A stretch of 64,000 nucleotides of DNA from Leucobacter sp. 7(1) (GTDB lineage Bacteria > Actinomycetota > Actinomycetes > Actinomycetales > Microbacteriaceae). The notes beneath the pieces are model-generated. The model saw only the letters and a program-made list of their open reading frames with translations, had not been told where the DNA came from and did no database searches. Location of the stretch: contig NZ_FUID01000072.1 in the NCBI RefSeq assembly GCF_900163635.1, forward strand, positions 1 through 64,000, given 5' to 3'. Below, in pieces: positions 1 through 64,000 of the stretch; the first letter of the stretch is position 1; every line of letters starts with the position of its first letter. The translations under genes were made by a program, and so were the position numbers.

Positions 1-860
1 GCGTGGGGAATGATCAGACCGACGAAACCGATCGCACCGCTGACCGCGACAGCAACACCAACCAAGAGCGAGGTGATGACGAAGAACACGAGGCGCCCAC
101 GCCCCACGTCCACCCCCAGACTCACCGCGGTCTCGTCGCCCGTCAGGAATGCGTTGAGAATCCGGGAAAGCAGCACCAATAGTACGGTCGCCACCACTAA
201 CACCCCTGCGGGGAGGCCGAGGTCGTCCCAGTCCGCTGCGGCGAGGCTCCCCGCAAGCCACGACAGCACCTCACTCACACCGCCGCCGGGGGTGCTCGCC
301 CGGAGAACGAGGTAACTTGTGACCGAACTCAGCAGGTAAGACATTGCAACTCCTGCCAGCACGAGCCGGTTCGGGGTTACCCGTCCCCGGCGCTGCGCCA
401 GCAGGAAAACGAGGAGCGTCGTGAGGAGCGCGCCGAAGAACGCGGCAACCGGCACCGAGACTGTGGCCAGTGACCCGGTCGCGAGGGTAAGCATCGCAAC
501 AGCGGCGACCGACGCGCCGGAGGACACCCCGAACACGAACGGGTCGGCGAGCGGGTTGCGTACGACCGCTTGGAGGACCGCGCCCGCAACGGCCAGCGCA
601 GCCCCGACGAGGAAGCCGAGTAGTGCGCGCGGCAGCCGGAACTCCCACACGATCTGCGCCTGGGTCGCGGTGAACGAAGTTCCGGTATCCCAGGGAATGA
701 GGTGATCCGCGACCACACCGACGACGACGCCGGGATGGATCGGAACCGACCCGACCGCGACAGACAGAACCACCGCAACGACCGCCGCGACGGCAAGCAC
801 GAGGATCGTGGTGCGCGGACGCCGACGACGTCTGCGCACCACGATGTCAGCGCGGGTCAC
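1..860 (-). CDS. FecCD-family iron-siderophore/cobalamin ABC permease (partial)
   Basis: Inner-membrane permease of a BtuC/FecCD-type importer moving ferric siderophore or corrinoid into the cytosol. Reading the minus strand from a GTG at 860 gives an open frame to the window edge, about 286 residues, so the 3' end is missing. Visible are a basic N-terminus, several hydrophobic helices, and the family signatures RNPLADP and FGVSSGAS near residues 90-105, plus GAIGFVGLIIPH at the visible end, which is typical of FecCD. The GTG overlaps the stop of the upstream binding-protein gene (GTGA), so the two are translationally coupled. The ATPase is expected beyond the left edge. The exact ligand cannot be told from this sequence. 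Confidence 0.9.
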   Translation of the reverse strand, partial: MTRADIVVRRRRRRPRTTILVLAVAAVVAVVLSVAVGSVPIHPGVVVGVVADHLIPWDTGTSFTATQAQIVWEFRLPRALLGFLVGAALAVAGAVLQAVVRNPLADPFVFGVSSGASVAAVAMLTLATGSLATVSVPVAAFFGALLTTLLVFLLAQRRGRVTPNRLVLAGVAMSYLLSSVTSYLVLRASTPGGGVSEVLSWLAGSLAAADWDDLGLPAGVLVVATVLLVLLSRILNAFLTGDETAVSLGVDVGRGRLVFFVITSLLVGVAVAVSGAIGFVGLIIPH

Positions 861-1870
861 GAAGCGGGGACCGGCAGGTCCAGACCGTGCAGCCCGTTCG
901 CGATCTGCGTGAGCCCTCGCATCACAGAGATCGAGGCGTCCGTGTCGGCGACCGGGATCTCAACGAGCCGGTCCTCCTGAACGGCAGTGAGTTCGGGGAA
1001 GGTCTGCCGCAGGAAGGCGCTCAGGGTCTCGTAGTCCTGGCCCTCGAACGTCCCGACCAGGATCACGTCTGGCTGAGATGCGGCGAACTCTTCCTTGCTG
1101 ACGTAGACCGCGTCCCGAGGAAAGACATTTGTGCCGCCGGCTGTGGCGATCGCATCGTCGTAGATGCCACCGGCCAGGACGATAAGCGGTCCCTCACCTC
1201 CGTTGTAAAACGCGACCGTGACCTCTTCCTGCCCGGCCACCGCGTCGATCACCGCCTGACGCTGTTCCTCAAGGGATCTGATGAGTTCCTCGGCGCGATC
1301 GCTCGCCCCGAAGATCGTCCCGAGGTCGCGGAGCGCGTCGAGCGGGGTATCCAGCGTCATATCCACGGCGCCGCCGGAGTCCGCGTCGCAGACGTTCGCG
1401 CCGTATACTTGGGCGCCGCTCTGCTCGAGTTGTTCGACTGAGGCGTATCCCATCGAGGTATCGAAAGCGTAGCCGACCAAGGATTGGCCGAGCACAAGAT
1501 CCGCGTCATAGCTGAGCACGGTTTCTTTGTCGGGCCATCCCATCGCCGTTCCGATCGAGGGGATGTCCTCCACCTCCGGCGCCACGGACTCGGGATACGT
1601 CGCGTAGTCGCCTGCGCGAGCCACCACCCGGTCTCCCAGTCCCAGCGCGAGCATCATCTCGGTCGGCGCCTGCCACAGGCTCAGCACCTTTTCGGGAGCC
1701 GAGTCGAAGCTCAGTGTGCGATCGCAGTTCTCGACCGAGATGGGGTAGCCCTGCGCTTCGGATGACGGTGTTCCGCTGGGCTGCGGGGCTTCAGGAGGTG
1801 TACACCCGGCGAGTACGAAGATGGTAGCGGCGGCAACCACACCGGTGGCTGCCTTTCGGTTGAGGGTCAT
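857..1870 (-). CDS. ABC transporter substrate-binding lipoprotein (siderophore/heme/B12 type)
   Basis: Extracellular solute-binding protein of the BtuF/FepB class, anchored to the membrane by lipidation and delivering ligand to the FecCD permease encoded immediately downstream. The 337-residue product starts with a basic/hydrophobic signal ending in the lipobox VLAGC (Cys23), followed by a low-complexity Pro/Ser linker and a periplasmic-binding-protein type III fold, including the characteristic segment on the metal-chelate site location (VLSLWQAPTEMMLALGLGD). It is first in a leftward operon. An inverted repeat like those in front of the copper genes lies upstream at 1903-1929. Class is confident; ligand (ferric siderophore, heme or cobalamin) is not determined. 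Confidence 0.88.
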   Translation of the reverse strand: MTLNRKAATGVVAAATIFVLAGCTPPEAPQPSGTPSSEAQGYPISVENCDRTLSFDSAPEKVLSLWQAPTEMMLALGLGDRVVARAGDYATYPESVAPEVEDIPSIGTAMGWPDKETVLSYDADLVLGQSLVGYAFDTSMGYASVEQLEQSGAQVYGANVCDADSGGAVDMTLDTPLDALRDLGTIFGASDRAEELIRSLEEQRQAVIDAVAGQEEVTVAFYNGGEGPLIVLAGGIYDDAIATAGGTNVFPRDAVYVSKEEFAASQPDVILVGTFEGQDYETLSAFLRQTFPELTAVQEDRLVEIPVADTDASISVMRGLTQIANGLHGLDLPVPAS

Positions 1871-1902
1871 GAGTTCCTTGCTGCTGTGTCCACATACGAG
1901 AT

Positions 1903-1929
1903 GATCTCCACATGATGTAGAGATAATCC
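1903..1929. promoter_or_regulatory. BlaI-type operator candidate A (divergent promoter region)
   Basis: The region holds CTCCACATGATGTAGAG followed by ATAA, an imperfect dyad. Its right half (ATGTAGAGATAA) matches the sites in front of blaI (3117), copZ (4391) and the DUF5134-like gene (9282). It sits between the leftward siderophore operon and the rightward glxA-like gene, so it could control either or both. The assignment to the local BlaI is inference. Confidence 0.5.
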
Positions 1930-1982
1930 ATCATCGCCTCAAGCCTCGCGCTGGGACAAGTGGCATAAATGCCGTGTTGCGA

Positions 1983-1994
1983 TAGATTTACGAC
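1983..1994 (+). promoter_or_regulatory. -10 element of a leaderless transcript (glxA-like gene)
   Basis: TAGATT, then exactly six bases, then the ATG at 1995. This TANNNT-N6-RTG arrangement places the transcript start at the start codon and recurs at 15343, 29314, 60459 and 61668 in this window. No Shine-Dalgarno sequence is present. Confidence 0.45.
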
Positions 1995-3014
1995 ATGAGC
2001 CATGCCTCGATGCTTTCCAAGCAGAAGAAGCCGCACCGCATCGCAGTGCTCGTGATGGAGCATGCGCTTCCGGTGGAAGTCAGCATGCCGTTCCTAGTCT
2101 TCGGCGCACCCGCCCTCGGGTATGAACTCATGCTGTGCGCCGAGACGCCAGGGCCAGTCGAAACCGATCACGGATGGTCGGTGACGGTGCAGCACGGGCT
2201 GGACGCTCTGGCGACCGCAGACACAGTCATCGTCACGGCCTTTCGCGGCTTTCTCGACACCCCCTCGCGCGATGTCCTCGCGAAAATGAAGAGTGCGCAC
2301 GACAGCGGAGCGCGTATCGCATCCATCTGCACCGGCGCGTTTGTGCTCGCCGCCGCGGGACTGCTTGACGGACGCCGAGCCACGACCCACTGGCAGTTCG
2401 CGGCAGATCTCGCCCGGATGTACCCTGCCGTTCGTGTCGATCCGACCCCCCTCTACATCGATGAAGGCAACATCATCACTTCGGCAGGCGTTGTCAGCGG
2501 GATTGACCTCTGCCTCCATCTGCTCCGCGATGACCGTGGAGCGGCCGTCGCCAATGAGATCGCCAGCACGATAGTCGCCTCACCCCACAGAGATGGCGGC
2601 CAGGCACAGTTCATCCGCCGCCCGGACGGCCCACCGCGATCAGCCGGCGGGGTTGGGGCGACCCAGGACTGGGCGCTCGCGCACCTCGATCAACCGCTCA
2701 CCGTCAAGGACTTCGCCTCGCACGCGGGGGTGCCCGTGCGCACATTCGAACGCCGCTTCGCCGCAGAGAACGGCGTTTCACCGATCAAATGGCTGAATGC
2801 CGCGCGCATCGACCATGCGCGCAAACTTCTAGAGACGACTGATGTGAGCATCGACGACGTCAGCCGGGTCTGCGGACTGGGGACACCGGCGAACTTCCGG
2901 CAGCACTTCCGCCGAGCAACAGGGACCTCGCCGAGCGAGTATCGGCACACCTTCGCGTCTGTCGGCTCGCCGAGGGAATGGTCGAGGACACATAGCCCAG
3001 CAATATCCGTTTAG
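1995..3014 (+). CDS. GlxA-family transcriptional regulator (DJ-1/PfpI + AraC HTH)
   Basis: Cytosolic DNA-binding regulator of 339 residues. The N-terminal part (about 12-190) is a class I glutamine amidotransferase/DJ-1-like domain with the nucleophile-elbow ICTGAF (Cys112) and the following GRRATTHW segment; the C-terminal part (about 225-325) carries two AraC helix-turn-helix motifs (DFASHAGVPVRTFERRF and DVSRVCGLGTPANFRQHF). It is divergent from the siderophore importer with the putative operator A between them. The ATG at 1995 is chosen because a -10 element lies six bases upstream, which suggests a leaderless message. The inducer is unknown; such regulators often sense small nitrogenous or aldehyde metabolites. 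Confidence 0.88.
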   Translation: MSHASMLSKQKKPHRIAVLVMEHALPVEVSMPFLVFGAPALGYELMLCAETPGPVETDHGWSVTVQHGLDALATADTVIVTAFRGFLDTPSRDVLAKMKSAHDSGARIASICTGAFVLAAAGLLDGRRATTHWQFAADLARMYPAVRVDPTPLYIDEGNIITSAGVVSGIDLCLHLLRDDRGAAVANEIASTIVASPHRDGGQAQFIRRPDGPPRSAGGVGATQDWALAHLDQPLTVKDFASHAGVPVRTFERRFAAENGVSPIKWLNAARIDHARKLLETTDVSIDDVSRVCGLGTPANFRQHFRRATGTSPSEYRHTFASVGSPREWSRTHSPAISV

Positions 3015-3116
3015 CCTTCAATGGAAAAGATGCCACCATGACCGCAGGACACCGGGGAGAATGCGAGCGAACTGACGTCCAGTACGAAGTCCACCGAGAC
3101 ACATGGACGAGACGGG

Positions 3117-3140
3117 TTTCTACGTCAGGATGTAGAGTTG
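3117..3140. promoter_or_regulatory. BlaI-type operator candidate B (blaI autoregulation)
   Basis: CTACGTCAGGATGTAG is an inverted repeat with CTAC/GTAG ends, followed by AGTTGAGG. It lies about 35 bases before the BlaI-family start codon. TAGAGT inside the site may be the -10 hexamer, so repressor binding would block RNA polymerase. It is closest in sequence to candidate C. Confidence 0.55.
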
Positions 3141-3171
3141 AGGCTGGGCAGGCCGAACACGGAGGTGCCAG

Positions 3172-3555
3172 ATGGCGGGCGAGCGCACGCGCGAACGAGG
3201 TGAGCTTGAAGGCGAGGTCATGCGCATCCTTTGGGGGGCATCCGAACCGTTAAGCGCCCGTGACATCCAGGCCGTGTTCACTGGGCACGTTCCTGCATAT
3301 ACGACGTTGATGACGGCCCTTGAACGGTTGCAGAAAAAGGGCGATGTCGTCCGTTCCGGTGACTCGCCCCGGAAGGTTCGCTTCCATGCGGCACGAAGCG
3401 GGGACGAGCATGTCGGTCGCTCGATGATGACCGCCTTGGACGGTGCTGGCGATCGGCAGGCTGCGCTATTGCAGTTCGCCGGAAACCTTGCCGAAGAGGA
3501 TCTCGATCTGCTCCGTAGCGCGCTCACTGGCAAAACCTCGCGCAAGCGCAGGTGA
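3172..3555 (+). CDS. BlaI/MecI/CopY-family transcriptional repressor
   Basis: Small winged-helix repressor of 127 residues. The HTH spans about residues 10-75 (EVMRILWGASEPLSARDIQ, then TTLMTALERLQKKGDVVR), followed by a helical dimerisation tail. A strong GGAGG lies 8 bases upstream of the ATG. It overlaps or abuts the M56 protease gene, the usual BlaI-BlaR pairing in which proteolysis of the repressor relieves repression. It heads a copper-homeostasis block, but unlike CopY it contains no cysteine at all, so it cannot sense copper through a CxC cluster. I infer that it binds the four related dyads at 1.9, 3.1, 4.4 and 9.3 kb. Confidence 0.9.
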   Translation: MAGERTRERGELEGEVMRILWGASEPLSARDIQAVFTGHVPAYTTLMTALERLQKKGDVVRSGDSPRKVRFHAARSGDEHVGRSMMTALDGAGDRQAALLQFAGNLAEEDLDLLRSALTGKTSRKRR

Positions 3556-3559
3556 GACG

Positions 3560-4366
3560 TTGATCGCCACGGCCTCCCTCCTCGTCGCAGCAGCGCTAGT
3601 TCTGCTACTCGCGCCTCTCGTGCTGACTGCGGGACGGTGGCAGGTGCGGCATCCGCGTATCGCGCTGACACTCTGGTTCTGCGCCTTCTTCGCCGGGATC
3701 GGATTCGCCGTGGCCTCCGCCGCCACCGCGCTGATGTGCGCAGTCGGCGGGGTGAGTCCGGCGAGTTCGGGCGAAGCTTTGGTACTGACGCTCGCCGGCT
3801 GGTTGAGTCTCGGGGTGATCGCCGCGGTGATCGCCTTCGTCTCCGCGTCCGCGGAGCCGCTCGCCGACTCGTGGCGGGAAGCGGTCGGTCGCTTCGCGCC
3901 GGTCGCGGTCTCCCGCGAGGACTCGGATGGTGCGACCCTGGTCTGGTTCAACTCCGACGAGCCGGTCGCATGTGCCGTTCCTTCCCATGAGCCTGAGATC
4001 TTTCTCTCCACGGCACTCAGAGACCTTCTGAGCTCTCCCGAGCTTCGCGCTGTGATCGAGCATGAGCGTGCTCATCTACGTCAGCATCACGGGTGGGCCG
4101 TGCGGATCGCCGAGGTCAACGCCCTCTGCCTCCCCCGGCAGTTCGCGGGCGGGCGCGCCCTAAAGAGGGCCACGCTGCTGCTCATTGAACTCATCGCGGA
4201 CGATGCCGCCGCTCGCCGCGCCGGTGCCGTCCACCTCGCGAACGCGCTCGCGACTATGGGGCGCACGACAGCCGATCCTGGCCTGGAGCTTCGCGCCGAT
4301 CGTCTCACCCTTCGCCGCTGGAAGAAACCGCGCAGCCAGCGACGCGCAACCCTCGTGCGCGCCTGA
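3560..4366 (+). CDS. M56-family membrane metallopeptidase (BlaR1/MecR1 protease-like)
   Basis: Integral membrane zinc protease, 268 residues, predicted to cleave or inactivate the partner BlaI-type repressor. Three or four hydrophobic segments (residues about 3-25, 35-60, 78-100) precede a cytoplasmic catalytic domain with HERAH at 168-172 (HExxH) and a downstream ELIADDAA segment that can supply the third zinc ligand. The TTG at 3560 is chosen because AGGTGAG sits just upstream and the gene then follows the repressor stop by 4 bases; the open frame extends further upstream but overlaps the repressor. It lacks the extracellular penicillin-binding sensor domain of BlaR1, so the signal it perceives is unknown; copper stress is suggested only by context. 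Confidence 0.85.
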   Translation: MIATASLLVAAALVLLLAPLVLTAGRWQVRHPRIALTLWFCAFFAGIGFAVASAATALMCAVGGVSPASSGEALVLTLAGWLSLGVIAAVIAFVSASAEPLADSWREAVGRFAPVAVSREDSDGATLVWFNSDEPVACAVPSHEPEIFLSTALRDLLSSPELRAVIEHERAHLRQHHGWAVRIAEVNALCLPRQFAGGRALKRATLLLIELIADDAAARRAGAVHLANALATMGRTTADPGLELRADRLTLRRWKKPRSQRRATLVRA

Positions 4367-4390
4367 CCTGGTCTCTGCCAGCCACCCGGA

Positions 4391-4415
4391 TCTACGACAC
4401 GATGTAGAGTTAAGG
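4391..4415. promoter_or_regulatory. BlaI-type operator candidate C (copZ promoter)
   Basis: CTACGACACGATGTAG is an inverted repeat with CTAC/GTAG ends, followed by AGTTAAGG. It shares 11 of the 12 bases from GATGTAGAGTTA onward with site B. TAGAGT could be the -10 hexamer of the copZ operon. The start codon of copZ is 53 bases after the dyad begins. Confidence 0.55.
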
Positions 4416-4443
4416 GAGTGGTCCGGCGTCAAGAGGAGTGGTC

Positions 4444-4671
4444 ATGGCCGAGTTCGAGTTCTGGGTGAACGGGATGACCTGCGAGCACTGCGAGCGTGCC
4501 GTCACTGCGGAGCTCTCCGCCCTTCCCGGCATCATCGATGTCCAGGTCGATGCCGCCTCCGGCCGTGTCAACCTGGGCCACGAAACGCCCGTTGATCTGA
4601 ATGCGGTGGAGTCGGCAGTCGAGGACGCCGGCTACACGGTGCGGTCCTGGCCCACGACCACGAATGCCTGA
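4444..4671 (+). CDS. copZ: CopZ-like copper chaperone (heavy-metal-associated domain)
   Basis: Soluble 75-residue HMA protein with the ferredoxin-like fold and copper-binding motif GMTCEHC (Cys13, Cys16). It would carry Cu(I) to the P-type ATPase encoded two genes downstream. The ATG at 4444 is preferred over the in-frame GTG at 4438 because AAGAGGAG ends six bases before it. The stop overlaps the start of the CopD-CtaG gene (ATGCCTGA), so the two are coupled. It is the first gene behind operator candidate C. Confidence 0.92.
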   Translation: MAEFEFWVNGMTCEHCERAVTAELSALPGIIDVQVDAASGRVNLGHETPVDLNAVESAVEDAGYTVRSWPTTTNA

Positions 4672-6733
4672 CGCCATCACCGCCACCCCCGCTGCGGCAC
4701 CCGTGCCCATCTCGGATCCTCGAATCCGCAGGCCCAGGAGCGCGGTGGCCGCGCTCCTGATCGGCGGGGCCGCCCTCGCCCTCGTCGTCTTCCCGGTCGT
4801 TGTGGCGGTCATGCTCGGCGAAGAACCGTACGACCGATTGCATGTCGGGTATCCCGGTGTCGATGTCGCCGTGGTCACCACGATCCTGCTTTCCGGTGCC
4901 CAGCTCGGAACCCTGGTCACCAGTGGGGCTCTGGTGCATGTGATGTTTCTGCGAGACGCTCCAGCCCGTAAAGCGCGGTATCTCGAGGATGGTTTCGAGA
5001 TCTCGGTGCTGCGCGTCGCCTCCGGTGTGTGGGCAACCTGCGCGGGTGCGTTGGTGGTCTTCGAAGCGCTCGACTCCAACGGCACTCCGTTGGAGCGACT
5101 GGCTACTCCCGGGGCATTGCCGTATCTGTGGGAGGCGAGTTATGCGCCGAAGGCGTGGACGATCAGTTTCCTGGCGGCGTTGATCGTCTTCTTCGTCTCC
5201 TTCTTCGCAGAACGGTGGACGGGTTTGCTGATCCCGTTGTGGGCGACCGGAATCGCGGCGCTCGCACCTGTTGTCACCGGGCAAGTCCTCGTGGGACCGG
5301 ACCACGACTTCGGCAGCGACGCCGCGATTTTCCAGACCGTCGCCGTGAACGCGTTCTTCGGAGCGGCCGTGGTTGCCGTCGTGCGCGTGGTCTCCGGGCG
5401 GCTTGTCTCGCCGCTGACCTTGCGGCGACTGTTCCGGATCGGAGCCGTCGCACTCCCCGTCGTCATCGTCTCCGATGTGGTCATCGCCGTGTTCAAGCTC
5501 GCCGGCGGCAGCATCACCGCCTCGCTGACCGGGTGGCTGATCCTCGCCGGCTTCGCCTGCCTGGTTGCGATCGCGGTGGCGTTCGTTACCGTCGCGACCC
5601 TCGCGCGACGGGGACAGCTGCGGGCGGGGCACATCACCGGACTCCTCTCCCTAGCGGCCGTGGCGGTGGCGGGGTGGACAGGTGTGGGCGTGGCGATGAC
5701 ACGGCAGCCGCCGCCGCAGTACTTCGTGCCGACGAGCATCGAGCAGGTCTTCATGGGCTTCGAGGTCCCCGACGCTCCGACGCTCGGAGTGTTGTTCGGG
5801 CAGTGGCGACCGAACCTGCTGTTCCTGGGTATCGCCGCGACAGCGATCATCGTCTACCTGGTCGCCGTGCGCACGCTGCACCGCCGGGGTGATCGGTGGC
5901 CTCTCGGCCGGACAGCCGCGTGGATCGGCGGGTGGACGGTCGTGATCGTCGCGACGAGTTCCGGGTTCGGGAAGTACTCCGCCCCGGATTTCGGGGTGCA
6001 CATGATCGTGCACATGTCGCTGAATATGCTCGCCCCCGGGCTTCTCGTCCTCGGCGGCATCGTCACGTTGCTGCTGCGGGCATCCCGCTCGGACCGAACC
6101 AAGCCCGCGGGCCTGCACGACTGGATCACGTGGGTGCTGCACTGGCGGGTGCTGCAGTTCCTCTACAACCCGCTGATCGTGTTCGTGGTCTTCATCGGCT
6201 CCTACTACGGCCTCTATCTCACCGGCATCTTCGGCGACTACATGCGGTTCCACTGGGCGCACCAGCTCATGAACCTGCACTTCCTCATCGTCGGCTACCT
6301 CTACTACAGCCTGATCATCGGCGTCGACCGGCCACCACGCCCCCTGCCGCACATCGGCAAGCTCGGGTACGTGCTGGCGGCGATGCCGTTCCATGCCTTC
6401 TTCGGGGTGATCCTGATGACCAGCCCTAACATCATCGCCGAGACCTTCTACCGCTACCTCGACCTGCCCTGGGCCGATCTGCAGGCTCAGCAGTATCTCG
6501 GTGGCGGTGTCGCCTGGGCGGGTGGGGAGATCCCGCTGATGATCGTCATCGTCGCACTTGGCATCCAATGGAGCAGGCAAGACGCTAAGGATGCCCGCCG
6601 TAAGGACCGGCACCTCGACACCGGCCGCGATGACGAGTACGACGCCTACAACCAGATGCTCCAACGCCTCACCGATCGCGACGCGACCCGACCCGGCCCC
6701 CGACCGACCGTCCGAGAGGACACCCACTCATGA
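4664..6733 (+). CDS. CopD-CtaG fusion membrane protein (copper import / cytochrome oxidase copper assembly)
   Basis: Polytopic membrane protein of 689 residues joining two families. The first half (about 30-340) is CopD-like with many helices; the second half (about 400-640) is a caa3-type CtaG domain with histidine-rich membrane motifs (HMIVHMSLNML and HWAHQLMNLHF) thought to handle copper for cytochrome c oxidase. This fusion is known in actinobacteria. The ATG at 4664 overlaps the copZ stop and is preferred to upstream in-frame codons. The gene overlaps copA by ATGA. Role: moving copper across the membrane, probably to supply or detoxify the periplasmic side. Confidence 0.87.
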   Translation: MPDAITATPAAAPVPISDPRIRRPRSAVAALLIGGAALALVVFPVVVAVMLGEEPYDRLHVGYPGVDVAVVTTILLSGAQLGTLVTSGALVHVMFLRDAPARKARYLEDGFEISVLRVASGVWATCAGALVVFEALDSNGTPLERLATPGALPYLWEASYAPKAWTISFLAALIVFFVSFFAERWTGLLIPLWATGIAALAPVVTGQVLVGPDHDFGSDAAIFQTVAVNAFFGAAVVAVVRVVSGRLVSPLTLRRLFRIGAVALPVVIVSDVVIAVFKLAGGSITASLTGWLILAGFACLVAIAVAFVTVATLARRGQLRAGHITGLLSLAAVAVAGWTGVGVAMTRQPPPQYFVPTSIEQVFMGFEVPDAPTLGVLFGQWRPNLLFLGIAATAIIVYLVAVRTLHRRGDRWPLGRTAAWIGGWTVVIVATSSGFGKYSAPDFGVHMIVHMSLNMLAPGLLVLGGIVTLLLRASRSDRTKPAGLHDWITWVLHWRVLQFLYNPLIVFVVFIGSYYGLYLTGIFGDYMRFHWAHQLMNLHFLIVGYLYYSLIIGVDRPPRPLPHIGKLGYVLAAMPFHAFFGVILMTSPNIIAETFYRYLDLPWADLQAQQYLGGGVAWAGGEIPLMIVIVALGIQWSRQDAKDARRKDRHLDTGRDDEYDAYNQMLQRLTDRDATRPGPRPTVREDTHS

Positions 6734-8985
6734 CGACGACAGACACCACCACCCCTGTGGTCCTCGCTCCGGTGGAGCTCGACATCTCCGGGATGACCTG
6801 CGCGGCCTGCGCGGGACGCGTCGAGCGCGCACTGGGCAAGCTCGACGGGGTGACAGCGAGCGTCAACTACGCCACCGAACGCGCCATCATCACCGGCCTT
6901 CCCGACAACGATGTCGAGACGGCCATCCGGCAGGTCGAGAACGCCGGATACGGCGCGCACCTGCGCGATGGCAGCGACGACGCCTGGTCGACGCGCGCCA
7001 CCGAGGTACGGATCTCGTCGCTCCGGAGGCGCCTGGCTGTGTCCGCGCTGCTCACCGTCCCGCTCATGGACATCACGATCGTCCTGGCCCTCGTCCCCGG
7101 ATGGAGGTTCCCCGGCTGGGAATGGGTGTGCGTGCTGATGGCGCTGCCGATCGTGACATGGGCGGCGTGGCCGTTCCACCGGGCGACGCTCCGCAACCTC
7201 CGTCACTGTGCGGTCAGCATGGACACGCTCGTCTCTCTCGGCATCGCCGCGTCCTTCGGGTGGGCGATCCTCACCCTGCTGCTCGGGTTCGGCACCACCG
7301 AGGCCGCCGGCTACTGGCTCGGCTTCGGCGTCACCCCCGCAGGTGCCGACTCCATCTATCTCGACGTCGCCGCCGGCATGACGACCTTCCAACTCGCCGG
7401 CCGGTACTTCGAAACCCGTTCACGCCGCAAGGCCGGTGACGTGCTCGGCGCTCTGAACGCCCTCGCCGCCACCCACGTCCGGGTCGTTCGCGACGGCGTC
7501 GAGACGATCGAACCCGCCACCGCACTCCGCGTCGGCGATACGTTCGTCGTCCTCCCGGGAGAGACGATCCCCGCTGATGGCACCGTCCACGCGGGCGCTG
7601 CTGCAGTGGATGCGAGCATGATGACCGGGGAACCCGTGCCTGTCGCGGTCGGCCCCGGCGCCACGGTGACCGGCGGCACGATCAGCACCGACGGTCGCCT
7701 GGAAGTGACCACGACCTCGGTCGGCGCCAACACCCAGCTCGCGCAGATGGCCGCGCTCACCGAGCAGGCCCAGGCGCGCAAAGCGCGCGTGCAGAACCTC
7801 GTCGACCGGATCGTCACCTGGTTCGTCCCCGCCGTCATCACCCTTGCGATCATCGTCACCATCGCGTGGACCCTCACCGGCACTCCGTTTGCGCAGGCGT
7901 TCGGCATCGGGATCAGCGTCCTCATCATCGCCTGCCCCTGCGCGCTCGGGCTCGCCACGCCGACTGCGCTCATGGTCGGGATCGGGCGGGCCGCGACGCT
8001 CGGCATCCTGATCAAAGGCCACGACGCCCTCGAAGCCTCTGGCACCATCACCACCGTCGTTCTCGATAAGACCGGAACCCTCACCACCGGACGCATGACC
8101 GTCGAAACCGCGACCCCCTTTGGAATCGCCGATCATGAGCTGTGGCGTTTGGCCGCGTCCGTCGAGCAGGGTTCCGAGCATGCGATCGCCCACGCCATCC
8201 AGGACGCCGCCCGCGCTCACGTCACCGACCTTCACCCGTTGGAGGACTTCACCGCCCTCCCCGGTCTCGGTGCTACCGCCCGCATCACAGGGAGCACCCT
8301 CCTCGTCGGGAACGCCGACCTGCTCCGCGAGCACGGCGTCGACCTCACCCCGGCGGTCGCAGCTCTCGCGGATGCCCACGAGCACGGGCACACCGTCGCA
8401 CTGGTCGCTCGCGACAGGCAACTGATCGGCCTCCTTGCCCTCGCCGACACCATCAAGCCTGGAGCTGCGGACGCCATCACAGCGCTGCACGCCCAGAACC
8501 TCACCACCGTGCTCCTCACCGGCGACAGCCCTGCTGCCGGCGCTCGCATCGCGGCCGAACTCGGCATCGAACGCGTCCACGCCGGCGTCGCCCCTGCCCA
8601 GAAGGCCGATGTCGTCCGCGAACTCCAAGCAGCCGGAGAGAAGGTCGCGATGGTCGGCGACGGCATCAACGACGCCATCGCCCTCGCCACCGCCGACCTC
8701 GGGCTCGCGCTCGTGTCCGGCACCGACATCGCCCTCAAAGCCGCGGACATCATCCTCGTCCGCGACGACCTCCACGTCATCCCCGATGCGATCGCGATCT
8801 CCCGCAAGACCCTCCGCACCATCCGCACCAACCTCGGCTGGGCCTTCGGATACAACATCGCCGCCATCCCCATCGCTGCAGCCGGGTTCCTGAACCCTCT
8901 CATCGCCGCCGCCGCGATGTCCCTGTCCTCCGTGCTCGTCGTCTACAACAGCCTCCGCATCCAGCGCGTGCGCAGCACCCGGTAG
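6730..8985 (+). CDS. copA: Copper-translocating P1B-type ATPase
   Basis: Cu(I)-exporting ATPase of 751 residues. In order: an N-terminal HMA domain with GMTCAAC (Cys24, Cys27); membrane helices; actuator domain with MTGEPVPV; the transmembrane CPC ion-binding motif (402-404); phosphorylation site DKTGT (Asp446); nucleotide domain; hinge GDGIND (to Asp648). Two otherwise very conserved prolines are replaced: the SEHP motif reads SEHA (482-485) and NDAP reads NDAI (647-650). Catalytic residues are intact, so it is probably functional. It overlaps the CopD-CtaG gene by ATGA and is presumably loaded by CopZ. Confidence 0.93.
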   Translation: MTTTDTTTPVVLAPVELDISGMTCAACAGRVERALGKLDGVTASVNYATERAIITGLPDNDVETAIRQVENAGYGAHLRDGSDDAWSTRATEVRISSLRRRLAVSALLTVPLMDITIVLALVPGWRFPGWEWVCVLMALPIVTWAAWPFHRATLRNLRHCAVSMDTLVSLGIAASFGWAILTLLLGFGTTEAAGYWLGFGVTPAGADSIYLDVAAGMTTFQLAGRYFETRSRRKAGDVLGALNALAATHVRVVRDGVETIEPATALRVGDTFVVLPGETIPADGTVHAGAAAVDASMMTGEPVPVAVGPGATVTGGTISTDGRLEVTTTSVGANTQLAQMAALTEQAQARKARVQNLVDRIVTWFVPAVITLAIIVTIAWTLTGTPFAQAFGIGISVLIIACPCALGLATPTALMVGIGRAATLGILIKGHDALEASGTITTVVLDKTGTLTTGRMTVETATPFGIADHELWRLAASVEQGSEHAIAHAIQDAARAHVTDLHPLEDFTALPGLGATARITGSTLLVGNADLLREHGVDLTPAVAALADAHEHGHTVALVARDRQLIGLLALADTIKPGAADAITALHAQNLTTVLLTGDSPAAGARIAAELGIERVHAGVAPAQKADVVRELQAAGEKVAMVGDGINDAIALATADLGLALVSGTDIALKAADIILVRDDLHVIPDAIAISRKTLRTIRTNLGWAFGYNIAAIPIAAAGFLNPLIAAAAMSLSSVLVVYNSLRIQRVRSTR

Positions 8986-9011
8986 GAGAACGTCAGAAGA
9001 CAACTATCCCG

Positions 9012-9197
9012 ATGGAGTTCTTCCTACCGCTGTCCCTTGCCGCGATGCTCTACCTCCTCGTGCTCTGGATCGCCCTCACCGCACCACCACGGCCCCCACA
9101 GCTCTCAGATCCCACCCTGCGCGACGAATGGGACTCCGTCGCCTTTCGGGTACGCAAAGGCGTCGAACGCCTGCGCAGGCGCTTGCGCAGGTGGTAG
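9012..9197 (+). CDS. Small single-span membrane protein
   Basis: A 61-residue product with one hydrophobic helix (about 3-24) and a very basic cytoplasmic tail ending in RRRLRRW. It follows copA by 26 bases and ends before the next promoter, so it is probably the last gene of the copZ operon. The ribosome-binding site is weak. No family recognised. The position suggests a copper-transport accessory peptide, but this is inference. Confidence 0.5.
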   Translation: MEFFLPLSLAAMLYLLVLWIALTAPPRPPQLSDPTLRDEWDSVAFRVRKGVERLRRRLRRW

Positions 9198-9281
9198 CGC
9201 CCTCGCGGGAGCCGGAACCGGCTCACCCGCAGAGGCGCTGTGCGCAGGCGTTTTGACCTCGCGATCGCCACCCCGCTAGTG

Positions 9282-9308
9282 TATCTACTACATGTTGTAG
9301 AGATAAGG
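9282..9308. promoter_or_regulatory. BlaI-type operator candidate D
   Basis: TATCTACTACATGTTGTAG followed by AGATAAGG. The outer TATCT/AGATA arms and an inner CTACA/TGTAG pair make this the most symmetric of the four related sites. It lies just before the DUF5134-like gene, the first of the ycnI-copCD group. Confidence 0.55.
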
Positions 9309-9316
9309 TGTGTGGC

Positions 9317-9907
9317 ATGCTGTCTGACCCGGTGCTCCAATGGACGCTGACACTCGCCTTCTCCGCGACCGCCGCGTACGCCACACTGCGACTTTTCACA
9401 GACCGCAAGCGGCTGCTCATCGTGGGCAACTCTCTGCACCTGGTAATGAGCCTCGTGATGATCGCCATGTGCTGGCCGTGGTGGACCGTACTGCCGTCAC
9501 TCCCGCAGACGCTCTTCTTCTCGGCCGGCACGGCGTGGTTCGGTGCGGTCGCGCTCCTCCAGACACGGCGTCGCATCACCCGGGCTGCCGTTGGCGGACA
9601 CAGCGCGTGGCATCAGGTGGCACACGCGATCATGATGCTCGCGATGGTGTGGATGCTCCTCGCGATGCCTTCCGGAACCGACGCCACGACGCATGCCCAC
9701 CACCATGGAGGACTCGAGCCATGGGCGGCCCTGACCGGGGTTGCCATCACCGCGGCACTGGCGACATCCGGGGTCGTCTTTCTGGTCGAGCTCGTCCGCT
9801 GCCTGCGCGGGCGTACCACCTGGCTCGGGCACACCGGGGATGTCGCCTCCGGGACGCTCATGAGCTTCGGCATGGCAGCGATGTGCTGGCCGATGATCAC
9901 CGGCTGA
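9317..9907 (+). CDS. DUF5134-like multi-pass membrane protein
   Basis: 196 residues with about five hydrophobic segments (GNSLHLVMSLVMIAMCWPW, LMSFGMAAMCWPMI) and a central His cluster (THAHHHGG) that could bind metal. The Met/Cys/Trp-rich repeats (AMCWPW, AMCWPM) resemble DUF5134, a family often next to copper genes in actinobacteria. The ATG at 9317 is used, with AAGG about 8 bases before it; an in-frame GTG at 9308 is the alternative. It is first in a group with ycnI and copCD and sits behind operator D. Function in copper handling is inferred from context. Confidence 0.7.
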   Translation: MLSDPVLQWTLTLAFSATAAYATLRLFTDRKRLLIVGNSLHLVMSLVMIAMCWPWWTVLPSLPQTLFFSAGTAWFGAVALLQTRRRITRAAVGGHSAWHQVAHAIMMLAMVWMLLAMPSGTDATTHAHHHGGLEPWAALTGVAITAALATSGVVFLVELVRCLRGRTTWLGHTGDVASGTLMSFGMAAMCWPMITG

Positions 9908-9972
9908 ACACCCTTGACCACCACCATCAATCCGCCGGCCTTGCCGGCGGGCCAACAAGAAAGAGAGACACC

Positions 9973-10710
9973 ATGAGTACACGACGCACCAAGAGACCCC
10001 TTCTGATCGGAACCGGAGCCCTCGCGGCTACTGCCGCACTGATTCTCGGCGGCGCGGTCGCCGCGAGCGCACACGTCGGCATTGCCGAAGGCCCGGTCGA
10101 GGCCGGCTCGTACTCGATCCTCACCTTCGGGGTGCCGCATGGATGCGATGGGTCTGCGACGACGGAGGTGGCGATCCAGATCCCCGAGGGCATCAACGCC
10201 GTCACCCCGACCCGCAACGGCCTATACACGGTCGAGAAGGTGATGGAAGACCTCGCCACCCCCATCACTGACAGTCACGGCAACGAGGTCACCGAACGGG
10301 TCGCGCAGGTCGTCTACACCACCTCGACGCCCCTGCCCGATGGGCAGCGGGACGCGTTCGAGCTCTCGCTGCAGATCCCCGAGGACGCCGCAGACACCAC
10401 CCTGTACTTCCCGACTGTGCAGACGTGCGAGCAGGGTGAGACCGCCTGGGTGCAGATCCCGGAAGAAGGTCAGGACGGCCACGAGCTTGATGCACCAGCC
10501 CCCAGCGTCGACGTCGTCGCAGCCAGCGACGCTGGATCGCACGGGCACGGTGACAGCTCCGAGGCCACCGTCGATGCGCACGACGAGGATTCGGCATCCG
10601 CGACAGCTCCTGCAGATCAGACGCCGCTCGTGGTCACCTCGCTCGCCGTCGGGGCCCTCGGGCTGATCGTCGCGGTGATCGCCCTGCTGAGGGGACGCAA
10701 GAAGGCGTGA
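9973..10710 (+). CDS. ycnI: YcnI-family copper-associated exported protein (DUF1775)
   Basis: Exported, membrane-anchored protein of 245 residues. A signal peptide ends near the AAASAHV segment (mature N-terminal His about residue 35), followed by the YcnI/DUF1775 beta domain (EAGSYSILTFGVPHGCDGS), in which the N-terminal His and nearby residues bind Cu(II) in characterised members. A His/Asp-rich linker (SHGHGDSS) leads to a single C-terminal helix and a basic tail. Start is ATG 9973 after a purine-rich stretch. The stop overlaps the GTG start of the CopC-CopD gene (GTGA), the classical ycnI-ycnJ pair. Confidence 0.9.
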   Translation: MSTRRTKRPLLIGTGALAATAALILGGAVAASAHVGIAEGPVEAGSYSILTFGVPHGCDGSATTEVAIQIPEGINAVTPTRNGLYTVEKVMEDLATPITDSHGNEVTERVAQVVYTTSTPLPDGQRDAFELSLQIPEDAADTTLYFPTVQTCEQGETAWVQIPEEGQDGHELDAPAPSVDVVAASDAGSHGHGDSSEATVDAHDEDSASATAPADQTPLVVTSLAVGALGLIVAVIALLRGRKKA

Positions 10711-12428
10711 GCACTCTCATCGCCGGGAAACGCGCACCGCGACGCGCTTCCGCCCTGGTCCTTCGTGCGCTGGCAGCCCTCCTCCTCGGCTGGTTGCTGG
10801 CGCTCACGGGAGCACAGGCGGCGTCCGCGCATGCCGAGCTGCTGTCCACGACACCCGAGGACGGTGCCGTACTCGATGAGGCTCCCGCGGAGGCGGTGCT
10901 GACGTTCAACGAGCCCGTACAGCTCATCGACGGCAGCATCCGCCTGTTTCCCGGCGATGAAGACCCCCTCACCCTCGTCGCACACGTGAACAACACCAGC
11001 GTCGTCGCCGCGCTCCCCGCCGACCTTGCGGACGGAGCCCATGCGCTGAGCTACCGCGTCGTCTCAGCAGACGGGCACCCCATCTCCGGCGCGATCACCT
11101 TCACCATCGGAGACGGCCAGGCGGACGGCGCGACGGCTCCCCTCGTGGAAACCGCGACCCCGCCAGATACCCAGTTCGCCGTCAGCGCCCTGACGGCACT
11201 GCAGTACCTCTCGCTCCTGGTCTTCGCCGGCCTGATTCTGTTCGAGCGACTGGTGCTGCGCAGCACGGCACCACCTGAACGCCGGTCCAGGAACATCCTG
11301 CGACTGACCGGCATCGGAGCGGGGACCGCCTCGCTGCTGCTCATTCCCACGTCAGCGCTCAACGTGACCGGAAACCCACTGACCGCGGTGATCGATCCGA
11401 CTGCCTGGTGGTCGGGTGTCTTCTGGGCACCGGTGACTGCGGCCATCATCGTATGCGCAGGGCTCGCCGGAGCAGCCGTGCTATCGATACGACAGCTGGG
11501 GAGCAGAGGGATGCGCCTGCTCGCCGTGCTGCCGCCGCTCCTCGCACTGGCCGCGCCCGTGCTCGTCGGACATACCCAGCTGATGGAACCGCGAGCGCTG
11601 ATCATCGCCGCCGACCTCGGACACCTTCTCGCCGGCTCCTTCTGGACAGGAGGAGTCCTCGGCCTCCTCCTATTCCTCGCGGCCACCCGCGTGACCAACG
11701 CCCAGGAGGCAGGCACCTCACCTGCTCTCGCAGCGAAGGTCGTGCAGAGGTTCTCCCGCGTCGCGGTCTGGAGCGTCGTTATCCTCGCAGTCAGCGGAAC
11801 TGTCATGGGCATCATGATCGTCGGAAGCGTCGACGCTCTCATCACGACCAGCTACGGGCTCACCCTCCTGCTCAAGATCGGGATCGTCATCCCCGTCATC
11901 GCGATCGCCGCCTACAACGGGCTCCGACTCCTCCCACGGATCTCGTCACGACCGACCGCAAGCATGCAATGGCAGACGCTCACCCGAGCCCTCAGCTACG
12001 AAGCAGCCCTCCTCATCGCGGTTTTGCTCCTAACCGGCTTCCTCACCAACCTCAGCCCTACGCATGAAAACCACGAGACACCAAGTGCGAGCACACCGAC
12101 GCCCGCACAGACCATCGCCATCGACGCGGACGCTCAAGGACTCACGCTGCGAGGTGAACTCGAACCAGCACTGACCGGCGACAACAAGATCACCTTCACG
12201 CTCGAATACGACGGCAAACCAGTCGCCCCCGACGAGGTGACCATTCGCACCACTCAACCTGAGCACGACCTCGGACCGTTCCAGTCCGTAGCCGAACTCG
12301 ACCCTGAAACCGGTGAATACTCCGCCCACCTGGACATGCCCGTCGCAGGTGAATGGGAGATACAGGTACTCGCCCGCGTATCCACCTTCGCTCAGCCGAT
12401 CGTCACGATACCTGTCACCGTCAACTAA
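10707..12428 (+). CDS. ycnJ: CopC-CopD fusion copper protein (YcnJ-like)
   Basis: 573-residue membrane protein. A signal peptide ends before HAEL; the mature protein begins with a CopC domain (about 35-140; N-terminal His plus the ADGHPISG segment are the copper ligands of the family). A CopD domain with eight or so helices follows (about 155-450), then a periplasmic tail domain (about 470-573) resembling the YtkA-like beta fold. Such proteins bind periplasmic Cu(II) and pass it inward. The GTG start overlaps the ycnI stop. No clear terminator follows; 12429-12652 shows nothing I recognise. Confidence 0.88.
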   Translation: MSTLIAGKRAPRRASALVLRALAALLLGWLLALTGAQAASAHAELLSTTPEDGAVLDEAPAEAVLTFNEPVQLIDGSIRLFPGDEDPLTLVAHVNNTSVVAALPADLADGAHALSYRVVSADGHPISGAITFTIGDGQADGATAPLVETATPPDTQFAVSALTALQYLSLLVFAGLILFERLVLRSTAPPERRSRNILRLTGIGAGTASLLLIPTSALNVTGNPLTAVIDPTAWWSGVFWAPVTAAIIVCAGLAGAAVLSIRQLGSRGMRLLAVLPPLLALAAPVLVGHTQLMEPRALIIAADLGHLLAGSFWTGGVLGLLLFLAATRVTNAQEAGTSPALAAKVVQRFSRVAVWSVVILAVSGTVMGIMIVGSVDALITTSYGLTLLLKIGIVIPVIAIAAYNGLRLLPRISSRPTASMQWQTLTRALSYEAALLIAVLLLTGFLTNLSPTHENHETPSASTPTPAQTIAIDADAQGLTLRGELEPALTGDNKITFTLEYDGKPVAPDEVTIRTTQPEHDLGPFQSVAELDPETGEYSAHLDMPVAGEWEIQVLARVSTFAQPIVTIPVTVN

Positions 12429-12652
12429 GCAGATCGCCGAGGCTTCTCATGTTCATGACGACCGAACATCACTGTCGTGGCGGGGGTTCACGTCCACACC
12501 TTTCGTAGACGGCGAGAGACGTCAGAACCGTTGCGCGTCGATCAAGATAGCGAACAACGCTCCTCCTCCTAACGTCGAAGAAACCGCTCGACTGACCAAG
12601 CCCTTCAATTGCGGAGGCCGAACACTCGCATCCGCACTGAGTTGCCGAGAAG

Positions 12653-13159
12653 TCATTCACTCGCTTCACGAACTGGCGGAGTAAAGTGGCGCCCTCGCGG
12701 ACGAATAGTGCCACCGTCAGCGACGATGGCGACGCGCACTGTCTTTGGGTCAACGCCAAGTCGTTCGGCGACTTCCGCCAACGTCAGTCCCGCCTCGTAA
12801 AGGGCAACCGCTCGACGACGGCTATCGTCATCCAAGCCAGGCGTTCTGAGACGACCTCCAGCACGCGAAACCAATCCCGGGATCGTTCCACGATGCACCC
12901 GATACTTCGCAGCGATAGCCTTTACTGGCATCCCCGCCTCGTAGTCGGCGACCAGCGCCGCACGCCGCTCAGGGGTCAACCGTGTTTGAGACTTCACCGA
13001 ACTCTTCGCGACTGCACCTCGCGAGTCCTGCCTATCCGGGGTTCGGTTCCGCTGTCCGCGTCGCTCAGAGCCCTTGAGAACCCGGCGAATCAACGATTTC
13101 AGCGCCGGGCGCTTGTTTGAGAATCGCTTGGGAAGGTCCACCCAAACCTTCTTGCTCAA
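12653..13159 (-). CDS. Tandem helix-turn-helix DNA-binding protein (resolvase-HTH-like, no catalytic domain)
   Basis: About 168 residues with two Hin/resolvase-type helix-turn-helix units: one near 70-105 (VADYEAGMPVKAIAAKYRV) and one near 115-150 (ALYEAGLTLAEVAERLGVD). There is no serine-recombinase catalytic domain. The only in-frame initiators nearby are TTG codons; TTG at 13159 is a guess and the frame stays open about 50 codons further upstream, so this may be the 3' remnant of a longer recombinase or transposase gene. It lies between the copper block and an MFS exporter, a plausible scar of an earlier mobile element. Confidence 0.5.
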   Translation of the reverse strand: MSKKVWVDLPKRFSNKRPALKSLIRRVLKGSERRGQRNRTPDRQDSRGAVAKSSVKSQTRLTPERRAALVADYEAGMPVKAIAAKYRVHRGTIPGLVSRAGGRLRTPGLDDDSRRRAVALYEAGLTLAEVAERLGVDPKTVRVAIVADGGTIRPRGRHFTPPVREASE

Positions 13160-13271
13160 ACCCTGGAGCTTTCGGCAGGTTAGGCGTGCTGATGTCGGCC
13201 AGGGCGGGCGCAGGCCTAGTTCGTCGCAGGTGAGTGCTCATCTGTGCGGCGCTTGACTCCGCCCTTACGTC

Positions 13272-14546
13272 ATGGTTCTGACTGGATGTATGAAGCTCAT
13301 TCCGTTCGCGTACCTGGCGTCCTATCTGCTGTCCCTGCTCGGCAACTCGATCGCTGGGGTTGCTCTGCCGCTTATCGTGTTGCAGGTCACCGGGAGCGCC
13401 CTGAGCGCTGGTGCCGTTGCCGCAGCGACCGCGATCCCTGCGGTGCTCGCTGGTCTGCTGATGGGTGTCGTGATCGACAGGATCAACCGCCGCACGTCGT
13501 CAGTCGTGACCGATCTCATCTCGGCGGTAGCGGTCGCAGCCCTCCCGCTGATCGACATGATCTCGGGGCTGAGCCTGGGGTGGTTCATCCTTTTCGGCAT
13601 CATCGGTTCGCTGGGCGACGTGCCCGGCATGACAGCGAGGGACGCTCTGTTGCCGGCGATCGTGCGTCACGGTGGGGTCGCTGCGGAACGGCTCGTGGGC
13701 ATCCGCGAGGCGTTGGGCGCGGTCGCGCTGCTGCTCGGCCCGGCGATGGCAGGTGCGCTCATGGTGCTTTTCGACGGGTCCACGGTGTTGTGGATCACCG
13801 CGGCGACCTCGCTGGCTGCCGCGCTACTCACCCTGCTCATCCCGCACCGCGTTGGGGTGATCTTGATTGCGGACGGCGCGGCGGCGAGCACGACGGGGAA
13901 TGGGTGGTCACAGCTGCGTGACGGGTGGCGGGTGCTGTTCCGCAGCCCGTTCCTGCTGGTCACGACGACGCTCAGTCTTGTGTCGGTGATCGTGCTCGCC
14001 TCCTTGCAAGGCCTGATTCTGCCGGTCTACTTCACGCTGGTCGAGCAGCCCGGAATGCTCGGGTTCGTTTTCACGGCCCTCGCCGGGGGGATGCTCGTCG
14101 GCGGAACGGTCTACGCAGTTGCCGGAACGAAGGGGCATCGGCGGACGTGGTTCCTGGCCGGGCTGATCGGCAGCACCCTCGGCTTCGGGATCATCGCGCC
14201 CCTGTCCTCAGTGTGGGTGGTGTTTGCCGGGGCGTTCGTTGTCGGGCTGTCCAGTGGACTGTTCGGCAGCCTGATCGGGGTGCTGATGATCGAGTGGATC
14301 CCTGAGCAGATGCGGGGACGGATCATGGGAACACAGAACGCGATCATGACCGCCGCCCCACCAGTCGGGATCGTCGCCGCCGCGGTACTGACTGAGTACG
14401 CCGGGGTGAATGTCGCGGCCGTGCTGCTCGCCTCGCTATGGCTGATCGCTCTCGTCCTCGGCCTGTCAGCCCGGTCCTTGCGTAATCTGGAGCCCCAGAG
14501 CGAACAGGCAGTGAGAGGCGAGAAGGCGGAGGCCGGCGGTGCATAG
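13272..14546 (+). CDS. MFS transporter (multidrug efflux type)
   Basis: 424 residues, twelve predicted helices, major facilitator superfamily of the MefA/MdfA-like group (YLLSLLGNSIAGVALPL at the N-terminus; loop motif GVVIDRINRR). Probable drug or metabolite exporter in the inner membrane. ATG 13272 is given; ATG 13290 would start with MKLIPF and is equally possible, as neither has a Shine-Dalgarno sequence. The stop overlaps the GTG of the MerR-type gene, so exporter and regulator form one unit. Substrate is unknown. Confidence 0.85.
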   Translation: MVLTGCMKLIPFAYLASYLLSLLGNSIAGVALPLIVLQVTGSALSAGAVAAATAIPAVLAGLLMGVVIDRINRRTSSVVTDLISAVAVAALPLIDMISGLSLGWFILFGIIGSLGDVPGMTARDALLPAIVRHGGVAAERLVGIREALGAVALLLGPAMAGALMVLFDGSTVLWITAATSLAAALLTLLIPHRVGVILIADGAAASTTGNGWSQLRDGWRVLFRSPFLLVTTTLSLVSVIVLASLQGLILPVYFTLVEQPGMLGFVFTALAGGMLVGGTVYAVAGTKGHRRTWFLAGLIGSTLGFGIIAPLSSVWVVFAGAFVVGLSSGLFGSLIGVLMIEWIPEQMRGRIMGTQNAIMTAAPPVGIVAAAVLTEYAGVNVAAVLLASLWLIALVLGLSARSLRNLEPQSEQAVRGEKAEAGGA

Positions 14547-15294
14547 CAGCGAACTGGCGCGACTGTCCGGAGTGACCGTTCGCGCGCTACGTCACTACCA
14601 CCACGTCGGTGTTCTCGCGGAACCGGAGCGTCGCAGCAACGGATACCGCGAGTACGACGTCCATGACTTGATCCGTGTCCTGCGGATCAAACGCCTCGCC
14701 TCTCTCGGCATACCGCTAGAGAGAATGCCTGACCTTCTCGATGACCCCGACGACGACGCCCAAGGTCTGCTGGATGAACTGGACGAGGAACTGGCTCGGC
14801 AGATCGACCACCTCACCACACAACGAGACCTGATCGCGCGACTCCGCGACCACAACACCGCCCCAGACCTCCCACCCGAGCTGGCTCCGTTCCTTGCCGT
14901 GTTCGCCGCCACGGGCTTGTCGCCGGAAATGGTCAAGATCGACCGGGATCAGTCCGTGCTCCTGGCCCACCTTGTCGGCGAGGACGGAATGCCGCACCTG
15001 GCCAGCTTCTACCAGCGGCTCAGCGCGCCAGGGCTTGCCCCGGAAGTGACGGCCGTCTCCGAACGTTTCGCGCGACTCGGCCCCGACAGCACCGAGCAGG
15101 ACGTCGCCGATCTGGTCGAGGACTTCATGACTACCTTTACCACCGCGATCGAAGACTTCGCTGCGGTAGAACCGTCGATCGAACTCAGCGGAACAGCCGA
15201 CCTCGTCTCCGAGTACACCAGTGCCTTGTTCAACAAACAGCAAAGACGAACCCTCAAAGAACTCGAGAGTCGACTCGGCGAATCCAAAATGTAG
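14539..15294 (+). CDS. MerR-family transcriptional regulator
   Basis: 251 residues. The N-terminal winged HTH is clear (ELARLSGVTVRALRHYHHVG, then RRSNGYREYDVHDLIRVL), followed by a coiled-coil dimerisation helix (about 75-110) and a C-terminal effector domain of the TipAS-like helical kind. GTG 14539 lies inside the 3' end of the MFS gene, so translation is coupled. Likely a drug-responsive activator of the exporter; no cysteine pattern typical of metal-sensing MerR proteins is seen. Confidence 0.85.
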   Translation: MHSSELARLSGVTVRALRHYHHVGVLAEPERRSNGYREYDVHDLIRVLRIKRLASLGIPLERMPDLLDDPDDDAQGLLDELDEELARQIDHLTTQRDLIARLRDHNTAPDLPPELAPFLAVFAATGLSPEMVKIDRDQSVLLAHLVGEDGMPHLASFYQRLSAPGLAPEVTAVSERFARLGPDSTEQDVADLVEDFMTTFTTAIEDFAAVEPSIELSGTADLVSEYTSALFNKQQRRTLKELESRLGESKM

Positions 15295-15342
15295 TGTCAG
15301 TTCCAGCGCCACGGGGGAGCGCCACCGGGTGAGAGTCTTTCG

Positions 15343-15354
15343 TAGAGTTGACAG
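15343..15354 (+). promoter_or_regulatory. -10 element of a leaderless transcript (ASCH gene)
   Basis: TAGAGT, six bases (TGACAG), then ATG 15355. Same TANNNT-N6-RTG spacing as at 1983, 29314, 60459 and 61668. Confidence 0.4.
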
Positions 15355-15930
15355 ATGATCCTCACCAACGCTGTTGCCGAGAGCATCGCTCGTGGCGAGA
15401 TCACGGTCGTCTTCCGACGGTGGAAGATCCCGCGCGTCTCAGCGGGGCACCGGTTCCACTCGGTCGCCGGGATCATGATCATCGACGAAATACAGGAAAC
15501 CGACGCGACGTCAATCACCACAGCAGACGCGGAGCACGCCGGATTCACCACGACGGCGGACGTCCTCGCAAGCCTGCGCGGAGACCCAGCCCATCCGGTC
15601 TTCCGCATCCAGCTGTCGTGGGGAGGAGCGGACCCACGCATCGCCCTCGCCGCCACCACAGAGGTAGCCGCCGATGAGCGCGCAGGAATCACTCGCGCGC
15701 TGGACCGACTTGACGCTCGCAGCAGTCACGGTCCCTGGACCAGAGAAGTCCTCCGGCTGATCCGACAGCACCCGGGCATGCGCGCAGCGGAAATCGCAAG
15801 GATTCTCGATCGCGACAAGAACGCGGTGAAGATCGACATCCGCAAACTCAAGAACCTCGGCCTCACCCGCAGTCTGACCACTGGCTACGAGATTTCAGAC
15901 CGAGGCCATGTCTATCTTGCCCTCGCCTGA
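15355..15930 (+). CDS. ASCH domain + winged-helix protein
   Basis: 191 residues. Residues about 1-50 form an ASCH/PUA-like RNA-binding domain (SIARGEITVVFRRWKIPRV, then SAGHRFHSVAGIMII), and 110-190 a winged helix (REVLRLIRQHPGMRAAEIARI, KIDIRKLKNLGL). The pairing suggests a nucleic-acid-binding regulator; ASCH proteins are proposed to bind RNA or modified nucleosides. A -10 hexamer exactly six bases before the ATG suggests a leaderless transcript. It stands alone 60 bases after the MerR gene. Target unknown. Confidence 0.75.
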   Translation: MILTNAVAESIARGEITVVFRRWKIPRVSAGHRFHSVAGIMIIDEIQETDATSITTADAEHAGFTTTADVLASLRGDPAHPVFRIQLSWGGADPRIALAATTEVAADERAGITRALDRLDARSSHGPWTREVLRLIRQHPGMRAAEIARILDRDKNAVKIDIRKLKNLGLTRSLTTGYEISDRGHVYLALA

Positions 15931-16010
15931 TCTGAGTCGGCCATCGTCGGTCTGAGATCTGGACCAATGATCAACCCCGTCAACAACCCCCTCGGCGGTT
16001 AAAATGAGAT

Positions 16011-16050
16011 CACCCAATCGAGGTGTACTCCATTCCCTTTTTGAGGCCCG
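16011..16050 (+). repeat. att-like repeat, copy 1 (hybrid-like)
   Basis: Begins CACCCAATCGAGGTGTACT and continues CCATTCC, identical over its first 19 bases to the comM junction at 43067. To the right of the presumed GA core it reads GAGGCCCGCGAG, which resembles comM (GAGGCACCCGAA) for about ten bases only. I read it as a decayed attR left by an earlier integration. It separates the exporter/ASCH region from the IS-bearing region. Confidence 0.6.
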
Positions 16051-16256
16051 CGAGATCACTGTTACACCCGACCTCATGCGGGAGGATGTAGCCGAGGCTT
16101 TTGCGGATTCTGTTGGGCGGGGGAGTCGAACTGACCTCGACCCCCATCACGCCGCGAATCTCGGTAGCGCGTTCTCCCGCACAAGACCGGGTCTGCTGCA
16201 CGAATAGGTGACAACTGACCTGGCTTGCCCGTGGGCAGGCTTGAGAGGATGTCGCT

Positions 16257-16550
16257 GTGCCCAAGCCCTACCCCCGCGAGTTCCGTGACGACGTTGTGCG
16301 CGTCGCCAGGAGCCGGGACCCGAAGACCCCGTTGGAGCAGATCGCGAAGGACTTCGGGATCCACCAGACCACGTTGAACTCGTGGATGCGCAAGGCCGAT
16401 GTCGAAGAGGGCGTGAAGCCCGGGATGACCAAGGACCAGAACGCCGAGCTGCGTGAACTGAAGCGGCGAAACCGGCTGCTGGAGCAAGAGGTCGAGGTCC
16501 TACGTCGGGCGGCTGCCTATCTGTCGCAGGCGAACCTGCCGGGAAAATGA
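16257..16550 (+). CDS. IS3-family transposase OrfA
   Basis: 97 residues with an N-terminal HTH (REFRDDVVRVARSRDPKTPL, IAKDFGIHQTTLNSW) and a C-terminal leucine zipper (NAELRELKRRNRLLEQEVEVL), the standard OrfA plan. GTG start at 16257 preceded by GAGAGGA. It overlaps orfB by ATGA at 16547, close to a short A-run where IS3 elements usually frameshift to make OrfAB. Intact, but its OrfB partner is interrupted, so the element cannot transpose on its own. Confidence 0.9.
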   Translation: MPKPYPREFRDDVVRVARSRDPKTPLEQIAKDFGIHQTTLNSWMRKADVEEGVKPGMTKDQNAELRELKRRNRLLEQEVEVLRRAAAYLSQANLPGK

Positions 16551-17161
16551 TGTACCCGCTCGTCCGCGAGCTGGCCGCTGACGGAATTCCCGTCACGGTG
16601 ACGTGCCGGGTGCTCAAGATCGCTCGCCAGCCCTACTACCGCTGGCTGCAGTCGCCCGTCACCGCCGCCGAACTCGTCGAGGCCTACCGCGCCAACGCAC
16701 TGTTCGACGCCCACCGCGACGACCCGGAGTTCGGCTACCGGTTCCTGGTCGATCAGGCCCGTGAAGCAGGTGAGTTGATGGCCGATCGGACCGCGTGGCG
16801 GATCTGCTCGGACCTGGGCTGGTGGAGCGCGTTCGGCAAGCCCAAGCGCGGCAAGGCGAAGAAGCCCGGTCCGCCTGTCCACGACGACCTGTGCACCGTG
16901 GTCGACGAGAAGGGCCGGGTCCGGCACGTCTTCGAAGCCGATGCTTCGAACGAGCTCTGGCTGACCGACATCACCGAGCACCACACCGGTGAGGGCAAGC
17001 TCTACGTCTGCGCGATCAAGGACGTCTACTCCAACCGGATCGTCGGCTACTCCATCAGCGACCGGATGAAGTCCCGGCTCGCGGTCGCGGCGCTCAACAA
17101 CGCAGTCGCCCGGCGCGGTGACGTCGCCGGTTGCATCGTGCACAGCGACCGAGGGTCGCAA
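16547..17161 (+). pseudogene. IS3-family transposase OrfB, 5' part (interrupted)
   Basis: Codes for about 205 residues of an rve/DDE integrase: HTH_21 region (YRANALFDAHRDDPEFGYRF), first catalytic Asp in WLTDITEH, second in VHSDRGSQ. The reading frame is cut by an IS30-family element right after the HSDRGSQ codons and runs on into foreign sequence. The missing part, with the catalytic Glu, lies at 18613-18903. Confidence 0.9.
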
Positions 17162-18612
17162 GCCGTATTCAATCGGTCGTCGCAACACCGACGAATCGGG
17201 GTATCGGATGAGCGTGTGGGACAGGCAGAAGCAGGTCCGGGCGTATCGGGGTCAGATCGTGTCGCCGGGGCGGCCGACGGTGGCGTGGCGTCAGGATCGG
17301 GTGCGGTTCTGGGTGGCGATCGCGGCGGGGAAGAAGACGCGCGAGGCCGGCGAAGCGGCGGGTGTTTCGGAGCCGGTCGCGCACCGATGGTTCCGAGACG
17401 CTGGTGGAGTGAACCCACGATTACCTCCCACCGTGTCAGGTCGATATCTGTCGCCGTCGGAGCGCGAGGATATCGCGCTGTGGCGCGCGCAAGGCGGTGG
17501 CGTGCGTGAGATCGCCGGACGATTGGGGCGTGCTCCGTCGACGATCTCGCGTGAGTTGCGGCGCAATGCGTCTACGCGCACGTATCGGCTCGAGTACAAG
17601 GCATCGACGGCGCAGTGGCATGCGGAGCGTCGTGCACGCAGGCCGAAGACCGCGAAGCTCGTCACCCACGATGCGCTGCGCACTTACGTCCAGGACAAGC
17701 TCAGCGGCAGCCTCTTCACTGCGGACGGCACACGGATCGGGCCGGCCGGACCTGCATGGGATGGGAAGAACAAACCGCATCGCGGGGATCGGGAGTGGGT
17801 GACGGCGTGGAGTCCACGGCAGATCGCCAAGCGGCTACCGATCGATTTCCCCGGCGATCCTTCGATGCGGATCTCGCACGAAGCGATCTATCAGGCCCTC
17901 TACGTCGAAGCGCGCGGAGGACTGGAGCGGCACCGATCCTGGCATCTACGTCGAGGACGCACCAAGCGCATGCCAAGGGCACGGACCAGGCAGCAAGCGT
18001 GGGCTCACGTCACCGAGGACACGGTGCTATCGAAGCGTCCGAAGGAGGCAACGGATCGCAAGACCGCTGGGCATTGGGAAGGAGACCTCATCATCGGGTT
18101 GAAGCGCTCCGCGATCGCCACGCTCGTGGACCGGACCACACGATTCGCGATACTCGTTCACCTTCCGCGACAGGCCGGATACGGGATCATCCCACCACGC
18201 AAGAACGGCCCCGCGCTGGCGGGGTATGGCGCGATCACGATGAAGAACGCCCTCACCGCGACGTTCTCCACCCTACCCGCGGCACTACGTCGTTCGCTGA
18301 CCTGGGACCGCGGCAAAGAGCTCTCTGCACACCGATTGCTGACGACTGAGATCGGGCTGCCGGTCTACTTCGCCGATCCGAAGAGCCCCTGGCAGCGCGG
18401 CAGCAACGAGCATCTCAACGGACTCCTACGCCAGTACTTCCCCAAGGGCACAGATCTCTCCCGGTGGAGCGCGGCGGAGATCACCGCTGTTGCGGACGCG
18501 ATCAACAACCGCCCGAGAGAGATCCTCGACTGGCGCACCCCCGCCGAGGCCTTCGAAGAGCTACTACGATCGATCTCACAAACCATCGTTGCGACGACCG
18601 ATTGAATACGGC
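17162..18612 (+). mobile_element. IS30-family insertion sequence (complete)
   Basis: 1451 bp with perfect 25-bp terminal inverted repeats at 17162-17186 and 18588-18612 (outer ends GCCGTATTCAATCGG). The target CAA is duplicated on both sides (17159-17161 and 18613-18615). Removing the element and one CAA rejoins the IS3 orfB frame exactly (HSDRGSQ-FRSRKF). The perfect repeats and intact transposase point to a recent insertion. Confidence 0.95.
17208..18605 (+). CDS. IS30-family transposase
   Basis: 465 residues. N-terminal HTH regions (SPSEREDIALWRAQGGGV, IAGRLGRAPSTISRELRRN) recognise the ends; the DDE catalytic core shows GHWEGDLIIG (first Asp), LTWDRGKELS (second Asp) and SPWQRGSNEHLNGLLRQYF (Glu), followed by PKGTDLS, all standard for IS30. 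ATG 17208 is the first start inside the element; an upstream in-frame ATG at 17118 lies in the IS3 gene and is discarded. The stop codon falls within the right inverted repeat. No damage visible. Confidence 0.93.
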   Translation: MSVWDRQKQVRAYRGQIVSPGRPTVAWRQDRVRFWVAIAAGKKTREAGEAAGVSEPVAHRWFRDAGGVNPRLPPTVSGRYLSPSEREDIALWRAQGGGVREIAGRLGRAPSTISRELRRNASTRTYRLEYKASTAQWHAERRARRPKTAKLVTHDALRTYVQDKLSGSLFTADGTRIGPAGPAWDGKNKPHRGDREWVTAWSPRQIAKRLPIDFPGDPSMRISHEAIYQALYVEARGGLERHRSWHLRRGRTKRMPRARTRQQAWAHVTEDTVLSKRPKEATDRKTAGHWEGDLIIGLKRSAIATLVDRTTRFAILVHLPRQAGYGIIPPRKNGPALAGYGAITMKNALTATFSTLPAALRRSLTWDRGKELSAHRLLTTEIGLPVYFADPKSPWQRGSNEHLNGLLRQYFPKGTDLSRWSAAEITAVADAINNRPREILDWRTPAEAFEELLRSISQTIVATTD

Positions 18613-18903
18613 CAATTTCGCAGCCGGAAATTCGTCCACGCGCTCAACCGTCACGGCATGGTCGGATCCATGGGCCGCGTCGGTGCAGCCGGGGACAACG
18701 CGGCCATGGAGTCGTTCTTCTCGCTGCTGCAGAAGAACGTACTGAACCGGCGCTCCTGGCAGACCCGCGAGGACCTCCGGATCGAGATCGTGACCTGGAT
18801 CGAGCGCACCTACCACCGACGCCGAAGGCAGGCCGCCCTCGGCCGATTGACCCCCATCGAATACGAGACCATCATGACCACGCCAGCCACCCAGGCTGCC
18901 TGA
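18613..18903 (+). pseudogene. IS3-family transposase OrfB, 3' part
   Basis: Continues the interrupted orfB from the second copy of the CAA codon: FRSRKFVHALNRHGM, then the catalytic Glu in NAAMESFFSLLQKNVL and the usual terminal region RRRRQAALGRLTPIEYE. About 96 residues to TGA at 18901. It has no start codon or promoter of its own. Confidence 0.9.
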
Positions 18904-19068
18904 CCCAACCTGTCACCCGATCGTGCAGCAGTCCCACCAACTAGCTACGGCATGTGACCTGTGGATAACTCCACAGTGACCCTCCGACCTACAGGTTGCT
19001 TAGCGCTTTCGTTAGCACTTTTCGCTGCCGCACTGAGCGGTGCAACTACGAACGCCACAACTGCTGGC

Positions 19069-20567
19069 TCAGCGTCGTTTCTTCCATCGAACCAGGACGA
19101 GCCCCCCAACCCAGATCGCCAGCATCACGACCGGGATTGGCGTGATGGGGAGCATGGTGATGGTGAGTGCTCCAAGAATCGCGATCAGAGGGTCGCTGAG
19201 TGCCCAGCCGATTTGCATGACGATGCTGAGGTCGCCTGCCGGTGTGTTGACGGGCGTGAGCAGGCTCGGAGGTAGCGGCCCTTTCAGTGCGCTACCCATG
19301 CGAAGTGCCAACGCGAGGACGCCGAGCGCGCCCACTCCGGTAAGCGCAACCCCAAGGGGCACACCGCTGGCGAATGCAGTGACGGTAGCGGACGCAGAGA
19401 GGACGGCCAGCAGAGCTATGAGCGGAAAGAGGGCGTGGAGGATCACGAGGTGTCGGTCGCTGATGCCGTATAGCGGGTAGTCGCCCGCGACGCTTGCGGC
19501 GTGCTGGAGCCCCTTGGTGAGCGGGCCAGCCGCGCCGTAGATCACGATTCCGGCCGTGCCCGCCAGAAGCGCGGCCGGTGTGCCAGATAGGAGTGAGAGC
19601 GTCATTAGGGCTCCCGCAGCGACGGTCGCAGTGATGGCTCCCAGTAATCGGCCGGGCGTTCGAGCCTGTCCAACCACATCGCGGAGGAAGAACGTCGCCC
19701 ATCGGTGCCTGCTCGGTCTGATGCCGCGGAGGTTGCGCCCGAGTGTGGTTCGGCCTCGTAGACGGCGGTCGCTGCGCGGAAGTCGAAGGAGAACGAGAAC
19801 GCTGTCGCTCGTTCCCACTGCGTCGCCTGCTTGCTGAGCTGGATCCCGGTGAGTCGGTCGAGCAGTGCCGGAATCATGAAGATGGATGCTGTGGCGAGCA
19901 CCGTCGTGCCCGTCAACGAAAGGACTCCTAATCCCGCGAGCGGGTAGGTCGCTCCCACCCACCCCCACGGCGTGAACGCGAGCACCTCCGGTACCGAAGG
20001 ACTTATCGCCGCAAGTACCAGCGCGGTCAGCGCGCTCGGGAGAGCAGCACGGGGGAAGACCTGCCCGACCAGCCACAGCGTCGCGGTCACGATACCGGTC
20101 GCGACGGCGGCAACAACGAAGACCATGACGCGCCAGAGTTGTGCGTGGCTTTCACTGAGCAGAGCCATTCCCACGAGCACTGCTCCGGCAGCGCATGCAG
20201 CGACGATGATCGTCGCGGAGCGGAGCACGGGCCGTCTGAGGGTGAGCGCGCGGCGGATGCTACTGGCGGTCAGCGCGTGAAGCAGAAACGGCGGCAAGAG
20301 TGCCGGGCCACGCTTTCGCCCCGCCATCAATGCCCCACCCCAGAGCGCTGCAATGATCATCGACACTGCGGCGGAAGCGTCCGCGGAGGCCAGCACTGCC
20401 AGCCCGTTCGGACTGCTCGCGAAAACCCACAGCGCGCGAACGATAGGCACGATGGCGATCACCGTAACCAATAGGAAGGCGTAGAACGCGTAGGCCTTGT
20501 CCCCACCGGAGTGTTCTCGCCGGGCTCCCCAGATGACCCATGCAGCCGAGAGCCGTGGGGTGCTCAT
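19069..20567 (-). pseudogene. ABC exporter membrane subunit, frameshifted
   Basis: A polytopic membrane protein of about 500 residues read in two frames. The first frame (ATG 20567) covers about 280 sensible residues with multiple helices (AYAFYAFLLVTVIAIVPIV, ALPSALTALVLAAISPSVP), then drifts into low-quality sequence and stops at 19605. From about 19740 a second frame continues with FLRDVVGQARTPGRLLG and further helices to the stop at 19069. A net +1 base near 19735, by a short G-run, would explain it (mutation or sequencing error). Its ATG overlaps the stop of the ATPase gene by ATGA, so it is the membrane partner. Family not recognised. Confidence 0.7.
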
Positions 20568-21337
20568 GATTGTGCCTCTAGCGTGATCGTGAGGTCAGCG
20601 GTGCGGTCCGCAAGGCTGCTGCTGTGCGTGGCGGCAATGATCGTCGCCCCGGCCGCTCGACGTTTCAGCATCGCCTGTGCGAGCGGTTCAACCCGGCCAG
20701 GGTCGAGACGTTGCTCGGGCTCGTCGAGGAGGAGCACGTCGAAGGGGCGAACGAACACCAGCGCAAGCCCGAACAACTGGGTCTGCCCGGAGGAGAGTTC
20801 ATGCGGATACCGGGCCCCCAATGCGATGAGACCGAACTCAGTGAGCACACGACGGGTCACCGCTTCCACTGATCCGGGGGTCTTCTCCCAGGTCGACGAC
20901 ACGAGCGCGACATGATCGAATACCGTCAGGTCAGACGCCATCGGCGGCAATCCGATCATGACCGCCACCCTGCGCCGGAACTCGGGATCACGTTCGTTCA
21001 CCGCCTGGCCACGAACCTGAACGGCGCCCGTTGTCGGTCTGATGCGCCCCGCCAAGGCGCGCAGGAGCGTCGTCTTACCTGACCCGTTCTCGCCGCGTAG
21101 CGCCACGACCTGGCCCGGCCCGGCCTGGAACGTCGTCGGTGGGAGCAGGAGCGTGTCGTTGGCCGTCACACTCACCGCTTCTACGCCAACGAGCGACGGC
21201 AACACACTTGCCTGGACGGCGGCGCTCTGGGGTCTTGGAGTGACAGGAAAAGAAGGATCGTTCGTCGGGAAATCTCTGTGGTGCACAATTCGCCTTTGGT
21301 CGCGTACGGGCATTCGGAACTGACCGATGCCACCCAC
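20564..21337 (-). CDS. ABC transporter ATP-binding protein
   Basis: Cytoplasmic ATPase of up to 257 residues. Walker A GENGSGKTT, a degenerate signature ELSSGQTQ, Walker B VLLLDEP and the switch His in ATHSS are all visible. It is a single-domain exporter-type ATPase paired with the overlapping (frameshifted) membrane gene. Start is uncertain: GTG 21337 or ATG 21313, neither with a ribosome-binding site; the conserved domain begins about 55 residues in. A small membrane-protein gene lies just upstream in the same direction. Substrate unknown. Confidence 0.8.
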   Translation of the reverse strand: MGGIGQFRMPVRDQRRIVHHRDFPTNDPSFPVTPRPQSAAVQASVLPSLVGVEAVSVTANDTLLLPPTTFQAGPGQVVALRGENGSGKTTLLRALAGRIRPTTGAVQVRGQAVNERDPEFRRRVAVMIGLPPMASDLTVFDHVALVSSTWEKTPGSVEAVTRRVLTEFGLIALGARYPHELSSGQTQLFGLALVFVRPFDVLLLDEPEQRLDPGRVEPLAQAMLKRRAAGATIIAATHSSSLADRTADLTITLEAQS

Positions 21338-21391
21338 GACAGCGCGACTAACGTTCAGCGCTCATGAGGGCGCGAGCGAGGATCGAGCTAC

Positions 21392-21697
21392 TTAGCCGTG
21401 GGTAGCGAGCAGGCCCGACGGTGCACGCGAGCGCACTGTCCCACGTGCACCTGGGGCGACGGGGCGGAGTAGTTGCCAAGCACCTAGGGTCGTTGAACGA
21501 ACAATCGACGGCTGAACACGCGGGAAGAACCGGTGAGACAGGGTGCGCGCGAATCGCAGGAAGAGCGGAACCGCAGCGACCAGCGCCAGCGCCAACAGTA
21601 CGAATGCGAACGGAAGCGGAACATCGGGAGTCAGCGGCAGCACGCCCAAATACACCAACAGCAAAGTGAGCTTCATCGACGCCCAACGCTTCTCCAC
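21392..21697 (-). CDS. Small hydrophobic protein upstream of ABC genes
   Basis: 101 residues with one or two membrane segments (LTLLLVYLGVLPLTPDV, FAFVLLALALVAAVPLF), then a basic, Pro/Arg-rich tail. GTG 21697 is chosen because GGAGGTGAG lies 8 bases before it; this is the best ribosome-binding site in the cluster. It is co-oriented with the ATPase gene 55 bases downstream. It could be an accessory subunit or the exported substrate of the transporter. No family recognised. Confidence 0.45.
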   Translation of the reverse strand: MEKRWASMKLTLLLVYLGVLPLTPDVPLPFAFVLLALALVAAVPLFLRFARTLSHRFFPRVQPSIVRSTTLGAWQLLRPVAPGARGTVRSRAPSGLLATHG

Positions 21698-22045
21698 AAC
21701 ACTCACCTCCAACCACCATCAGAATATCTGACCGCGACTGACAATCCAGATTCGTCGTGCCTCGCCAAGACCGTTGGCTAGACTGGCTGCACGAATTGGG
21801 TGTACTTTCCATTCCTTGCTGATAAGAACCGAAGCGCTACAACGACGAATGAGGCCCCGGATTCCGGGTGGTCGCGGGGCAACACGGAAGCGGCGTCGCT
21901 GATCGTGGTCGAGGTGAGCAAATCTCCGCGTGCGTCACTGGCGGTCGTCACTCTGATCGACATCGTCCTGTAGGCCTGGCGCGCTTGGGGTGCGGGACAC
22001 TGAAGGCGGAGAGAAGGTCTCCTCGACTCCGTTGCTCGTTGAGGG
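21698..22045. other. Intergenic region holding att-like copy 2
   Basis: 348 bases between the small membrane-protein gene and the convergently placed end of the XRE-cupin gene. Apart from the att-like repeat at 21790-21841 it contains no gene I can support. Confidence 0.6.
21790..21841 (+). repeat. att-like repeat, copy 2 (attP-like)
   Basis: Core GGGTGTACTTTCCATTCC, then TTGCTGATAAG, then AACCGAAGCGCTACA. It differs from copy 3 (26857-26909) at about five positions in 53. TGTA on the left and CTACA on the right, plus TTCC and GGAA/GAAC, make an imperfect dyad around a central GA, as expected of a large-serine-recombinase attP. Confidence 0.65.
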
Positions 22046-22639
22046 TCAGCGCTGGTGTTCGGTGTCGGTTGCGCGTACGTGGGCGCGTTGCCCTTGTCTG
22101 CCGACGAGGCTGAGGTATTCGACAGGGCCGGCGCTGGTGGCTCCGAACCAGTGCGGAGTGCGGGTGTCGAACTCGGCTGCTTCGCCTGCTTGAAGGAGCA
22201 GATCTTGATCGCCGAGCACGAGGCGCAGGGTGCCGTTGAGTACATAGGCCCAGTCGAAGCCCTCATGGGAATGCAGGTCTGGTACTGCATCGTCGCTGCC
22301 CGTGGGGAGGACGAATTTGAATGCCTGGATTCCTCCGGGGCGTCTGGTGAGCGGGATGACGATCGACCCATCGGCGCACGACATGGGCCGCAGATCGATA
22401 CGGGGGTTCGCGGTGCGGGGGGCATCGACGAGGGAGTCGAGGGTGACGCCGTAGTAGCGGGCCAGCGGCAGCAACTGTTCCAGGGTCGGTCGCCGCAGTC
22501 CGGCTTCGAGGCGCGAGAGGGTGCTCGTGGAGATGCCGGTCTCATCGGCAAGGGTCGACAGGGTGATGTCGCGGCGCAATCTGAGGTGCTTCAGGCGGAG
22601 CCCTACGGTGTCGAGGGTCTGGTCATCGTGTTCGCTCAT
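22046..22639 (-). CDS. XRE-family regulator with C-terminal cupin domain
   Basis: 197 residues. HTH_3 at about 12-66 (LRLRRDITLSTLADETGIS, STLSRLEAGLRRPTLEQLL); cupin_2 at about 115-185 (HSHEGFDWAYVLNGTLRL, QAGEAAEFDTRTPHWFG). ATG 22639 (MSEHDDQ) is the natural domain start. It is divergent from the flavoprotein-methyltransferase-exporter-DsbA operon, whose expression it most likely controls, with a TTGCC/GGCAA dyad between them. The cupin could sense a small molecule or metal; ligand unknown. Confidence 0.88.
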   Translation of the reverse strand: MSEHDDQTLDTVGLRLKHLRLRRDITLSTLADETGISTSTLSRLEAGLRRPTLEQLLPLARYYGVTLDSLVDAPRTANPRIDLRPMSCADGSIVIPLTRRPGGIQAFKFVLPTGSDDAVPDLHSHEGFDWAYVLNGTLRLVLGDQDLLLQAGEAAEFDTRTPHWFGATSAGPVEYLSLVGRQGQRAHVRATDTEHQR

Positions 22640-22648
22640 ACCCTGATT

Positions 22649-22662
22649 TTGCCATTCGGCAA
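22649..22662. promoter_or_regulatory. Inverted repeat in the divergent promoter region
   Basis: TTGCCATTCGGCAA is a perfect 5-4-5 dyad placed between the XRE-cupin gene and the flavoprotein operon, 10 bases from the regulator start. It is the best candidate operator for the regulator. Confidence 0.45.
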
Positions 22663-22733
22663 GGATGATTGCCAGGCGTAATCCTGTGGGCCATTCTGGT
22701 ACAGACATCACGAGTGCCCAGGAGGGGAATACC

Positions 22734-23693
22734 ATGAGCGCCACGAACAACCAGGTCTACGACGTCGCGATTATCGGGGGTGGCGCGGCGGGGCTGAGCG
22801 CGGCACTGATCCTGGCGCGTGCGCGTCGCGGTGTCGTGGTGATCGACGGTGGCGAACCTCGGAACGCTCCTGCGTCCGCGGCACATGGGCTCCTGGGTCA
22901 GGAGGGCGTAAACCCTCTCGTGCTTCTTGAAACGGGACGCAATGAAGCCGTCTCCTATGGTGCTCGCATCGTGCAGGCAAACGTGCAGCACGCGTCAGGC
23001 TCTGCCGACAATGGTTTCGCGGCTGCACTTGATGACGGCTCGACGATTCATGCGGACCAGGTGCTGATCGCGACCGGCGTTCAAGATGAGCTTCCCGCGA
23101 TTCCCGGTCTTGCCGAGCGGTGGGGCCGCGACGTAGTGCACTGCCCGTACTGTCACGGGTGGGAGATTCGCGATCAGCGGATCGGACTGCTCGCGACCGG
23201 GCCGATGTCGGCGATGCAGGCCCTGCTGTTCCACCAGTGGACTGATCGGATGACGTTCTTCCCGAACGGCCTCGACTTCCCTACAGAGCAACTCGAGAAG
23301 GTGCGGGCGCTCGGGATCACGGTCGCCCCCGGAACGGCGAGCGGCATCGAGGTGGTTGATGATCGCCTCACCGCGGCGCTCATGGAAGACGGGTCAAGGG
23401 TCGAACTCGACGCACTGGCTGTTCCCGCCAAGACTCATGCACGCCTCGATGGCCTGGAAGGCCTGGGGTTGGATGTCGCTACGAACGCGATGGGTGTCGC
23501 CGTGATCGCCGATGCGGCCGGGCACACGTCGGTACCGGGTGTGTGGGCGGCGGGCAATGTTGTGAATCCTGCGATGCAGGTGAGTGAGTCGGCATCGAAT
23601 GGTGCGCGGGTGGCGATGACGATCAACACCGAGATGGTGTTCGCCCGTGCAGATCGCGCTGTCGCAGACGATCGTGCTCGGGTTGGTGTGTGA
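22734..23693 (+). CDS. FAD-dependent disulfide oxidoreductase (thioredoxin-reductase-like; GliT/HlmI-type candidate)
   Basis: 319-residue cytosolic flavoprotein. FAD-binding GGGAAG near 15-20, a redox CPYC pair (Cys137, Cys140) in the context HCPYCHGWEIRD, and the C-terminal AAGNV flavin motif. The CxxC-HG-(W/Y)-E context resembles dithiol oxidases that close disulfides in holomycin and gliotoxin self-protection rather than classical TrxB (CATC). Ribosome-binding site GGAGGGG before ATG 22734. It overlaps the methyltransferase start (TGATG) and heads an operon with that gene, an MFS exporter and a DsbA-like protein. The physiological substrate is inferred, not shown. Confidence 0.8.
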   Translation: MSATNNQVYDVAIIGGGAAGLSAALILARARRGVVVIDGGEPRNAPASAAHGLLGQEGVNPLVLLETGRNEAVSYGARIVQANVQHASGSADNGFAAALDDGSTIHADQVLIATGVQDELPAIPGLAERWGRDVVHCPYCHGWEIRDQRIGLLATGPMSAMQALLFHQWTDRMTFFPNGLDFPTEQLEKVRALGITVAPGTASGIEVVDDRLTAALMEDGSRVELDALAVPAKTHARLDGLEGLGLDVATNAMGVAVIADAAGHTSVPGVWAAGNVVNPAMQVSESASNGARVAMTINTEMVFARADRAVADDRARVGV

Positions 23694-24310
23694 TGGCCGA
23701 GTTCGATAAGGACTACTGGGAGGCCCACTGGGATCCCGCTGCGTCGAGCGGTGAGCGCGAGCTCCTGGCCAACCCCTACCTGGCCACCGAGACTGCGTAC
23801 CTGCACCCGGGCGGGGCCTTGGATGCAGGGTGCGGGACGGGAGCGGAAGCGATCTGGCTCGCCGAGCAGGGCTGGCAGGTCACAGCCGCCGACATCTCCC
23901 CGACTGCACTGACAACCGCACAAGCCCGCGCAGCGACTACCGATGTGATCACGCCGATCGATTGGGTCGAGGCAGATCTGGCGCGGTGGGAACCAGAGCG
24001 CACGTGGGACCTTGTCGTCACGAGCTACGCCCATCCTGACATCGGGCAACTCCCGTTCTACCGGCGCATCGCTTCCTGGGTCGCCCCCGGCGGCACGCTC
24101 TTGATCGTCGGGCACCTCCACGATCACCAGCACGGTGATCATCACGGGCACCCGGAGAACGCGTCGGCAACGCTCGAAGCGATCACAAGCCTGTTCGATT
24201 CACCGCAGTGGCAGATCGACGCGGCATACGAACACGCGCGCACCGTGCACCCCGGCGGCGCCCCGGTGCAGCTGCGTGACGTCATCGTTCGCGCACACCG
24301 GACCGCCTAA
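23693..24310 (+). CDS. Class I SAM-dependent methyltransferase with His-rich loop
   Basis: 205 residues. The SAM-binding motif I is ALDAGCGTGAEAIWL (about 43-57), with ADIS as the acidic motif II. A His-rich insertion (GHLHDHQHGDHHGHPENA, about 143-160) could bind a metal or be a flexible loop. ATG 23693 overlaps the oxidoreductase stop. In this operon a thiol or small-molecule methylating role, masking a reactive group before export, is plausible; N-, O- or S-specificity cannot be read from sequence. Confidence 0.8.
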   Translation: MAEFDKDYWEAHWDPAASSGERELLANPYLATETAYLHPGGALDAGCGTGAEAIWLAEQGWQVTAADISPTALTTAQARAATTDVITPIDWVEADLARWEPERTWDLVVTSYAHPDIGQLPFYRRIASWVAPGGTLLIVGHLHDHQHGDHHGHPENASATLEAITSLFDSPQWQIDAAYEHARTVHPGGAPVQLRDVIVRAHRTA

Positions 24311-24417
24311 CCACCACACACTTTTCGGCTCGCGCAGGTCAGACGACCTTGGCGCAGTTTCACGCTGCCCGCACACCTCCGGCAGGCGGCACACATCCCT
24401 GAAAGGAACACAGCCCT

Positions 24418-26028
24418 ATGGCTTCCACCACGCATCCCGGCGCAGCAGATGCCGCGCCCGTTATCGACGACCCACGCCGCAGGCGGGCCATTCTCTGGGC
24501 CGTCTGTATCGCCCTCATGGCCGTCGTCGCCTCGGTATCCGGCCTGAATGTCGCCCAGCCGCAACTCGCCACGGAGTTCGACGCTTCCCAAGGGCAGGTG
24601 CTGTGGATCATCAACACCTACACCCTCACGCTCGCAGCACTCCTGCTCCCACTTGGGGCATTGGGCGACCGCGTCGGACGCAAGCCAGTCTTCATCGTGG
24701 GCCTACTCGTCTTCGGCATCGCGAATGTTGCCGCAGCCGTTGCCCCGGTCATGGAGGTCATGCTGGCGGCCCGCCTGCTCAGCGGGATCGGGGCGGCGCT
24801 GATCATGCCCGTCACCCTCTCCGTGATCACCTCGTCCTTCCCGGATCAGGAACGCTCGAAGGCGATCGGGATGTGGACCGCGGTCGCCGGCGGCGGCGGC
24901 GTCCTCGGCATGTACCTCTCCGCACTGCTCGTCGACGTGGCCTCATGGCGGTGGCTGTTCGCCCTGCCCATCGTGCTCACCATCGCGGCGCTGCTCATCG
25001 GCACGCGCGCAATCCCTAACTCGCGAGAGAAGACAGCCGGACGGTTCGACGCGTTCGGAGCCCTGACCTCGATCGTCGCAACCGTTGGCTTCACCTTCGC
25101 CCTGCACGAGGCCCCCTCGCTAGGGTGGACAGACTCGACCGTGCTGATCCCGCTCATCGCAGCCGTGCTCGCCACAGCCGGATTCATCGCGTGGGAGCTG
25201 CGCACGCCGTTCCCGCTGCTGGACGTCCGGCACTTCCGCACCCGTGGCCTCTCGTCGGGCACCACGCTGCTGCTGGTGTTGTTCGGTGTGCAAGGCGGGG
25301 TCTCGCTGGTGCTGTACCCGTTCTTCCAGGTCGTACTCGGATGGAGCGGACTGCTTTCCACCTTGGCCATGATGCCCATGGCGCTGCTCATGATGCTCGC
25401 CTCCGGTCTCGCACCGCGCCTCGTCGCACGAATCGGAGCCCGCGCCACCATGGTCGCAGGCCTCACCATCGCCACCGTCGGCCTCGCACTCATGGCCGGA
25501 CTCGTCTCCGCCGACGGCGGCTACCTCAGTGTGCTCCCCGGACTGATCGCGATGGGCCTCGGCGCAGGCCTCGCGATGACACCCTCCACCGAAGCCATCA
25601 CCTCATCCCTGCCCCGCGAACAGCAGGGCGTTGCATCCGCCCTGAACGACCTCACCCGAGAACTCGGCGCAGCACTCGGTATCGCACTCCTCGGAGGTCT
25701 CCTGGTCGCCGGATATCAGAACGCCATCGCAGGACACCTCACCGGCGTGCCTGAAGAACTCGCGGCAACCGCTCGCGAAGGCATCGCCAACGCCACCGCG
25801 ATCAGCCAGGAGGCAGGGGCATACGCGGAACAGATCCTCACCGCTGCGAACGGAGCATTCATCGCCGGATGGCAACACGCCACGTGGGTCGGCGTCGCAG
25901 TCATGAGCATCCTGGTGATCTTCGTTCTCTTCCGCGGCCCCAAGAACACACCCGCAGAGCACCCGGAGGGCACTGATACTCAGGCAGAAGAGGCCAACGA
26001 GTTCCCGGCTGCTCAGCACGAGAACTGA
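24418..26028 (+). CDS. MFS drug exporter, DHA2 (EmrB/QacA) family
   Basis: 536 residues with about 14 predicted helices. Motif A (GALGDRVGRKPVF) and motif C-like glycine/proline patterns (GIGAALIMPVTLSVI) of drug:H+ antiporters are present; the C-terminal tail is acidic. GAAAGGA lies about 10 bases before ATG 24418. It sits 107 bases after the methyltransferase and 27 before the DsbA-like gene, so it probably exports the product handled by those enzymes. Substrate unknown. Confidence 0.88.
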   Translation: MASTTHPGAADAAPVIDDPRRRRAILWAVCIALMAVVASVSGLNVAQPQLATEFDASQGQVLWIINTYTLTLAALLLPLGALGDRVGRKPVFIVGLLVFGIANVAAAVAPVMEVMLAARLLSGIGAALIMPVTLSVITSSFPDQERSKAIGMWTAVAGGGGVLGMYLSALLVDVASWRWLFALPIVLTIAALLIGTRAIPNSREKTAGRFDAFGALTSIVATVGFTFALHEAPSLGWTDSTVLIPLIAAVLATAGFIAWELRTPFPLLDVRHFRTRGLSSGTTLLLVLFGVQGGVSLVLYPFFQVVLGWSGLLSTLAMMPMALLMMLASGLAPRLVARIGARATMVAGLTIATVGLALMAGLVSADGGYLSVLPGLIAMGLGAGLAMTPSTEAITSSLPREQQGVASALNDLTRELGAALGIALLGGLLVAGYQNAIAGHLTGVPEELAATAREGIANATAISQEAGAYAEQILTAANGAFIAGWQHATWVGVAVMSILVIFVLFRGPKNTPAEHPEGTDTQAEEANEFPAAQHEN

Positions 26029-26055
26029 TCACCCGCTTCACGAAAGGAATCACTC

Positions 26056-26700
26056 ATGGCCACTGCGTCATCAAAGCCCGTGCACGTCGAGATCTGGTCC
26101 GATCCGCAGTGCGTGTGGTGCTTTGTCGCGCATCCCCGGTTCGAGAAAGCGGTCGCCCTGTTCGACGGTGAAGTCGAGGTGAGCTACCGGTCTTTCGAGC
26201 TCCGCCCGGATGCCCCCATCGAGATCAACAAGGAGCAGCAGATCGCACAGCACGCTGGAGCGAACCGCGAACGCATCGACACCGTTAACGCCCAACTCGC
26301 GGAACTCGCCCGCGCAGAAGGCGTCAGCTATCGACCCGATCTCACCCGCCCGACGAACTCTCGCCTCGCACTCGAACTCCTCCACTATGCCGACACGGCG
26401 GGTCACCGCGCTGCGTTGACCCGCCGACTGTTCGCGGCCTACTTCACCGAGGGAAGACATATCGGTCATGTCGATGAACTCATCGACCTAGCCCAAGAAA
26501 TTGGCCTCGACCCTGACCTGGTCCGCGAGGTACTCACCGACCGCAGATACCAAGACGCCGTCACTCGAGACAGCGAAAGACTTCAAGCGCTCGGCGCGAG
26601 CGGTGTGCCGCTCTACGTGATCAATGGCACCTGGGGCATCTCCGGAGCGCAGCCCGTGCAGACCTACCTCGACGCCCTACAGAAGGCCGCGAACGCATGA
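26056..26700 (+). CDS. DsbA/FrnE-family thiol oxidoreductase
   Basis: 214-residue cytosolic thioredoxin-fold protein of the FrnE type. The active site is CVWC (Cys19, Cys22) in WSDPQCVWCFVAHPRFEKA where most relatives have CPWC; the cis-Pro region GVPLYVING (about 186-194) and the large helical insertion (90-165) are present. No signal peptide, so it acts in the cytosol. Ribosome-binding site GAAAGGAA. Last gene of the oxidoreductase/methyltransferase/exporter group; suggests disulfide chemistry as the theme. Confidence 0.88.
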   Translation: MATASSKPVHVEIWSDPQCVWCFVAHPRFEKAVALFDGEVEVSYRSFELRPDAPIEINKEQQIAQHAGANRERIDTVNAQLAELARAEGVSYRPDLTRPTNSRLALELLHYADTAGHRAALTRRLFAAYFTEGRHIGHVDELIDLAQEIGLDPDLVREVLTDRRYQDAVTRDSERLQALGASGVPLYVINGTWGISGAQPVQTYLDALQKAANA

Positions 26701-26856
26701 GCCGCGAACTGCTCGTCTTCCTCTCGCCCGAGCCCAGACCGTCCGAGGCGAATGACCAGGAAGCCACCTGCGCAGACGGTGCATGCGCAATTCCATCGAC
26801 ACCGGACACATCGAATGTCGTACGTATTGCGCCGCGGTGGGCGGATAGAATGGCAG

Positions 26857-26909
26857 CACAAATCGGGGTGTAGTTTCCATTCCTTGCTGATAGGAACCGA
26901 AGCGCTACA
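26857..26909 (+). repeat. att-like repeat, copy 3 (attP-like)
   Basis: AATCGGGGTGTAGTTTCC, ATTCCTTGCTGATAGG, AACCGAAGCGCTACA. Outer TGTAG/CTACA and inner TTCC/GGAA arms flank the GA, giving the clearest attP-like symmetry of the five copies. It lies between the DsbA-like gene and the ABC/two-component module. Confidence 0.65.
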
Positions 26910-26975
26910 GCGGCATCGCGAGGGTCTACCCGGTTGTCGCACGCGGTAAGTCATTCCCACCGATGCCGCCGGAGT

Positions 26976-27692
26976 TCAGGCGTCGCGTCGTGTGAATGTT
27001 GTGCTCGCGGCGATGCTGATGGCGATGATCCATGCGAGGAGGATGAGTCCGCCGGTCCCTGCGTCGAGCACCGCATCTGTGTCCGTGAGATAGAGCAGAC
27101 TTCCGGCTTTGTCGGGGAGCCAGCGTGTGTGCTCTGTGAGGCCGCTGGCGAGGGGAGAGACGATGAGGACGAGGCTGAGCATCGTTACCAGGGGTGGGAT
27201 CAGCGAGCGCAGCAGCACGGTCAAGGCGAACGCGAGTGACCCGATGAGGGCGAGATAGACGGCTACACCCACTATCGGCCACAGACTCGCTTCGCCCGCG
27301 GCGGCGAGGTGACGAACGGACAGGGTGATCGTGGCCGTGACCCAGCCTGCGCCCACCGCGACTCCGCTGGTGACCACTGCCGTCACAAGGAAGGCGAGGC
27401 TCTTTCCGGTAAGGGTGCTCAGCCGACGGGGTGTCGCGGTGAGGGTGGTGCGGATCTGGCCACCCTGGTACTCGGTGGCGACGGCGAGCACACCGAGCAG
27501 GATGACGCCGATCTGAACGAACGGGATGGTCGCGCGGGTCACCTGCACACCACTGATCGCAACGGTGGAGGATGCGGCGATCGCTGCGGAGAGCGTGATC
27601 GCGGTGCCGATCGTTGCGAACACGGTTGCGGCGATGACGGGGAGCGTGCGGAGCTTGATCAGCTCGGCGGAGATGACGCGTGGGAGTGTCAT
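26976..27692 (-). CDS. ABC-2-type exporter permease (second)
   Basis: 238-residue membrane protein with about six helices (LPVIAATVFATIGTAITLS near the N-terminus, LILLAWIIAISIAASTTF at the end). ATG 27692 begins MTLPRVISAELIKLRTLP, the usual ABC-2 permease N-terminus. It follows the first permease by 7 bases. With that permease and the ATPase it forms a typical exporter (bacitracin or lantibiotic-type). Paralogue of the preceding gene. Substrate unknown. Confidence 0.83.
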   Translation of the reverse strand: MTLPRVISAELIKLRTLPVIAATVFATIGTAITLSAAIAASSTVAISGVQVTRATIPFVQIGVILLGVLAVATEYQGGQIRTTLTATPRRLSTLTGKSLAFLVTAVVTSGVAVGAGWVTATITLSVRHLAAAGEASLWPIVGVAVYLALIGSLAFALTVLLRSLIPPLVTMLSLVLIVSPLASGLTEHTRWLPDKAGSLLYLTDTDAVLDAGTGGLILLAWIIAISIAASTTFTRRDA

Positions 27693-27699
27693 CGAGTGC

Positions 27700-28494
27700 T
27701 TACGCGTCCCTGCGTCGGAACACAATGCCCGCGACGATGAGAAGGGCGAGCGCCCACCCGGCCATGACGATGGCTCCGGGGGTCGGATCGAGGCCTCCGG
27801 GGACGACGGAGTCTGCGGGAAAACCGAAGAGATTGCGGCCGGCCATGTCGGGAAGCCAATGGGCGGCCGGGGTGAGGTTGGTCAGCAGCAGTGAGACCGA
27901 CACGACAGAGCTGTTGGCGATGAGGATGATGAGCGGGATGATCCCGCTGCGGGCGAGCACAGTGATCGCGAACGCGATCAGGCCCATGAGAATCCAGTAG
28001 AGCGCACCTCCTGCCCAACGGCGAACCGCGTGGTCTAGGGAAACGATCTCTGTCCCGGCGTCACCGATGATCACGTTCGCGACGAGGACACTGAGCGGCA
28101 CCGTGACGAGCGCTATCGTCGCGACGAGCACCATCACCGATAGTGCTTTGGCGGTCAGTAGTCGAAGGCGTCCGGGTAAGGCGGTGAGGGTGGTGGTGAT
28201 CTGTCTGCCACCACCGGCGTCGGTGCGGACGGCGGTGTATTCGCTGCTCATCGCGATGACACCGATCACGACCGCGCCGACTGTTCCGAGGGGCATCATC
28301 GCGAACGCGGTCTCGAACGGTGAGGTGTCCGCGACCCGGTCCGGGTGCCCGGATGTGACGGCGCTTCGGACAGTGACCGCGTTGAGCACCGTGAGGGCCA
28401 CCGACCCGAGAACGGCCACCGCCATTCCGGCCCACGCTCCGGGGAGGGTTGCGGTCTTTCGCAGTTCCGTGAGGGTTATGCGGAGGAAGCTCAT
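27700..28494 (-). CDS. ABC-2-type exporter permease (first)
   Basis: 264 residues with about six helices (AWAGMAVAVLGSVALTVL, MMPLGTVGAVVIGVIAM). ATG 28494 (MSFLRITLTELRK) overlaps the ATPase stop by ATGA; a longer upstream frame is rejected because it is Arg-rich and lies within the ATPase gene. Ends with FRRRDA as its paralogue ends TRRDA, showing they arose by duplication. Confidence 0.83.
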   Translation of the reverse strand: MSFLRITLTELRKTATLPGAWAGMAVAVLGSVALTVLNAVTVRSAVTSGHPDRVADTSPFETAFAMMPLGTVGAVVIGVIAMSSEYTAVRTDAGGGRQITTTLTALPGRLRLLTAKALSVMVLVATIALVTVPLSVLVANVIIGDAGTEIVSLDHAVRRWAGGALYWILMGLIAFAITVLARSGIIPLIILIANSSVVSVSLLLTNLTPAAHWLPDMAGRNLFGFPADSVVPGGLDPTPGAIVMAGWALALLIVAGIVFRRRDA

Positions 28495-29204
28495 TGGGGC
28501 TGTCCTGCCGCGTCGCCGGTTAGTCCGAAGAAGGCGTCTTCCAATGTTGCGTATCCTCTGGTTACTTCCGCGACCGTGCCGGTCTTCACGATTCGGCCGC
28601 CGGCGATGACGACGAGGTCGTCTGCGATTTCGGCGACCTCGCTCATCAGATGACTGGAGAGCAGGACCGTCCCGCCAGCATCCGCATGGCCACGAAGCAG
28701 ACCGCGTATCCATCGGATGCCCTCCGGGTCAAGCCCGTTCACGGGCTCGTCCAGTACCAGAGCGCTGGGTTCCCCGAGGAGTGCGGCGGCGAGTCCGAGG
28801 CGTTGGCCCATGCCGAGGGAGAACTTGCCGACGCGGGTGCGGGCGGCGCTTCCGAGACCGACCTGTTCGAGTGCGGCGTTCACCCGAGTCTTGGGGATGC
28901 CGTTGCTGCGTGCGACCCAGGCCAGGTGATTACGGGCAGAGCGGGACGGGTGCGCACCGGAGCCGTCGAGCATCGACCCGACTGTGCGCAATGGATCGCG
29001 CAGGTTTCGATACGGCTGCCCGTTGACAAGTGCCGTGCCTAGGGTGGGGCGGTCTAGGCCGAGCAGCACGCGCAGCGTTGAAGACTTGCCCGCCCCGTTT
29101 GGTCCCAGGAATCCGGTGACTCGGCCGGGGTGCGCTTGGAAGGTCACGTCGGAGAGCACGGTTCGGGAGCCGTGGCGTTTGGTGAGGCTATCGATTGTCA
29201 GCAT
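28491..29204 (-). CDS. ABC transporter ATP-binding protein (BcrA/drug exporter type)
   Basis: 237 residues. Walker A GPNGAGKSS (about 35-43), signature FSLGMGQRLGL, Walker B ALVLDEPVNGLDPEG and switch His in LLSSHLMSE. First gene of a leftward operon with two permeases, divergent from a two-component system, the standard layout of antibiotic-peptide sensing and resistance loci. It is the energising subunit on the cytoplasmic face. Confidence 0.92.
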   Translation of the reverse strand: MLTIDSLTKRHGSRTVLSDVTFQAHPGRVTGFLGPNGAGKSSTLRVLLGLDRPTLGTALVNGQPYRNLRDPLRTVGSMLDGSGAHPSRSARNHLAWVARSNGIPKTRVNAALEQVGLGSAARTRVGKFSLGMGQRLGLAAALLGEPSALVLDEPVNGLDPEGIRWIRGLLRGHADAGGTVLLSSHLMSEVAEIADDLVVIAGGRIVKTGTVAEVTRGYATLEDAFFGLTGDAAGQPQ

Positions 29205-29313
29205 TCCTCCATGCCAACAGTCCGCGTCCCCATCGTCATCGGACCTGGGCAGGGTCGTGCTCGGTCTCCGGTCCCTCAGACCCAGGTCCGATGTTCGCGT
29301 GGGGCCCCGAATC

Positions 29314-29325
29314 TAGACTTGAGTG
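29314..29325 (+). promoter_or_regulatory. -10 element of a leaderless transcript (histidine kinase)
   Basis: TAGACT, six bases (TGAGTG), then ATG 29326. This spacing decides the start over the in-frame GTG at 29323. Confidence 0.5.
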
Positions 29326-30180
29326 ATGAATATCGACCGGCCGACGTGGCGCTCCCGTGCCTGGCTCGTCGCCGCCATGCTCCTTGCCGTCCTCGCTGGA
29401 ATCCTTTCGTTCGTGGGAGTTGATCGCCCGGCGTCGGCTTGGGCGGCGGTCGCTGTTGCTGGCGCGGTGGCGGTGTCAGTGATCGGTTGGGCGTTCGATC
29501 GCACCAGAAGGCAGCGCCGACGATACGAGGAGGAGCTCGCGTCGTGGGCAGGGGAGCGGGCGAGGCAGACCGAGCGGCTGCGCATCGCATCGGACCTGCA
29601 CGATCTGGTCTCGCACGGTCTCGGCCTCATCACGGTTCGCGCAGCCGTCGCCCGCACCGTCACCAGCCCGGACGGTGATCCTGAGCGTGCGGAAGCGCTC
29701 ACAGATATTGAACGGGTCAGCCGGGAGACCACGACAGAGCTGCGCCGCATGCTTATCGTCCTGCGCGATCCGGACACCGCACCGCTCCGGCCCGCCGACA
29801 CCCTCGCCGATCTTCCCGCGATCGTGCAACACGCGAACACCGCCGGCCTGACCGCCACGCTCGGCGTCGAGGAGCTCGGTGATGTATCGCCGGGGGTCCA
29901 GCTCACCGTCTGCGCCGTCGTCCGAGAGGCCTTGCACAACACAATCCGTCACGCCGGCCCGACCAGCGCTCGCGTCGGCGTCCACCGCGACGGGGGGACG
30001 GTTTTCGTCGAGGTGCAGGATTCCGGGCAGCGCACGTCGTGGCAGCCGCAGGCAGGAGCCGGGCACGGTCTTGACGGACTGCGCGAGCGTGTCACCGCCC
30101 TCGGCGGCACGCTCGACGCCGAACCTCGGGGCAACGGATTTCATGTCACCGCTCGCATTCCCGACGTGGTGCACATATGA
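29326..30180 (+). CDS. Sensor histidine kinase (NarL/DesK type, HisKA_3)
   Basis: 284 residues. Two N-terminal helices (about 10-60) with almost no extracellular loop, then the dimerisation/phosphoacceptor region RIASDLHDLVSHGLG (His in DLHD) and an HATPase domain with EALHNTIRHAG and GHGLDGLRERV. The tiny sensor suggests intramembrane sensing or sensing through the neighbouring ABC exporter, as in peptide-antibiotic systems. It overlaps the response-regulator start by ATGA. Confidence 0.9.
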   Translation: MNIDRPTWRSRAWLVAAMLLAVLAGILSFVGVDRPASAWAAVAVAGAVAVSVIGWAFDRTRRQRRRYEEELASWAGERARQTERLRIASDLHDLVSHGLGLITVRAAVARTVTSPDGDPERAEALTDIERVSRETTTELRRMLIVLRDPDTAPLRPADTLADLPAIVQHANTAGLTATLGVEELGDVSPGVQLTVCAVVREALHNTIRHAGPTSARVGVHRDGGTVFVEVQDSGQRTSWQPQAGAGHGLDGLRERVTALGGTLDAEPRGNGFHVTARIPDVVHI

Positions 30181-30851
30181 CGGCCGAGATTGCTCGGCCT
30201 CGGGTGCGCGTGCTGATCGCCGACGACCAACCCCTGCTGCGATACAGCCTCGCCGTCCTCATCAACAGCACAACCGACCTCACGGTCGGGGCGGAGGCCG
30301 GCACGGGGGAGGAAGCCTCCCGTCTCGCCCGCGAGCTCGTCCCAGATGTGATCCTGATGGACATTCGGATGCCCGGCGGCGATGGCATCGAAGCGACCCG
30401 CACCATCACCAGCGACCCAGCTCTGTCCAGTTGTCGTGTACTCGTGCTCAGCATGTTCGAACTGGACGAATACGTCTACGGTGCGCTGCGCGCCGGGGCG
30501 AGTGGATTCCTCCTCAAAGACGCGCAGCCCGATCACCTTCTTGACGCGATCCGCCGCACTCACAGCGGAGAGTCGCTGTTCGCGCCAGCGATCCTGACCA
30601 GACTCATCGAGCACTACACCAGCCGCCCGCCGGCGCCCGAACGACGACTGGACCGGCTAACCGACCGCGAGACGGAAGTGCTCCTGCTTGTGGCACGTGG
30701 GCTCTCGAACGACGAGATCGCCTCCACACTGACCATCTCGATCAAGACGGTCAAGACCCACATCGGCAACCTCCTCGCCAAGCTCCACGCCCGCGACCGA
30801 ACCCATCTCGTTATCACCGCCTACGAAACCGGACTCATCGCTCCTGCCTGA
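30177..30851 (+). CDS. NarL/FixJ-family response regulator
   Basis: 224 residues. Receiver domain with acidic pocket ADDQ and phosphoacceptor Asp in LMDIRMPGGDG (about residue 62), switch Ser in VLSMFE and Lys in LLKDA; C-terminal LuxR HTH (LTDRETEVLLLVARGLSNDEI, SIKTVKTHIGNLLAKL). Partner of the upstream kinase; probable target is the divergent ABC exporter operon. Confidence 0.93.
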   Translation: MTAEIARPRVRVLIADDQPLLRYSLAVLINSTTDLTVGAEAGTGEEASRLARELVPDVILMDIRMPGGDGIEATRTITSDPALSSCRVLVLSMFELDEYVYGALRAGASGFLLKDAQPDHLLDAIRRTHSGESLFAPAILTRLIEHYTSRPPAPERRLDRLTDRETEVLLLVARGLSNDEIASTLTISIKTVKTHIGNLLAKLHARDRTHLVITAYETGLIAPA

Positions 30852-31173
30852 CAGCCGGATCTTCCGTGAGGGGTCTGAGACGCCAAGCCGACTGCTCCCT
30901 GGCGGCGTAGAGGGCTGCGAATCGCGGATGGGAACCGAAGCCCTACACGGAACTGTTGTGGGACGGATTTGCTTCCGAGCAGTATCGACGAGGGTCAGCC
31001 TATGTGCGGTCGCCGCCAAGCGATAGCAGCAGTGGCATCCACGAGGTGGGACTGCTCGTATCTCTCCCGGATATGAGCCAGATCACTGTCCGGGTGGCGA
31101 CCTGGAAAGGCTAGCTTGAACAGAGAGCCTCGACGAACGAGCTGAAACGAGGTTGTTCATCGCGAGGAGTGAC
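30852..31173. other. Intergenic region with degenerate att-like copy 4
   Basis: 322 bases between the response regulator and the DUF4238 gene. It has no supported gene. At 30917-30947 it reads GCGAATCGCGGATGGGAACC followed by GAAGCCCTACA: the outer ends match att-like copies 2 and 3 (GGAACCGAAGC.CTACA) but about 20 central bases are missing. It divides the exporter module from the defence-like module. Confidence 0.5.
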
Positions 31174-32124
31174 ATGTCTGGCAAGCCAAAGCGGCATCAC
31201 ACCGTGCCGAAGTTCTATCTCGAGGGTTTCGCTGGTGGGAAGATGCTCCACGCGGTCAACATCCGAGATGGCAGCGAGCACAACGCCAACGTCGTGAACG
31301 CGACGGCTGAGTCGCACTTCTACAGGGTCCAGGACCATCCGACCGACCCGGGTGCCTTCGAAGCTGCACTCTCGGAAGCAGAGGGCGTTGCAACCGGGAT
31401 TCTGCGGTCGATTTCCGAGGGCTCCTGGCCCCTGAGCGTCAGCGATCGTTACGCGTTCGCACAGTTCATGACGCTGCAGTTCCTCCGTGTACAGAGTCAC
31501 CGGCGACAGATGCACCACGCCATCGCCGCCATCCTGCGCGAGCTGGCGACCGACGACCCCGCTGAACTCGAACGCATCCTCTCACTACCCGGCGCCCCGG
31601 AAGGCGTCGACTTCGCGAACGGAGAGGTGCCCGCGCTCGTCTCTTCGGCCGTCCACATCCGGCAGATCTCGACCCTGGTTCCCGCACTCGTGGGGCACCT
31701 ACTTGACCGCCCTTGGGAGCTGGTCAAATTCGATCAGCCATCACTCATCACGTCCGACGAGCCGCTCACTCCGATTCCGAACCCACGAGAGAGTCAGAAC
31801 GTGGGGCTGGGACTCGAGAACTCCTGGGCATTGCTCTTCCCATTGACGCGCGAACTCGCGCTCGTAATGTTCCGGACTCCCATCCCCTTGCGGCTGACGC
31901 CTGTGGATCAAGAAGTTGTCGAGGGCCACTTCGATTTCAGTCGCGAGGGTGACCCTGTCTCGCTCCAGGCCTTCAACGTCAACACGGTGATGCACGCGTT
32001 CAGGTTCGTGTTTCATCATCCGGCCGACGCTCATCTGATGCCGGCGAACGCGATCGGCCTCGCGAAACGGGGTGGCCGCATCAATCTCGACGACCTCCCA
32101 GAGGATCTTCGACCAACGCCATGA
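31174..32124 (+). CDS. DUF4238 domain protein
   Basis: 316 residues. Starts with the family signature KRHHTVPKFYLEGFA, followed by a beta-rich stretch with the (H)FY pattern and the central SLITSDEPL element typical of DUF4238. No signal or membrane segment, so cytosolic. ATG 31174 is chosen for the GAGGAG eight bases upstream. DUF4238 proteins are of unknown function but are commonly found in defence islands and next to mobile elements; here the gene sits beside a HEPN-like gene and faces the helicase/kinase cluster. Confidence 0.8.
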   Translation: MSGKPKRHHTVPKFYLEGFAGGKMLHAVNIRDGSEHNANVVNATAESHFYRVQDHPTDPGAFEAALSEAEGVATGILRSISEGSWPLSVSDRYAFAQFMTLQFLRVQSHRRQMHHAIAAILRELATDDPAELERILSLPGAPEGVDFANGEVPALVSSAVHIRQISTLVPALVGHLLDRPWELVKFDQPSLITSDEPLTPIPNPRESQNVGLGLENSWALLFPLTRELALVMFRTPIPLRLTPVDQEVVEGHFDFSREGDPVSLQAFNVNTVMHAFRFVFHHPADAHLMPANAIGLAKRGGRINLDDLPEDLRPTP

Positions 32125-32195
32125 GAGGTCGCTCCTAGCGGAGCTCTCAGAACGACGGTGCTAAGTCGGGCTGCTTTTGATGCTTGGATTGAGTA

Positions 32196-33041
32196 ATGAA
32201 GCTATCGCCGTTCGAATCCGAGTATGCAGATTCAGTTCTGCCGACATTCGAGGGCGCCCCAGCCACACATGCTGCGGTGAGAACAAGTGCGGATGCGGAG
32301 ACTCCGTGGACACAGATGTCGGCACTTCTAGGGACCACAGTGATTCAAGCGGTCCAGAGCTTCTACCTGGCAAAGCGGTCTAGGCAGTACTTCAGCGATT
32401 TGCTCGAGAACGACGATCGAGTTGGTCGGGCTATCACTGACATCAACAGCCGATTAATGCGTATGGCTGTGCTCGACATCGCCGCGCTAAATGACGGCGG
32501 ACTGGCGGGCAACGATCCCGAGAACAGTCGGACCGCGTCATTGCCCACAGCCCATCAACGTATGAAGCGGCACCTGACCGACGCCAACGCGTCCACTACC
32601 GAGCTGGATCGCCTGCGCGATCTGCAAACTGACATCAATTCTGACCGCCACGCCCCGTTGAAGTATGTCCGTCACCTTCGCAACAAGTGGGCAGGGCACC
32701 CGTCATTGGATCGTCGGTTCGACGCTTGGGCAAGCGCAGATAAGACACTCTCGATTGCTACGGTGGAGGCTGCTTTGGCGCGGCTGGTCAACAATGCCCA
32801 TGGCACTGCGCTATTTGTCTCCTCAGCCCCTGCTTTGCAGGTCTTCCGCCAGCCTCCGGCGGCAGCGAATCCTGATGGGTCTATTCCCATGGGGGTCGAT
32901 CTGAGCAACGTCATAGTCTTGGCAGAGATCATGCGAGAGTCCGCTGATAACAGCATCCATGCTCTCCGTGCTCAGATCACAGGCGAATCCATGCTCGAGC
33001 GTTTGGCTCACACGGAGGCCTACCAAGGTGAGCGGTACTAA
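32196..33041 (+). CDS. HEPN-like protein (AbiU2-type candidate)
   Basis: 281 residues, no close family recognised. It is mainly helical, and the segment YVRHLRNKWAGH carries R162-x5-H168, which fits the Rx4-6H active-site motif of HEPN ribonucleases, in the LRNKxxxH context seen in AbiU2-like toxins. No membrane segment. It is 72 bases after the DUF4238 gene in the same direction and converges on the helicase operon. It may be a phage-abortive RNase, but this rests on one motif. Confidence 0.5.
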   Translation: MKLSPFESEYADSVLPTFEGAPATHAAVRTSADAETPWTQMSALLGTTVIQAVQSFYLAKRSRQYFSDLLENDDRVGRAITDINSRLMRMAVLDIAALNDGGLAGNDPENSRTASLPTAHQRMKRHLTDANASTTELDRLRDLQTDINSDRHAPLKYVRHLRNKWAGHPSLDRRFDAWASADKTLSIATVEAALARLVNNAHGTALFVSSAPALQVFRQPPAAANPDGSIPMGVDLSNVIVLAEIMRESADNSIHALRAQITGESMLERLAHTEAYQGERY

Positions 33042-33065
33042 CGCGGTTGGAGTGGGGTTGGGGCA

Positions 33066-33293
33066 TCATGAAGTCGCCTGCAACTCGGTTTCGAGTTCCG
33101 CGAGGTTCGTGCGTGCGGTGGCGATGAACTTCCCCGCGCAGTCGAGGCAGTAGTGGAAGCGGTCGCGTTCGATTTTGATGACCAGGATACGATCGCCTTT
33201 GACGATGACGTGCTTCTTGTTTCCTTTGCAGTAGTGCCGTCTACCGGCAGTGCCTGGCGAAACTGATTTGAGGAGCGATCGCTGACTACCCAC
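33066..33293 (-). CDS. Small zinc-ribbon-like protein
   Basis: 75 residues with HYCKGNKKHVIVKGD and HYCLDCAGKFI, a C...C-x2-C plus His arrangement that may bind one zinc, and a basic surface. GTG 33293 overlaps the helicase stop by 8 bases, so it is coupled to it. Probably a nucleic-acid- or helicase-binding partner. Family not recognised. Confidence 0.6.
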   Translation of the reverse strand: MGSQRSLLKSVSPGTAGRRHYCKGNKKHVIVKGDRILVIKIERDRFHYCLDCAGKFIATARTNLAELETELQATS

Positions 33294-35064
33294 GGCGCAG
33301 CTCCTCTTCGACAGTCGTGACGATCTGAGGAAGCTGTGCGATCAGGGAGTCCAGGTCGGCTGCCGTGTACTCGCTGCGCGAGGTGGCTCCGCTGGGGACC
33401 AGCTTCTTAATCTGGAGATCGATCGAAGACTTCACGACCTTGAAGTTCTCCCTGCTCTTGTCGAGATCTCTGCCCACCGGTTTGAGGCCATGCTTGGCGA
33501 AGAACCTGCCCACCTCGGTCTTGACCAGGTCATCGAGGAGAGTCCGCTTTGCCTTGCGGGTGGCTTGCTTGGTGGGTGTGATGCGTTGCAGTCGGTCGAA
33601 CTGCTCACCAGTGATGCCCGCGTCCTTGAGCACTGCCAGCGCCGCGGCGATCGCCGGGTCGGCGTTGATTAGTGTGAGATTTTCTAGGAGGACATCGTCC
33701 TGGCTGGTGATCACCGGAAGTGGGCTGCTTCCGGTGCCTCCGGCACCGGGCTCACGGGTGGTCGTGGGTTCGATGAGGTGCTCGTCGATTAGGTTCGCGA
33801 AGAAATCTTGGTCTGCTTCAGCGAACTGCTGGAAATCGGTCCAAACGCCGGTGATGTTCCCTCCTACGTGGAATACGACAACGCCGTCATTGACCGGGTC
33901 GAACGGATCCACGCCAGGGATTACCCGCATGATCCGTCCGACGAACTGCATAAACGGTCCGAGGTTGCTAAAAATGCTGAACACCGCGGCGACGCTGAGG
34001 TAGGGGTGGTCGAAGCCTTCGCCGAGTTTGCGTACTTGCACGATGACGTCGAGTTCGTGGTTCTCGAGCTTCTCGTGGATGCGTTCGTTCGCCTTCCCGG
34101 CGAGTTGGCTGTGTACGAAGTCGGCGCGCAGTCCGAGCTCGCGGTACTTCGCGACGACCTGCTTGCAGTGCTCCATGTTCAGCGCCGAAGCGATGATTTT
34201 CAAACGCGGCTGACCGGTCGTTTCGCGCATCTCGCGCAGCTTGCGGATGGATGCCTCGGCGATGGTGGTGAGGGTGGCCTCGGAGCTGACGATGCTGCGG
34301 CGGAAACCGGCGTCCTCTTCGCCGAGGCGGCGTACTTCGTCGAGGGTCACCTCAACCTCCGCGCCGCCTTCATGGCGCACGTAGTGGAGTGTTGTCGGGT
34401 TGAGCCGGTAGCCGTTGATGCGTTTGACGTAGCCCTTCTCGACGGCCTTGGAGATCGGGTAACTGTAGATGACCTCCCCGGTCATCACCTTCCCGTCGGC
34501 TCGGGCCGGAGTGGCGCTCACGTTCAGGATGCGGGCGTCCGGGAACTTGCGTCGCAGCACGTCCCAGCTCTCGGCCACGTTGTGGTGGCCCTCGTCGAAC
34601 AGGATCAAGTCGAAGAAGTCGCCGGGGAGTTTCGCCAGCCACTTGTTGTTCTCGCGCTGCAGCTGCTGGATGTTGGTGACGACGATGTCGGCTTCTTCGA
34701 GGTCGCTGACGTTGCTGGAGGCCCCGCGGATTTCGGCTGGCTCCGGGAAGGGCCCGTCGTCGAGCACCCTTCGTTTCGTGTAGAAGTATTTCGGGTTGCT
34801 CGGGGTTAGATCACCCAGCAGCTGGTCGGCGATCTTCAGGTTGGGGGCGACGAGCAGCGTTCGCTTCGACTTCGCGGCGAAGGGTGCCAGCGCGAGGAGT
34901 CCGGACTTGCCGCAACCAACGGGCAGGACTACCGACACTTCGCGGGCGTCCGCTCCTTGGAAGTCATGGTTCTCGATCGCTTGGTAGGCGAGGATCTGGG
35001 GTTCCCGCAGATCGGGGTTGCCGGCAACCGAGGGTTGCACGATTGCGTACTGGTCGATCTTCAC
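33286..35064 (-). CDS. Superfamily 2 DEAD/DEAH-type helicase
   Basis: 592 residues from GTG 35064, chosen because GGAG lies six bases upstream; an in-frame GTG at 35148 gives 620. Motifs: Walker A PVGCGKSG (Lys53), DEGH box at 157-160, motif III SATPARADG, and motif VI QFVGRIMR. The fold matches SSL2/type III restriction-like helicases (COG1061 class). C-terminal 200 residues are unassigned. It stands in an operon with an HTH-kinase, a 41-aa peptide and a zinc-ribbon peptide. Likely acts on DNA or RNA in an immune complex; no nuclease domain of its own is seen. Confidence 0.85.
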   Translation of the reverse strand: MKIDQYAIVQPSVAGNPDLREPQILAYQAIENHDFQGADAREVSVVLPVGCGKSGLLALAPFAAKSKRTLLVAPNLKIADQLLGDLTPSNPKYFYTKRRVLDDGPFPEPAEIRGASSNVSDLEEADIVVTNIQQLQRENNKWLAKLPGDFFDLILFDEGHHNVAESWDVLRRKFPDARILNVSATPARADGKVMTGEVIYSYPISKAVEKGYVKRINGYRLNPTTLHYVRHEGGAEVEVTLDEVRRLGEEDAGFRRSIVSSEATLTTIAEASIRKLREMRETTGQPRLKIIASALNMEHCKQVVAKYRELGLRADFVHSQLAGKANERIHEKLENHELDVIVQVRKLGEGFDHPYLSVAAVFSIFSNLGPFMQFVGRIMRVIPGVDPFDPVNDGVVVFHVGGNITGVWTDFQQFAEADQDFFANLIDEHLIEPTTTREPGAGGTGSSPLPVITSQDDVLLENLTLINADPAIAAALAVLKDAGITGEQFDRLQRITPTKQATRKAKRTLLDDLVKTEVGRFFAKHGLKPVGRDLDKSRENFKVVKSSIDLQIKKLVPSGATSRSEYTAADLDSLIAQLPQIVTTVEEELRRG

Positions 35065-35108
35065 TTGCTGCTCCGAACATTGTGGTTGTGGGTTGGTGTC
35101 TATGCTGG

Positions 35109-35140
35109 GAGCGGGACCGCCCGCCAAGGCGGCCCCGCTC
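35109..35140 (-). terminator. Strong hairpin between the 41-aa peptide gene and the helicase gene
   Basis: A 13-bp stem (GAGCGGGACCGCC pairing with GGCGGCCCCGCTC, one G-U on the transcript) with a 6-base loop. No U-tract follows, so it is more likely an attenuator or mRNA-processing/stability element than a full terminator; it would set kinase-peptide levels above helicase levels. Confidence 0.5.
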
Positions 35141-35164
35141 GGTGTCACACGAAGTCTCAGCCGC

Positions 35165-35290
35165 TCAGCCCTTCTTCTTGTGAACCACCGTCGTTCTCGG
35201 GTTCCGCTTCGCGTAGTTGAGCTTCACGAAGCGACCCGAGACGGCGCTGCGCGCGTGGCCGCGCGATGCGGCGCTCTTGCCTTTGGTCAT
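35165..35290 (-). CDS. 41-aa basic conserved-looking peptide
   Basis: Reading leftward from ATG 35290 gives 41 residues: an Ala/Ser/Arg-rich start, then SAVSGRFVKLNYAKRNPRTT and a KKKG end. The SAV-GRF(V/Y)-K/S...RxPRTTV pattern is, from memory, common to many small uncharacterised actinobacterial proteins. AAGGTGG lies about 10 bases before the ATG. It is 37 bases after the kinase gene and 100 before the helicase, on the same strand. Very basic, so it may bind nucleic acid, or be a kinase substrate (its Ser/Thr content fits), but both are guesses. Confidence 0.6.
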   Translation of the reverse strand: MTKGKSAASRGHARSAVSGRFVKLNYAKRNPRTTVVHKKKG

Positions 35291-35327
35291 GTCATCACCA
35301 CCTTCCGTGGTCTCGCACGAGGAGCCA

Positions 35328-36875
35328 TCAGCCTGCCTCGCTCACCCAGTCCGCGATCCCGGCACGGATCGCTGGCGGCAGCGTGCGTACCGTGAAATCG
35401 GTGATTGACCAGCCAACCTGATCGCGGCCCACTGAGCGCAAACCTTCGATCGCCGCCATCGACATCTCCTCCAACTTGACGTCCTGCAGCACCGAGACCA
35501 GCACGTCTCGCACATGCCATCGGTTGTGCTCGGGGCCGAGGACAGCGAGGGCAGCGACCGCCATGCGCAGGACGCTGGAGTCACTGACGACGTCGACGGT
35601 GCGGCGCATGAAGTTCGCCAGCACGTCGCAGTACTCGAACGAGAATCCGGTCCGTTTGACGTAGTCCGTGAACCGTTCGAACAAGCGACGGAACGCGCCA
35701 CGGTCCCGGTTCCAGAGGAACTCGACGGACGACGACGTGCACCAGGGCAGCACGCGAGTAAGCGCCTTCATGTCATCGTCGTCCGACTCATCGAGAAGCG
35801 TCGCCCACTCAAACATCTCGATCAGGTCCGCCGGGGTGGTCGAAGGGCTGAGCATCCTGTCGCGGAGTCGTTCAGCGGTCTGTTCGCGCGACTCCCAGGC
35901 ATCATGCTCCTGGCGCGTGCCCAGGGTCCTCTCGAGCGCCTCAAGGAATTCCGCTACCGAGCTGTATCGGCTCGCGGGACTGTTCGCCGTGGCACGCTCG
36001 ACGACGGGCCGCAGAGGTCCTGCTGGCATCTCGGTGTTCACCGGGTACTCCTGGGTCACCAGCTCCTGGAGCATCTTGCCCAGGCTGTAGACATCCGAAC
36101 GGTGGTCAGCGCTACGTGCTCGGGTCCACTGCTCCGGTGCCGCGTACACCCATGAGCCCATGCCAGCGCGAAGCGTCGAGGTCAACGGTGTCGTTTCCCG
36201 CTCAGCTTCGACTGCCAGTCCGAAATCGGACACCGCCCATTCACCGCTCTCTAGCCGGAGCACGTTCGCGGGCTTCAGATCACGGTGATAGACCCCGTTG
36301 CCATGAATGTATGCCAGGCCGGCGCAGATCTGACGCATGATGTCCACGATCAACGGCGGGTTGCCGTCGACCTTTTCGATAAAATCAGCCAGACTGCCCT
36401 GCGCCAGGGGCATCGCGTACCAGACATCCTGACTGTCGGTTTCGCCCTGTGCGATCACCGAAATCACATTCGGGTGCCTGAGGCCTTCAAGCAGCCGCAG
36501 CTCCCTTGTGAACCGACTGATCACCTCAGGATCTACCGCCGCGCTCTCACGTAACACCTTGATCGCAACGACATCTCCGGTCTTGCGGTCGGTCGCGCGG
36601 AACACGTCCGCGAAGCCGCCGCTACCGATCGCGGGGAGCTCCAGAATGAACCGGCCACCCAGAGTCCTGACCGTCAGATCAGTCTTCGGCCGCCCGGCCT
36701 TCTTCTGCCGCAACCCCGAGCCGTTCCATGCCTTGATGACGTCCAGATCCCAGATGGGCCCCTGGGCGATCTCTCCGACAGCATCAGGGAAGTCGGGTCG
36801 CTGCCGCAATGCGGCGATGCGTTGCGGCGTGACGCCCAGCTCGTCTGCGACTTCACTCAATCCGCCCAGGCGCAC
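35328..36875 (-). CDS. Serine/threonine protein kinase with N-terminal excisionase-like HTH
   Basis: 515 residues. Residues about 1-55 form an AlpA/MerR-like DNA-binding helix-turn-helix (GLSEVADELGVTPQRIAAL, then PIWDLDVIKAW). The kinase domain (about 75-340) has the glycine loop GSGGFADVF, Lys106, catalytic HRDLKPANVL (Asp199) and DFG (Asp217). A helical C-terminal domain of about 170 residues is unassigned. No membrane helix or PASTA repeats, so it is cytosolic, unlike PknB. GTG 36875 is preferred because GGAGG touches the ATG at 36884 directly. It heads the operon with the basic peptide, helicase and zinc-ribbon gene. HTH-kinase fusions are rare; I infer DNA-linked sensing or autoregulation. 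Confidence 0.87.
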   Translation of the reverse strand: MRLGGLSEVADELGVTPQRIAALRQRPDFPDAVGEIAQGPIWDLDVIKAWNGSGLRQKKAGRPKTDLTVRTLGGRFILELPAIGSGGFADVFRATDRKTGDVVAIKVLRESAAVDPEVISRFTRELRLLEGLRHPNVISVIAQGETDSQDVWYAMPLAQGSLADFIEKVDGNPPLIVDIMRQICAGLAYIHGNGVYHRDLKPANVLRLESGEWAVSDFGLAVEAERETTPLTSTLRAGMGSWVYAAPEQWTRARSADHRSDVYSLGKMLQELVTQEYPVNTEMPAGPLRPVVERATANSPASRYSSVAEFLEALERTLGTRQEHDAWESREQTAERLRDRMLSPSTTPADLIEMFEWATLLDESDDDDMKALTRVLPWCTSSSVEFLWNRDRGAFRRLFERFTDYVKRTGFSFEYCDVLANFMRRTVDVVSDSSVLRMAVAALAVLGPEHNRWHVRDVLVSVLQDVKLEEMSMAAIEGLRSVGRDQVGWSITDFTVRTLPPAIRAGIADWVSEAG

Positions 36876-36898
36876 GGCTACCATCCTCCGCGATAATT

Positions 36899-36950
36899 AT
36901 TGTCCATAAGACAATCATACCATGGAAATGGTTGATGTGATGGAAACCAT
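36899..36950. promoter_or_regulatory. AT-rich promoter region with two dyads before the kinase operon
   Basis: ATTGTC-CATAA-GACAAT (36899-36915) and ATGGTT-N11-AACCAT (36928-36950) are both perfect inverted repeats in an AT-rich stretch unlike its surroundings. They lie just upstream of the kinase start and after the end of the nuclease gene. Likely operators; the kinase's own HTH is a candidate to bind them. Confidence 0.5.
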
Positions 36951-37058
36951 TAACTTTTACTGGTTGGGAAGCCATCTATAGTTCTAGGCAGGCACTTCGC
37001 GATGCCGAGCCGCGCCTACACGGCACCCCCCCACTAGCCGTCGGCATCGCCTGTGCGC

Positions 37059-38522
37059 TCAGGCCACCGACGCTGAGGGCTTGTTGTCGGATCGTGCGTC
37101 AATCAGGACGACGGATGGGTTCTTGTCTAGATCGAGCTTTCGCAGGATCGCACGCACGCGACTCTCTTCGGCCTCGCTGTAGAAGACGATGACCTTCAGA
37201 GATTTGTTCGTCTGGTTCGCTGCCTCGTAGACCTCGACTTGGTTGCGCAGGTTCTGTTCGAGCTTCTTGTTGCTGGCGAGTTTGAACTCGATCAGAGATT
37301 TGTCGCCTGAGCCGTAGCTGACTTTGAAGTCGACTGGTCCGCGTCCGTTGTTCGGTTCGCGGTTCACATCGAAGTCGGAGAGTCCCCAGATCAGTCCGAA
37401 GAATATCTGGACTTCGCTCTCGCGGGCGAAACCTGTTCCTTTTCGGTTGATCAGCCGGTATCCATCCTGTGCTTCGACGTAGTGCTTGAAGATGAGCACA
37501 CGTTCGCACGCTTCGTCATAGCTGTTCCAGCCGGTTTCGTAGAACTTCGACTTCGCTGATAGTTCGCGGACGGCCTCTCGAAGCGTGGTGTCGAAGATCC
37601 CGAGTATCTCGTCGCGCTTCTCTTTGCTGATCGCGGAGGCTTGATCGCCGCGATCCTCCTGGATCGCGATGTAGCGGTCGAGTAGCTCGGGAAAATTGCG
37701 GAGCGTTGCTGCGGCTGCTGCCTTGAGATCGGAATCTTTGGGCTTGTCTCCGAGCTGGCCGCGGAAGTAGCGGTTGATGCGGTCGCGCGCGACGTCGTTG
37801 TCTACAGACTCGGTGATCTGGTGATATTGGCTCACCATGTCCTTGTAGTTGATCCAGTTCTCATCGTGGGTCAGCAGGTCCAGTGGCGTCAGTAAGACGT
37901 AGTCGTCTCGAAGCTTCGGGAGGAAGTAGTTGCGAGACTCCCAGCTTTGCGTGTCGTAGTTGAACGCGACGCGTTTGACGTGAAATGTCGTGCAGTGCCT
38001 CGCGTCGAGGTGTTTCTTGGCGAACGTCTCGGTGTAGTCGAGTAGGAACTCTTTGATGAGGTTGGTCGTGAAGTCGCTGATGCTGTCGCGCCCGGTCCGT
38101 GGCTGGAGGAGGCTGAGCTTCTCCAGATGGGTTCCCTTGGTGACGTTCTCGTCGCCGAAGTTGCGCAGAACCGAGTTGAGCGAGTCATGAAGGGCGCGCG
38201 CGAAGAGGGGGCCCGGGCCTCGGCCTTCGTTACCGAACTCGCAATATCCGAGCCAGTTCTGCTTCACTTCGGAGAACTGGTAGAGGTCCTTGATTGTTGC
38301 CTTGGTCTGTGGTGTCTGCGACAGGCGCTTCAAGTACCGCAGGTACTCGACCACGCGCTCGTGGAGTTCCTGATACGGCTTCTTCTTGCTGTTGAAGAGG
38401 AGGAACGGGTCGACGAACAGGGGTAGGTCGGTTACGAGGTTGACATCGAACGCGCCGTAGCGGTCCAGGACGCTTCGGTCGACGTTGAAGTAGTCCGAGA
38501 AGAAGATCTTCGTTTGTGCCAC
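37059..38522 (-). CDS. PD-(D/E)XK-like nuclease, otherwise unrecognised
   Basis: 487 residues, cytosolic, family not recognised. Near the C-terminus GPVDFK (Asp398) and LIEFK (Glu412-x-Lys414) are separated by 14 residues, with a Glu-rich helix before (ESEVQIFFGLIWG), which is the layout of a PD-(D/E)XK nuclease core; LKVIVFYSE is the following strand. The N-terminal 350 residues are mostly helical. GTG 38522 has AGGAG nine bases upstream. Third gene of a leftward operon behind an XRE-ImmA protease and an unknown protein, ending just before the kinase promoter. A restriction-type effector is the natural guess. Confidence 0.65.
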   Translation of the reverse strand: MAQTKIFFSDYFNVDRSVLDRYGAFDVNLVTDLPLFVDPFLLFNSKKKPYQELHERVVEYLRYLKRLSQTPQTKATIKDLYQFSEVKQNWLGYCEFGNEGRGPGPLFARALHDSLNSVLRNFGDENVTKGTHLEKLSLLQPRTGRDSISDFTTNLIKEFLLDYTETFAKKHLDARHCTTFHVKRVAFNYDTQSWESRNYFLPKLRDDYVLLTPLDLLTHDENWINYKDMVSQYHQITESVDNDVARDRINRYFRGQLGDKPKDSDLKAAAAATLRNFPELLDRYIAIQEDRGDQASAISKEKRDEILGIFDTTLREAVRELSAKSKFYETGWNSYDEACERVLIFKHYVEAQDGYRLINRKGTGFARESEVQIFFGLIWGLSDFDVNREPNNGRGPVDFKVSYGSGDKSLIEFKLASNKKLEQNLRNQVEVYEAANQTNKSLKVIVFYSEAEESRVRAILRKLDLDKNPSVVLIDARSDNKPSASVA

Positions 38523-38556
38523 GGCGTATCACGCTCCTGAGTACGGGCCAACTGTT

Positions 38557-39588
38557 TCATGCCGCTGTGGGCACGAGGCCCGCGATGTGGCTGCGGATCT
38601 CTGACGGTGGGACTTGTAGATAGTCGGATGCTTGTCGGGTTGCGGACTTCACCTCGGTGTTAAAGAGCACCTTGCGCAGAACCTGGGACGTCTCCGGAAC
38701 TATCCCGCCGGGCTCCGCCTTGCGGTAGCCCATCTCAGACAGCGTCACGCAGGTGCTGCGATACATCCACTCGGTGAGGAGTTCCAGCTCGCGCAGGCGG
38801 TGAGTCATTGCCATGGCAGAGACGCGCCAGTACGATCGTGCGGCAAGGATGCGATCTAACGTGGCGTTTCGCATGGACTGTGACAAGACGCCATCCGCGG
38901 GCATGAGTAGCGCGGCAGCGAACCTATTGGCTTCGGCTTCCTTGGCTCGACCTTGGGGACGGTCCTGACCGCCATCGCTATGCAGCACAAGGTGACCGAG
39001 CTCATGAGCGGCGTCGAAGCGCTGTCGCTCACCGGTCTTGTCAGTGCTCAGGAAGATGTAGGGGACTTCGTCTCGATAGAAAGAGAAGGCGTCAATCTCT
39101 CTGCACTCGGCGGCGATGTTGAAGACGCGCACGCCGTGTGCTTCGAGAAGGTGCACCATGTTTGAGATCGGTTTGACACCAAGCCCCCAACGAGTGCGGA
39201 TCACGTCGGCCGCGGTCTCGGGGTCGAGCTTGTCCAGCGTCGGAACTGTCGGGTTCGGCAGCACGAACTTGCTGTGTATCCAGTCGGCGAACTCCAGCGT
39301 GATGGTGGCCGCGGCGAGAGCGGCATCGCGCTTCGCAGCGGTCGTCTTGCTCAGCTTCCGGAAGCTCACCGTCTCCGGAGGGAGGACGTCGATCGACTCT
39401 CGTTGGAAAAACTCTGGAAGTACGCTGAGGTGACCAGCGAGAGCATCGAGAGACTCCTGCGGCGGGTGGTACTCGTCGTTCTCGTAGCTCGACAGCGTTC
39501 GCGTTGAAATGCCACTGATCTCCGAGAGCTTCGTCAGGGTGAGCCCCCGGCGCTGACGCGCAAGTCGGAGTCGTTCCGGGACGAACAT
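38557..39588 (-). CDS. XRE HTH + ImmA/IrrE metallopeptidase
   Basis: 343 residues. XRE HTH at about 4-55 (RLRLARQRRGLTLTKLSEISG, TLSSYENDE) joined to a COG2856-type zinc peptidase with HELGH at 195-199 and a downstream Glu segment (KEAEANRFAAALLMP). Such proteins act as repressors that are inactivated or as proteases cleaving partner repressors on DNA damage or phage infection. ATG 39588 is chosen for AGAGAGGTG nine bases upstream; ATG 39597 is possible. It sits between the unknown gene and the nuclease gene, consistent with control of a toxic effector. Confidence 0.88.
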   Translation of the reverse strand: MFVPERLRLARQRRGLTLTKLSEISGISTRTLSSYENDEYHPPQESLDALAGHLSVLPEFFQRESIDVLPPETVSFRKLSKTTAAKRDAALAAATITLEFADWIHSKFVLPNPTVPTLDKLDPETAADVIRTRWGLGVKPISNMVHLLEAHGVRVFNIAAECREIDAFSFYRDEVPYIFLSTDKTGERQRFDAAHELGHLVLHSDGGQDRPQGRAKEAEANRFAAALLMPADGVLSQSMRNATLDRILAARSYWRVSAMAMTHRLRELELLTEWMYRSTCVTLSEMGYRKAEPGGIVPETSQVLRKVLFNTEVKSATRQASDYLQVPPSEIRSHIAGLVPTAA

Positions 39589-39651
39589 GGGTGTCATCAC
39601 CTCTCTTCGTATTTTTCAGGTGTGTGAGCGCCACCCGAAGATGGCTGGGGG

Positions 39652-40323
39652 TCAACGGGGCTGAACAGGAATATCGAAGCCGTCGCCCTCGTCGTCGCTG
39701 AACATGGATGTATCTGAGGGGGCGTTCAGCTGGGGGAGCACGATTCGCGGACCCCACTTGTCAACTCGCCCGTCTGAGCGGTACCCGGCAGGCTGAGACA
39801 GTTCAAGCAGGAGGCCCGTCATGGTCAGCTCGTGCAGCAACATCCATAGCGGAGCTGTTCTCGCGAGTTCTTGGAATTGTGGTTTCGCCGGCGGCAGCTC
39901 GGGGATGTTGAGCATGCCATCAGTGCTGATCGGGAAGCTCGCTGTGATCGCACCGTGGGTTGCCGGACCTTTCGGCCGCGTGATGGGTCCACGTTTCGGG
40001 TCGCCCCCAATACTGCCCACATGATCTGCCGACGCAACGACGATGGCCATCTTTCCCTCGGGGTGAACTGTGCGAATCTGCTGATCCACACTCACCGGCT
40101 CCCAACCCGTTCGGCTAAGTCGAAGGCGCAACTGCTCGCTCGTGTCTTGATACAAGTCGTTGGACTGGGCGCCAGGGTTCGCCGCACGTGTTCGGTTCAG
40201 AGCCTTGCTTAGTCCCGGCCTCGCCACCTGATGGAGAAGCTCGACGCTCAGGCCGAACTCGGCAAGAAGCGCATCGGCGTCGCCGTCATGCGGCTCCGGG
40301 ACTGCTCGTAGTAGCGTCACCAT
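39652..40323 (-). CDS. Unrecognised protein, first gene of ImmA-nuclease operon
   Basis: 223 residues, no recognised domain, signal or membrane helix. Pro-rich, with an acidic C-terminus (SDDEGDGFDIPVQPR). GGAGG lies seven bases before ATG 40323. It starts the leftward operon with the XRE-ImmA and nuclease genes. As in many three-gene immunity units, it could be a sensor or the substrate of the peptidase. No function can be read. Confidence 0.6.
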   Translation of the reverse strand: MVTLLRAVPEPHDGDADALLAEFGLSVELLHQVARPGLSKALNRTRAANPGAQSNDLYQDTSEQLRLRLSRTGWEPVSVDQQIRTVHPEGKMAIVVASADHVGSIGGDPKRGPITRPKGPATHGAITASFPISTDGMLNIPELPPAKPQFQELARTAPLWMLLHELTMTGLLLELSQPAGYRSDGRVDKWGPRIVLPQLNAPSDTSMFSDDEGDGFDIPVQPR

Positions 40324-40358
40324 CGGGTACCTCCAACTCTCTGTTGCTCATGATCCTC

Positions 40359-40370
40359 CCTCAAATGAGG
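40359..40370. promoter_or_regulatory. Inverted repeat upstream of the ImmA-nuclease operon
   Basis: CCTCAAATGAGG, 5-bp arms with a 2-base spacer, about 35 bases before the first start codon of the operon. A candidate operator for the XRE domain encoded within the operon. Confidence 0.35.
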
Positions 40371-40526
40371 AAGAAAAACACGCGACGCGCCGAGTGGGTT
40401 CGCAAAGTCGCCATTTCCGACCGGCCATCAACGGCTTTTTCAGCTCAGCGGATTGGTGCGAGAGGCAGGCGTGAGCGCAGCGTTGAGCTATCGCTAGAAC
40501 CATGAGGGGCGATCTACATTTGAATG

Positions 40527-40682
40527 ATGGAGGAGCAAGACGGCGATTTGGCCTACCGCACGTGCGCTGAGTGCGGCCGTGATCTTCCGCCTGAGCCGTT
40601 CAAAGCCGATGGGCATCTCCGGATCGGTTTCGTGTGTGCCGAGCATGGTGTGCATTCGGTCGTGAGCCCGTTCGAAGACTGA
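40527..40682 (+). CDS. Small CxxC protein
   Basis: 51 residues from ATG 40527 (or the ATG directly before it at 40524) to TGA at 40682. It contains TCAECGRDLPPEPF and FVCAEHGVHS, which could form a small zinc ribbon (CxxC...C-x2-H). It lies just before another small gene and the serine recombinase in the same direction. Possibly an accessory of the integration module. Family not recognised. Confidence 0.45.
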   Translation: MEEQDGDLAYRTCAECGRDLPPEPFKADGHLRIGFVCAEHGVHSVVSPFED

Positions 40683-40724
40683 CGGCACCGCGTGTATGTC
40701 GGTGGTCGCGCCGACGATCGTCGT

Positions 40725-41003
40725 ATGGACTACTTGTATACGAAGAACGGTCGGCCGCTGAAGCGTCGCGGCGATGACCTGTTCAGTTCCTCGGGCACCC
40801 ACGTCGGTCGTATCCGTGGCGAGAAGGTCTTCGATTCCACCGGCCGGTACGCAGGAACCGTGGTGGGCGACCGGGTGATCTACCGCAGCACTCACTCGGC
40901 CTCGATCAGCGGCCCGTTCGCGCAGCGTGCGAGCGCGGGGTTCGGGCGTGCGAACCGTGCCGGGACGGGAGCGTGGGGTGACGAACCACCTTTCCCTGAC
41001 TAG
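40725..41003 (+). CDS. Small beta-repeat protein of the integration module
   Basis: 92 residues from ATG 40725 (an in-frame GTG at 40692 is upstream). Three short repeats of the form G-x-x-V/L-F-x-x-x-G-x-x-V/A-G (LFSSSGTHVGRI, VFDSTGRYAGTV) suggest a small beta structure; the tail is Gly/Arg-rich. It ends 6 bases before the recombinase start, so it is likely in the same transcript. Such a position fits a recombination directionality factor, but no evidence beyond position exists. Confidence 0.5.
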   Translation: MDYLYTKNGRPLKRRGDDLFSSSGTHVGRIRGEKVFDSTGRYAGTVVGDRVIYRSTHSASISGPFAQRASAGFGRANRAGTGAWGDEPPFPD

Positions 41004-41009
41004 GCATCT

Positions 41010-42626
41010 ATGACGACACTCCTCCTCCCGCACGCACAGGCGAAGCCTCCACCGTTTCGGTGGACAGGACCCGAGGTGCCGTTACCCGGCACCCGGCCGG
41101 TGTTTCTGTATCTGCGGCTTTCGCGTGCACACGGTGACGGGCGGGATGCGATTGAGCGGCAACGTCTCGACCTGACACGCAAGCTCGCAGCAGAGGGCGG
41201 GTGGACAGTGATGGGCGAGTACGTCGACCGAGACTCCGCCAGCGCGTACGCGCGGACGGAGCGTGCGGGGTGGCGCGCGCTGAATGCAGGGATCGCGTCG
41301 GGCCGGGTGCGGGCGGTGGCGTTCTGGAAACTCGACCGCACCTTGCGGATCGCCTCGCGCTGCTTGGAATGGGTGACCTCATGCCAACAGCAGGGTGTGA
41401 CCTTGCTGTCGCACCAGGACTCCACGGATGAACTGAACAGCGTCACCGCCGCCGCGAAACTCTCGACCGGGGTGAAGGCGTTGTTGGCGGAGGCTGAGAC
41501 GGACACGATGAGTGAGCGTCAGCGTGCCGCGAAACGCCACGCCGCGCAGGCGGGGTTCATCAACGGCGGACGTCGCCCTTTCGGCTGGCAACCCGGACAA
41601 CGAGTCACCGATAGTGCTGGACGGACGGGTCGGCGTCTGGAGCCTCACCCGGTCGAACACCTGGCGTTGAAGGATGCTGTCGCCCTCGTGCTCGCCGGGG
41701 CCGGCCTCCGTGAAGTCGCTGTGCACTGGCAGACACGCTACGGGATCACCGGCACCGAGGGCGGGCTCGTGAGCGATTAGAAGGTGCGTGCCGCGTTGAT
41801 CTCGCCCCGGATGGTCGGCTACCGGCAACACCAGTTGCCGCCACATCGTCGAGGCGTCAGTGTCGATCCGCTCGACCACATCGCCCGAACCCCGGACGGG
41901 GAGCCAGTAATCGGCCAGGAACCAGTGTGCGATCTGGCAACCTGGCACCGCATTCAAGCAGCCCTGCGATCACGCAGCACCGGCGCACGGAATGGGTGGG
42001 GGACACGCGCGTGGTTGCTCACAGGGCTACTGAGGTGCCCGTGCGGAAGCCCTCTGGCCGGTGTCGCGCAGCCACAAAAGCCGGACGCCGACGGCCACCG
42101 GGTGGTCCGATACGTGTATCGATGCAAAGCGAACCGCCGCCACGGGGCAGGCACCTGCACGGGCGGGGTCTCGATCACTGCGCCTGTTGCGGAGCAGTTC
42201 GTCGTGGACTGGTTGTTCGAGTTCTTCTCCAGCGACCGCCTTGATGCTCACAACAGAAAGGTGGAGAGCGCGAACGTCGCGGCGGTTGGCCGCGTCGACG
42301 CAGAGCTGACGGTTGCCGGTGAGGAGCTCGATGCCCTTCACGGCAGGGCGGCTTCACTGACTGTCGGTAGTGGGCTTCACCAGATCGTCACCGGGATGAT
42401 CGCCCGCGTGCAGGAGGGCATCGCGAATCTGAACGATGAACGTGTTGCTCTCACGGTCGAGCACCCGGCACCGCTCACGCATGAGCGACTCGTCGCGGTG
42501 TGGACGACGCTGAACAACGAGTCACGCCGGACGGTACTGCGTCAGCTCATCCAGCACATCGATCTCGCGCCGGGTCGCGGACGTCCCGCTGAACGGCTCA
42601 ACATCGTTCTCCGCTCTGGACAGTGA
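41010..42626 (+). pseudogene. Large serine recombinase (integrase), amber-interrupted
   Basis: A 538-codon frame with one in-frame TAG at 41778-41780 (codon 257). The first part is a resolvase catalytic domain: Ser38 in YLRLSR, ERQRLDL, and the RDSASAY and FWKLDR segments. After the stop the same frame continues with a recombinase domain (SPRMVGYR), a zinc ribbon (LLRCPCGS, YRCKANRRHGAGTC) and a coiled coil. This is the phage/ICE-type large serine integrase. It lies 440 bases from the att junction in comM, which it presumably made. A single point mutation separates it from an intact gene, so inactivation is recent, or the TAG is read through. Confidence 0.88.
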
Positions 42627-42980
42627 TGCCCGCGCGGCGGCGACGCGCCGCTCCGCTCGCGCGAGCTGCCGTTTCAATCTCGCCACCTCGTCGAGCGCGC
42701 GTCGGTGCTCAATCTGCGCTTCTCGGAAGCGCCGGGCCCGCTCCCGAATGTCGTTCACAGGAACTGAACCGGTGATTCGGTAGCGGTGACCGCAGTCGGC
42801 GCACGGCCAGGTTGGAGCGTCCGGGGCATGGAGGGTTGCGTGTTGCCGGTAACGAATCGTGTGACCGCACGCGAGCGATATTTCCCACTCCCGCATCGGT
42901 GACTCGATGGTGGCGGCTGACTCGATAAGGGTCCGCAACTGTTCGACAGCGGAGGGCGTCAACGGCGGGATCGTGTGCAT
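42522..42980 (-). CDS. Zinc-ribbon/coiled-coil small protein
   Basis: 152 residues from ATG 42980 (GGAG seven bases upstream; ATG 42986 also possible). It has paired cysteines (SLACGHTIRYRQH, WPCADCGHRYRIT) like a zinc ribbon, then a long basic coiled coil (about 95-145) rich in Arg/Ala/Glu. It overlaps the 3' end of the recombinase gene by 105 bases on the other strand and lies between it and the att junction. Could be an accessory or directionality factor; coding quality is fair but not certain. Confidence 0.45.
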   Translation of the reverse strand: MHTIPPLTPSAVEQLRTLIESAATIESPMREWEISLACGHTIRYRQHATLHAPDAPTWPCADCGHRYRITGSVPVNDIRERARRFREAQIEHRRALDEVARLKRQLARAERRVAAARASLSRAENDVEPFSGTSATRREIDVLDELTQYRPA

Positions 42981-43065
42981 ATTCATGCTCCAATCTGACC
43001 GCGCCGGACCAGGATTCGCCCGCCGACCAGCCCGGTTCTGAGCCCGCTGGCGGCTACACTGGGAG

Positions 43066-43110
43066 CACCCAATCGAGGTGTACTTTCCATTCCTTGCTGA
43101 GGCACCCGAA
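43066..43110 (+). repeat. att junction (attR-like) in comM, copy 5
   Basis: CACCCAATCGAGGTGTACTT, then TCCATTCCTTGCTGA, then GGCACCCGAA. The left side matches att-like copies 1-3; the right side is comM coding sequence. The switch falls at the GA dinucleotide shared by the attP-like copies (GCTGATAGG) and by the expected comM sequence (GACGAGGCACC). I read this as the attR made by a serine integrase. Confidence 0.7.
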
Positions 43111-43716
43111 TTTCCGCGAGCCACCCTCGATGCGCTCCGGCAGCCCCTCGAATCTGGCAGCGTCGAGATTCACCGATCCCAGCTGCGCGCCAGGTTCCCC
43201 GCACGCGTGCAACTGGTGCTCGCCGCGAATCCGTGCCCGTGCGGCAACGCGGACTCGATCGTGACCGGGGAGGAGTGCCGGTGTGCCCCGAGCGCGCGGA
43301 TCCGGTACCAGCAGCGCATCTCGGGCCCGCTCGCCGACCGCATTGACGTTCGGCTGACGCTTCGTCGGGTGTCGCAGGTGCTTCGATCCGACCCGGAACA
43401 CGTCGCCCCGACGAGTGCAGAGGTGCGCGCTCGAGTATCCACGGCACGAGAACGGTCTGCTGTGCGCCTCGCGGGGACGCCGTGGCGGGTGAACGCCGAG
43501 GTCCCCGGGCACTGGCTTCGCGCTCCGAAACAGCGACTCCCGCGGGCGCACACCGCCGTGCTCGACCGGGCCTTGGCACGCGGCGCACTCACACTGCGCG
43601 GCTACGACCGGGTGTTGCGTGTGGCCTGGAGCGTCGCCGATCTCGCCGGGCACGAGACTCCGGATCGCGCAGACCTCGCCTATGCGCTTCTGCTCCGCAA
43701 CGGGAGCACGCCATGA
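43099..43716 (+). pseudogene. comM: comM (YifB, Mg-chelatase-like ATPase), 5'-truncated
   Basis: About 205 C-terminal residues of a protein normally near 500. It begins in the Walker B region (EAPEFPRATLDALRQPLESG where intact proteins read FLDEAPEF) and continues through NPCPCGN and ISGPLADRID to the normal C-terminus. The N-terminal AAA+ Walker A half is missing because the island ends here. The stop overlaps dprA (ATGA). ComM is a hexameric helicase promoting branch migration during natural transformation; here it must be non-functional. Confidence 0.9.
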
Positions 43717-44990
43717 TCGATCCCCGGAGGGGAATTGGCGCTGACCCTGATCTCGGAGGTCGCCTGGGTAGGCTCTTGGGGCCTGCGCAGAATAGCGGAG
43801 CGGCGCTCAGCGAAGCGTCTTCGGACGAGACCGCAGCCCGCGTGGTGTGGGCACGCCTCGGTGAACCCGGTGACGCGACCGCGGGGGCACTCATTGCGAG
43901 CCTGGGGGCAGAGGTCGCGCTCCGGCTCCTCCGGGAAGGGCACAGCGCCCGCCGAATCGCAGACCAGGCGCGGGAGGCCGGTGCCGACCTCACCGACCCT
44001 GTGGTCGCGTCGGGCCTGGCGCGTTGGCAGCCCAGGCTCAGCTATCGAGAGCTCCTCGAAGACCTCGACCGGGGAATCGCCGCGGGCCTCCGGCTCCTCA
44101 CCCCCGCATCGGCGGAGTGGCCCGCGGGGCTCGGGGACCTCGGCGATCACGCGCCACTTGTGCTCTGGGTTCGGGGCGACCCCGCGAGGCTCACGGACCC
44201 CCAAATCGCCATCGTCGGGGCGCGCGCCTGCACGGGCTACGGCGCACACGTCACCGCGGAGCTCGCCGACGTCGCCGGGGCACTCGGTGCGACCGTGGTT
44301 TCTGGCGGCGCATATGGAATCGACGCCGTCGCTCACCGCACCGCGCTCGCCGCAGCACGGACGACGATTGCGGTGCTCGCCGGTGGGGCGGATCGTGCCT
44401 ACCCTCGGGCCCACACCGCTCTCCTGTCCCGAATCGGCGAGACCGGGCTGGTGTGCTCCGAGATGATGCCCGGAGCCGCACCGACGCGATGGCGGTTCTT
44501 ACAGCGCAACCGGCTGATCGCCGCGCTCGCTCAGGCCACGCTCGTGACCGAGGCCGGGCTGCGCTCGGGGTCGCTGAACACCGCCGGCCACGCCGCGACG
44601 CTCGGGCGCCCCATCGGGGCGGTGCCCGGCCCGGTGACGAGTGCCGCATCGGCAGGGTGTCATCGGCTGATTCGCGACTACGGTGCGGCACTCGTGACCG
44701 GAGAAGAAGATCTCCGGGAACTCCTGTCATTGCCGCGAGCAGGGGTTGACGAGCTCGCGGAGGAACATGCAAGCGCAGCGGTGGATCGGCCACCCGCGCT
44801 GCATCGCCGCATCGTTGACGCACTGCCGCTCCGTGGCGGGCGGACGACTGAGAGCGTGGCTCAGCACGCGGGCGTCGGGATCGCTGAGGCGCGCGGCGCA
44901 CTCGCCGAGCTGGCGCTCCTCGGACACGTGGCCCGCCACGAAACGCCGGGAACGGGGGAGACGCGATGGGCGTTGCACCGGCGACAATAG
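43713..44990 (+). CDS. dprA: DNA-processing protein DprA
   Basis: 425 residues. Central Rossmann domain with IVGARACTGYG, SGGAYGIDAVAHRTAL and the DprA core LAGGADRAYPRAH...RNRLIAALAQATLV; C-terminal winged-helix DML1-like domain (RIVDALPLRGGRTTESVAQHA). Loads RecA on incoming single-stranded DNA. ATG 43713 overlaps the comM stop and follows an N-terminal actinobacterial extension. Because comM is truncated just upstream, dprA may now be expressed from island-derived promoters. Confidence 0.95.
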   Translation: MIDPRRGIGADPDLGGRLGRLLGPAQNSGAALSEASSDETAARVVWARLGEPGDATAGALIASLGAEVALRLLREGHSARRIADQAREAGADLTDPVVASGLARWQPRLSYRELLEDLDRGIAAGLRLLTPASAEWPAGLGDLGDHAPLVLWVRGDPARLTDPQIAIVGARACTGYGAHVTAELADVAGALGATVVSGGAYGIDAVAHRTALAAARTTIAVLAGGADRAYPRAHTALLSRIGETGLVCSEMMPGAAPTRWRFLQRNRLIAALAQATLVTEAGLRSGSLNTAGHAATLGRPIGAVPGPVTSAASAGCHRLIRDYGAALVTGEEDLRELLSLPRAGVDELAEEHASAAVDRPPALHRRIVDALPLRGGRTTESVAQHAGVGIAEARGALAELALLGHVARHETPGTGETRWALHRRQ

Positions 44991-44994
44991 GAGC

Positions 44995-45954
44995 ATGCAC
45001 CTGGAAGCGGCTACCGCGGCGTTCCTCGCGGCCGTGCGCGCCGAATACGGCTATTCCGAGCACACGGTGCGCGCGTACGAGCGCGACCTGCGAGACTTCG
45101 CCGACTTCGCCGAGCGCATGGGCAGCGCCCAGCTCGCCGACTGCGAGCTGGAACTTATGCGCGCGTGGCTCTGGGACCGACAACAGCGCGGCCTTGCCGC
45201 GAGCACGCTCGCCCGCAACGTCGCAACCCTAAAATCTTTCGGCAGCTGGCTCGAACGCACCCGGCTGGTCCCCGGAAACCCTGCCTCACGCCTACGCACC
45301 CCGAAAGCTCCGCGCGCACTCCCGCGGGTGCTCGGGGACGAACAGATCAGCCGGATCCTGGAACGGGTTGCCCGCCGCGCCGCGGCCGGGCCCCCTGATA
45401 GTCCGGGCGTCCCGGAGGCCGGGCGCGATTCCACCGTCCTCGAGCTGCTGTACGCCACGGCGCTGCGCGTCTCCGAGCTGTGCGGCCTCACCGCCGGTGG
45501 GCTCGACCGCCGCGAACGTACCGTGCGCGTGCTGGGTAAGGGCAACAAAGAACGGATTGTGCCCTTTGGTGCCCCCGCAGCCCGCGCGCTCGATGATTAT
45601 CTTGCCCGCACTCGCCCCGTACTCGCGGCGCGCTCAGTATCTTCCGCGGCGTCTTCCGAAACACCCACGCACCGGGACAGTCCGCTCTTCCTGAACAATC
45701 AGGGAGGCCCGCTCACCCCGAGCGCTGTGTACCGACTCGTGTCCCGAGAGCTCGCCGATGAACCCGGGAGTGGCCCGAGCGGACCGCACACCCTGCGCCA
45801 CACAGCTGCCACCCACTTGCTCAACGGGGGCGCCGACCTGCGGGTTGTGCAGGAGATGCTTGGCCACTCCAGCCTCGCAAGCACGCAGGTGTATACGCAC
45901 GTCTCCACTGAGCGGCTCGCGGAACGGTACCGGCAGGCCCATCCACGCGCCTAA
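44995..45954 (+). CDS. xerC: Tyrosine recombinase XerC
   Basis: 319 residues, slightly longer than usual owing to an insertion after LARTRPVL (about 205-220) and another near 135. SAM-like N-terminal domain, catalytic Arg in ATALRVSEL, Lys in LGKGNKE, HTLRHTAATH, LGHSS and the nucleophile Tyr in STQVYTHV. Resolves chromosome dimers at dif. ATG 44995 preceded by AGGAG, 4 bases after dprA. Confidence 0.93.
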   Translation: MHLEAATAAFLAAVRAEYGYSEHTVRAYERDLRDFADFAERMGSAQLADCELELMRAWLWDRQQRGLAASTLARNVATLKSFGSWLERTRLVPGNPASRLRTPKAPRALPRVLGDEQISRILERVARRAAAGPPDSPGVPEAGRDSTVLELLYATALRVSELCGLTAGGLDRRERTVRVLGKGNKERIVPFGAPAARALDDYLARTRPVLAARSVSSAASSETPTHRDSPLFLNNQGGPLTPSAVYRLVSRELADEPGSGPSGPHTLRHTAATHLLNGGADLRVVQEMLGHSSLASTQVYTHVSTERLAERYRQAHPRA

Positions 45955-45966
45955 GACGCGACGACG

Positions 45967-46584
45967 CTACTCCCACGGCAGCAGCACCGGCCTGCCCAGG
46001 AGGTACCGGAGCGGCGAGACATACTCGCCCCGCACGCGAACTCCGAGGTGGACGCACTCGGTCGCGCAGTGCCCGCCGCGTGCCGCGGTGCCCAGGGGCG
46101 CACCCGCGACAAGCTGATCGCCCACGCTGAGCGTGCTCGCTATCGGCTCCCAGGAGTAGACGGTGTCGGCGTCGACGCGGATCGTCAGCGTGCCCCGATC
46201 CACGACAACTCCGACAAACTCGACGGTGCCGGGCGCGGGAGCGGCGAGGACGCTCCCCGGCACTGCGGGGATATCTATGCCACGGTGCCCGGCGGTGTAG
46301 GGCGAGGGTGGCGGGCGATACGCTCCGGTCACGTGCAGTGGTGCCCCGAAGGGCGGGAGCCACAGTGTGTCTCCGCGCGACGGATCGTCCGGAGACACGG
46401 TGCTCGGGTGCGGACTGCCGTGGCCAGCGGCCGGCAGCCCAACCACGGAGCCGAACGCAAGCACGGCGACGAGCGTCGCGTGTGCAAGGACACGGCCGAC
46501 ACGCGGTTGTGCGCGGAATGCAGTGAATTCCCGAGTTGGCGCGGTCAGAATGGATGGTGATGGGGGGTCTCGCGGGAGAGTCAT
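45967..46584 (-). CDS. M23-family peptidoglycan endopeptidase
   Basis: 205 residues. Signal/anchor helix (about 30-54), then LytM-like domain with GHRGIDI (zinc His and Asp) and the CVHLGVRV segment in place of the usual HLHFE, consistent with other actinobacterial exported members. Cleaves or regulates cleavage of peptidoglycan in the periplasmic-like space. Start ATG 46584 with GGGAG upstream; longer starts are rejected. Convergent with xerC (12 bases). Confidence 0.88.
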   Translation of the reverse strand: MTLPRDPPSPSILTAPTREFTAFRAQPRVGRVLAHATLVAVLAFGSVVGLPAAGHGSPHPSTVSPDDPSRGDTLWLPPFGAPLHVTGAYRPPPSPYTAGHRGIDIPAVPGSVLAAPAPGTVEFVGVVVDRGTLTIRVDADTVYSWEPIASTLSVGDQLVAGAPLGTAARGGHCATECVHLGVRVRGEYVSPLRYLLGRPVLLPWE

Positions 46585-46930
46585 GCGCTCAGGCTCCCGG
46601 ACACGCCGCGCCTCGGGCGCTGCAGCGGGCCCGGTGTGGAGAAGTTGCAAGCGGTACAGAAAATCCTGGGCTGTGAGCGACGGGGCAGGATCCCGCGCAG
46701 CGCGAAAACCCGCGCGCACTGTGCGCGCAGGCGGGCCCGCACGGATGCTAGACTTGTCGACGCACCTCGACAGAGGTGACTTCGCGTGCCCGCTCATCAG
46801 CGCATCGCCATCGGTCTTCATTCACTCGAACGAAGCGGCGAGGCCTGAGGGCACCAGGATCTGGTCGCATCCGCGACCGACATAACCGCAAGCGCGTGCC
46901 CGCACGGGTGCGCAGAACAGGAGGACGGCA
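46585..46930 (+). promoter_or_regulatory. rpsB promoter and leader region
   Basis: 346 bases between the divergent M23 gene and rpsB with no gene. TAGACT at 46749-46754 is a good -10 hexamer; the -35 box is not obvious. This would give a leader of about 170 bases, long enough for the S2-binding autoregulatory structure known in other bacteria; I cannot confirm the fold. A strong AGGAGG lies six bases before the rpsB ATG. Confidence 0.45.
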
Positions 46931-47809
46931 ATGGCCGTCGTTACCATGCGCCAGCTGCTCGACAGCGGCGTCCACTTCGGACACCAGACCCGCCGCTGGA
47001 ACCCGAAGATGAAGCGCTTCATCTTCACCGAGCGCTCGGGCATCTACATCATCGATCTGCAGCAGTCGCTGACCTACATCGATGCAGCCTACGACTTCGT
47101 GAAGCAGACCGTCGCACGCGGCGGCAACGTGCTCTTCGTCGGCACCAAGAAGCAGGCCCAGGAAGCCGTTGCCGAGCAGGCAACGCGCGTCAACCAGCCC
47201 TACGTGAACCAGCGTTGGCTCGGTGGCCTGCTCACCAACTTCCAGACCGTTACCGGTCGTCTCGAGCGTATGAAGGAGCTCGAGCAGCTCGACTTCGAGG
47301 GCACCACGAGTGGCTTCACCAAGAAGGAGCTCCTCCTCAAGAAGCGCGAGCTTGACAAGCTGCAGAAGTCGCTCGGCGGCATCCGCAACATGGGCAAGAC
47401 GCCGTCAGCGCTCTGGATCGTCGACACCAAGAAGGAGCACCTCGCAATCGACGAGGCGCGCAAGCTGGGCATCCCCGTCATTGCGATCCTTGACACGAAC
47501 TGCGACCCCGACGAGGTCACCTACCCGATCCCGGGTAACGATGACGCGATCCGCTCCGTTGCACTCCTCACCCGCGTGATCGCTGACGCGGTTGCCGAGG
47601 GCCTCATGGAGCGTCACCAGAAGCCCGAGGCTGGCGAAGCTGCTGCTGAGCCCCTCGCTGAGTGGGAAGTTGAACTGCTCAACGCAGACGCACCCGCCGC
47701 AGACGCAACCGAGGCACCTGCTGCTGAGGCAACCGAGGCACCCGCCGCTGAGGCAACCGAGGCACCCGCTGCCGAGGAAGCTGCTGCAGAGGCACCGGCA
47801 GCCGAGTAA
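46931..47809 (+). CDS. rpsB: 30S ribosomal protein S2
   Basis: 292 residues. Full conserved S2 body ([63 protein letters not shown]) to about residue 245, plus a C-terminal tail of acidic/alanine repeats (ATEAPAAE three times, then variants) that is typical for actinobacteria but low-complexity. Part of the 30S subunit, helping S1 and mRNA docking. First of the rpsB-tsf pair; tsf follows after 45 bases. Confidence 0.97.
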
Positions 47810-47854
47810 TTCGGTTTCCCCACCGTTCACTGAACCACTCAAAAGGAGTCACAC

Positions 47855-48685
47855 ATGGCTGCAGTAAGCATGGCCGCTGTGAAGGAGCTGCGCGAGCGTC
47901 TCGGCGCCGGCATGCTCGACAGCAAGAACGCGCTCGTCGAGGCTGAGGGCGACATCGAGAAGGCGATTGAGATCCTGCGTCTCAAGGGCCTCAAGGGTGT
48001 TGCCAAGCGCGGCGACCGCGAGGCGAGCGAGGGTCTCGTTGCGGCGCGTCAGAGCGATGGCGCTGCCACGATGATCGAGCTCGTGTGCGAGACCGACTTC
48101 GTCGCGAAGAACGCGAAGTTCATCGCCCTGGCTGATCGTGTCATCGATGCAATTGTCGCCGCTTCGGCTGGCACCGTCGAGGAAGCCCTCGCGGCTCCCC
48201 TCGAGGGCAAGACCGTTGCTGACGTGATCACCGACGAGTCGGCGATCCTGGGCGAGCGCATCGTGCTCCGCAAGGTGTCTCGTGTCGAGGCACCGGCTAC
48301 CTCGGTGTACCTGCACCAGACCTCGAAGGATCTGCCCCCGCAGATCGGCGTGGTTGTCGGGTACGAGGGCGAGGGCGCGGACGTTGCCCTCAGCATTGCA
48401 CGGCACATCTCCTTCGCTGATCCGATCTACGTGACGCGCGACGAGGTCCCCGCGGCCGACGTCGACAAGGAGCGCGAGATCGTCACCGAGATTTCCAAGA
48501 GCGAGGGTAAGCCTGAGGCTGCACTCCCGAAGATCGTTGAGGGGCGTCTGAACGCGTTCTTCAAGCAGGTCGTGCTCGGCGAGCAGGTTCACGCGCTTGA
48601 CGACGAAAAGCGCGAGGTCCAGAAGGTCGCGGCTGCGGCCGGGATCACGGTGACCGGTTTCGCACGAAACAAGGTCGGCGCCTAA
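47855..48685 (+). CDS. tsf: Elongation factor Ts
   Basis: 276 residues. N-terminal UBA-like domain ([21 protein letters not shown]), TDFVAKN core motif and two subdomains for nucleotide exchange on EF-Tu. ATG 47855 with AAAAGGAG seven bases upstream; an internal ATG at 47870 is in the UBA lead-in. A 12-bp hairpin follows the stop codon and separates it from pyrH. Confidence 0.97.
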
Positions 48686-48693
48686 CTGGTGTT

Positions 48694-48728
48694 CACAGGA
48701 CCCGGGCCATTTTGGTCCGGGTCCTGTG
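48694..48728 (+). terminator. Hairpin after tsf
   Basis: CACAGGACCCGG pairs perfectly with CCGGGTCCTGTG around an 11-base loop. No T-run follows, as is common in high-GC actinobacteria. Likely an intrinsic-type terminator or attenuator between tsf and pyrH. Confidence 0.65.
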
Positions 48729-48807
48729 CTATGCCCGCACTACTATTGCCTCAACTGAGGCGTTCCCTATTCTTTCCCCCACCGCGCCCCACAAAGGAGA
48801 CCCCCAC

Positions 48808-49527
48808 ATGACCGAGACCGCAAACCGCAAGCGTCGAGTTCTGCTGAAGCTCTCTGGCGAGGCATTCGGTGGGGGCACGCTCGGGGTCAACCCCGACGTT
48901 GTCAGCCAGATCGCCCGCGAGATCGCAGCAGCAATGGAGCACGCTGAGGTCGCCGTTGTGGTGGGCGGTGGCAACTTCTTCCGTGGCGCCGAGCTTTCGC
49001 AGCGCGGCATGGATCGCGCTCGTGCGGACTACATGGGCATGCTGGGCACCGTCATGAACGCCCTCGCCCTGCAGGACTTCCTCGAGCAGGCTGGCGTCTC
49101 AAGCCGAGTGCAGTCCGCAATCACGATGACGCAGGTTGCCGAGACCTACATTCCGCTGCGTGCCGTGCGCCACCTGGAGAAGGGGCGTGTGGTGATCTTC
49201 GGAGCCGGCGCAGGCCTCCCGTACTTTTCCACCGACACAGTCTCGGCGCAGCGTGCGCTCGAGATCCACGCTGACGAGGTCCTCGTCGCAAAGAACGGCG
49301 TCGATGGTGTGTATACCGCGGACCCCGCGAAGGATCCGAACGCGACGCTGATCCACGACATCAGCTACAACGAAGCTCTGGTCCAGGGCCTCAAGGTTGT
49401 CGACTCCACAGCGTTCAGCCTGTGCATGGATAACGGGATGCCCATGCGCGTGTTTGGTATGGAGCCCGCCGGAAACGTGACCGCGGCGATCCGTGGCGAG
49501 AAGCTCGGAACCCTGGTACACCGCTAA
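48808..49527 (+). CDS. pyrH: Uridylate kinase (UMP kinase)
   Basis: 239 residues, amino-acid-kinase fold. Contains [25 protein letters not shown], the [20 protein letters not shown] segment and the [12 protein letters not shown] segment. Phosphorylates UMP to UDP. ATG 48808 with AAAGGAG eight bases upstream; a longer upstream frame overlaps the hairpin and is rejected. Followed by frr, the usual order. Confidence 0.96.
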
Positions 49528-49563
49528 GCTTGAAGCAGTTCGGCAACACATAAGGAGAACACC

Positions 49564-50118
49564 GTGATCGAAGAGGTCTTCGTAGACATCAAGGACCGGA
49601 TGAACGGCGCAGTGGCGTCCGCGAAGGACGGCTTTGCCTCGGTGCGAACCGGCCGTGCGACGCCCGCTCTGCTGCAGAACCTGCAGGTCGACTACTACGG
49701 CACGCCCACGCCGCTGCCGCAGCTCGCCTCGGTCCAGAATCAGGACGCCCGCAGCCTCCTCATCACGCCCTACGACAAGGGCGCGATGAAGGACATCGAG
49801 CAGGCGATCCGCGACATGCCCAACCTTGGCGCGAACCCCTCGAACGACGGCACCGTCATTCGCGTAACGCTGCCCGACCTCACCGAGGAACGCCGCAAGG
49901 AGTTCGTGAAGATTGTGAAGGGTCGTGCTGAAGACGCACGCGTTGCAATTCGCAACGTGCGCCGTCAGGGCAAGGACGATCTCGAGGCCCTCAAGAGCGA
50001 TCTTGGCGAGGATGAGGTCGCCCGCGCAGAGAAGGAGCTCGAAGCTGTGACGAAGCAGTTCATCGAGCAGATCGATGATGCGCTCAAGCGCAAAGAAGCT
50101 GAGCTGCTGGAGGTCTAG
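49564..50118 (+). CDS. frr: Ribosome recycling factor
   Basis: 184 residues, full length. [23 protein letters not shown]-type start, the [23 protein letters not shown] core and C-terminal [10 protein letters not shown] are standard RRF. GTG 49564 with AAGGAG eight bases upstream. Splits post-termination ribosomes with EF-G. Follows pyrH by 36 bases. Confidence 0.97.
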
Positions 50119-50123
50119 GCGGC

Positions 50124-51041
50124 ATGTCCGGCTCGGAGAAACGCGAGGAACTGCGCAGCGCCCTGGAAACAACGCGCGCGCAGCTTGAGGCGACCAACGC
50201 GCGAATCGAAGCACGCGCGGGGCGCAACCTGTTTTTCGCGATTCTCTCCGGGCTTGTCTTCGGCGGGGTGTTCCTCGTCAGCCTGCTCCTGATCAAGGAA
50301 CTGTTTGTCGTACTCGTTGCGGCGCTTGTCGGGGTGGCGCTTGTCGAGCTCGCCTCCGCATTCCGCGTCGCAGGACGACGGGTTCCTCGAATTGGCGTCG
50401 TGCTGGGCGGCCTCACGGTTGTCGCCGGTGCCTATTTCTGGGGCGCTGAGGGGATGCTGCTGGGCCTGTTCGCGGGATCGGCCTTGCTCACCGTCTGGCG
50501 TCTGCTGGAAGGACTGCTTCCTGCGTGGGAGACACCGCCCCGGACACTGATCCGTGACGTGTTCTCCGGGCTCTTCACCCTTGTCTACGTCGCATTCCTG
50601 GCCTCATTCACCGTCCTGCTCGTTGATGCCGAGCGGGGGGAGTGGTGGGTATTCTCCCTCGTGCTGATCGTGGTCTCCGTGGACGTGGGCGCGTACGCCG
50701 CTGGTGTGACCCTCGGTCGTCACAAGATGACGCCCCGGATCAGCCCCAATAAGACCTGGGAGGGGTTTATCGGGGCCGCCATCGTCGCGATGACCGTGGG
50801 GGTGCTCGTCTCGATCTTTGCGCTTGAACAGCCCTGGTGGGTGGGGATCATCCTCGGTGTCGTTGTGCTCCTCACTGCGACGGGGGGAGACCTCACCGAA
50901 TCTCTCATCAAGCGAAATCTGGGAGTGAAGGATATGAGTAGCTGGGTCCCAGGACACGGTGGTTTCTTGGACAGGCTCGATTCGCTGCTGCCGTCCGCAG
51001 TCGGCGTGTACGGTGTGGCGCTCTTTTTGGGTGTGGTCTGA
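50124..51041 (+). CDS. cdsA: Phosphatidate cytidylyltransferase
   Basis: 305 residues with an N-terminal cytosolic helix (about 1-35), eight or so membrane helices and the family signature near the end (TPRISPNKTWEGFIGA and GDLTESLIKRNLGVKDMSSW). Makes CDP-diacylglycerol from phosphatidate and CTP. GGAGG within the frr 3' end serves as ribosome-binding site. TGATG overlap with the next gene. Confidence 0.94.
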   Translation: MSGSEKREELRSALETTRAQLEATNARIEARAGRNLFFAILSGLVFGGVFLVSLLLIKELFVVLVAALVGVALVELASAFRVAGRRVPRIGVVLGGLTVVAGAYFWGAEGMLLGLFAGSALLTVWRLLEGLLPAWETPPRTLIRDVFSGLFTLVYVAFLASFTVLLVDAERGEWWVFSLVLIVVSVDVGAYAAGVTLGRHKMTPRISPNKTWEGFIGAAIVAMTVGVLVSIFALEQPWWVGIILGVVVLLTATGGDLTESLIKRNLGVKDMSSWVPGHGGFLDRLDSLLPSAVGVYGVALFLGVV

Positions 51042-51637
51042 TGGCTGCCCGCTCTCAGGAACCCCGACAGCGCGCCGGGCAGAATGGTCCCGTGCACACC
51101 TCATTTCCTCTCGCGCCCGGATCTCAACAGGGCTACGCCCCCGAGCCGGTTGATGAGTTTCTGGGCCGCGCCCGGCTTTCCTACGAGGGCGGCGGGCCCG
51201 GCCTCACCGCCGAAGACGTGCGCCATACGGCATTCCCGATGCGGCGGGGCGGATACGCGACGCGCTACGTCGACGCTGCGCTGGATCGGCTCGAAGAAGT
51301 CTTCTTCGAACGGGAGCGCCGCGCCAAGGTACGTGCCTCCGGTGAAGACGCTTGGTGGGACGAGACGCGAGCACTGCTTTCCGAGGTTCGGGGACGGATC
51401 CAGCGCCCCCGGGGGCGTCGGTTCCGCCGTCGCGGTCTCTTCGCGACCGGCTACCGCCGTTCACAGGTTGACGCCTTTCTTGACCGCGTCTCCGAGATGT
51501 TTGAGCGCCGTGAGCTCGGCCTGAAACCCGCCGAGGTTCGAGATGTGGTGTTCCACTCGCAGTGGCGCGGGTATGACGAGGATCAGGTTGATGCGCTCCT
51601 CGATGGCGTCGTCGAGCTGATCCTTGCGACCCGCTAG
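51041..51637 (+). CDS. DivIVA-domain-containing protein
   Basis: 198 residues carrying two DivIVA-like half motifs (VRHTAFPMRRGGYATRYVDAA, FATGYRRSQVDAFLDRV and VVFHSQWRGYDEDQVDALLD). Short helical linker rather than a long coiled coil. Probably a cell-envelope or polar-growth factor attached to the cdsA operon by TGATG overlap, a conserved arrangement in Microbacteriaceae as far as I recall. Cytosolic, membrane-associated. Confidence 0.8.
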   Translation: MAARSQEPRQRAGQNGPVHTSFPLAPGSQQGYAPEPVDEFLGRARLSYEGGGPGLTAEDVRHTAFPMRRGGYATRYVDAALDRLEEVFFERERRAKVRASGEDAWWDETRALLSEVRGRIQRPRGRRFRRRGLFATGYRRSQVDAFLDRVSEMFERRELGLKPAEVRDVVFHSQWRGYDEDQVDALLDGVVELILATR

Positions 51638-51675
51638 TGCACCCTGCCGGGCCCCCTCGCCAGCGGGACTCCACA

Positions 51676-51704
51676 TTGTCGAAACAGCTTTGCTGAGATA
51701 AGAT
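51676..51704 (+). promoter_or_regulatory. Promoter of the transglycosylase-like gene
   Basis: TTGTCG, 17-base spacer, TAAGAT, with the GTG start codon 9 bases after the -10 hexamer. No ribosome-binding site is present, so a very short or absent leader is likely. Confidence 0.5.
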
Positions 51705-51713
51705 CGTTACATT

Positions 51714-52379
51714 GTGGCATCACTGAATGGAAAATCCGTCTCCCGCTGGTCGCGCTTTCGCGCCCCCGTCGCCGGGCTCGCTGTCGCGGGCTTCTTAGGT
51801 GCGGCCGTGATCGCGCCGTTCGCGCTGCCCAGCGCCCAGGCCGATGCGGAAGCAATGGCGTTCCAAGAACGCATCCATCAGGAGTTCACTCCGAACGTGA
51901 CCGCCGAAGCCGACCTCGTCTACGCGGATGTCCCCACGATCCAAATGCCGGATCCTGAGGAAGAGCGCAAGAAGAAGGAAGCCGAAGCAGCGGCCAAGGC
52001 AGCGAAGGCTGCTGAGGAAGCCGCGAAGGCTGCTCAGGCAGCTCAGGCTGCCGGCGGCTCCGCAGATGCTGGTCTCGGCGCACCCCCGAAGTACTCGGGC
52101 GGCGGTTCTCCCGCGGAGTGGATGGCCGCAGCTGGCATTCCCGAGGCCGACTGGGGCTACGTGGACTACATCGCGTCCAAGGAGAGCACCTGGAACCCCA
52201 ACGCGACAAACGCGAGCTCGGGTGCGTGCGGCCTCATTCAGGCATACCCGTGCAGCAAGGTCCCCGGCAACGGCTACGACCCTGTAGACAACCTGCGTTG
52301 GGCGAGCGGCTACGCCGTCGACCGCTACGGCTCCTGGGCGGCCGCCTACGCGTTCTGGACCGCCAACCACTGGTGGTGA
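51714..52379 (+). CDS. Secreted lytic-transglycosylase-like protein
   Basis: 221 residues. Signal peptide (about 17-44, AGLAVAGFLGAAVIAPFALP), a coiled-coil region of Ala/Lys/Glu (about 80-115), a Gly/Ser linker, and a C-terminal SLT-like domain (about 135-221) with the catalytic Glu in YIASKESTWNPNA followed by SSGACGLIQAYPCSK. It would cleave glycan strands outside the membrane. Resembles actinobacterial aggregation-promoting/transglycosylase proteins. Confidence 0.83.
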   Translation: MASLNGKSVSRWSRFRAPVAGLAVAGFLGAAVIAPFALPSAQADAEAMAFQERIHQEFTPNVTAEADLVYADVPTIQMPDPEEERKKKEAEAAAKAAKAAEEAAKAAQAAQAAGGSADAGLGAPPKYSGGGSPAEWMAAAGIPEADWGYVDYIASKESTWNPNATNASSGACGLIQAYPCSKVPGNGYDPVDNLRWASGYAVDRYGSWAAAYAFWTANHWW

Positions 52380-52391
52380 TCCGGGGAACCC

Positions 52392-52673
52392 ATGCCCCGT
52401 AAGCATCGAAGGGTGCCGCCAGGCGAGATGCGCGACGTCACGCGCCTCGCTCACGGCGGTGCTCAACAGCAGACGCGCCGCGGCCGAGACTGGTTTGTGC
52501 GCGAGATCCCCGCTCACCGCGCCGAGAAGGCGTATCGCTGCCCGGATTGCGGGCAAGAGATCCCGCAGGGGCAGGCTCACGTTGTCGCCTGGTCAGCAGA
52601 GCACCTGTTTGGCGACGGTGCGGCCGTGCGGGATCGTCGGCACTACCACGCACACTGCTGGCGCCTGAGCTAA
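52392..52673 (+). CDS. Small zinc-ribbon protein
   Basis: 93 residues, basic N-terminus and a treble-clef-like motif YRCPDCGQEIPQGQ...HYHAHCW (C-x2-C ... H-x2-C). Follows the transglycosylase gene by 12 bases and converges on rnhA (7 bases). A conserved-looking actinobacterial protein of unknown role, possibly nucleic-acid binding. Confidence 0.7.
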   Translation: MPRKHRRVPPGEMRDVTRLAHGGAQQQTRRGRDWFVREIPAHRAEKAYRCPDCGQEIPQGQAHVVAWSAEHLFGDGAAVRDRRHYHAHCWRLS

Positions 52674-52680
52674 CCGCGCA

Positions 52681-53205
52681 CTAAAACAGGGTGGGCGGTG
52701 CCGGTGGTGTCGCAACATTGACGGTGGGGGAGCTCCCCGCACCGGCAATTCCCGGTCCTGCGTCCGGTTCACGGCCCGCTTGGAACGCGGTGGCTGCGGC
52801 CCGAGCCCGGTCGTCAGCAAGCTCGTTCAGCGGGTGACCTGCGTGGCCTTTGACCCACTCGAAGGTGACAGTTCGCCCCACCAGTGCTGCATCCAGGCGC
52901 TCAAGGAGGTCCCGGTTCAACACGGGCTTCCCGTCGGCCTTACGCCAGCCCTTCCGCTTCCAGCCCGGCATCCACTGGGTCACAGAATTGATCACGTACT
53001 GGCTGTCGCAGAGCACATGCAGCGGTTCGTCGGCGCGATGAGCGGTGGCGAGCAGCAGATCCAGCACAGCCATGAGCTCGCCCTGATTGTTGGTGGCCCG
53101 CGGCCAGCCGCCCGCCCGCCACTGGGTTTCATCGATTACCCAGGCCCAGCCGGCGGGGCCGGGATTCCCGAGTGCTGATCCGTCTGCGGCGGCCGTGAGC
53201 GTCAT
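52681..53205 (-). CDS. rnhA: Ribonuclease HI
   Basis: 174 residues. Active-site acids Asp8 (ADGSALGNPGPAGWA), Glu43 (NNQGELMA), Asp67 (CDSQYVI) and Asp131 (NELADDRA); the basic GWKRKGWRK handle is present. Degrades RNA in RNA-DNA hybrids. C-terminal 35 residues are a Pro/Ala-rich extension. AGGATGG precedes ATG 53205. Confidence 0.92.
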   Translation of the reverse strand: MTLTAAADGSALGNPGPAGWAWVIDETQWRAGGWPRATNNQGELMAVLDLLLATAHRADEPLHVLCDSQYVINSVTQWMPGWKRKGWRKADGKPVLNRDLLERLDAALVGRTVTFEWVKGHAGHPLNELADDRARAAATAFQAGREPDAGPGIAGAGSSPTVNVATPPAPPTLF

Positions 53206-53268
53206 AGTTCCATCCTGCCAGTGCGGCGTGCGTGGGGGATCGGGGCGGCCACCCGGGCGCGCCCCGAA

Positions 53269-56115
53269 CTAGGAGTTCTCAGCGGGAGTGTCCGTTGCCT
53301 GCGGTGTCGTTGCGGTCTCCTGCGCGAGCATATCCTCGGCGACCGGTGCCTCGACCAGGCGGCCAGCGACGGTGCTCATCTTCTGAGCGTTCGTGATGAC
53401 CTCGCCGAGGCTCTCGAAGTAGCGCGCTACGGCACCCCGCTCCACCTTCAGCTGGGTCATGCGATCCTCAGCAGCGGCGAGTACCTTCGCGGCGCGCTCT
53501 TCCGCGGCTGCGAAGGTGACCTGCGCACGCTGTTCCGCCTCGACAACGATCTCGGCGGCCTGACGCTCAGCTGCGGCTCGCATGGTCCGGGCTTCTTGTG
53601 CCGCATCGCGGGTCAGCGTCTCGTGCTCGGCGCGTGCTGCGGCCAACTGCGTCTGCAGCTCGGTGAGCTCCGCGGTTGCCGCTTCGACCCCGCGTTGCGT
53701 CGCTTCTGCGGCTTCGCGCTGTCGCGTGGCAAGGTCCTGTTCGAGGGCCTCGCGCTGCTCCGACGCGGCTACGGTGAAGGTGCGAGAGTCCGTCGCAATC
53801 TGCTCTTGGAGTCGGCGCACGGTGTCTTCTACTTCGGTGCGCTGTGTACTGAGACGTGACTCCTCCGCGGCACGGTAGTCCGCGAGTTCCGCGACAGTGT
53901 CGGCGCGCAGCAGGTCGGTCTCTTCGGTAGCGCTGCTCCGGAGCGCGGCGACCTCGCGGGCGATGGCCGCCTCCTGCGCTGCGCGTTCCGTGCTGAGGTC
54001 GTTCTCGTGCTGTTCGCGTTCCGAAGCGAGCTCTCGGTCGTGCTCCGCGCGCTCACGAGCCAGCGTTGCGGTGAGGGCCGCGCGCTCGCGCTCCATCCGG
54101 AGCTCAAGCTCTTCTCGTTCGAGACCCAGAGCTTCGGCGGCCTCTTCCCGGGCGATTCGTGCTCGCTCAGATTCCGCGGCCTGCTCGTCTGCCAACTGCT
54201 GTTGGTGCGCCGCCAGCTGGGCGGCGAGGCGTTCATCCTGCACCGTCGTGGCGTCCGCCAGACGTGCTTCGTGCTCGGCGAAGCCGCGGGCCTGCTGTGT
54301 GGCAGCCTGCTCGCGTTCCGTGGTGAGCTCCAGCTCGTGTGTCGAGCGCTCCGCGTCGATCTGCGACCGGTGCGTATCCCACTCCGCGATGAGGCGATCC
54401 TGGTGGGCGGCGAGTTCCTGACCGATCCGGCTTTCGTGCGCAGCGCGCTCGGCACCGATCCGAAGGACATGGGCCTCGGATTCGGTCGCGATCGCTGTCT
54501 CGTGCGCGTCCCGTTCCGACTGAAATTGAGTGTCGTGAGCCGCGCGTTCGGCGGCGAGCGTCGTGTCGTGCGTTTCGCGCTCGCCGATGATCTCGGCTTC
54601 GTGTGTGGCCCGCTCTGACTCGATGAGTGACTCGTGGGCGGCCCGCTCCTCGGCGATGCGGCGTTCGTGTGCCTCGCTCTCACGCGCGATGCGGTCATCG
54701 TGGCCGGCCCGCTCGGTGGCAATCTCGTGATTGTGCGCCGCGAGCTCGGTGCTGAGGCGCGTATCGTGTGCGTCCTGCTCGTCGCGCAACCGCGCCTCGT
54801 GGGCCACGATCTCCGCGCGGAGCGCGTCGTCGTGGACCTCCCGCTCCCGCGCAATATCGGCTTCGTGAGTGGCGATCTCGGTCGCGATGCGCGTGCGGTG
54901 GGTGTCGAGCTCGCCGCTGAGGAGCGTTTCCTGCTGCGCACGCGCGGCAGCCAGTTCGGCGTCGAGCTGCGCGCGATCGTCGGCGCGCTGCTGCTCAGCA
55001 CGCGCGGTGAGGAGTTCCTGCTCTCGGGCAGCCTGGTCCGACAGGGTGGCGAGCTCGGCGCGGTGGGCGTCCAACTCGCGCGCGATCGCGGCCTCATGCT
55101 CCGTACGCTCCTGTGCGCTGCGATCGAGGTGCGTCTGCTGTTCGAAGGCGATCCGTCGTTCGTGCTGGGTGCGCTCGGTCTCGAGAGCCTCATCGTGGTC
55201 AGCGCGCTCCTGCGCGATACGCCCGCGGAGCGTCTCCATCTCAGCGGTGAGCGCGCGGCGTTGGGCATCGATCTCGGCTTCGAGGGTGCGCGAGCGTTCG
55301 GTAAAGCGCTCTTCCAGTTCCGCTTCCTCGCGCTGGCGCTTCGCCTCGAACTCAGTGCGCGCTCGCTCGCCTTCCCGGACGAGCCGCGCACGCTCCAGCT
55401 CCGCCTCGCGCTCGCTCTCTTCTTGCTGACGCGCGAGCGAGACTGCGTGTTGTTCGGTGACCGATCGCAGGTCTTCCGCGGCGGCACGCGCCTCAGTGGT
55501 GACGCGATCGGCCTCCGCCTGCGCGGTGGCGAGAGTCGCCTGCGCCTCGCGCTTGGCGCTCTCGAGCTGCGTGTGGGCCTCACGCTCGGAGGAACTCCGG
55601 GTGAGTTCAGCCGAGCGGCGGGCCTCTTCCCAGAGCCGCTCCCGCTCGGCGTTTGCGATGGCGTCCTGCTGCGCGGTGTCGGTGCGCGCGCCGGACACGA
55701 GGACGTCAGCCTGCTCGCTCGCGGAGCGCAATAGTTCATCAGCTCGTTCCTGAGCGGCGGTCAGGACGCGCGCGCTTTCGGCTTCGGAGGAGCGGCGCAG
55801 CTTTTCAGCGTCAAGATCCGCCTGAGCCATGAGCCGCTGGGCGTGATCCTCTGCGACCTGCAAACTCTTCTCGACCCGCAGCCCGAGTCCCGAGTAGCCA
55901 CTGGCCCCGAGCTCTGCGACTTGCTCTTGCAGTTCAGCGATGAGCTGCCGCTGCTCCTGGCCGATCCCCGTCGCTTCTTGATGCGCGACCTGCAGTGACT
56001 CGATGTGCGACTGGAGCGAGCCGATGTGGCTCATCAGCGCGGTGACACGCTCGTCAACTTCCTCGCGGTTGTAACCGCGGAAGGCAGGGGTGAATGGCTG
56101 AACTGCTTCGGACAC
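53269..56115 (-). CDS. Giant coiled-coil protein with N-terminal DivIVA-like motif
   Basis: 948 residues. N-terminal DivIVA/Wag31-type motif FRGYNREEVDERV followed by almost uninterrupted coiled coil, including about 25 head-to-tail 14-residue units of the form ERxAHExxIAxE (roughly residues 300-700). C-terminal part returns to DivIVA-like helices and an acidic tail. GTG 56115 has GGAG five bases upstream. Likely a cytosolic scaffold at poles or septa; its length could span about 100 nm. The long open frames on the other strand are codon-bias shadows. Confidence 0.8.
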   Translation of the reverse strand: MSEAVQPFTPAFRGYNREEVDERVTALMSHIGSLQSHIESLQVAHQEATGIGQEQRQLIAELQEQVAELGASGYSGLGLRVEKSLQVAEDHAQRLMAQADLDAEKLRRSSEAESARVLTAAQERADELLRSASEQADVLVSGARTDTAQQDAIANAERERLWEEARRSAELTRSSSEREAHTQLESAKREAQATLATAQAEADRVTTEARAAAEDLRSVTEQHAVSLARQQEESEREAELERARLVREGERARTEFEAKRQREEAELEERFTERSRTLEAEIDAQRRALTAEMETLRGRIAQERADHDEALETERTQHERRIAFEQQTHLDRSAQERTEHEAAIARELDAHRAELATLSDQAAREQELLTARAEQQRADDRAQLDAELAAARAQQETLLSGELDTHRTRIATEIATHEADIAREREVHDDALRAEIVAHEARLRDEQDAHDTRLSTELAAHNHEIATERAGHDDRIARESEAHERRIAEERAAHESLIESERATHEAEIIGERETHDTTLAAERAAHDTQFQSERDAHETAIATESEAHVLRIGAERAAHESRIGQELAAHQDRLIAEWDTHRSQIDAERSTHELELTTEREQAATQQARGFAEHEARLADATTVQDERLAAQLAAHQQQLADEQAAESERARIAREEAAEALGLEREELELRMERERAALTATLARERAEHDRELASEREQHENDLSTERAAQEAAIAREVAALRSSATEETDLLRADTVAELADYRAAEESRLSTQRTEVEDTVRRLQEQIATDSRTFTVAASEQREALEQDLATRQREAAEATQRGVEAATAELTELQTQLAAARAEHETLTRDAAQEARTMRAAAERQAAEIVVEAEQRAQVTFAAAEERAAKVLAAAEDRMTQLKVERGAVARYFESLGEVITNAQKMSTVAGRLVEAPVAEDMLAQETATTPQATDTPAENS

Positions 56116-56378
56116 GTGCGCTCCGGAATCTGAAAACGGGGATCTCCCGCGGGCGCGACGCAGCAAAAGGGTAGCGGCACGGGCATGGTGAGGTCCATGA
56201 TAGTTCACAACCCAGGGAGTTGTGGGGGATTTCCGCGGCTCCCGAGCGGATTCCGGTGCGGTCCGCATGTCACTTTCGGAAAGCTCCGGTAGCGTTGACC
56301 GCTGAAGACCCGAATGCGCGCAAGGATGAAGACCCTGATGTGCGGCCGGTTATGGAAGAACCAATGTGAGGAGCTCAC

Positions 56379-58286
56379 GTGCGATACGTGCTTGCGATTG
56401 CGACGCTTGTATTGTCCGGCGTGCTGTTGATTATGGGGATTGGCCAGCGTACGTTCCTGGCCGGCCCCGCTGAGATCAGTTACCCCGTGAAGACCACTGC
56501 GGAGGCCGGATTCGCGGTCGTGAACGGTGCCGAGTTCGCGAAGGTGCCTGGCCAGGCAAACGTCGTGGTGCAGGGGGAGCAGGCCTTTGTAGCGACGGGC
56601 GCAACTCGGGACGTTGACGCGTGGGTGGCGCCCTTTGCGCACACCACACTCGATGTCAACGTCGCGGATAAGGCCCTCACGAGTTCGCTCGTGGCTCCGG
56701 ACGAGGACGCTGAGACCGAAACCGTCACTGCAGAGACTGGACTCGATCCGCGTGGGAGCGACCTGTGGCTTGAAGAACGAGCAATCGATGACACCGGGAG
56801 CGGTGTTGAGCCAGAGACCCTGCGTGTCCCGGTCGCCCTGACCGAGGAGCAGTCAGTACTGATTGCCTCGGACGGTTCGCAGCCGGCTCCGCAAGAGGTG
56901 TCACTCGTCTGGGCACAGGACCGCAACACGCCCTGGGCAGGTCCGCTGCTCGTCGGCGGCGGGGCGCTGGCTGTGATCGGTGGACTGCTCTACTTGCTCG
57001 CGGTGGATCACGACCGGCGCGGACTCGGCCCGCGCCGGGGGCGCCGTGGCCCGCTCCAGGGCATTCGGAACGTGTTTGGTGGGGGCCGTTCGCGCGGTTC
57101 CAGTGCTGCACGGGTGCCAGAGTCGAGCAACTCGTCGAGCAACTCGTCGAGCGATTCCGCTCGGGCCGAGAACCGGGTGCACTCTCGGCGTACTCCCCGC
57201 TGGATCCGCCGCTCCGCGCTCCCAGCGGTGGGTCTCACCGTCGCGCTCGGGCTCAGCGGCTGTTCCCCGAGCTACTGGCCGCAAGCGGAAGCGCCGGAGG
57301 TGACAGAGGAGGCGCCGACGACAAGCCCGTCGGCGATCGCACCCGTGCCCGTGACTGACGGGCAGCTGAAGCGGATCATCGCTGACGTGTCCGAAACGGC
57401 GACGACCGGCGACGATTCGCTTGACGCGACGGCCCTGGCCGACCGCTTCACCGGGGACGCACTCGCGCAGCGCGCCGCAAATTACACGATTCGGGCGGCG
57501 GTCCCGGAGTACCCCGTGGTGCCTCCCCGGATCACCGACGAGGAACTCGATTACGAACTTGTACAGAGCACCGAGGGCTGGCCTCGCACGCTCTTTATCA
57601 CCGTTGCGTCTACCTCCGGGGCCACCGCGGTGCCAACCGAGGGGGAAGAAGCTGTGGAGATCGCTTCGCCCTCGCTGGCGCTTGTCATGACGCAGCAGAA
57701 TCCGCACGAGAACTTCCTTGTGTCGCGTGTCATCGCGCTGCGGGGCGGCATCTCGATGCCGCAGGCAGCACCCGCTGAGGACGGCACGGCACTGCTCTCG
57801 AACGACATCGGAACGCTGGCGCTGCCCCCCGCGCAGGTGGGTGCCGCATACGCGACACTGCTCCAGGACGGTGCAGACGCGGAACCCGCGCAATACTTCG
57901 ACCTCGAAACGGACACGCTGCTGCAGAATTACGGCAAGGCACGCACGACGCAGTCACAAACGGAGTCGGATGGCAAGGGCCAGACGATGAAATTCTCGGT
58001 CACTGCGCGACAGGGCGACGCGAAGCCGGTGGCACTCTCGACAGGTGCCGGGGGAGCACTGGTGGCAACCACCGTCATCGAGGAGCAGATCGTTGATGCC
58101 GACGGGGGTCGATACAAGCCGCAGGCAAAGGACTCTGTGACCGCGCTGTCCGGACTCACCGGGGAACAGGAACGCCTCGTACAAGAGGTCGCACATCAGA
58201 TGCTGTTTTTCGTACCGAGCAAGTCCGAAGACGCGAAGATTGAGCTGCTCGGTGTCACGAGTGAGCTTGTAGGAGTGAGGAACTAA
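56379..58286 (+). CDS. Membrane-anchored exported protein of unknown function
   Basis: 635 residues. Helix near 3-22, extracellular domain, a second helix (about 188-208, LLVGGGALAVIGGLLYLLA), a basic/Ser-rich cytosolic stretch with tandem SSNS units (12-base repeats at 57121-57156), then a lipobox-like ALGLSGC near 294 and a large C-terminal domain. The internal lipobox after a second signal-like helix suggests a fusion of two exported proteins. GTG 56379. Co-directional with a YbbN-like gene 2 bases after its stop. No family recognised. Confidence 0.65.
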   Translation: MRYVLAIATLVLSGVLLIMGIGQRTFLAGPAEISYPVKTTAEAGFAVVNGAEFAKVPGQANVVVQGEQAFVATGATRDVDAWVAPFAHTTLDVNVADKALTSSLVAPDEDAETETVTAETGLDPRGSDLWLEERAIDDTGSGVEPETLRVPVALTEEQSVLIASDGSQPAPQEVSLVWAQDRNTPWAGPLLVGGGALAVIGGLLYLLAVDHDRRGLGPRRGRRGPLQGIRNVFGGGRSRGSSAARVPESSNSSSNSSSDSARAENRVHSRRTPRWIRRSALPAVGLTVALGLSGCSPSYWPQAEAPEVTEEAPTTSPSAIAPVPVTDGQLKRIIADVSETATTGDDSLDATALADRFTGDALAQRAANYTIRAAVPEYPVVPPRITDEELDYELVQSTEGWPRTLFITVASTSGATAVPTEGEEAVEIASPSLALVMTQQNPHENFLVSRVIALRGGISMPQAAPAEDGTALLSNDIGTLALPPAQVGAAYATLLQDGADAEPAQYFDLETDTLLQNYGKARTTQSQTESDGKGQTMKFSVTARQGDAKPVALSTGAGGALVATTVIEEQIVDADGGRYKPQAKDSVTALSGLTGEQERLVQEVAHQMLFFVPSKSEDAKIELLGVTSELVGVRN

Positions 58287-58288
58287 TC

Positions 58289-59260
58289 ATGGCGCAGCAG
58301 ATGCCCGAACGAATTCCCGGCGGCGGCGTGGACCTGAGCCACCTTGCAGCGAAGGCACAGGCACCCGCACAGCCCGGCGGCGGCCCGACACCATCAGCGG
58401 GCGAGGCCGGGGCGAACCGAGTTGTTGATGTCCCCTCGCTCGTGATGGATGTCACCGACGCGAGTTTCGAGCAGGCCGCTCAGCTGTCCACGGTCGTCCC
58501 TGTGGTCGTCGATCTCCACGCTGAATGGAGCGAGCCGTCGAAGGAGCTGAGCCCTGTTCTTGCGCGGGTGACGCGAGAGTTTGGGGGCCGAGTTCTGCTG
58601 GCCCGCGTGGACGCCGACGCGAACCCGGGACTTGTGCAAGCGTTCCAGGCACAGGCGATCCCGACCGTGGTGGCCCTTGTCGCCGGTCGCCCGGTGCCGC
58701 TCTTCCAGGGCGCGCAGCCCGAGGCACAGATCCGTGAGGTGTTTGGCCAGCTGTTGCAGCTCGCCGAACAGCACGGGGTCACCGGTCAGGTCGCTGCACC
58801 CGACGCCGCGCCGGAAGACATGCCCGAAGCGCCCGCCGAGCCCGAGATTCCGGCTGCGCACGTCGCCGCCGTGGAGGCCGCCGAACGGGGCGACTTTGAC
58901 ACCGCGGTGAGCGAGTGGGAAGCGGTCCTCGCAAAGGCACCCGCCGATGCTGCGGCGCGTGCTGCGCTTGTGCAGATGCGGCTGCTCCAGCGTCTTGCTG
59001 GCCGCGGGGCAGAAGAGATTCGGGCCGCTGCGGCCGCCGCCCCGAGCGGAATCCCGGAGCAGCTAGCCGTAGCCGATCTGGATCTCTCGGGCGGCCACAT
59101 TGAGGATGCGTTCCTCCGAGTGCTTGACCTCTTTGCGGGGAGCGACGATGAGGCGCGCCCGGCGATCCGCGAGCGACTCCTCGAGCTCTTCGAGGTGGTT
59201 GGCGTCGCCGACCCGCGCGTCATTGCGGCCCGCGGTCGGCTCGCAAACCTGCTCTACTAG
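58289..59260 (+). CDS. YbbN/CnoX-like thioredoxin-TPR protein
   Basis: 323 residues. Thioredoxin-fold domain (about 50-160) in which the redox CxxC is replaced by WSEPSK, so no thiol catalysis is expected, followed by TPR-like helices (about 185-323). This is the plan of YbbN/CnoX, a holdase that helps chaperones. Directly follows the exported-protein gene and precedes the cysteine desulfurase. Confidence 0.85.
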   Translation: MAQQMPERIPGGGVDLSHLAAKAQAPAQPGGGPTPSAGEAGANRVVDVPSLVMDVTDASFEQAAQLSTVVPVVVDLHAEWSEPSKELSPVLARVTREFGGRVLLARVDADANPGLVQAFQAQAIPTVVALVAGRPVPLFQGAQPEAQIREVFGQLLQLAEQHGVTGQVAAPDAAPEDMPEAPAEPEIPAAHVAAVEAAERGDFDTAVSEWEAVLAKAPADAAARAALVQMRLLQRLAGRGAEEIRAAAAAAPSGIPEQLAVADLDLSGGHIEDAFLRVLDLFAGSDDEARPAIRERLLELFEVVGVADPRVIAARGRLANLLY

Positions 59261-59270
59261 GGGAATTCCC

Positions 59271-60461
59271 GTGTCCGAACCCCGTGCCTATCTGGACCAC
59301 GCGGCGACCTCTCCAATGCCGGAGGAGGTCGCTGCGGCATACCTGAGCGCACTCCGGATCGTCGGGAATCCCGCCTCGACACACGGCCACGGGCAGCGGG
59401 CAAGCGAAACCCTTGAGGAAGCGCGCGCTGAGCTTGCGAGGTCCCTGGGCTGCGATCACGCGGAACTCACGCTCACCGCGGGCGGTACGGAGTCGGTGAA
59501 CCTGGGGATCAAAGGGCTCTACTGGGCGCGCCGCCGCGCCGGTGCAGGACCGGTCATTCTCGTCGCTGAGGGAGAGCACCACGCGACCGTGGAGGCGGCC
59601 GAGTGGCTGCGCGACACGCAGGGCGCACGGCTTGTGTGGCTCCCGATCGACGGTGCGGGGCGGCTTGCCCCGGAGACGCTGCGCGCGGCAATCGCGGAGG
59701 CCGGGGCGGATCAGGTCGCGCTACTCACCTTTCTCTGGGTGAACAACGAGGTCGGAACCGTCCAGCCCGTTGCGGAGCTGTGCAGGCTCGCGGCGGCCTC
59801 GGGAATCCCCAGCCATGTGGACGCAGTCGCCGCCCTCGGTCAGGTGCCCGTGGATTTCGCGCGATCCGGCGCGGCCGCTCTCAGCGTATCTGCGCACAAG
59901 ATTGGCGGCCCGGTGGGCGTTGGTGCGCTGGTGCTGGGGCGGCGAACGACCGCCGAACCGCTCCTTCACGGCGGCACACAGCAGCGCGCGCGATCCGGCA
60001 CACAAGACGTGGCGGGTGCCGTTGCCTTTGCTGCAGCGATGCGGCGCGCCATCGGGCCGGATCGGATTCCCACACCGGCGCACACCGCACACGTGACTGA
60101 TCTCCGCGACGCGCTCATCGTCGGAGTACGGGCGGCGGATCCAGCGGCGGTGTTCCGCGGTCCCGCTCCGGGGCCGGAGCGGGTGCCGGGCAACGCGCAC
60201 TTTACGTTCCCGGGATGTCAGGGCGACTCACTTGTGTTCTTGCTCGATGTCGCGGGCGTGTCGGTGTCGGTGGGCTCGGCCTGCCAAGCGGGCGTTGCCG
60301 AAACCTCCCACGTCCTGCGCGCGATGGGCCTGCCGGAGGAAGACGCGGCCGGTGCGTTGCGGTTCACGCTGGGCCCCGACACGCGGGCCGACGAGATCGA
60401 TCGTCTACTGACCGCGCTGCCTGACGCAATTGCGCGGGCGCGTTCAGCTGGACTGGCCTAG
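59271..60461 (+). CDS. Cysteine desulfurase (NifS/IscS family)
   Basis: 396 residues, aminotransferase class V. PLP-Lys in SVSAHKIGGPVGVG, the persulfide-forming Cys in VGSACQAGVAE, and TLTAGGTESVNLGI near the N-terminus. Mobilises sulfur from cysteine; directly before mnmA, so it most likely feeds tRNA 2-thiolation. GTG 59271 with AGGGGAA upstream. Confidence 0.93.
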   Translation: MSEPRAYLDHAATSPMPEEVAAAYLSALRIVGNPASTHGHGQRASETLEEARAELARSLGCDHAELTLTAGGTESVNLGIKGLYWARRRAGAGPVILVAEGEHHATVEAAEWLRDTQGARLVWLPIDGAGRLAPETLRAAIAEAGADQVALLTFLWVNNEVGTVQPVAELCRLAAASGIPSHVDAVAALGQVPVDFARSGAAALSVSAHKIGGPVGVGALVLGRRTTAEPLLHGGTQQRARSGTQDVAGAVAFAAAMRRAIGPDRIPTPAHTAHVTDLRDALIVGVRAADPAAVFRGPAPGPERVPGNAHFTFPGCQGDSLVFLLDVAGVSVSVGSACQAGVAETSHVLRAMGLPEEDAAGALRFTLGPDTRADEIDRLLTALPDAIARARSAGLA

Positions 60462-60470
60462 ACTATTCGG
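60459..60470 (+). promoter_or_regulatory. -10 element of a leaderless transcript (mnmA)
   Basis: TAGACT, six bases, then GTG 60471. Lies across the stop codon of the desulfurase gene, giving mnmA its own promoter besides read-through. Confidence 0.4.
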
Positions 60471-61631
60471 GTGAAAGTTCTGGCGGCAATGAGTGGGGGT
60501 GTCGACTCCGCGGTTGCTGCTGCGCGCGCGGTCGAGGCCGGGCACGAAGTAGTAGGCGTGCACCTCGCACTGAGTCGAATGCCGGGAACGATCCGGACGG
60601 GATCGCGTGGCTGCTGCACGATCGAGGACGCGATGGACGCGCGGCGTGCTGCAAACCTGCTCGGCATCCCGTACTACGTTTGGGATCTGAGCGAGCGCTT
60701 CCGCGAGGATGTTGTCGACGATTTCATTGCTGAATACGCTGCCGGGCGTACGCCGAACCCCTGTATGCGTTGCAACGAGAAGATCAAGTTCGCCGCGCTG
60801 CTCGACAAGGCGATCGCGCTCGGTTTCGATGCAGTAGCGACAGGCCACTACGCGACAATTCTTGACGGCCCCGATGGGCGGCAGCTGCACCGAGCGAGCG
60901 CGTGGTCAAAGGATCAGTCGTATGTCCTCGGAGTACTGACGGAGCGCCAGCTCGCGCACTGCTACTTCCCGCTCGGCGATACGCCCTCGAAGGAGCTCGT
61001 GCGCGCGGAGGCCGCGGAGCGTGGTATCCAGGTCGCGCAGAAGCCCGATAGTCACGACATTTGCTTTATCCCGGACGGCGACACGCGCGGGTGGCTCTCG
61101 GATCACGTCTCTCGCGAGCCCGGGGAGATTCTCGACGAGGCGGGTGACGTCATCGGCACCCACGACGGCGCGCACGGCTATACGGTCGGGCAGCGCAGAG
61201 GCTTGCAGCTCGGCCGGCCCGCCGAGGACGGCAAGCCGCGATACGTCCTGTCGATCCGTCCTGTGTCGAATCAGGTGGTGGTGGGGCCAAAGGACCGGCT
61301 CGCCATTTCCCGGATAGCTGGTGGACGCTTCAGCTGGGCGGGCGAGCCCGGCTTTGACACGAGCGAGACGTTCCGATGCGACGTGCAGATCCGCGCCCAC
61401 GCCGAGCCGGTCCCCGCAACCGCGAGCCTGGTGCCGATTCTGGCAGAGGAACGTACCGAACAGCACCGCGCCGATGCCACCCACGAAATCGTGGTTGACA
61501 TCGATCTGGAGCATGCTGAGCCGCTGCTCGGTGTCGCGCCAGGGCAGACGGCCGTGCTCTACATCGGCACCCGAGTGCTCGGCCAGTTCACGATCGATCG
61601 GGCGCTCGCCGAGTCTCCCGCTGCCGCGTAG
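60471..61631 (+). CDS. mnmA: tRNA-specific 2-thiouridylase
   Basis: 386 residues. PP-loop [14 protein letters not shown], the catalytic Cys pair region ([12 protein letters not shown] and PDSHDICFI), and [11 protein letters not shown]. Thiolates U34 of Lys, Glu and Gln tRNAs using sulfur from the adjacent desulfurase. GTG 60471 is supported by a -10 hexamer six bases before it and begins [10 protein letters not shown]. Confidence 0.96.
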
Positions 61632-61667
61632 CTCGGGGTCTCGAAAGACACTGTCTGGGGTCGCTCG

Positions 61668-64000
<2,333 letters not shown>

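Follow-up and report, generated by a model that had tools for sequence, protein, structure and literature searches.

Results

The window analysed in this study, a 64,000-nt stretch of a Leucobacter sp. 7(1) contig, contains the right part of a putative ICE (ICE1), a train of four modules (M1 to M4) and the 3′ part of comM, with a copy of an att-like repeat at each boundary (Table 1). The initial annotation had placed five copies here in a single orientation and had described a composite island of modules between them, and both descriptions hold. On alignment, copies 2, 3 and 5 share a 22-nt half-site (the P arm), exact but for one variable position, directly before a GA core. The 24-mer GGTGTASTTTCCATTCCTTGCTGA occurs exactly at 21799, 26867 and 43077, and a search allowing up to 3 mismatches returned only 3 matches (0.00 expected from 100 shuffles). 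Copy 1 escapes this pattern because its P arm, starting at 16022, carries several changes and is slightly decayed; in copy 4 the P arm is gone, whereas its right half (30927-30946) and the stretch upstream remain. The right half is X1 in copy 1, X2 in copies 2 to 4 and comM in copy 5. When copy 5 was compared with the whole genome, the strong matches were itself and three other places, all on the same contig, and the next match had an E value of 0.96.

Table 1. Features of the comM array in the window
Feature	Position	Strand
ICE1, right part; cargo includes CtaG-like, heavy-metal P-type ATPase, CopC/CopD, MFS and MerR genes (Pfam)	1..16042	.
-10-like box TAAAAT, outward promoter candidate, copy 1	16000..16005	+
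Copy 1: decayed P arm, core GA at 16043, X1 half-site	16022..16068	+
Module M1 (X1 type): IS-like transposase genes, ABC transporter; no LSR	16043..21820	.
-10-like box, copy 2	21779-21784	+
Copy 2: P arm 21799-21820, core GA 21821-21822, X2 half-site	21799..21842	+
Module M2 (X2 type): pyridine-nucleotide oxidoreductase, methyltransferase, MFS exporter, DsbA-like; no LSR	21821..26888	.
-10-like box, copy 3	26846-26851	+
Copy 3: P arm 26867-26888, core GA 26889-26890, X2 half-site	26867..26910	+
Module M3 (X2 type): ABC transporter, two-component system; no LSR	26889..30926	.
Copy 4: no P arm, core GA at 30927, X2 half-site retained	30917..30946	+
Module M4 (X2 type): RmrA/RmrT-like, PD-T4-6-like kinase, PbeA-like helicase, DUF4238, LSR2	30927..43098	.
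LSR2 integrase gene, in-frame TAG at 41778-41780	41010..42626	+
-10-like box TACACT, outward promoter candidate, copy 5	43055..43060	+
Copy 5 (attR): P arm 43077-43098, core GA 43099-43100, then comM	43077..43122	+
comM 3′ part	43099..43716	+

The comM gene is split, with positions 111-203 of the PF01078 profile in the window and positions 1-117 on contig C47 of the same genome. Copy 5 does switch into comM coding DNA, as had been proposed; the coding begins at the GA (43099) and we read this copy as attR. Both attL and the comM 5′ part, predicted to lie further left, were found on contig C47, where the 5′ part runs up to the same GA and is followed by an inverted half-site (P′1) and then by an uninterrupted gene for the large serine integrase LSR1. 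The dyad symmetry noted around GA is real, because attL and attR both switch sequence there. Joining the halves at GA, a dinucleotide within the comM codons for VLFLD/EAPEF, gives a 521-residue frame in Leucobacter sp. 7(1) and an open frame in all seven relatives with both flanks available. The empty comM site, the GA core, attL and attR are in this way established from sequence. Contigs C47 and C88 were joined by reasoning and not by assembly, and an ICE1-like backbone is found on contigs C75, C55 and C36 as well, two points against the explanation favored below; relatives show the same layout, some of them on one single contig. A strict tie of the copies to comM stands only in part: the gene is split at the core here, but two of the 12 copy-bearing genomes checked (G052 and G189) hold a copy together with an intact comM, which counts against a strict comM link and against the explanation that we favor below.

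We read window positions 1-16042 as the right end of ICE1; the integrase of this element, LSR1, lies at attL on contig C47, as does its left end. Positions 13200-16036 are 91.8% identical to the right end of the M. rhizomatis ICE. An ICE is defined by an integrase and conjugation genes between att sites; here LSR1 and a T4SS coupling protein were found, and a scan of ten proteins revealed neither a relaxase nor VirB4. A 20,208-bp contig of G052, considered as a free circular form, has no exact end overlap of 16-200 nt.

Large serine integrases are proteins of about 500 residues that unite a resolvase catalytic domain, a recombinase domain and a zinc ribbon, and LSR1 carries the corresponding Pfam domains PF00239, PF07508 and PF13408. 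The uninterrupted LSR2 of G041, to which the window LSR2 is 89.0% identical, gave PF00239 and PF13408 only (E <= 0.001). LSR2 is damaged in two of its seven carrier genomes, by the in-frame TAG in the window and by loss of the N-terminal part in G187. Among solved structures, one distinct integrase sequence matched, a distant one (9iu2, E 1.2e-9). A plasmid or phage origin was set aside: at E 1e-40 the 72,556 plasmid records searched gave no hit to LSR2, and at E 1e-30 the 50,697 phage records gave none to LSR1.

The right end is P in every case, and left ends are P′1 (adjoining LSR1 in 10 genomes), X1 or X2. A single-module element of the kind suggested at the outset is present in G057, as a lone LSR2 element with the junctions B/X2 and P/comM; it shows that X2 is the P′ arm of the second integrase, LSR2. 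No B/X1 junction was seen, and the strict X1 pattern occurs in one of 396 genomes, Leucobacter sp. 7(1) itself. Because both sequences start with GAGGC, X1 was considered to imitate the comM B′ half. This idea was set aside because, as judged by eye, the outer CACC of X1 is 21-24 nt away from the core, which is close to the register of P′ (19-22) and not 5 nt inward. Large serine integrases have an attP that exceeds attB in length and in which the zinc-ribbon motif is displaced outward by about 5 bp. The motif GGTG-N-TTTCC is separated from the core by 10 nt in P (GGTGTACTTTCC) and by 5 nt in the comM B half (GGTGCTTTTCC), a spacing that agrees with the A118/LI model and predicts the longer attP. 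This shift rests on the longer motif, because P holds a second TTCC at 5 nt from the core.

Some 20 nt upstream of the P arm there is a -10-like hexamer, and such an outward box is present at 17 of 18 distinct right ends, a contrast that is only descriptive because the hexamer and the distance window were set after viewing the sequences. No -35 box was seen, a point against the explanation favored below. In the modelled transcript of the circular ICE, pairing of P with P′1 is predicted to raise the freedom of the int1 ribosome-binding site in 7/7 ICEs.

Three of the four window modules that follow ICE1 (M1-M3) have no LSR1- or LSR2-like gene. They were therefore not each delivered by their own, still extant recombinase, and the initial annotation is not borne out on this point. 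In the window and relatives together, 7 of 13 fully bounded non-ICE modules lack an LSR gene, and no conjugation families were found in the subset of module ORFs scanned. Shared modules swap neighbors at the GA core between genomes, with matches that end or start at the core (e.g. 91.8% over 2839 bp, 99.1% over 333 bp and 86.1% over 2140 bp). Both the LSR-less modules and the changes of neighbor are read directly from the assemblies.

Discussion

Our results are best explained by an ICE and tandem, partly integrase-less cassettes in comM that were assembled by serine integrases, a reading to which we give a probability of roughly 0.78; the array is best read as a new form of CIME/SCC-type accretion. 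The comM halves and inverted half-sites at both ends, with LSR1 at attL, support the earlier proposal of serine recombinases acting at one comM site. The accompanying idea of successive integrations that leave att scars holds for a composite island at one site but not for the scars, since the internal copies are chimeric attP-like P/P′ couplings between modules and not comM attB scars.

In this reading ICE1, with LSR1, sits in comM at GA, and the module train follows its right end, still within comM. Each module has its own left half-site (X1 or X2) at the start and the common P at the end, with the outward -10-like box before P. We infer that modules move, LSR1 and/or LSR2 circularising, inserting and shuffling them in trans at GA cores. 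Addition could proceed, for instance, when attP of ICE1 recombines with the attL that a resident element provides, or when attP of a module recombines with attR, and both routes would yield P/P′ couplings as observed; attL with the distal attR could release the whole train. In the circular ICE the candidate promoter would transcribe int1, and after integration it would drive the module that follows. According to the available portions of PMC3783163, P/P′ couplings require reactions that are inefficient in the serine integrases studied, and this need counts against our explanation.

The strongest alternative, although a rather unlikely one, is that the LSR-less modules are decayed elements (strict CIMEs) that were once LSR2-type or of an unknown third type, which would make the array the relic of successive integrations of the ordinary kind. 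The damaged LSR2 genes and the decay of copies 1 and 4 would fit, as would the description of CIMEs as decayed ICEs or IMEs in excerpts of PMC7563491. However, all four fully bounded X1 modules lack an LSR gene and carry cargo that is compact and complete, type I R-M and Hachiman among it, searches with LSR1 and LSR2 as tblastn queries found no ICE or LSR relic in them, and the same X1 R-M module (83.9% identity over 6530 bp) recurs in two families, in two genomes labelled Microbacteriaceae and Arthrobacter. It is improbable that neighbors were switched by homologous recombination between right-end repeats of about 40 nt with homologous flanks instead of by an integrase. Homology for such exchange is available because the right ends share sequence upstream of the core, but several inter-genome joins end within 4-8 nt of GA, the left-end match of G041 and G187 starts within the P arm and is preceded by unrelated DNA, and an integrase must have acted at the same GA to give the lone G057 element. 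A repeated promoter or leader (e.g. of a competence regulon), first prompted by the -10-like box at nearly all right ends, was rejected as highly improbable because comM is split at the core with its other half beside an inverted half-site and an integrase gene, the junctions switch at the core, and Rfam gave no match at gathering scores.

Several known systems resemble the array. Staphylococcal cassette chromosome (SCC) elements use serine recombinases (ccr genes) at rlmH and form composite arrays of cassettes with and without a recombinase. Compared by description only, they are alike in enzyme class and composite structure, and the target here is comM and not rlmH. The integrase transcription of ICEclc depends on a promoter that responds to the integrated or circular state. 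ICEKp1 likewise has a state-dependent int promoter in the part of PMC13023037 available, and the comM array would resemble both in this dependence; here the promoter is only predicted and the box is also found on modules without an integrase. The streptococcal CIMEs, as the accessible text of PMC7563491 presents them, accrete in tandem with ICEs and IMEs at one target, with integrase-less members between att sites and ICE accretion as the proposed movement. Att sites without an integrase likewise bound the 7 of 13 non-ICE modules, with conjugation genes absent among the ORFs scanned. In contrast to those CIMEs, the comM array has two serine integrases, three kinds of left half-site, one common right half-site, an internal comM site, attP-type couplings and the outward -10-like box. 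In Dehalococcoides, too, there is a serine recombinase, and numerous islands stand in tandem at a single site, part of them lacking integration genes; these islands differ in their ssrA target, 20-bp direct repeat and multi-gene integration module, and an exchangeable family of left half-sites is not reported in the sections of PMC3146451 at hand. Acinetobacter comM hosts AbaR and defence-bearing islands that may gain from disabling the gene, a likeness in target, cargo and possible benefit, but those islands use Tn7-like or other enzymes in the extracts of PMC11472951, whereas here serine integrases act at a GA core. No Tn7-like transposition genes were found among the window ORFs scanned with Pfam, and the junctions are of the serine-integrase type. 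Among the matches listed, with subscription journals and preprints outside the scope, we recognised no paper describing serine-integrase arrays in actinobacterial comM.

An integron pairs a tyrosine integrase with attC cassettes, whereas the enzymes of the comM array are serine integrases. A tentative extension, to which we give less than even odds, is that the array is a serine-integrase counterpart of the integron, in which an ICE-borne integrase gathers integrase-less cassettes, often for anti-phage defence, at comM. Because the cassettes end in a common half-site with the outward promoter, each would drive the next, and the integrase in the circle, where P-P′1 pairing of the transcript would free the int1 ribosome-binding site.

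Studied serine integrases favor attP with attB, yet these arrays consist of P/P′ couplings, which poses a puzzle of enzymology. Genome engineering in actinobacteria might also make use of the integrases and of their codon-constrained target. The array offers a defined, testable route by which defence systems may move as discrete units among actinobacteria: the half-sites are exact, the crossover dinucleotide is specified, and the target lies in conserved comM codons. If the integron-like reading is true, the array, by disabling comM, may also hinder its own removal by transformation.

Division of comM and its attachment sites

The att-like site proposed in the initial annotation was borne out when its five places in the window were re-read. 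The P arm, the half-site shared by the right ends of the modules, reads GGTGTASTTTCCATTCCTTGCT and is followed by GA in copies 2, 3 and 5; with up to three mismatches allowed, the pattern of P arm and GA matches the window at those three places only, with 0.00 matches expected by chance. The strong matches of copy 5 in its whole genome are itself and three others, all on the window contig, and the next match has an E value of 0.96.

The comM domain PF01078 is present as positions 111-203 in the window and as positions 1-117 on contig C47 of the same genome. On C47, comM reaches GTGCTTTTCCTCGAC and at GA gives way to the P arm's inverted partner, a half-site whose last letters are GGAAAGTGCACC. 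The gene int1, starting 45 nt past the core, encodes the uninterrupted 547-residue serine integrase LSR1, and the gene after it is 91% identical to one for a T4SS coupling protein in a relative, G138. When the flanks are joined at GA, comM becomes 521 residues long in the window's own genome, with the start codon assumed, and the frame VLFLD/EAxEF (slashes mark joins at the core) is open in all seven relatives with both flanks (G041, G057, G138, G171, G190, G191, G233; 300 residues upstream examined). Among 28 comM loci taken from genomes other than this one, 18 matched an expression for attB, and the core codons are intact in those 18. On the evidence of the comM halves, the inverted half-site and the open joined frames, copy 5 is attR, C47 carries attL and the core is GA. 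It counts against this reading that C47 and the window contig are joined by logic, not by assembly. The core is 10 nt away from the motif GGTG-N-TTTCC in P and 5 nt away in the comM half-site B, P having a further TTCC at 5 nt, and this spacing agrees with the A118/LI integrase model (PMC3783163).

It also counts against it that the backbone of ICE1, the putative conjugative element carrying LSR1, has counterparts on contigs C75, C55 and C36 (L163-L165), where additional copies of a backbone gene suggest more than one ICE1-like ICE in this genome.

Coordinates of features in the window and in retrieved stretches
Feature	Position	Observation
Copy 1	16022	P arm with several changes
Copy 2	21799	
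Copy 3	26867	
Copy 4	30917	P arm lost; right half kept at 30927
Copy 5	43077	
comM, window part	from 43090	
Copper-type cluster, ICE right end	4601-12428	CtaG, heavy-metal P-type ATPase, DUF1775, CopC/CopD
Small ORFs directly before LSR2	40692-41003; L028:3926-4204	
In-frame TAG of window LSR2	41778-41780	in-frame GTG directly after
X2 module cargo, M. rhizomatis	L095:2057-5488	SecA-like ATPase; 181-residue protein without Pfam family
Inverted repeat CCTCC...GGAGG	L012:1953-2000	over int1 ribosome site, adjoining P'1
comM of G157, reverse strand	L106, about 19273 of reversed stretch	apparently frameshifted beside the same attB place; no element seen there
Other serine-integrase element in comM, G167	L107:7220-18793	same GA core, different half-sites; integrase 22-27% identical to LSR2

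Arrays of modules in relatives

Arrangement of elements at comM (X1, X2: left-end half-sites)
Genome	Arrangement
G138	ICE1 alone, about 68 kb
G191	ICE1 alone, about 47 kb
G041, single contig	ICE1 - X1 type I R-M module (7.7 kb) - X2 module with LSR2 (8.0 kb) - comM
G171, single contig	ICE1 - X2 module with LSR2 (13.4 kb) - comM
G233, single contig	ICE1 - X2 module with LSR2 (18.8 kb) - comM
G190 (M. rhizomatis)	ICE1 - 3.85-kb X2 module, SecA-like protein, without LSR - comM
G188 (Arthrobacter sp. 260), three contigs	one with ICE1 left end; second, P/X1 Hachiman/RmrA module, then P/X1 type I R-M module; third, IetA/IetS and PDC-S56 genes, P/X1 DUF4062 module, comM
G057	single LSR2 element, 15.3 kb; B/X2 at one end, P/comM at the other
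Window	ICE1 - M1 (X1) - M2 - M3 - M4 (all three X2; LSR2 in M4) - comM

The window array continues the pattern of its relatives, and the ends of the lone LSR2 element in G057 show X2 to be a P' arm. Where different genomes have modules in common, the match runs up to the core, beyond which the sequences diverge. Window copy 1 and G190 are 91.8% identical over 2839 bp, stopping at core -8, with X1 versus X2 beyond; copy 5 and G189 86.1% over 2140 bp, to +4 (comM versus X1); G041 and G138 99.1% over 333 bp, to +6 (X1 versus comM); G041 and G189 88.2% over 2138 bp, to +4 (comM versus X1). The matches extend a few nucleotides past the core because X1 and comM both start GAGGC. At the left end, a match of 408 bp at 98.5% between G041 and G187 starts within the P arm, and the X1 type I R-M modules of G041 and G188 are 83.9% identical over 6530 bp, the X1 end matching as well.

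As to where the island sits, which class of enzyme is involved and its composite make-up, the initial annotation was right; the internal copies, which it took for scars of integration at comM, are instead couplings between modules. On the other side of the balance, P/P' couplings would need reactions that proceed inefficiently in studied serine integrases (PMC3783163), and movement of the modules was not observed.

Integrases and cargo

LSR1 shares about 50% identity with LSR2. LSR2-like genes occur in seven genomes, uninterrupted in G041, G057, G171, G189 and G233, truncated at the N-terminal end in G187 and interrupted by the in-frame stop in the window. Thirteen non-ICE modules are bounded on both sides within a single contig (window M1-M4, two each in G041 and G188, and one each in G171, G187, G190, G233 and G057). 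LSR2 is present in six of them (one stop-damaged, one truncated) and an LSR1/LSR2-like gene is absent from seven, in whose scanned ORFs, part of the total, the only other recombinase-type match was the IS transposase of M1. None of the four bounded X1 modules has an LSR, and LSR1 is the sole LSR match in G188. The small ORFs before LSR2, which have no Pfam match and show 85% identity between the G041 and G171 versions, possibly encode a directionality factor.

Defence-type matches comprise type I R-M in modules of G041 and G188, HamA/HamB and RmrA in G188, RmrA/RmrT with a PD-T4-6-like kinase in window M4, SIR2-like and LmuB-like proteins in G041 M2, and Dsr1-like and OLD-like proteins in G057; IetA/IetS and PDC-S56 of G188 belong to a module whose left end falls outside the available sequence. 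No such match was found in window M2 and M3, the SecA module or the G189 alcohol dehydrogenase module, and the ABC ATPase of M1 matches generic ATPases only.

A candidate outward promoter

The list of right ends has 23 entries; five were set aside because each shares 65% identity or more with a retained one, which leaves 18 that differ in their upstream sequence. With hexamer and distance window picked after inspection of the sequences, TANNNT occurs 17-26 nt ahead of the P arm at 17 of the 18 (shuffled mean 2.0) and TANAMT at 12 (shuffled mean 0.28); the shifted-position control, run for TANAMT only, gave 0/18 at each of seven positions. Inspection by eye showed no -35 box at the right ends. 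In a circular form, the box at the right end would read into int1. Folding of the predicted leader, with the transcription start assumed and no shuffled control, predicted for all seven ICEs that the int1 ribosome site is more accessible when the element is circular than when it is integrated, with rises from large (0.01 to 0.63) down to small (0.33 to 0.39, 0.92 to 0.97).

Distribution and known systems

Counting the window's own genome, copy 3 was matched in 4/150 family genomes (E <= 0.001), LSR1 in 5/150 genomes (E <= 1e-60), the pattern GGTGTASTTTCCATNNNNNGMTGA in 7/398 and the X2 pattern in 4/398. The strict X1 pattern was found in one of 396 order genomes, the window's own, and no free-standing X1 element was seen in that search. 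An exact 20-mer, scanned against one genome per species (84,980 species), gave 12 stretches: 11 come from eight genomes labelled as actinobacterial, and the twelfth from a WOR-3 MAG, where the rest of the site is absent. The left end P'1 adjoins LSR1 in ten genomes (own, G041, G066, G138, G171, G187, G188, G190, G191, G233), the LSR1 alignment in G171 covering residues 1-342 only. Counting against a strict link to comM, the gene is intact in two of the 12 copy-bearing genomes checked: G052, where P/X2 lies on a 20.2-kb contig and nothing LSR1-like was matched in the genome at E 1e-25, and G189, a MAG.

Among the known arrangements nearest to the comM array are the accretion of CIMEs, integrase-less elements with att sites (PMC7563491), and the ssrA islands of Dehalococcoides (PMC3146451). 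The staphylococcal cassette chromosome is a further known comparator.
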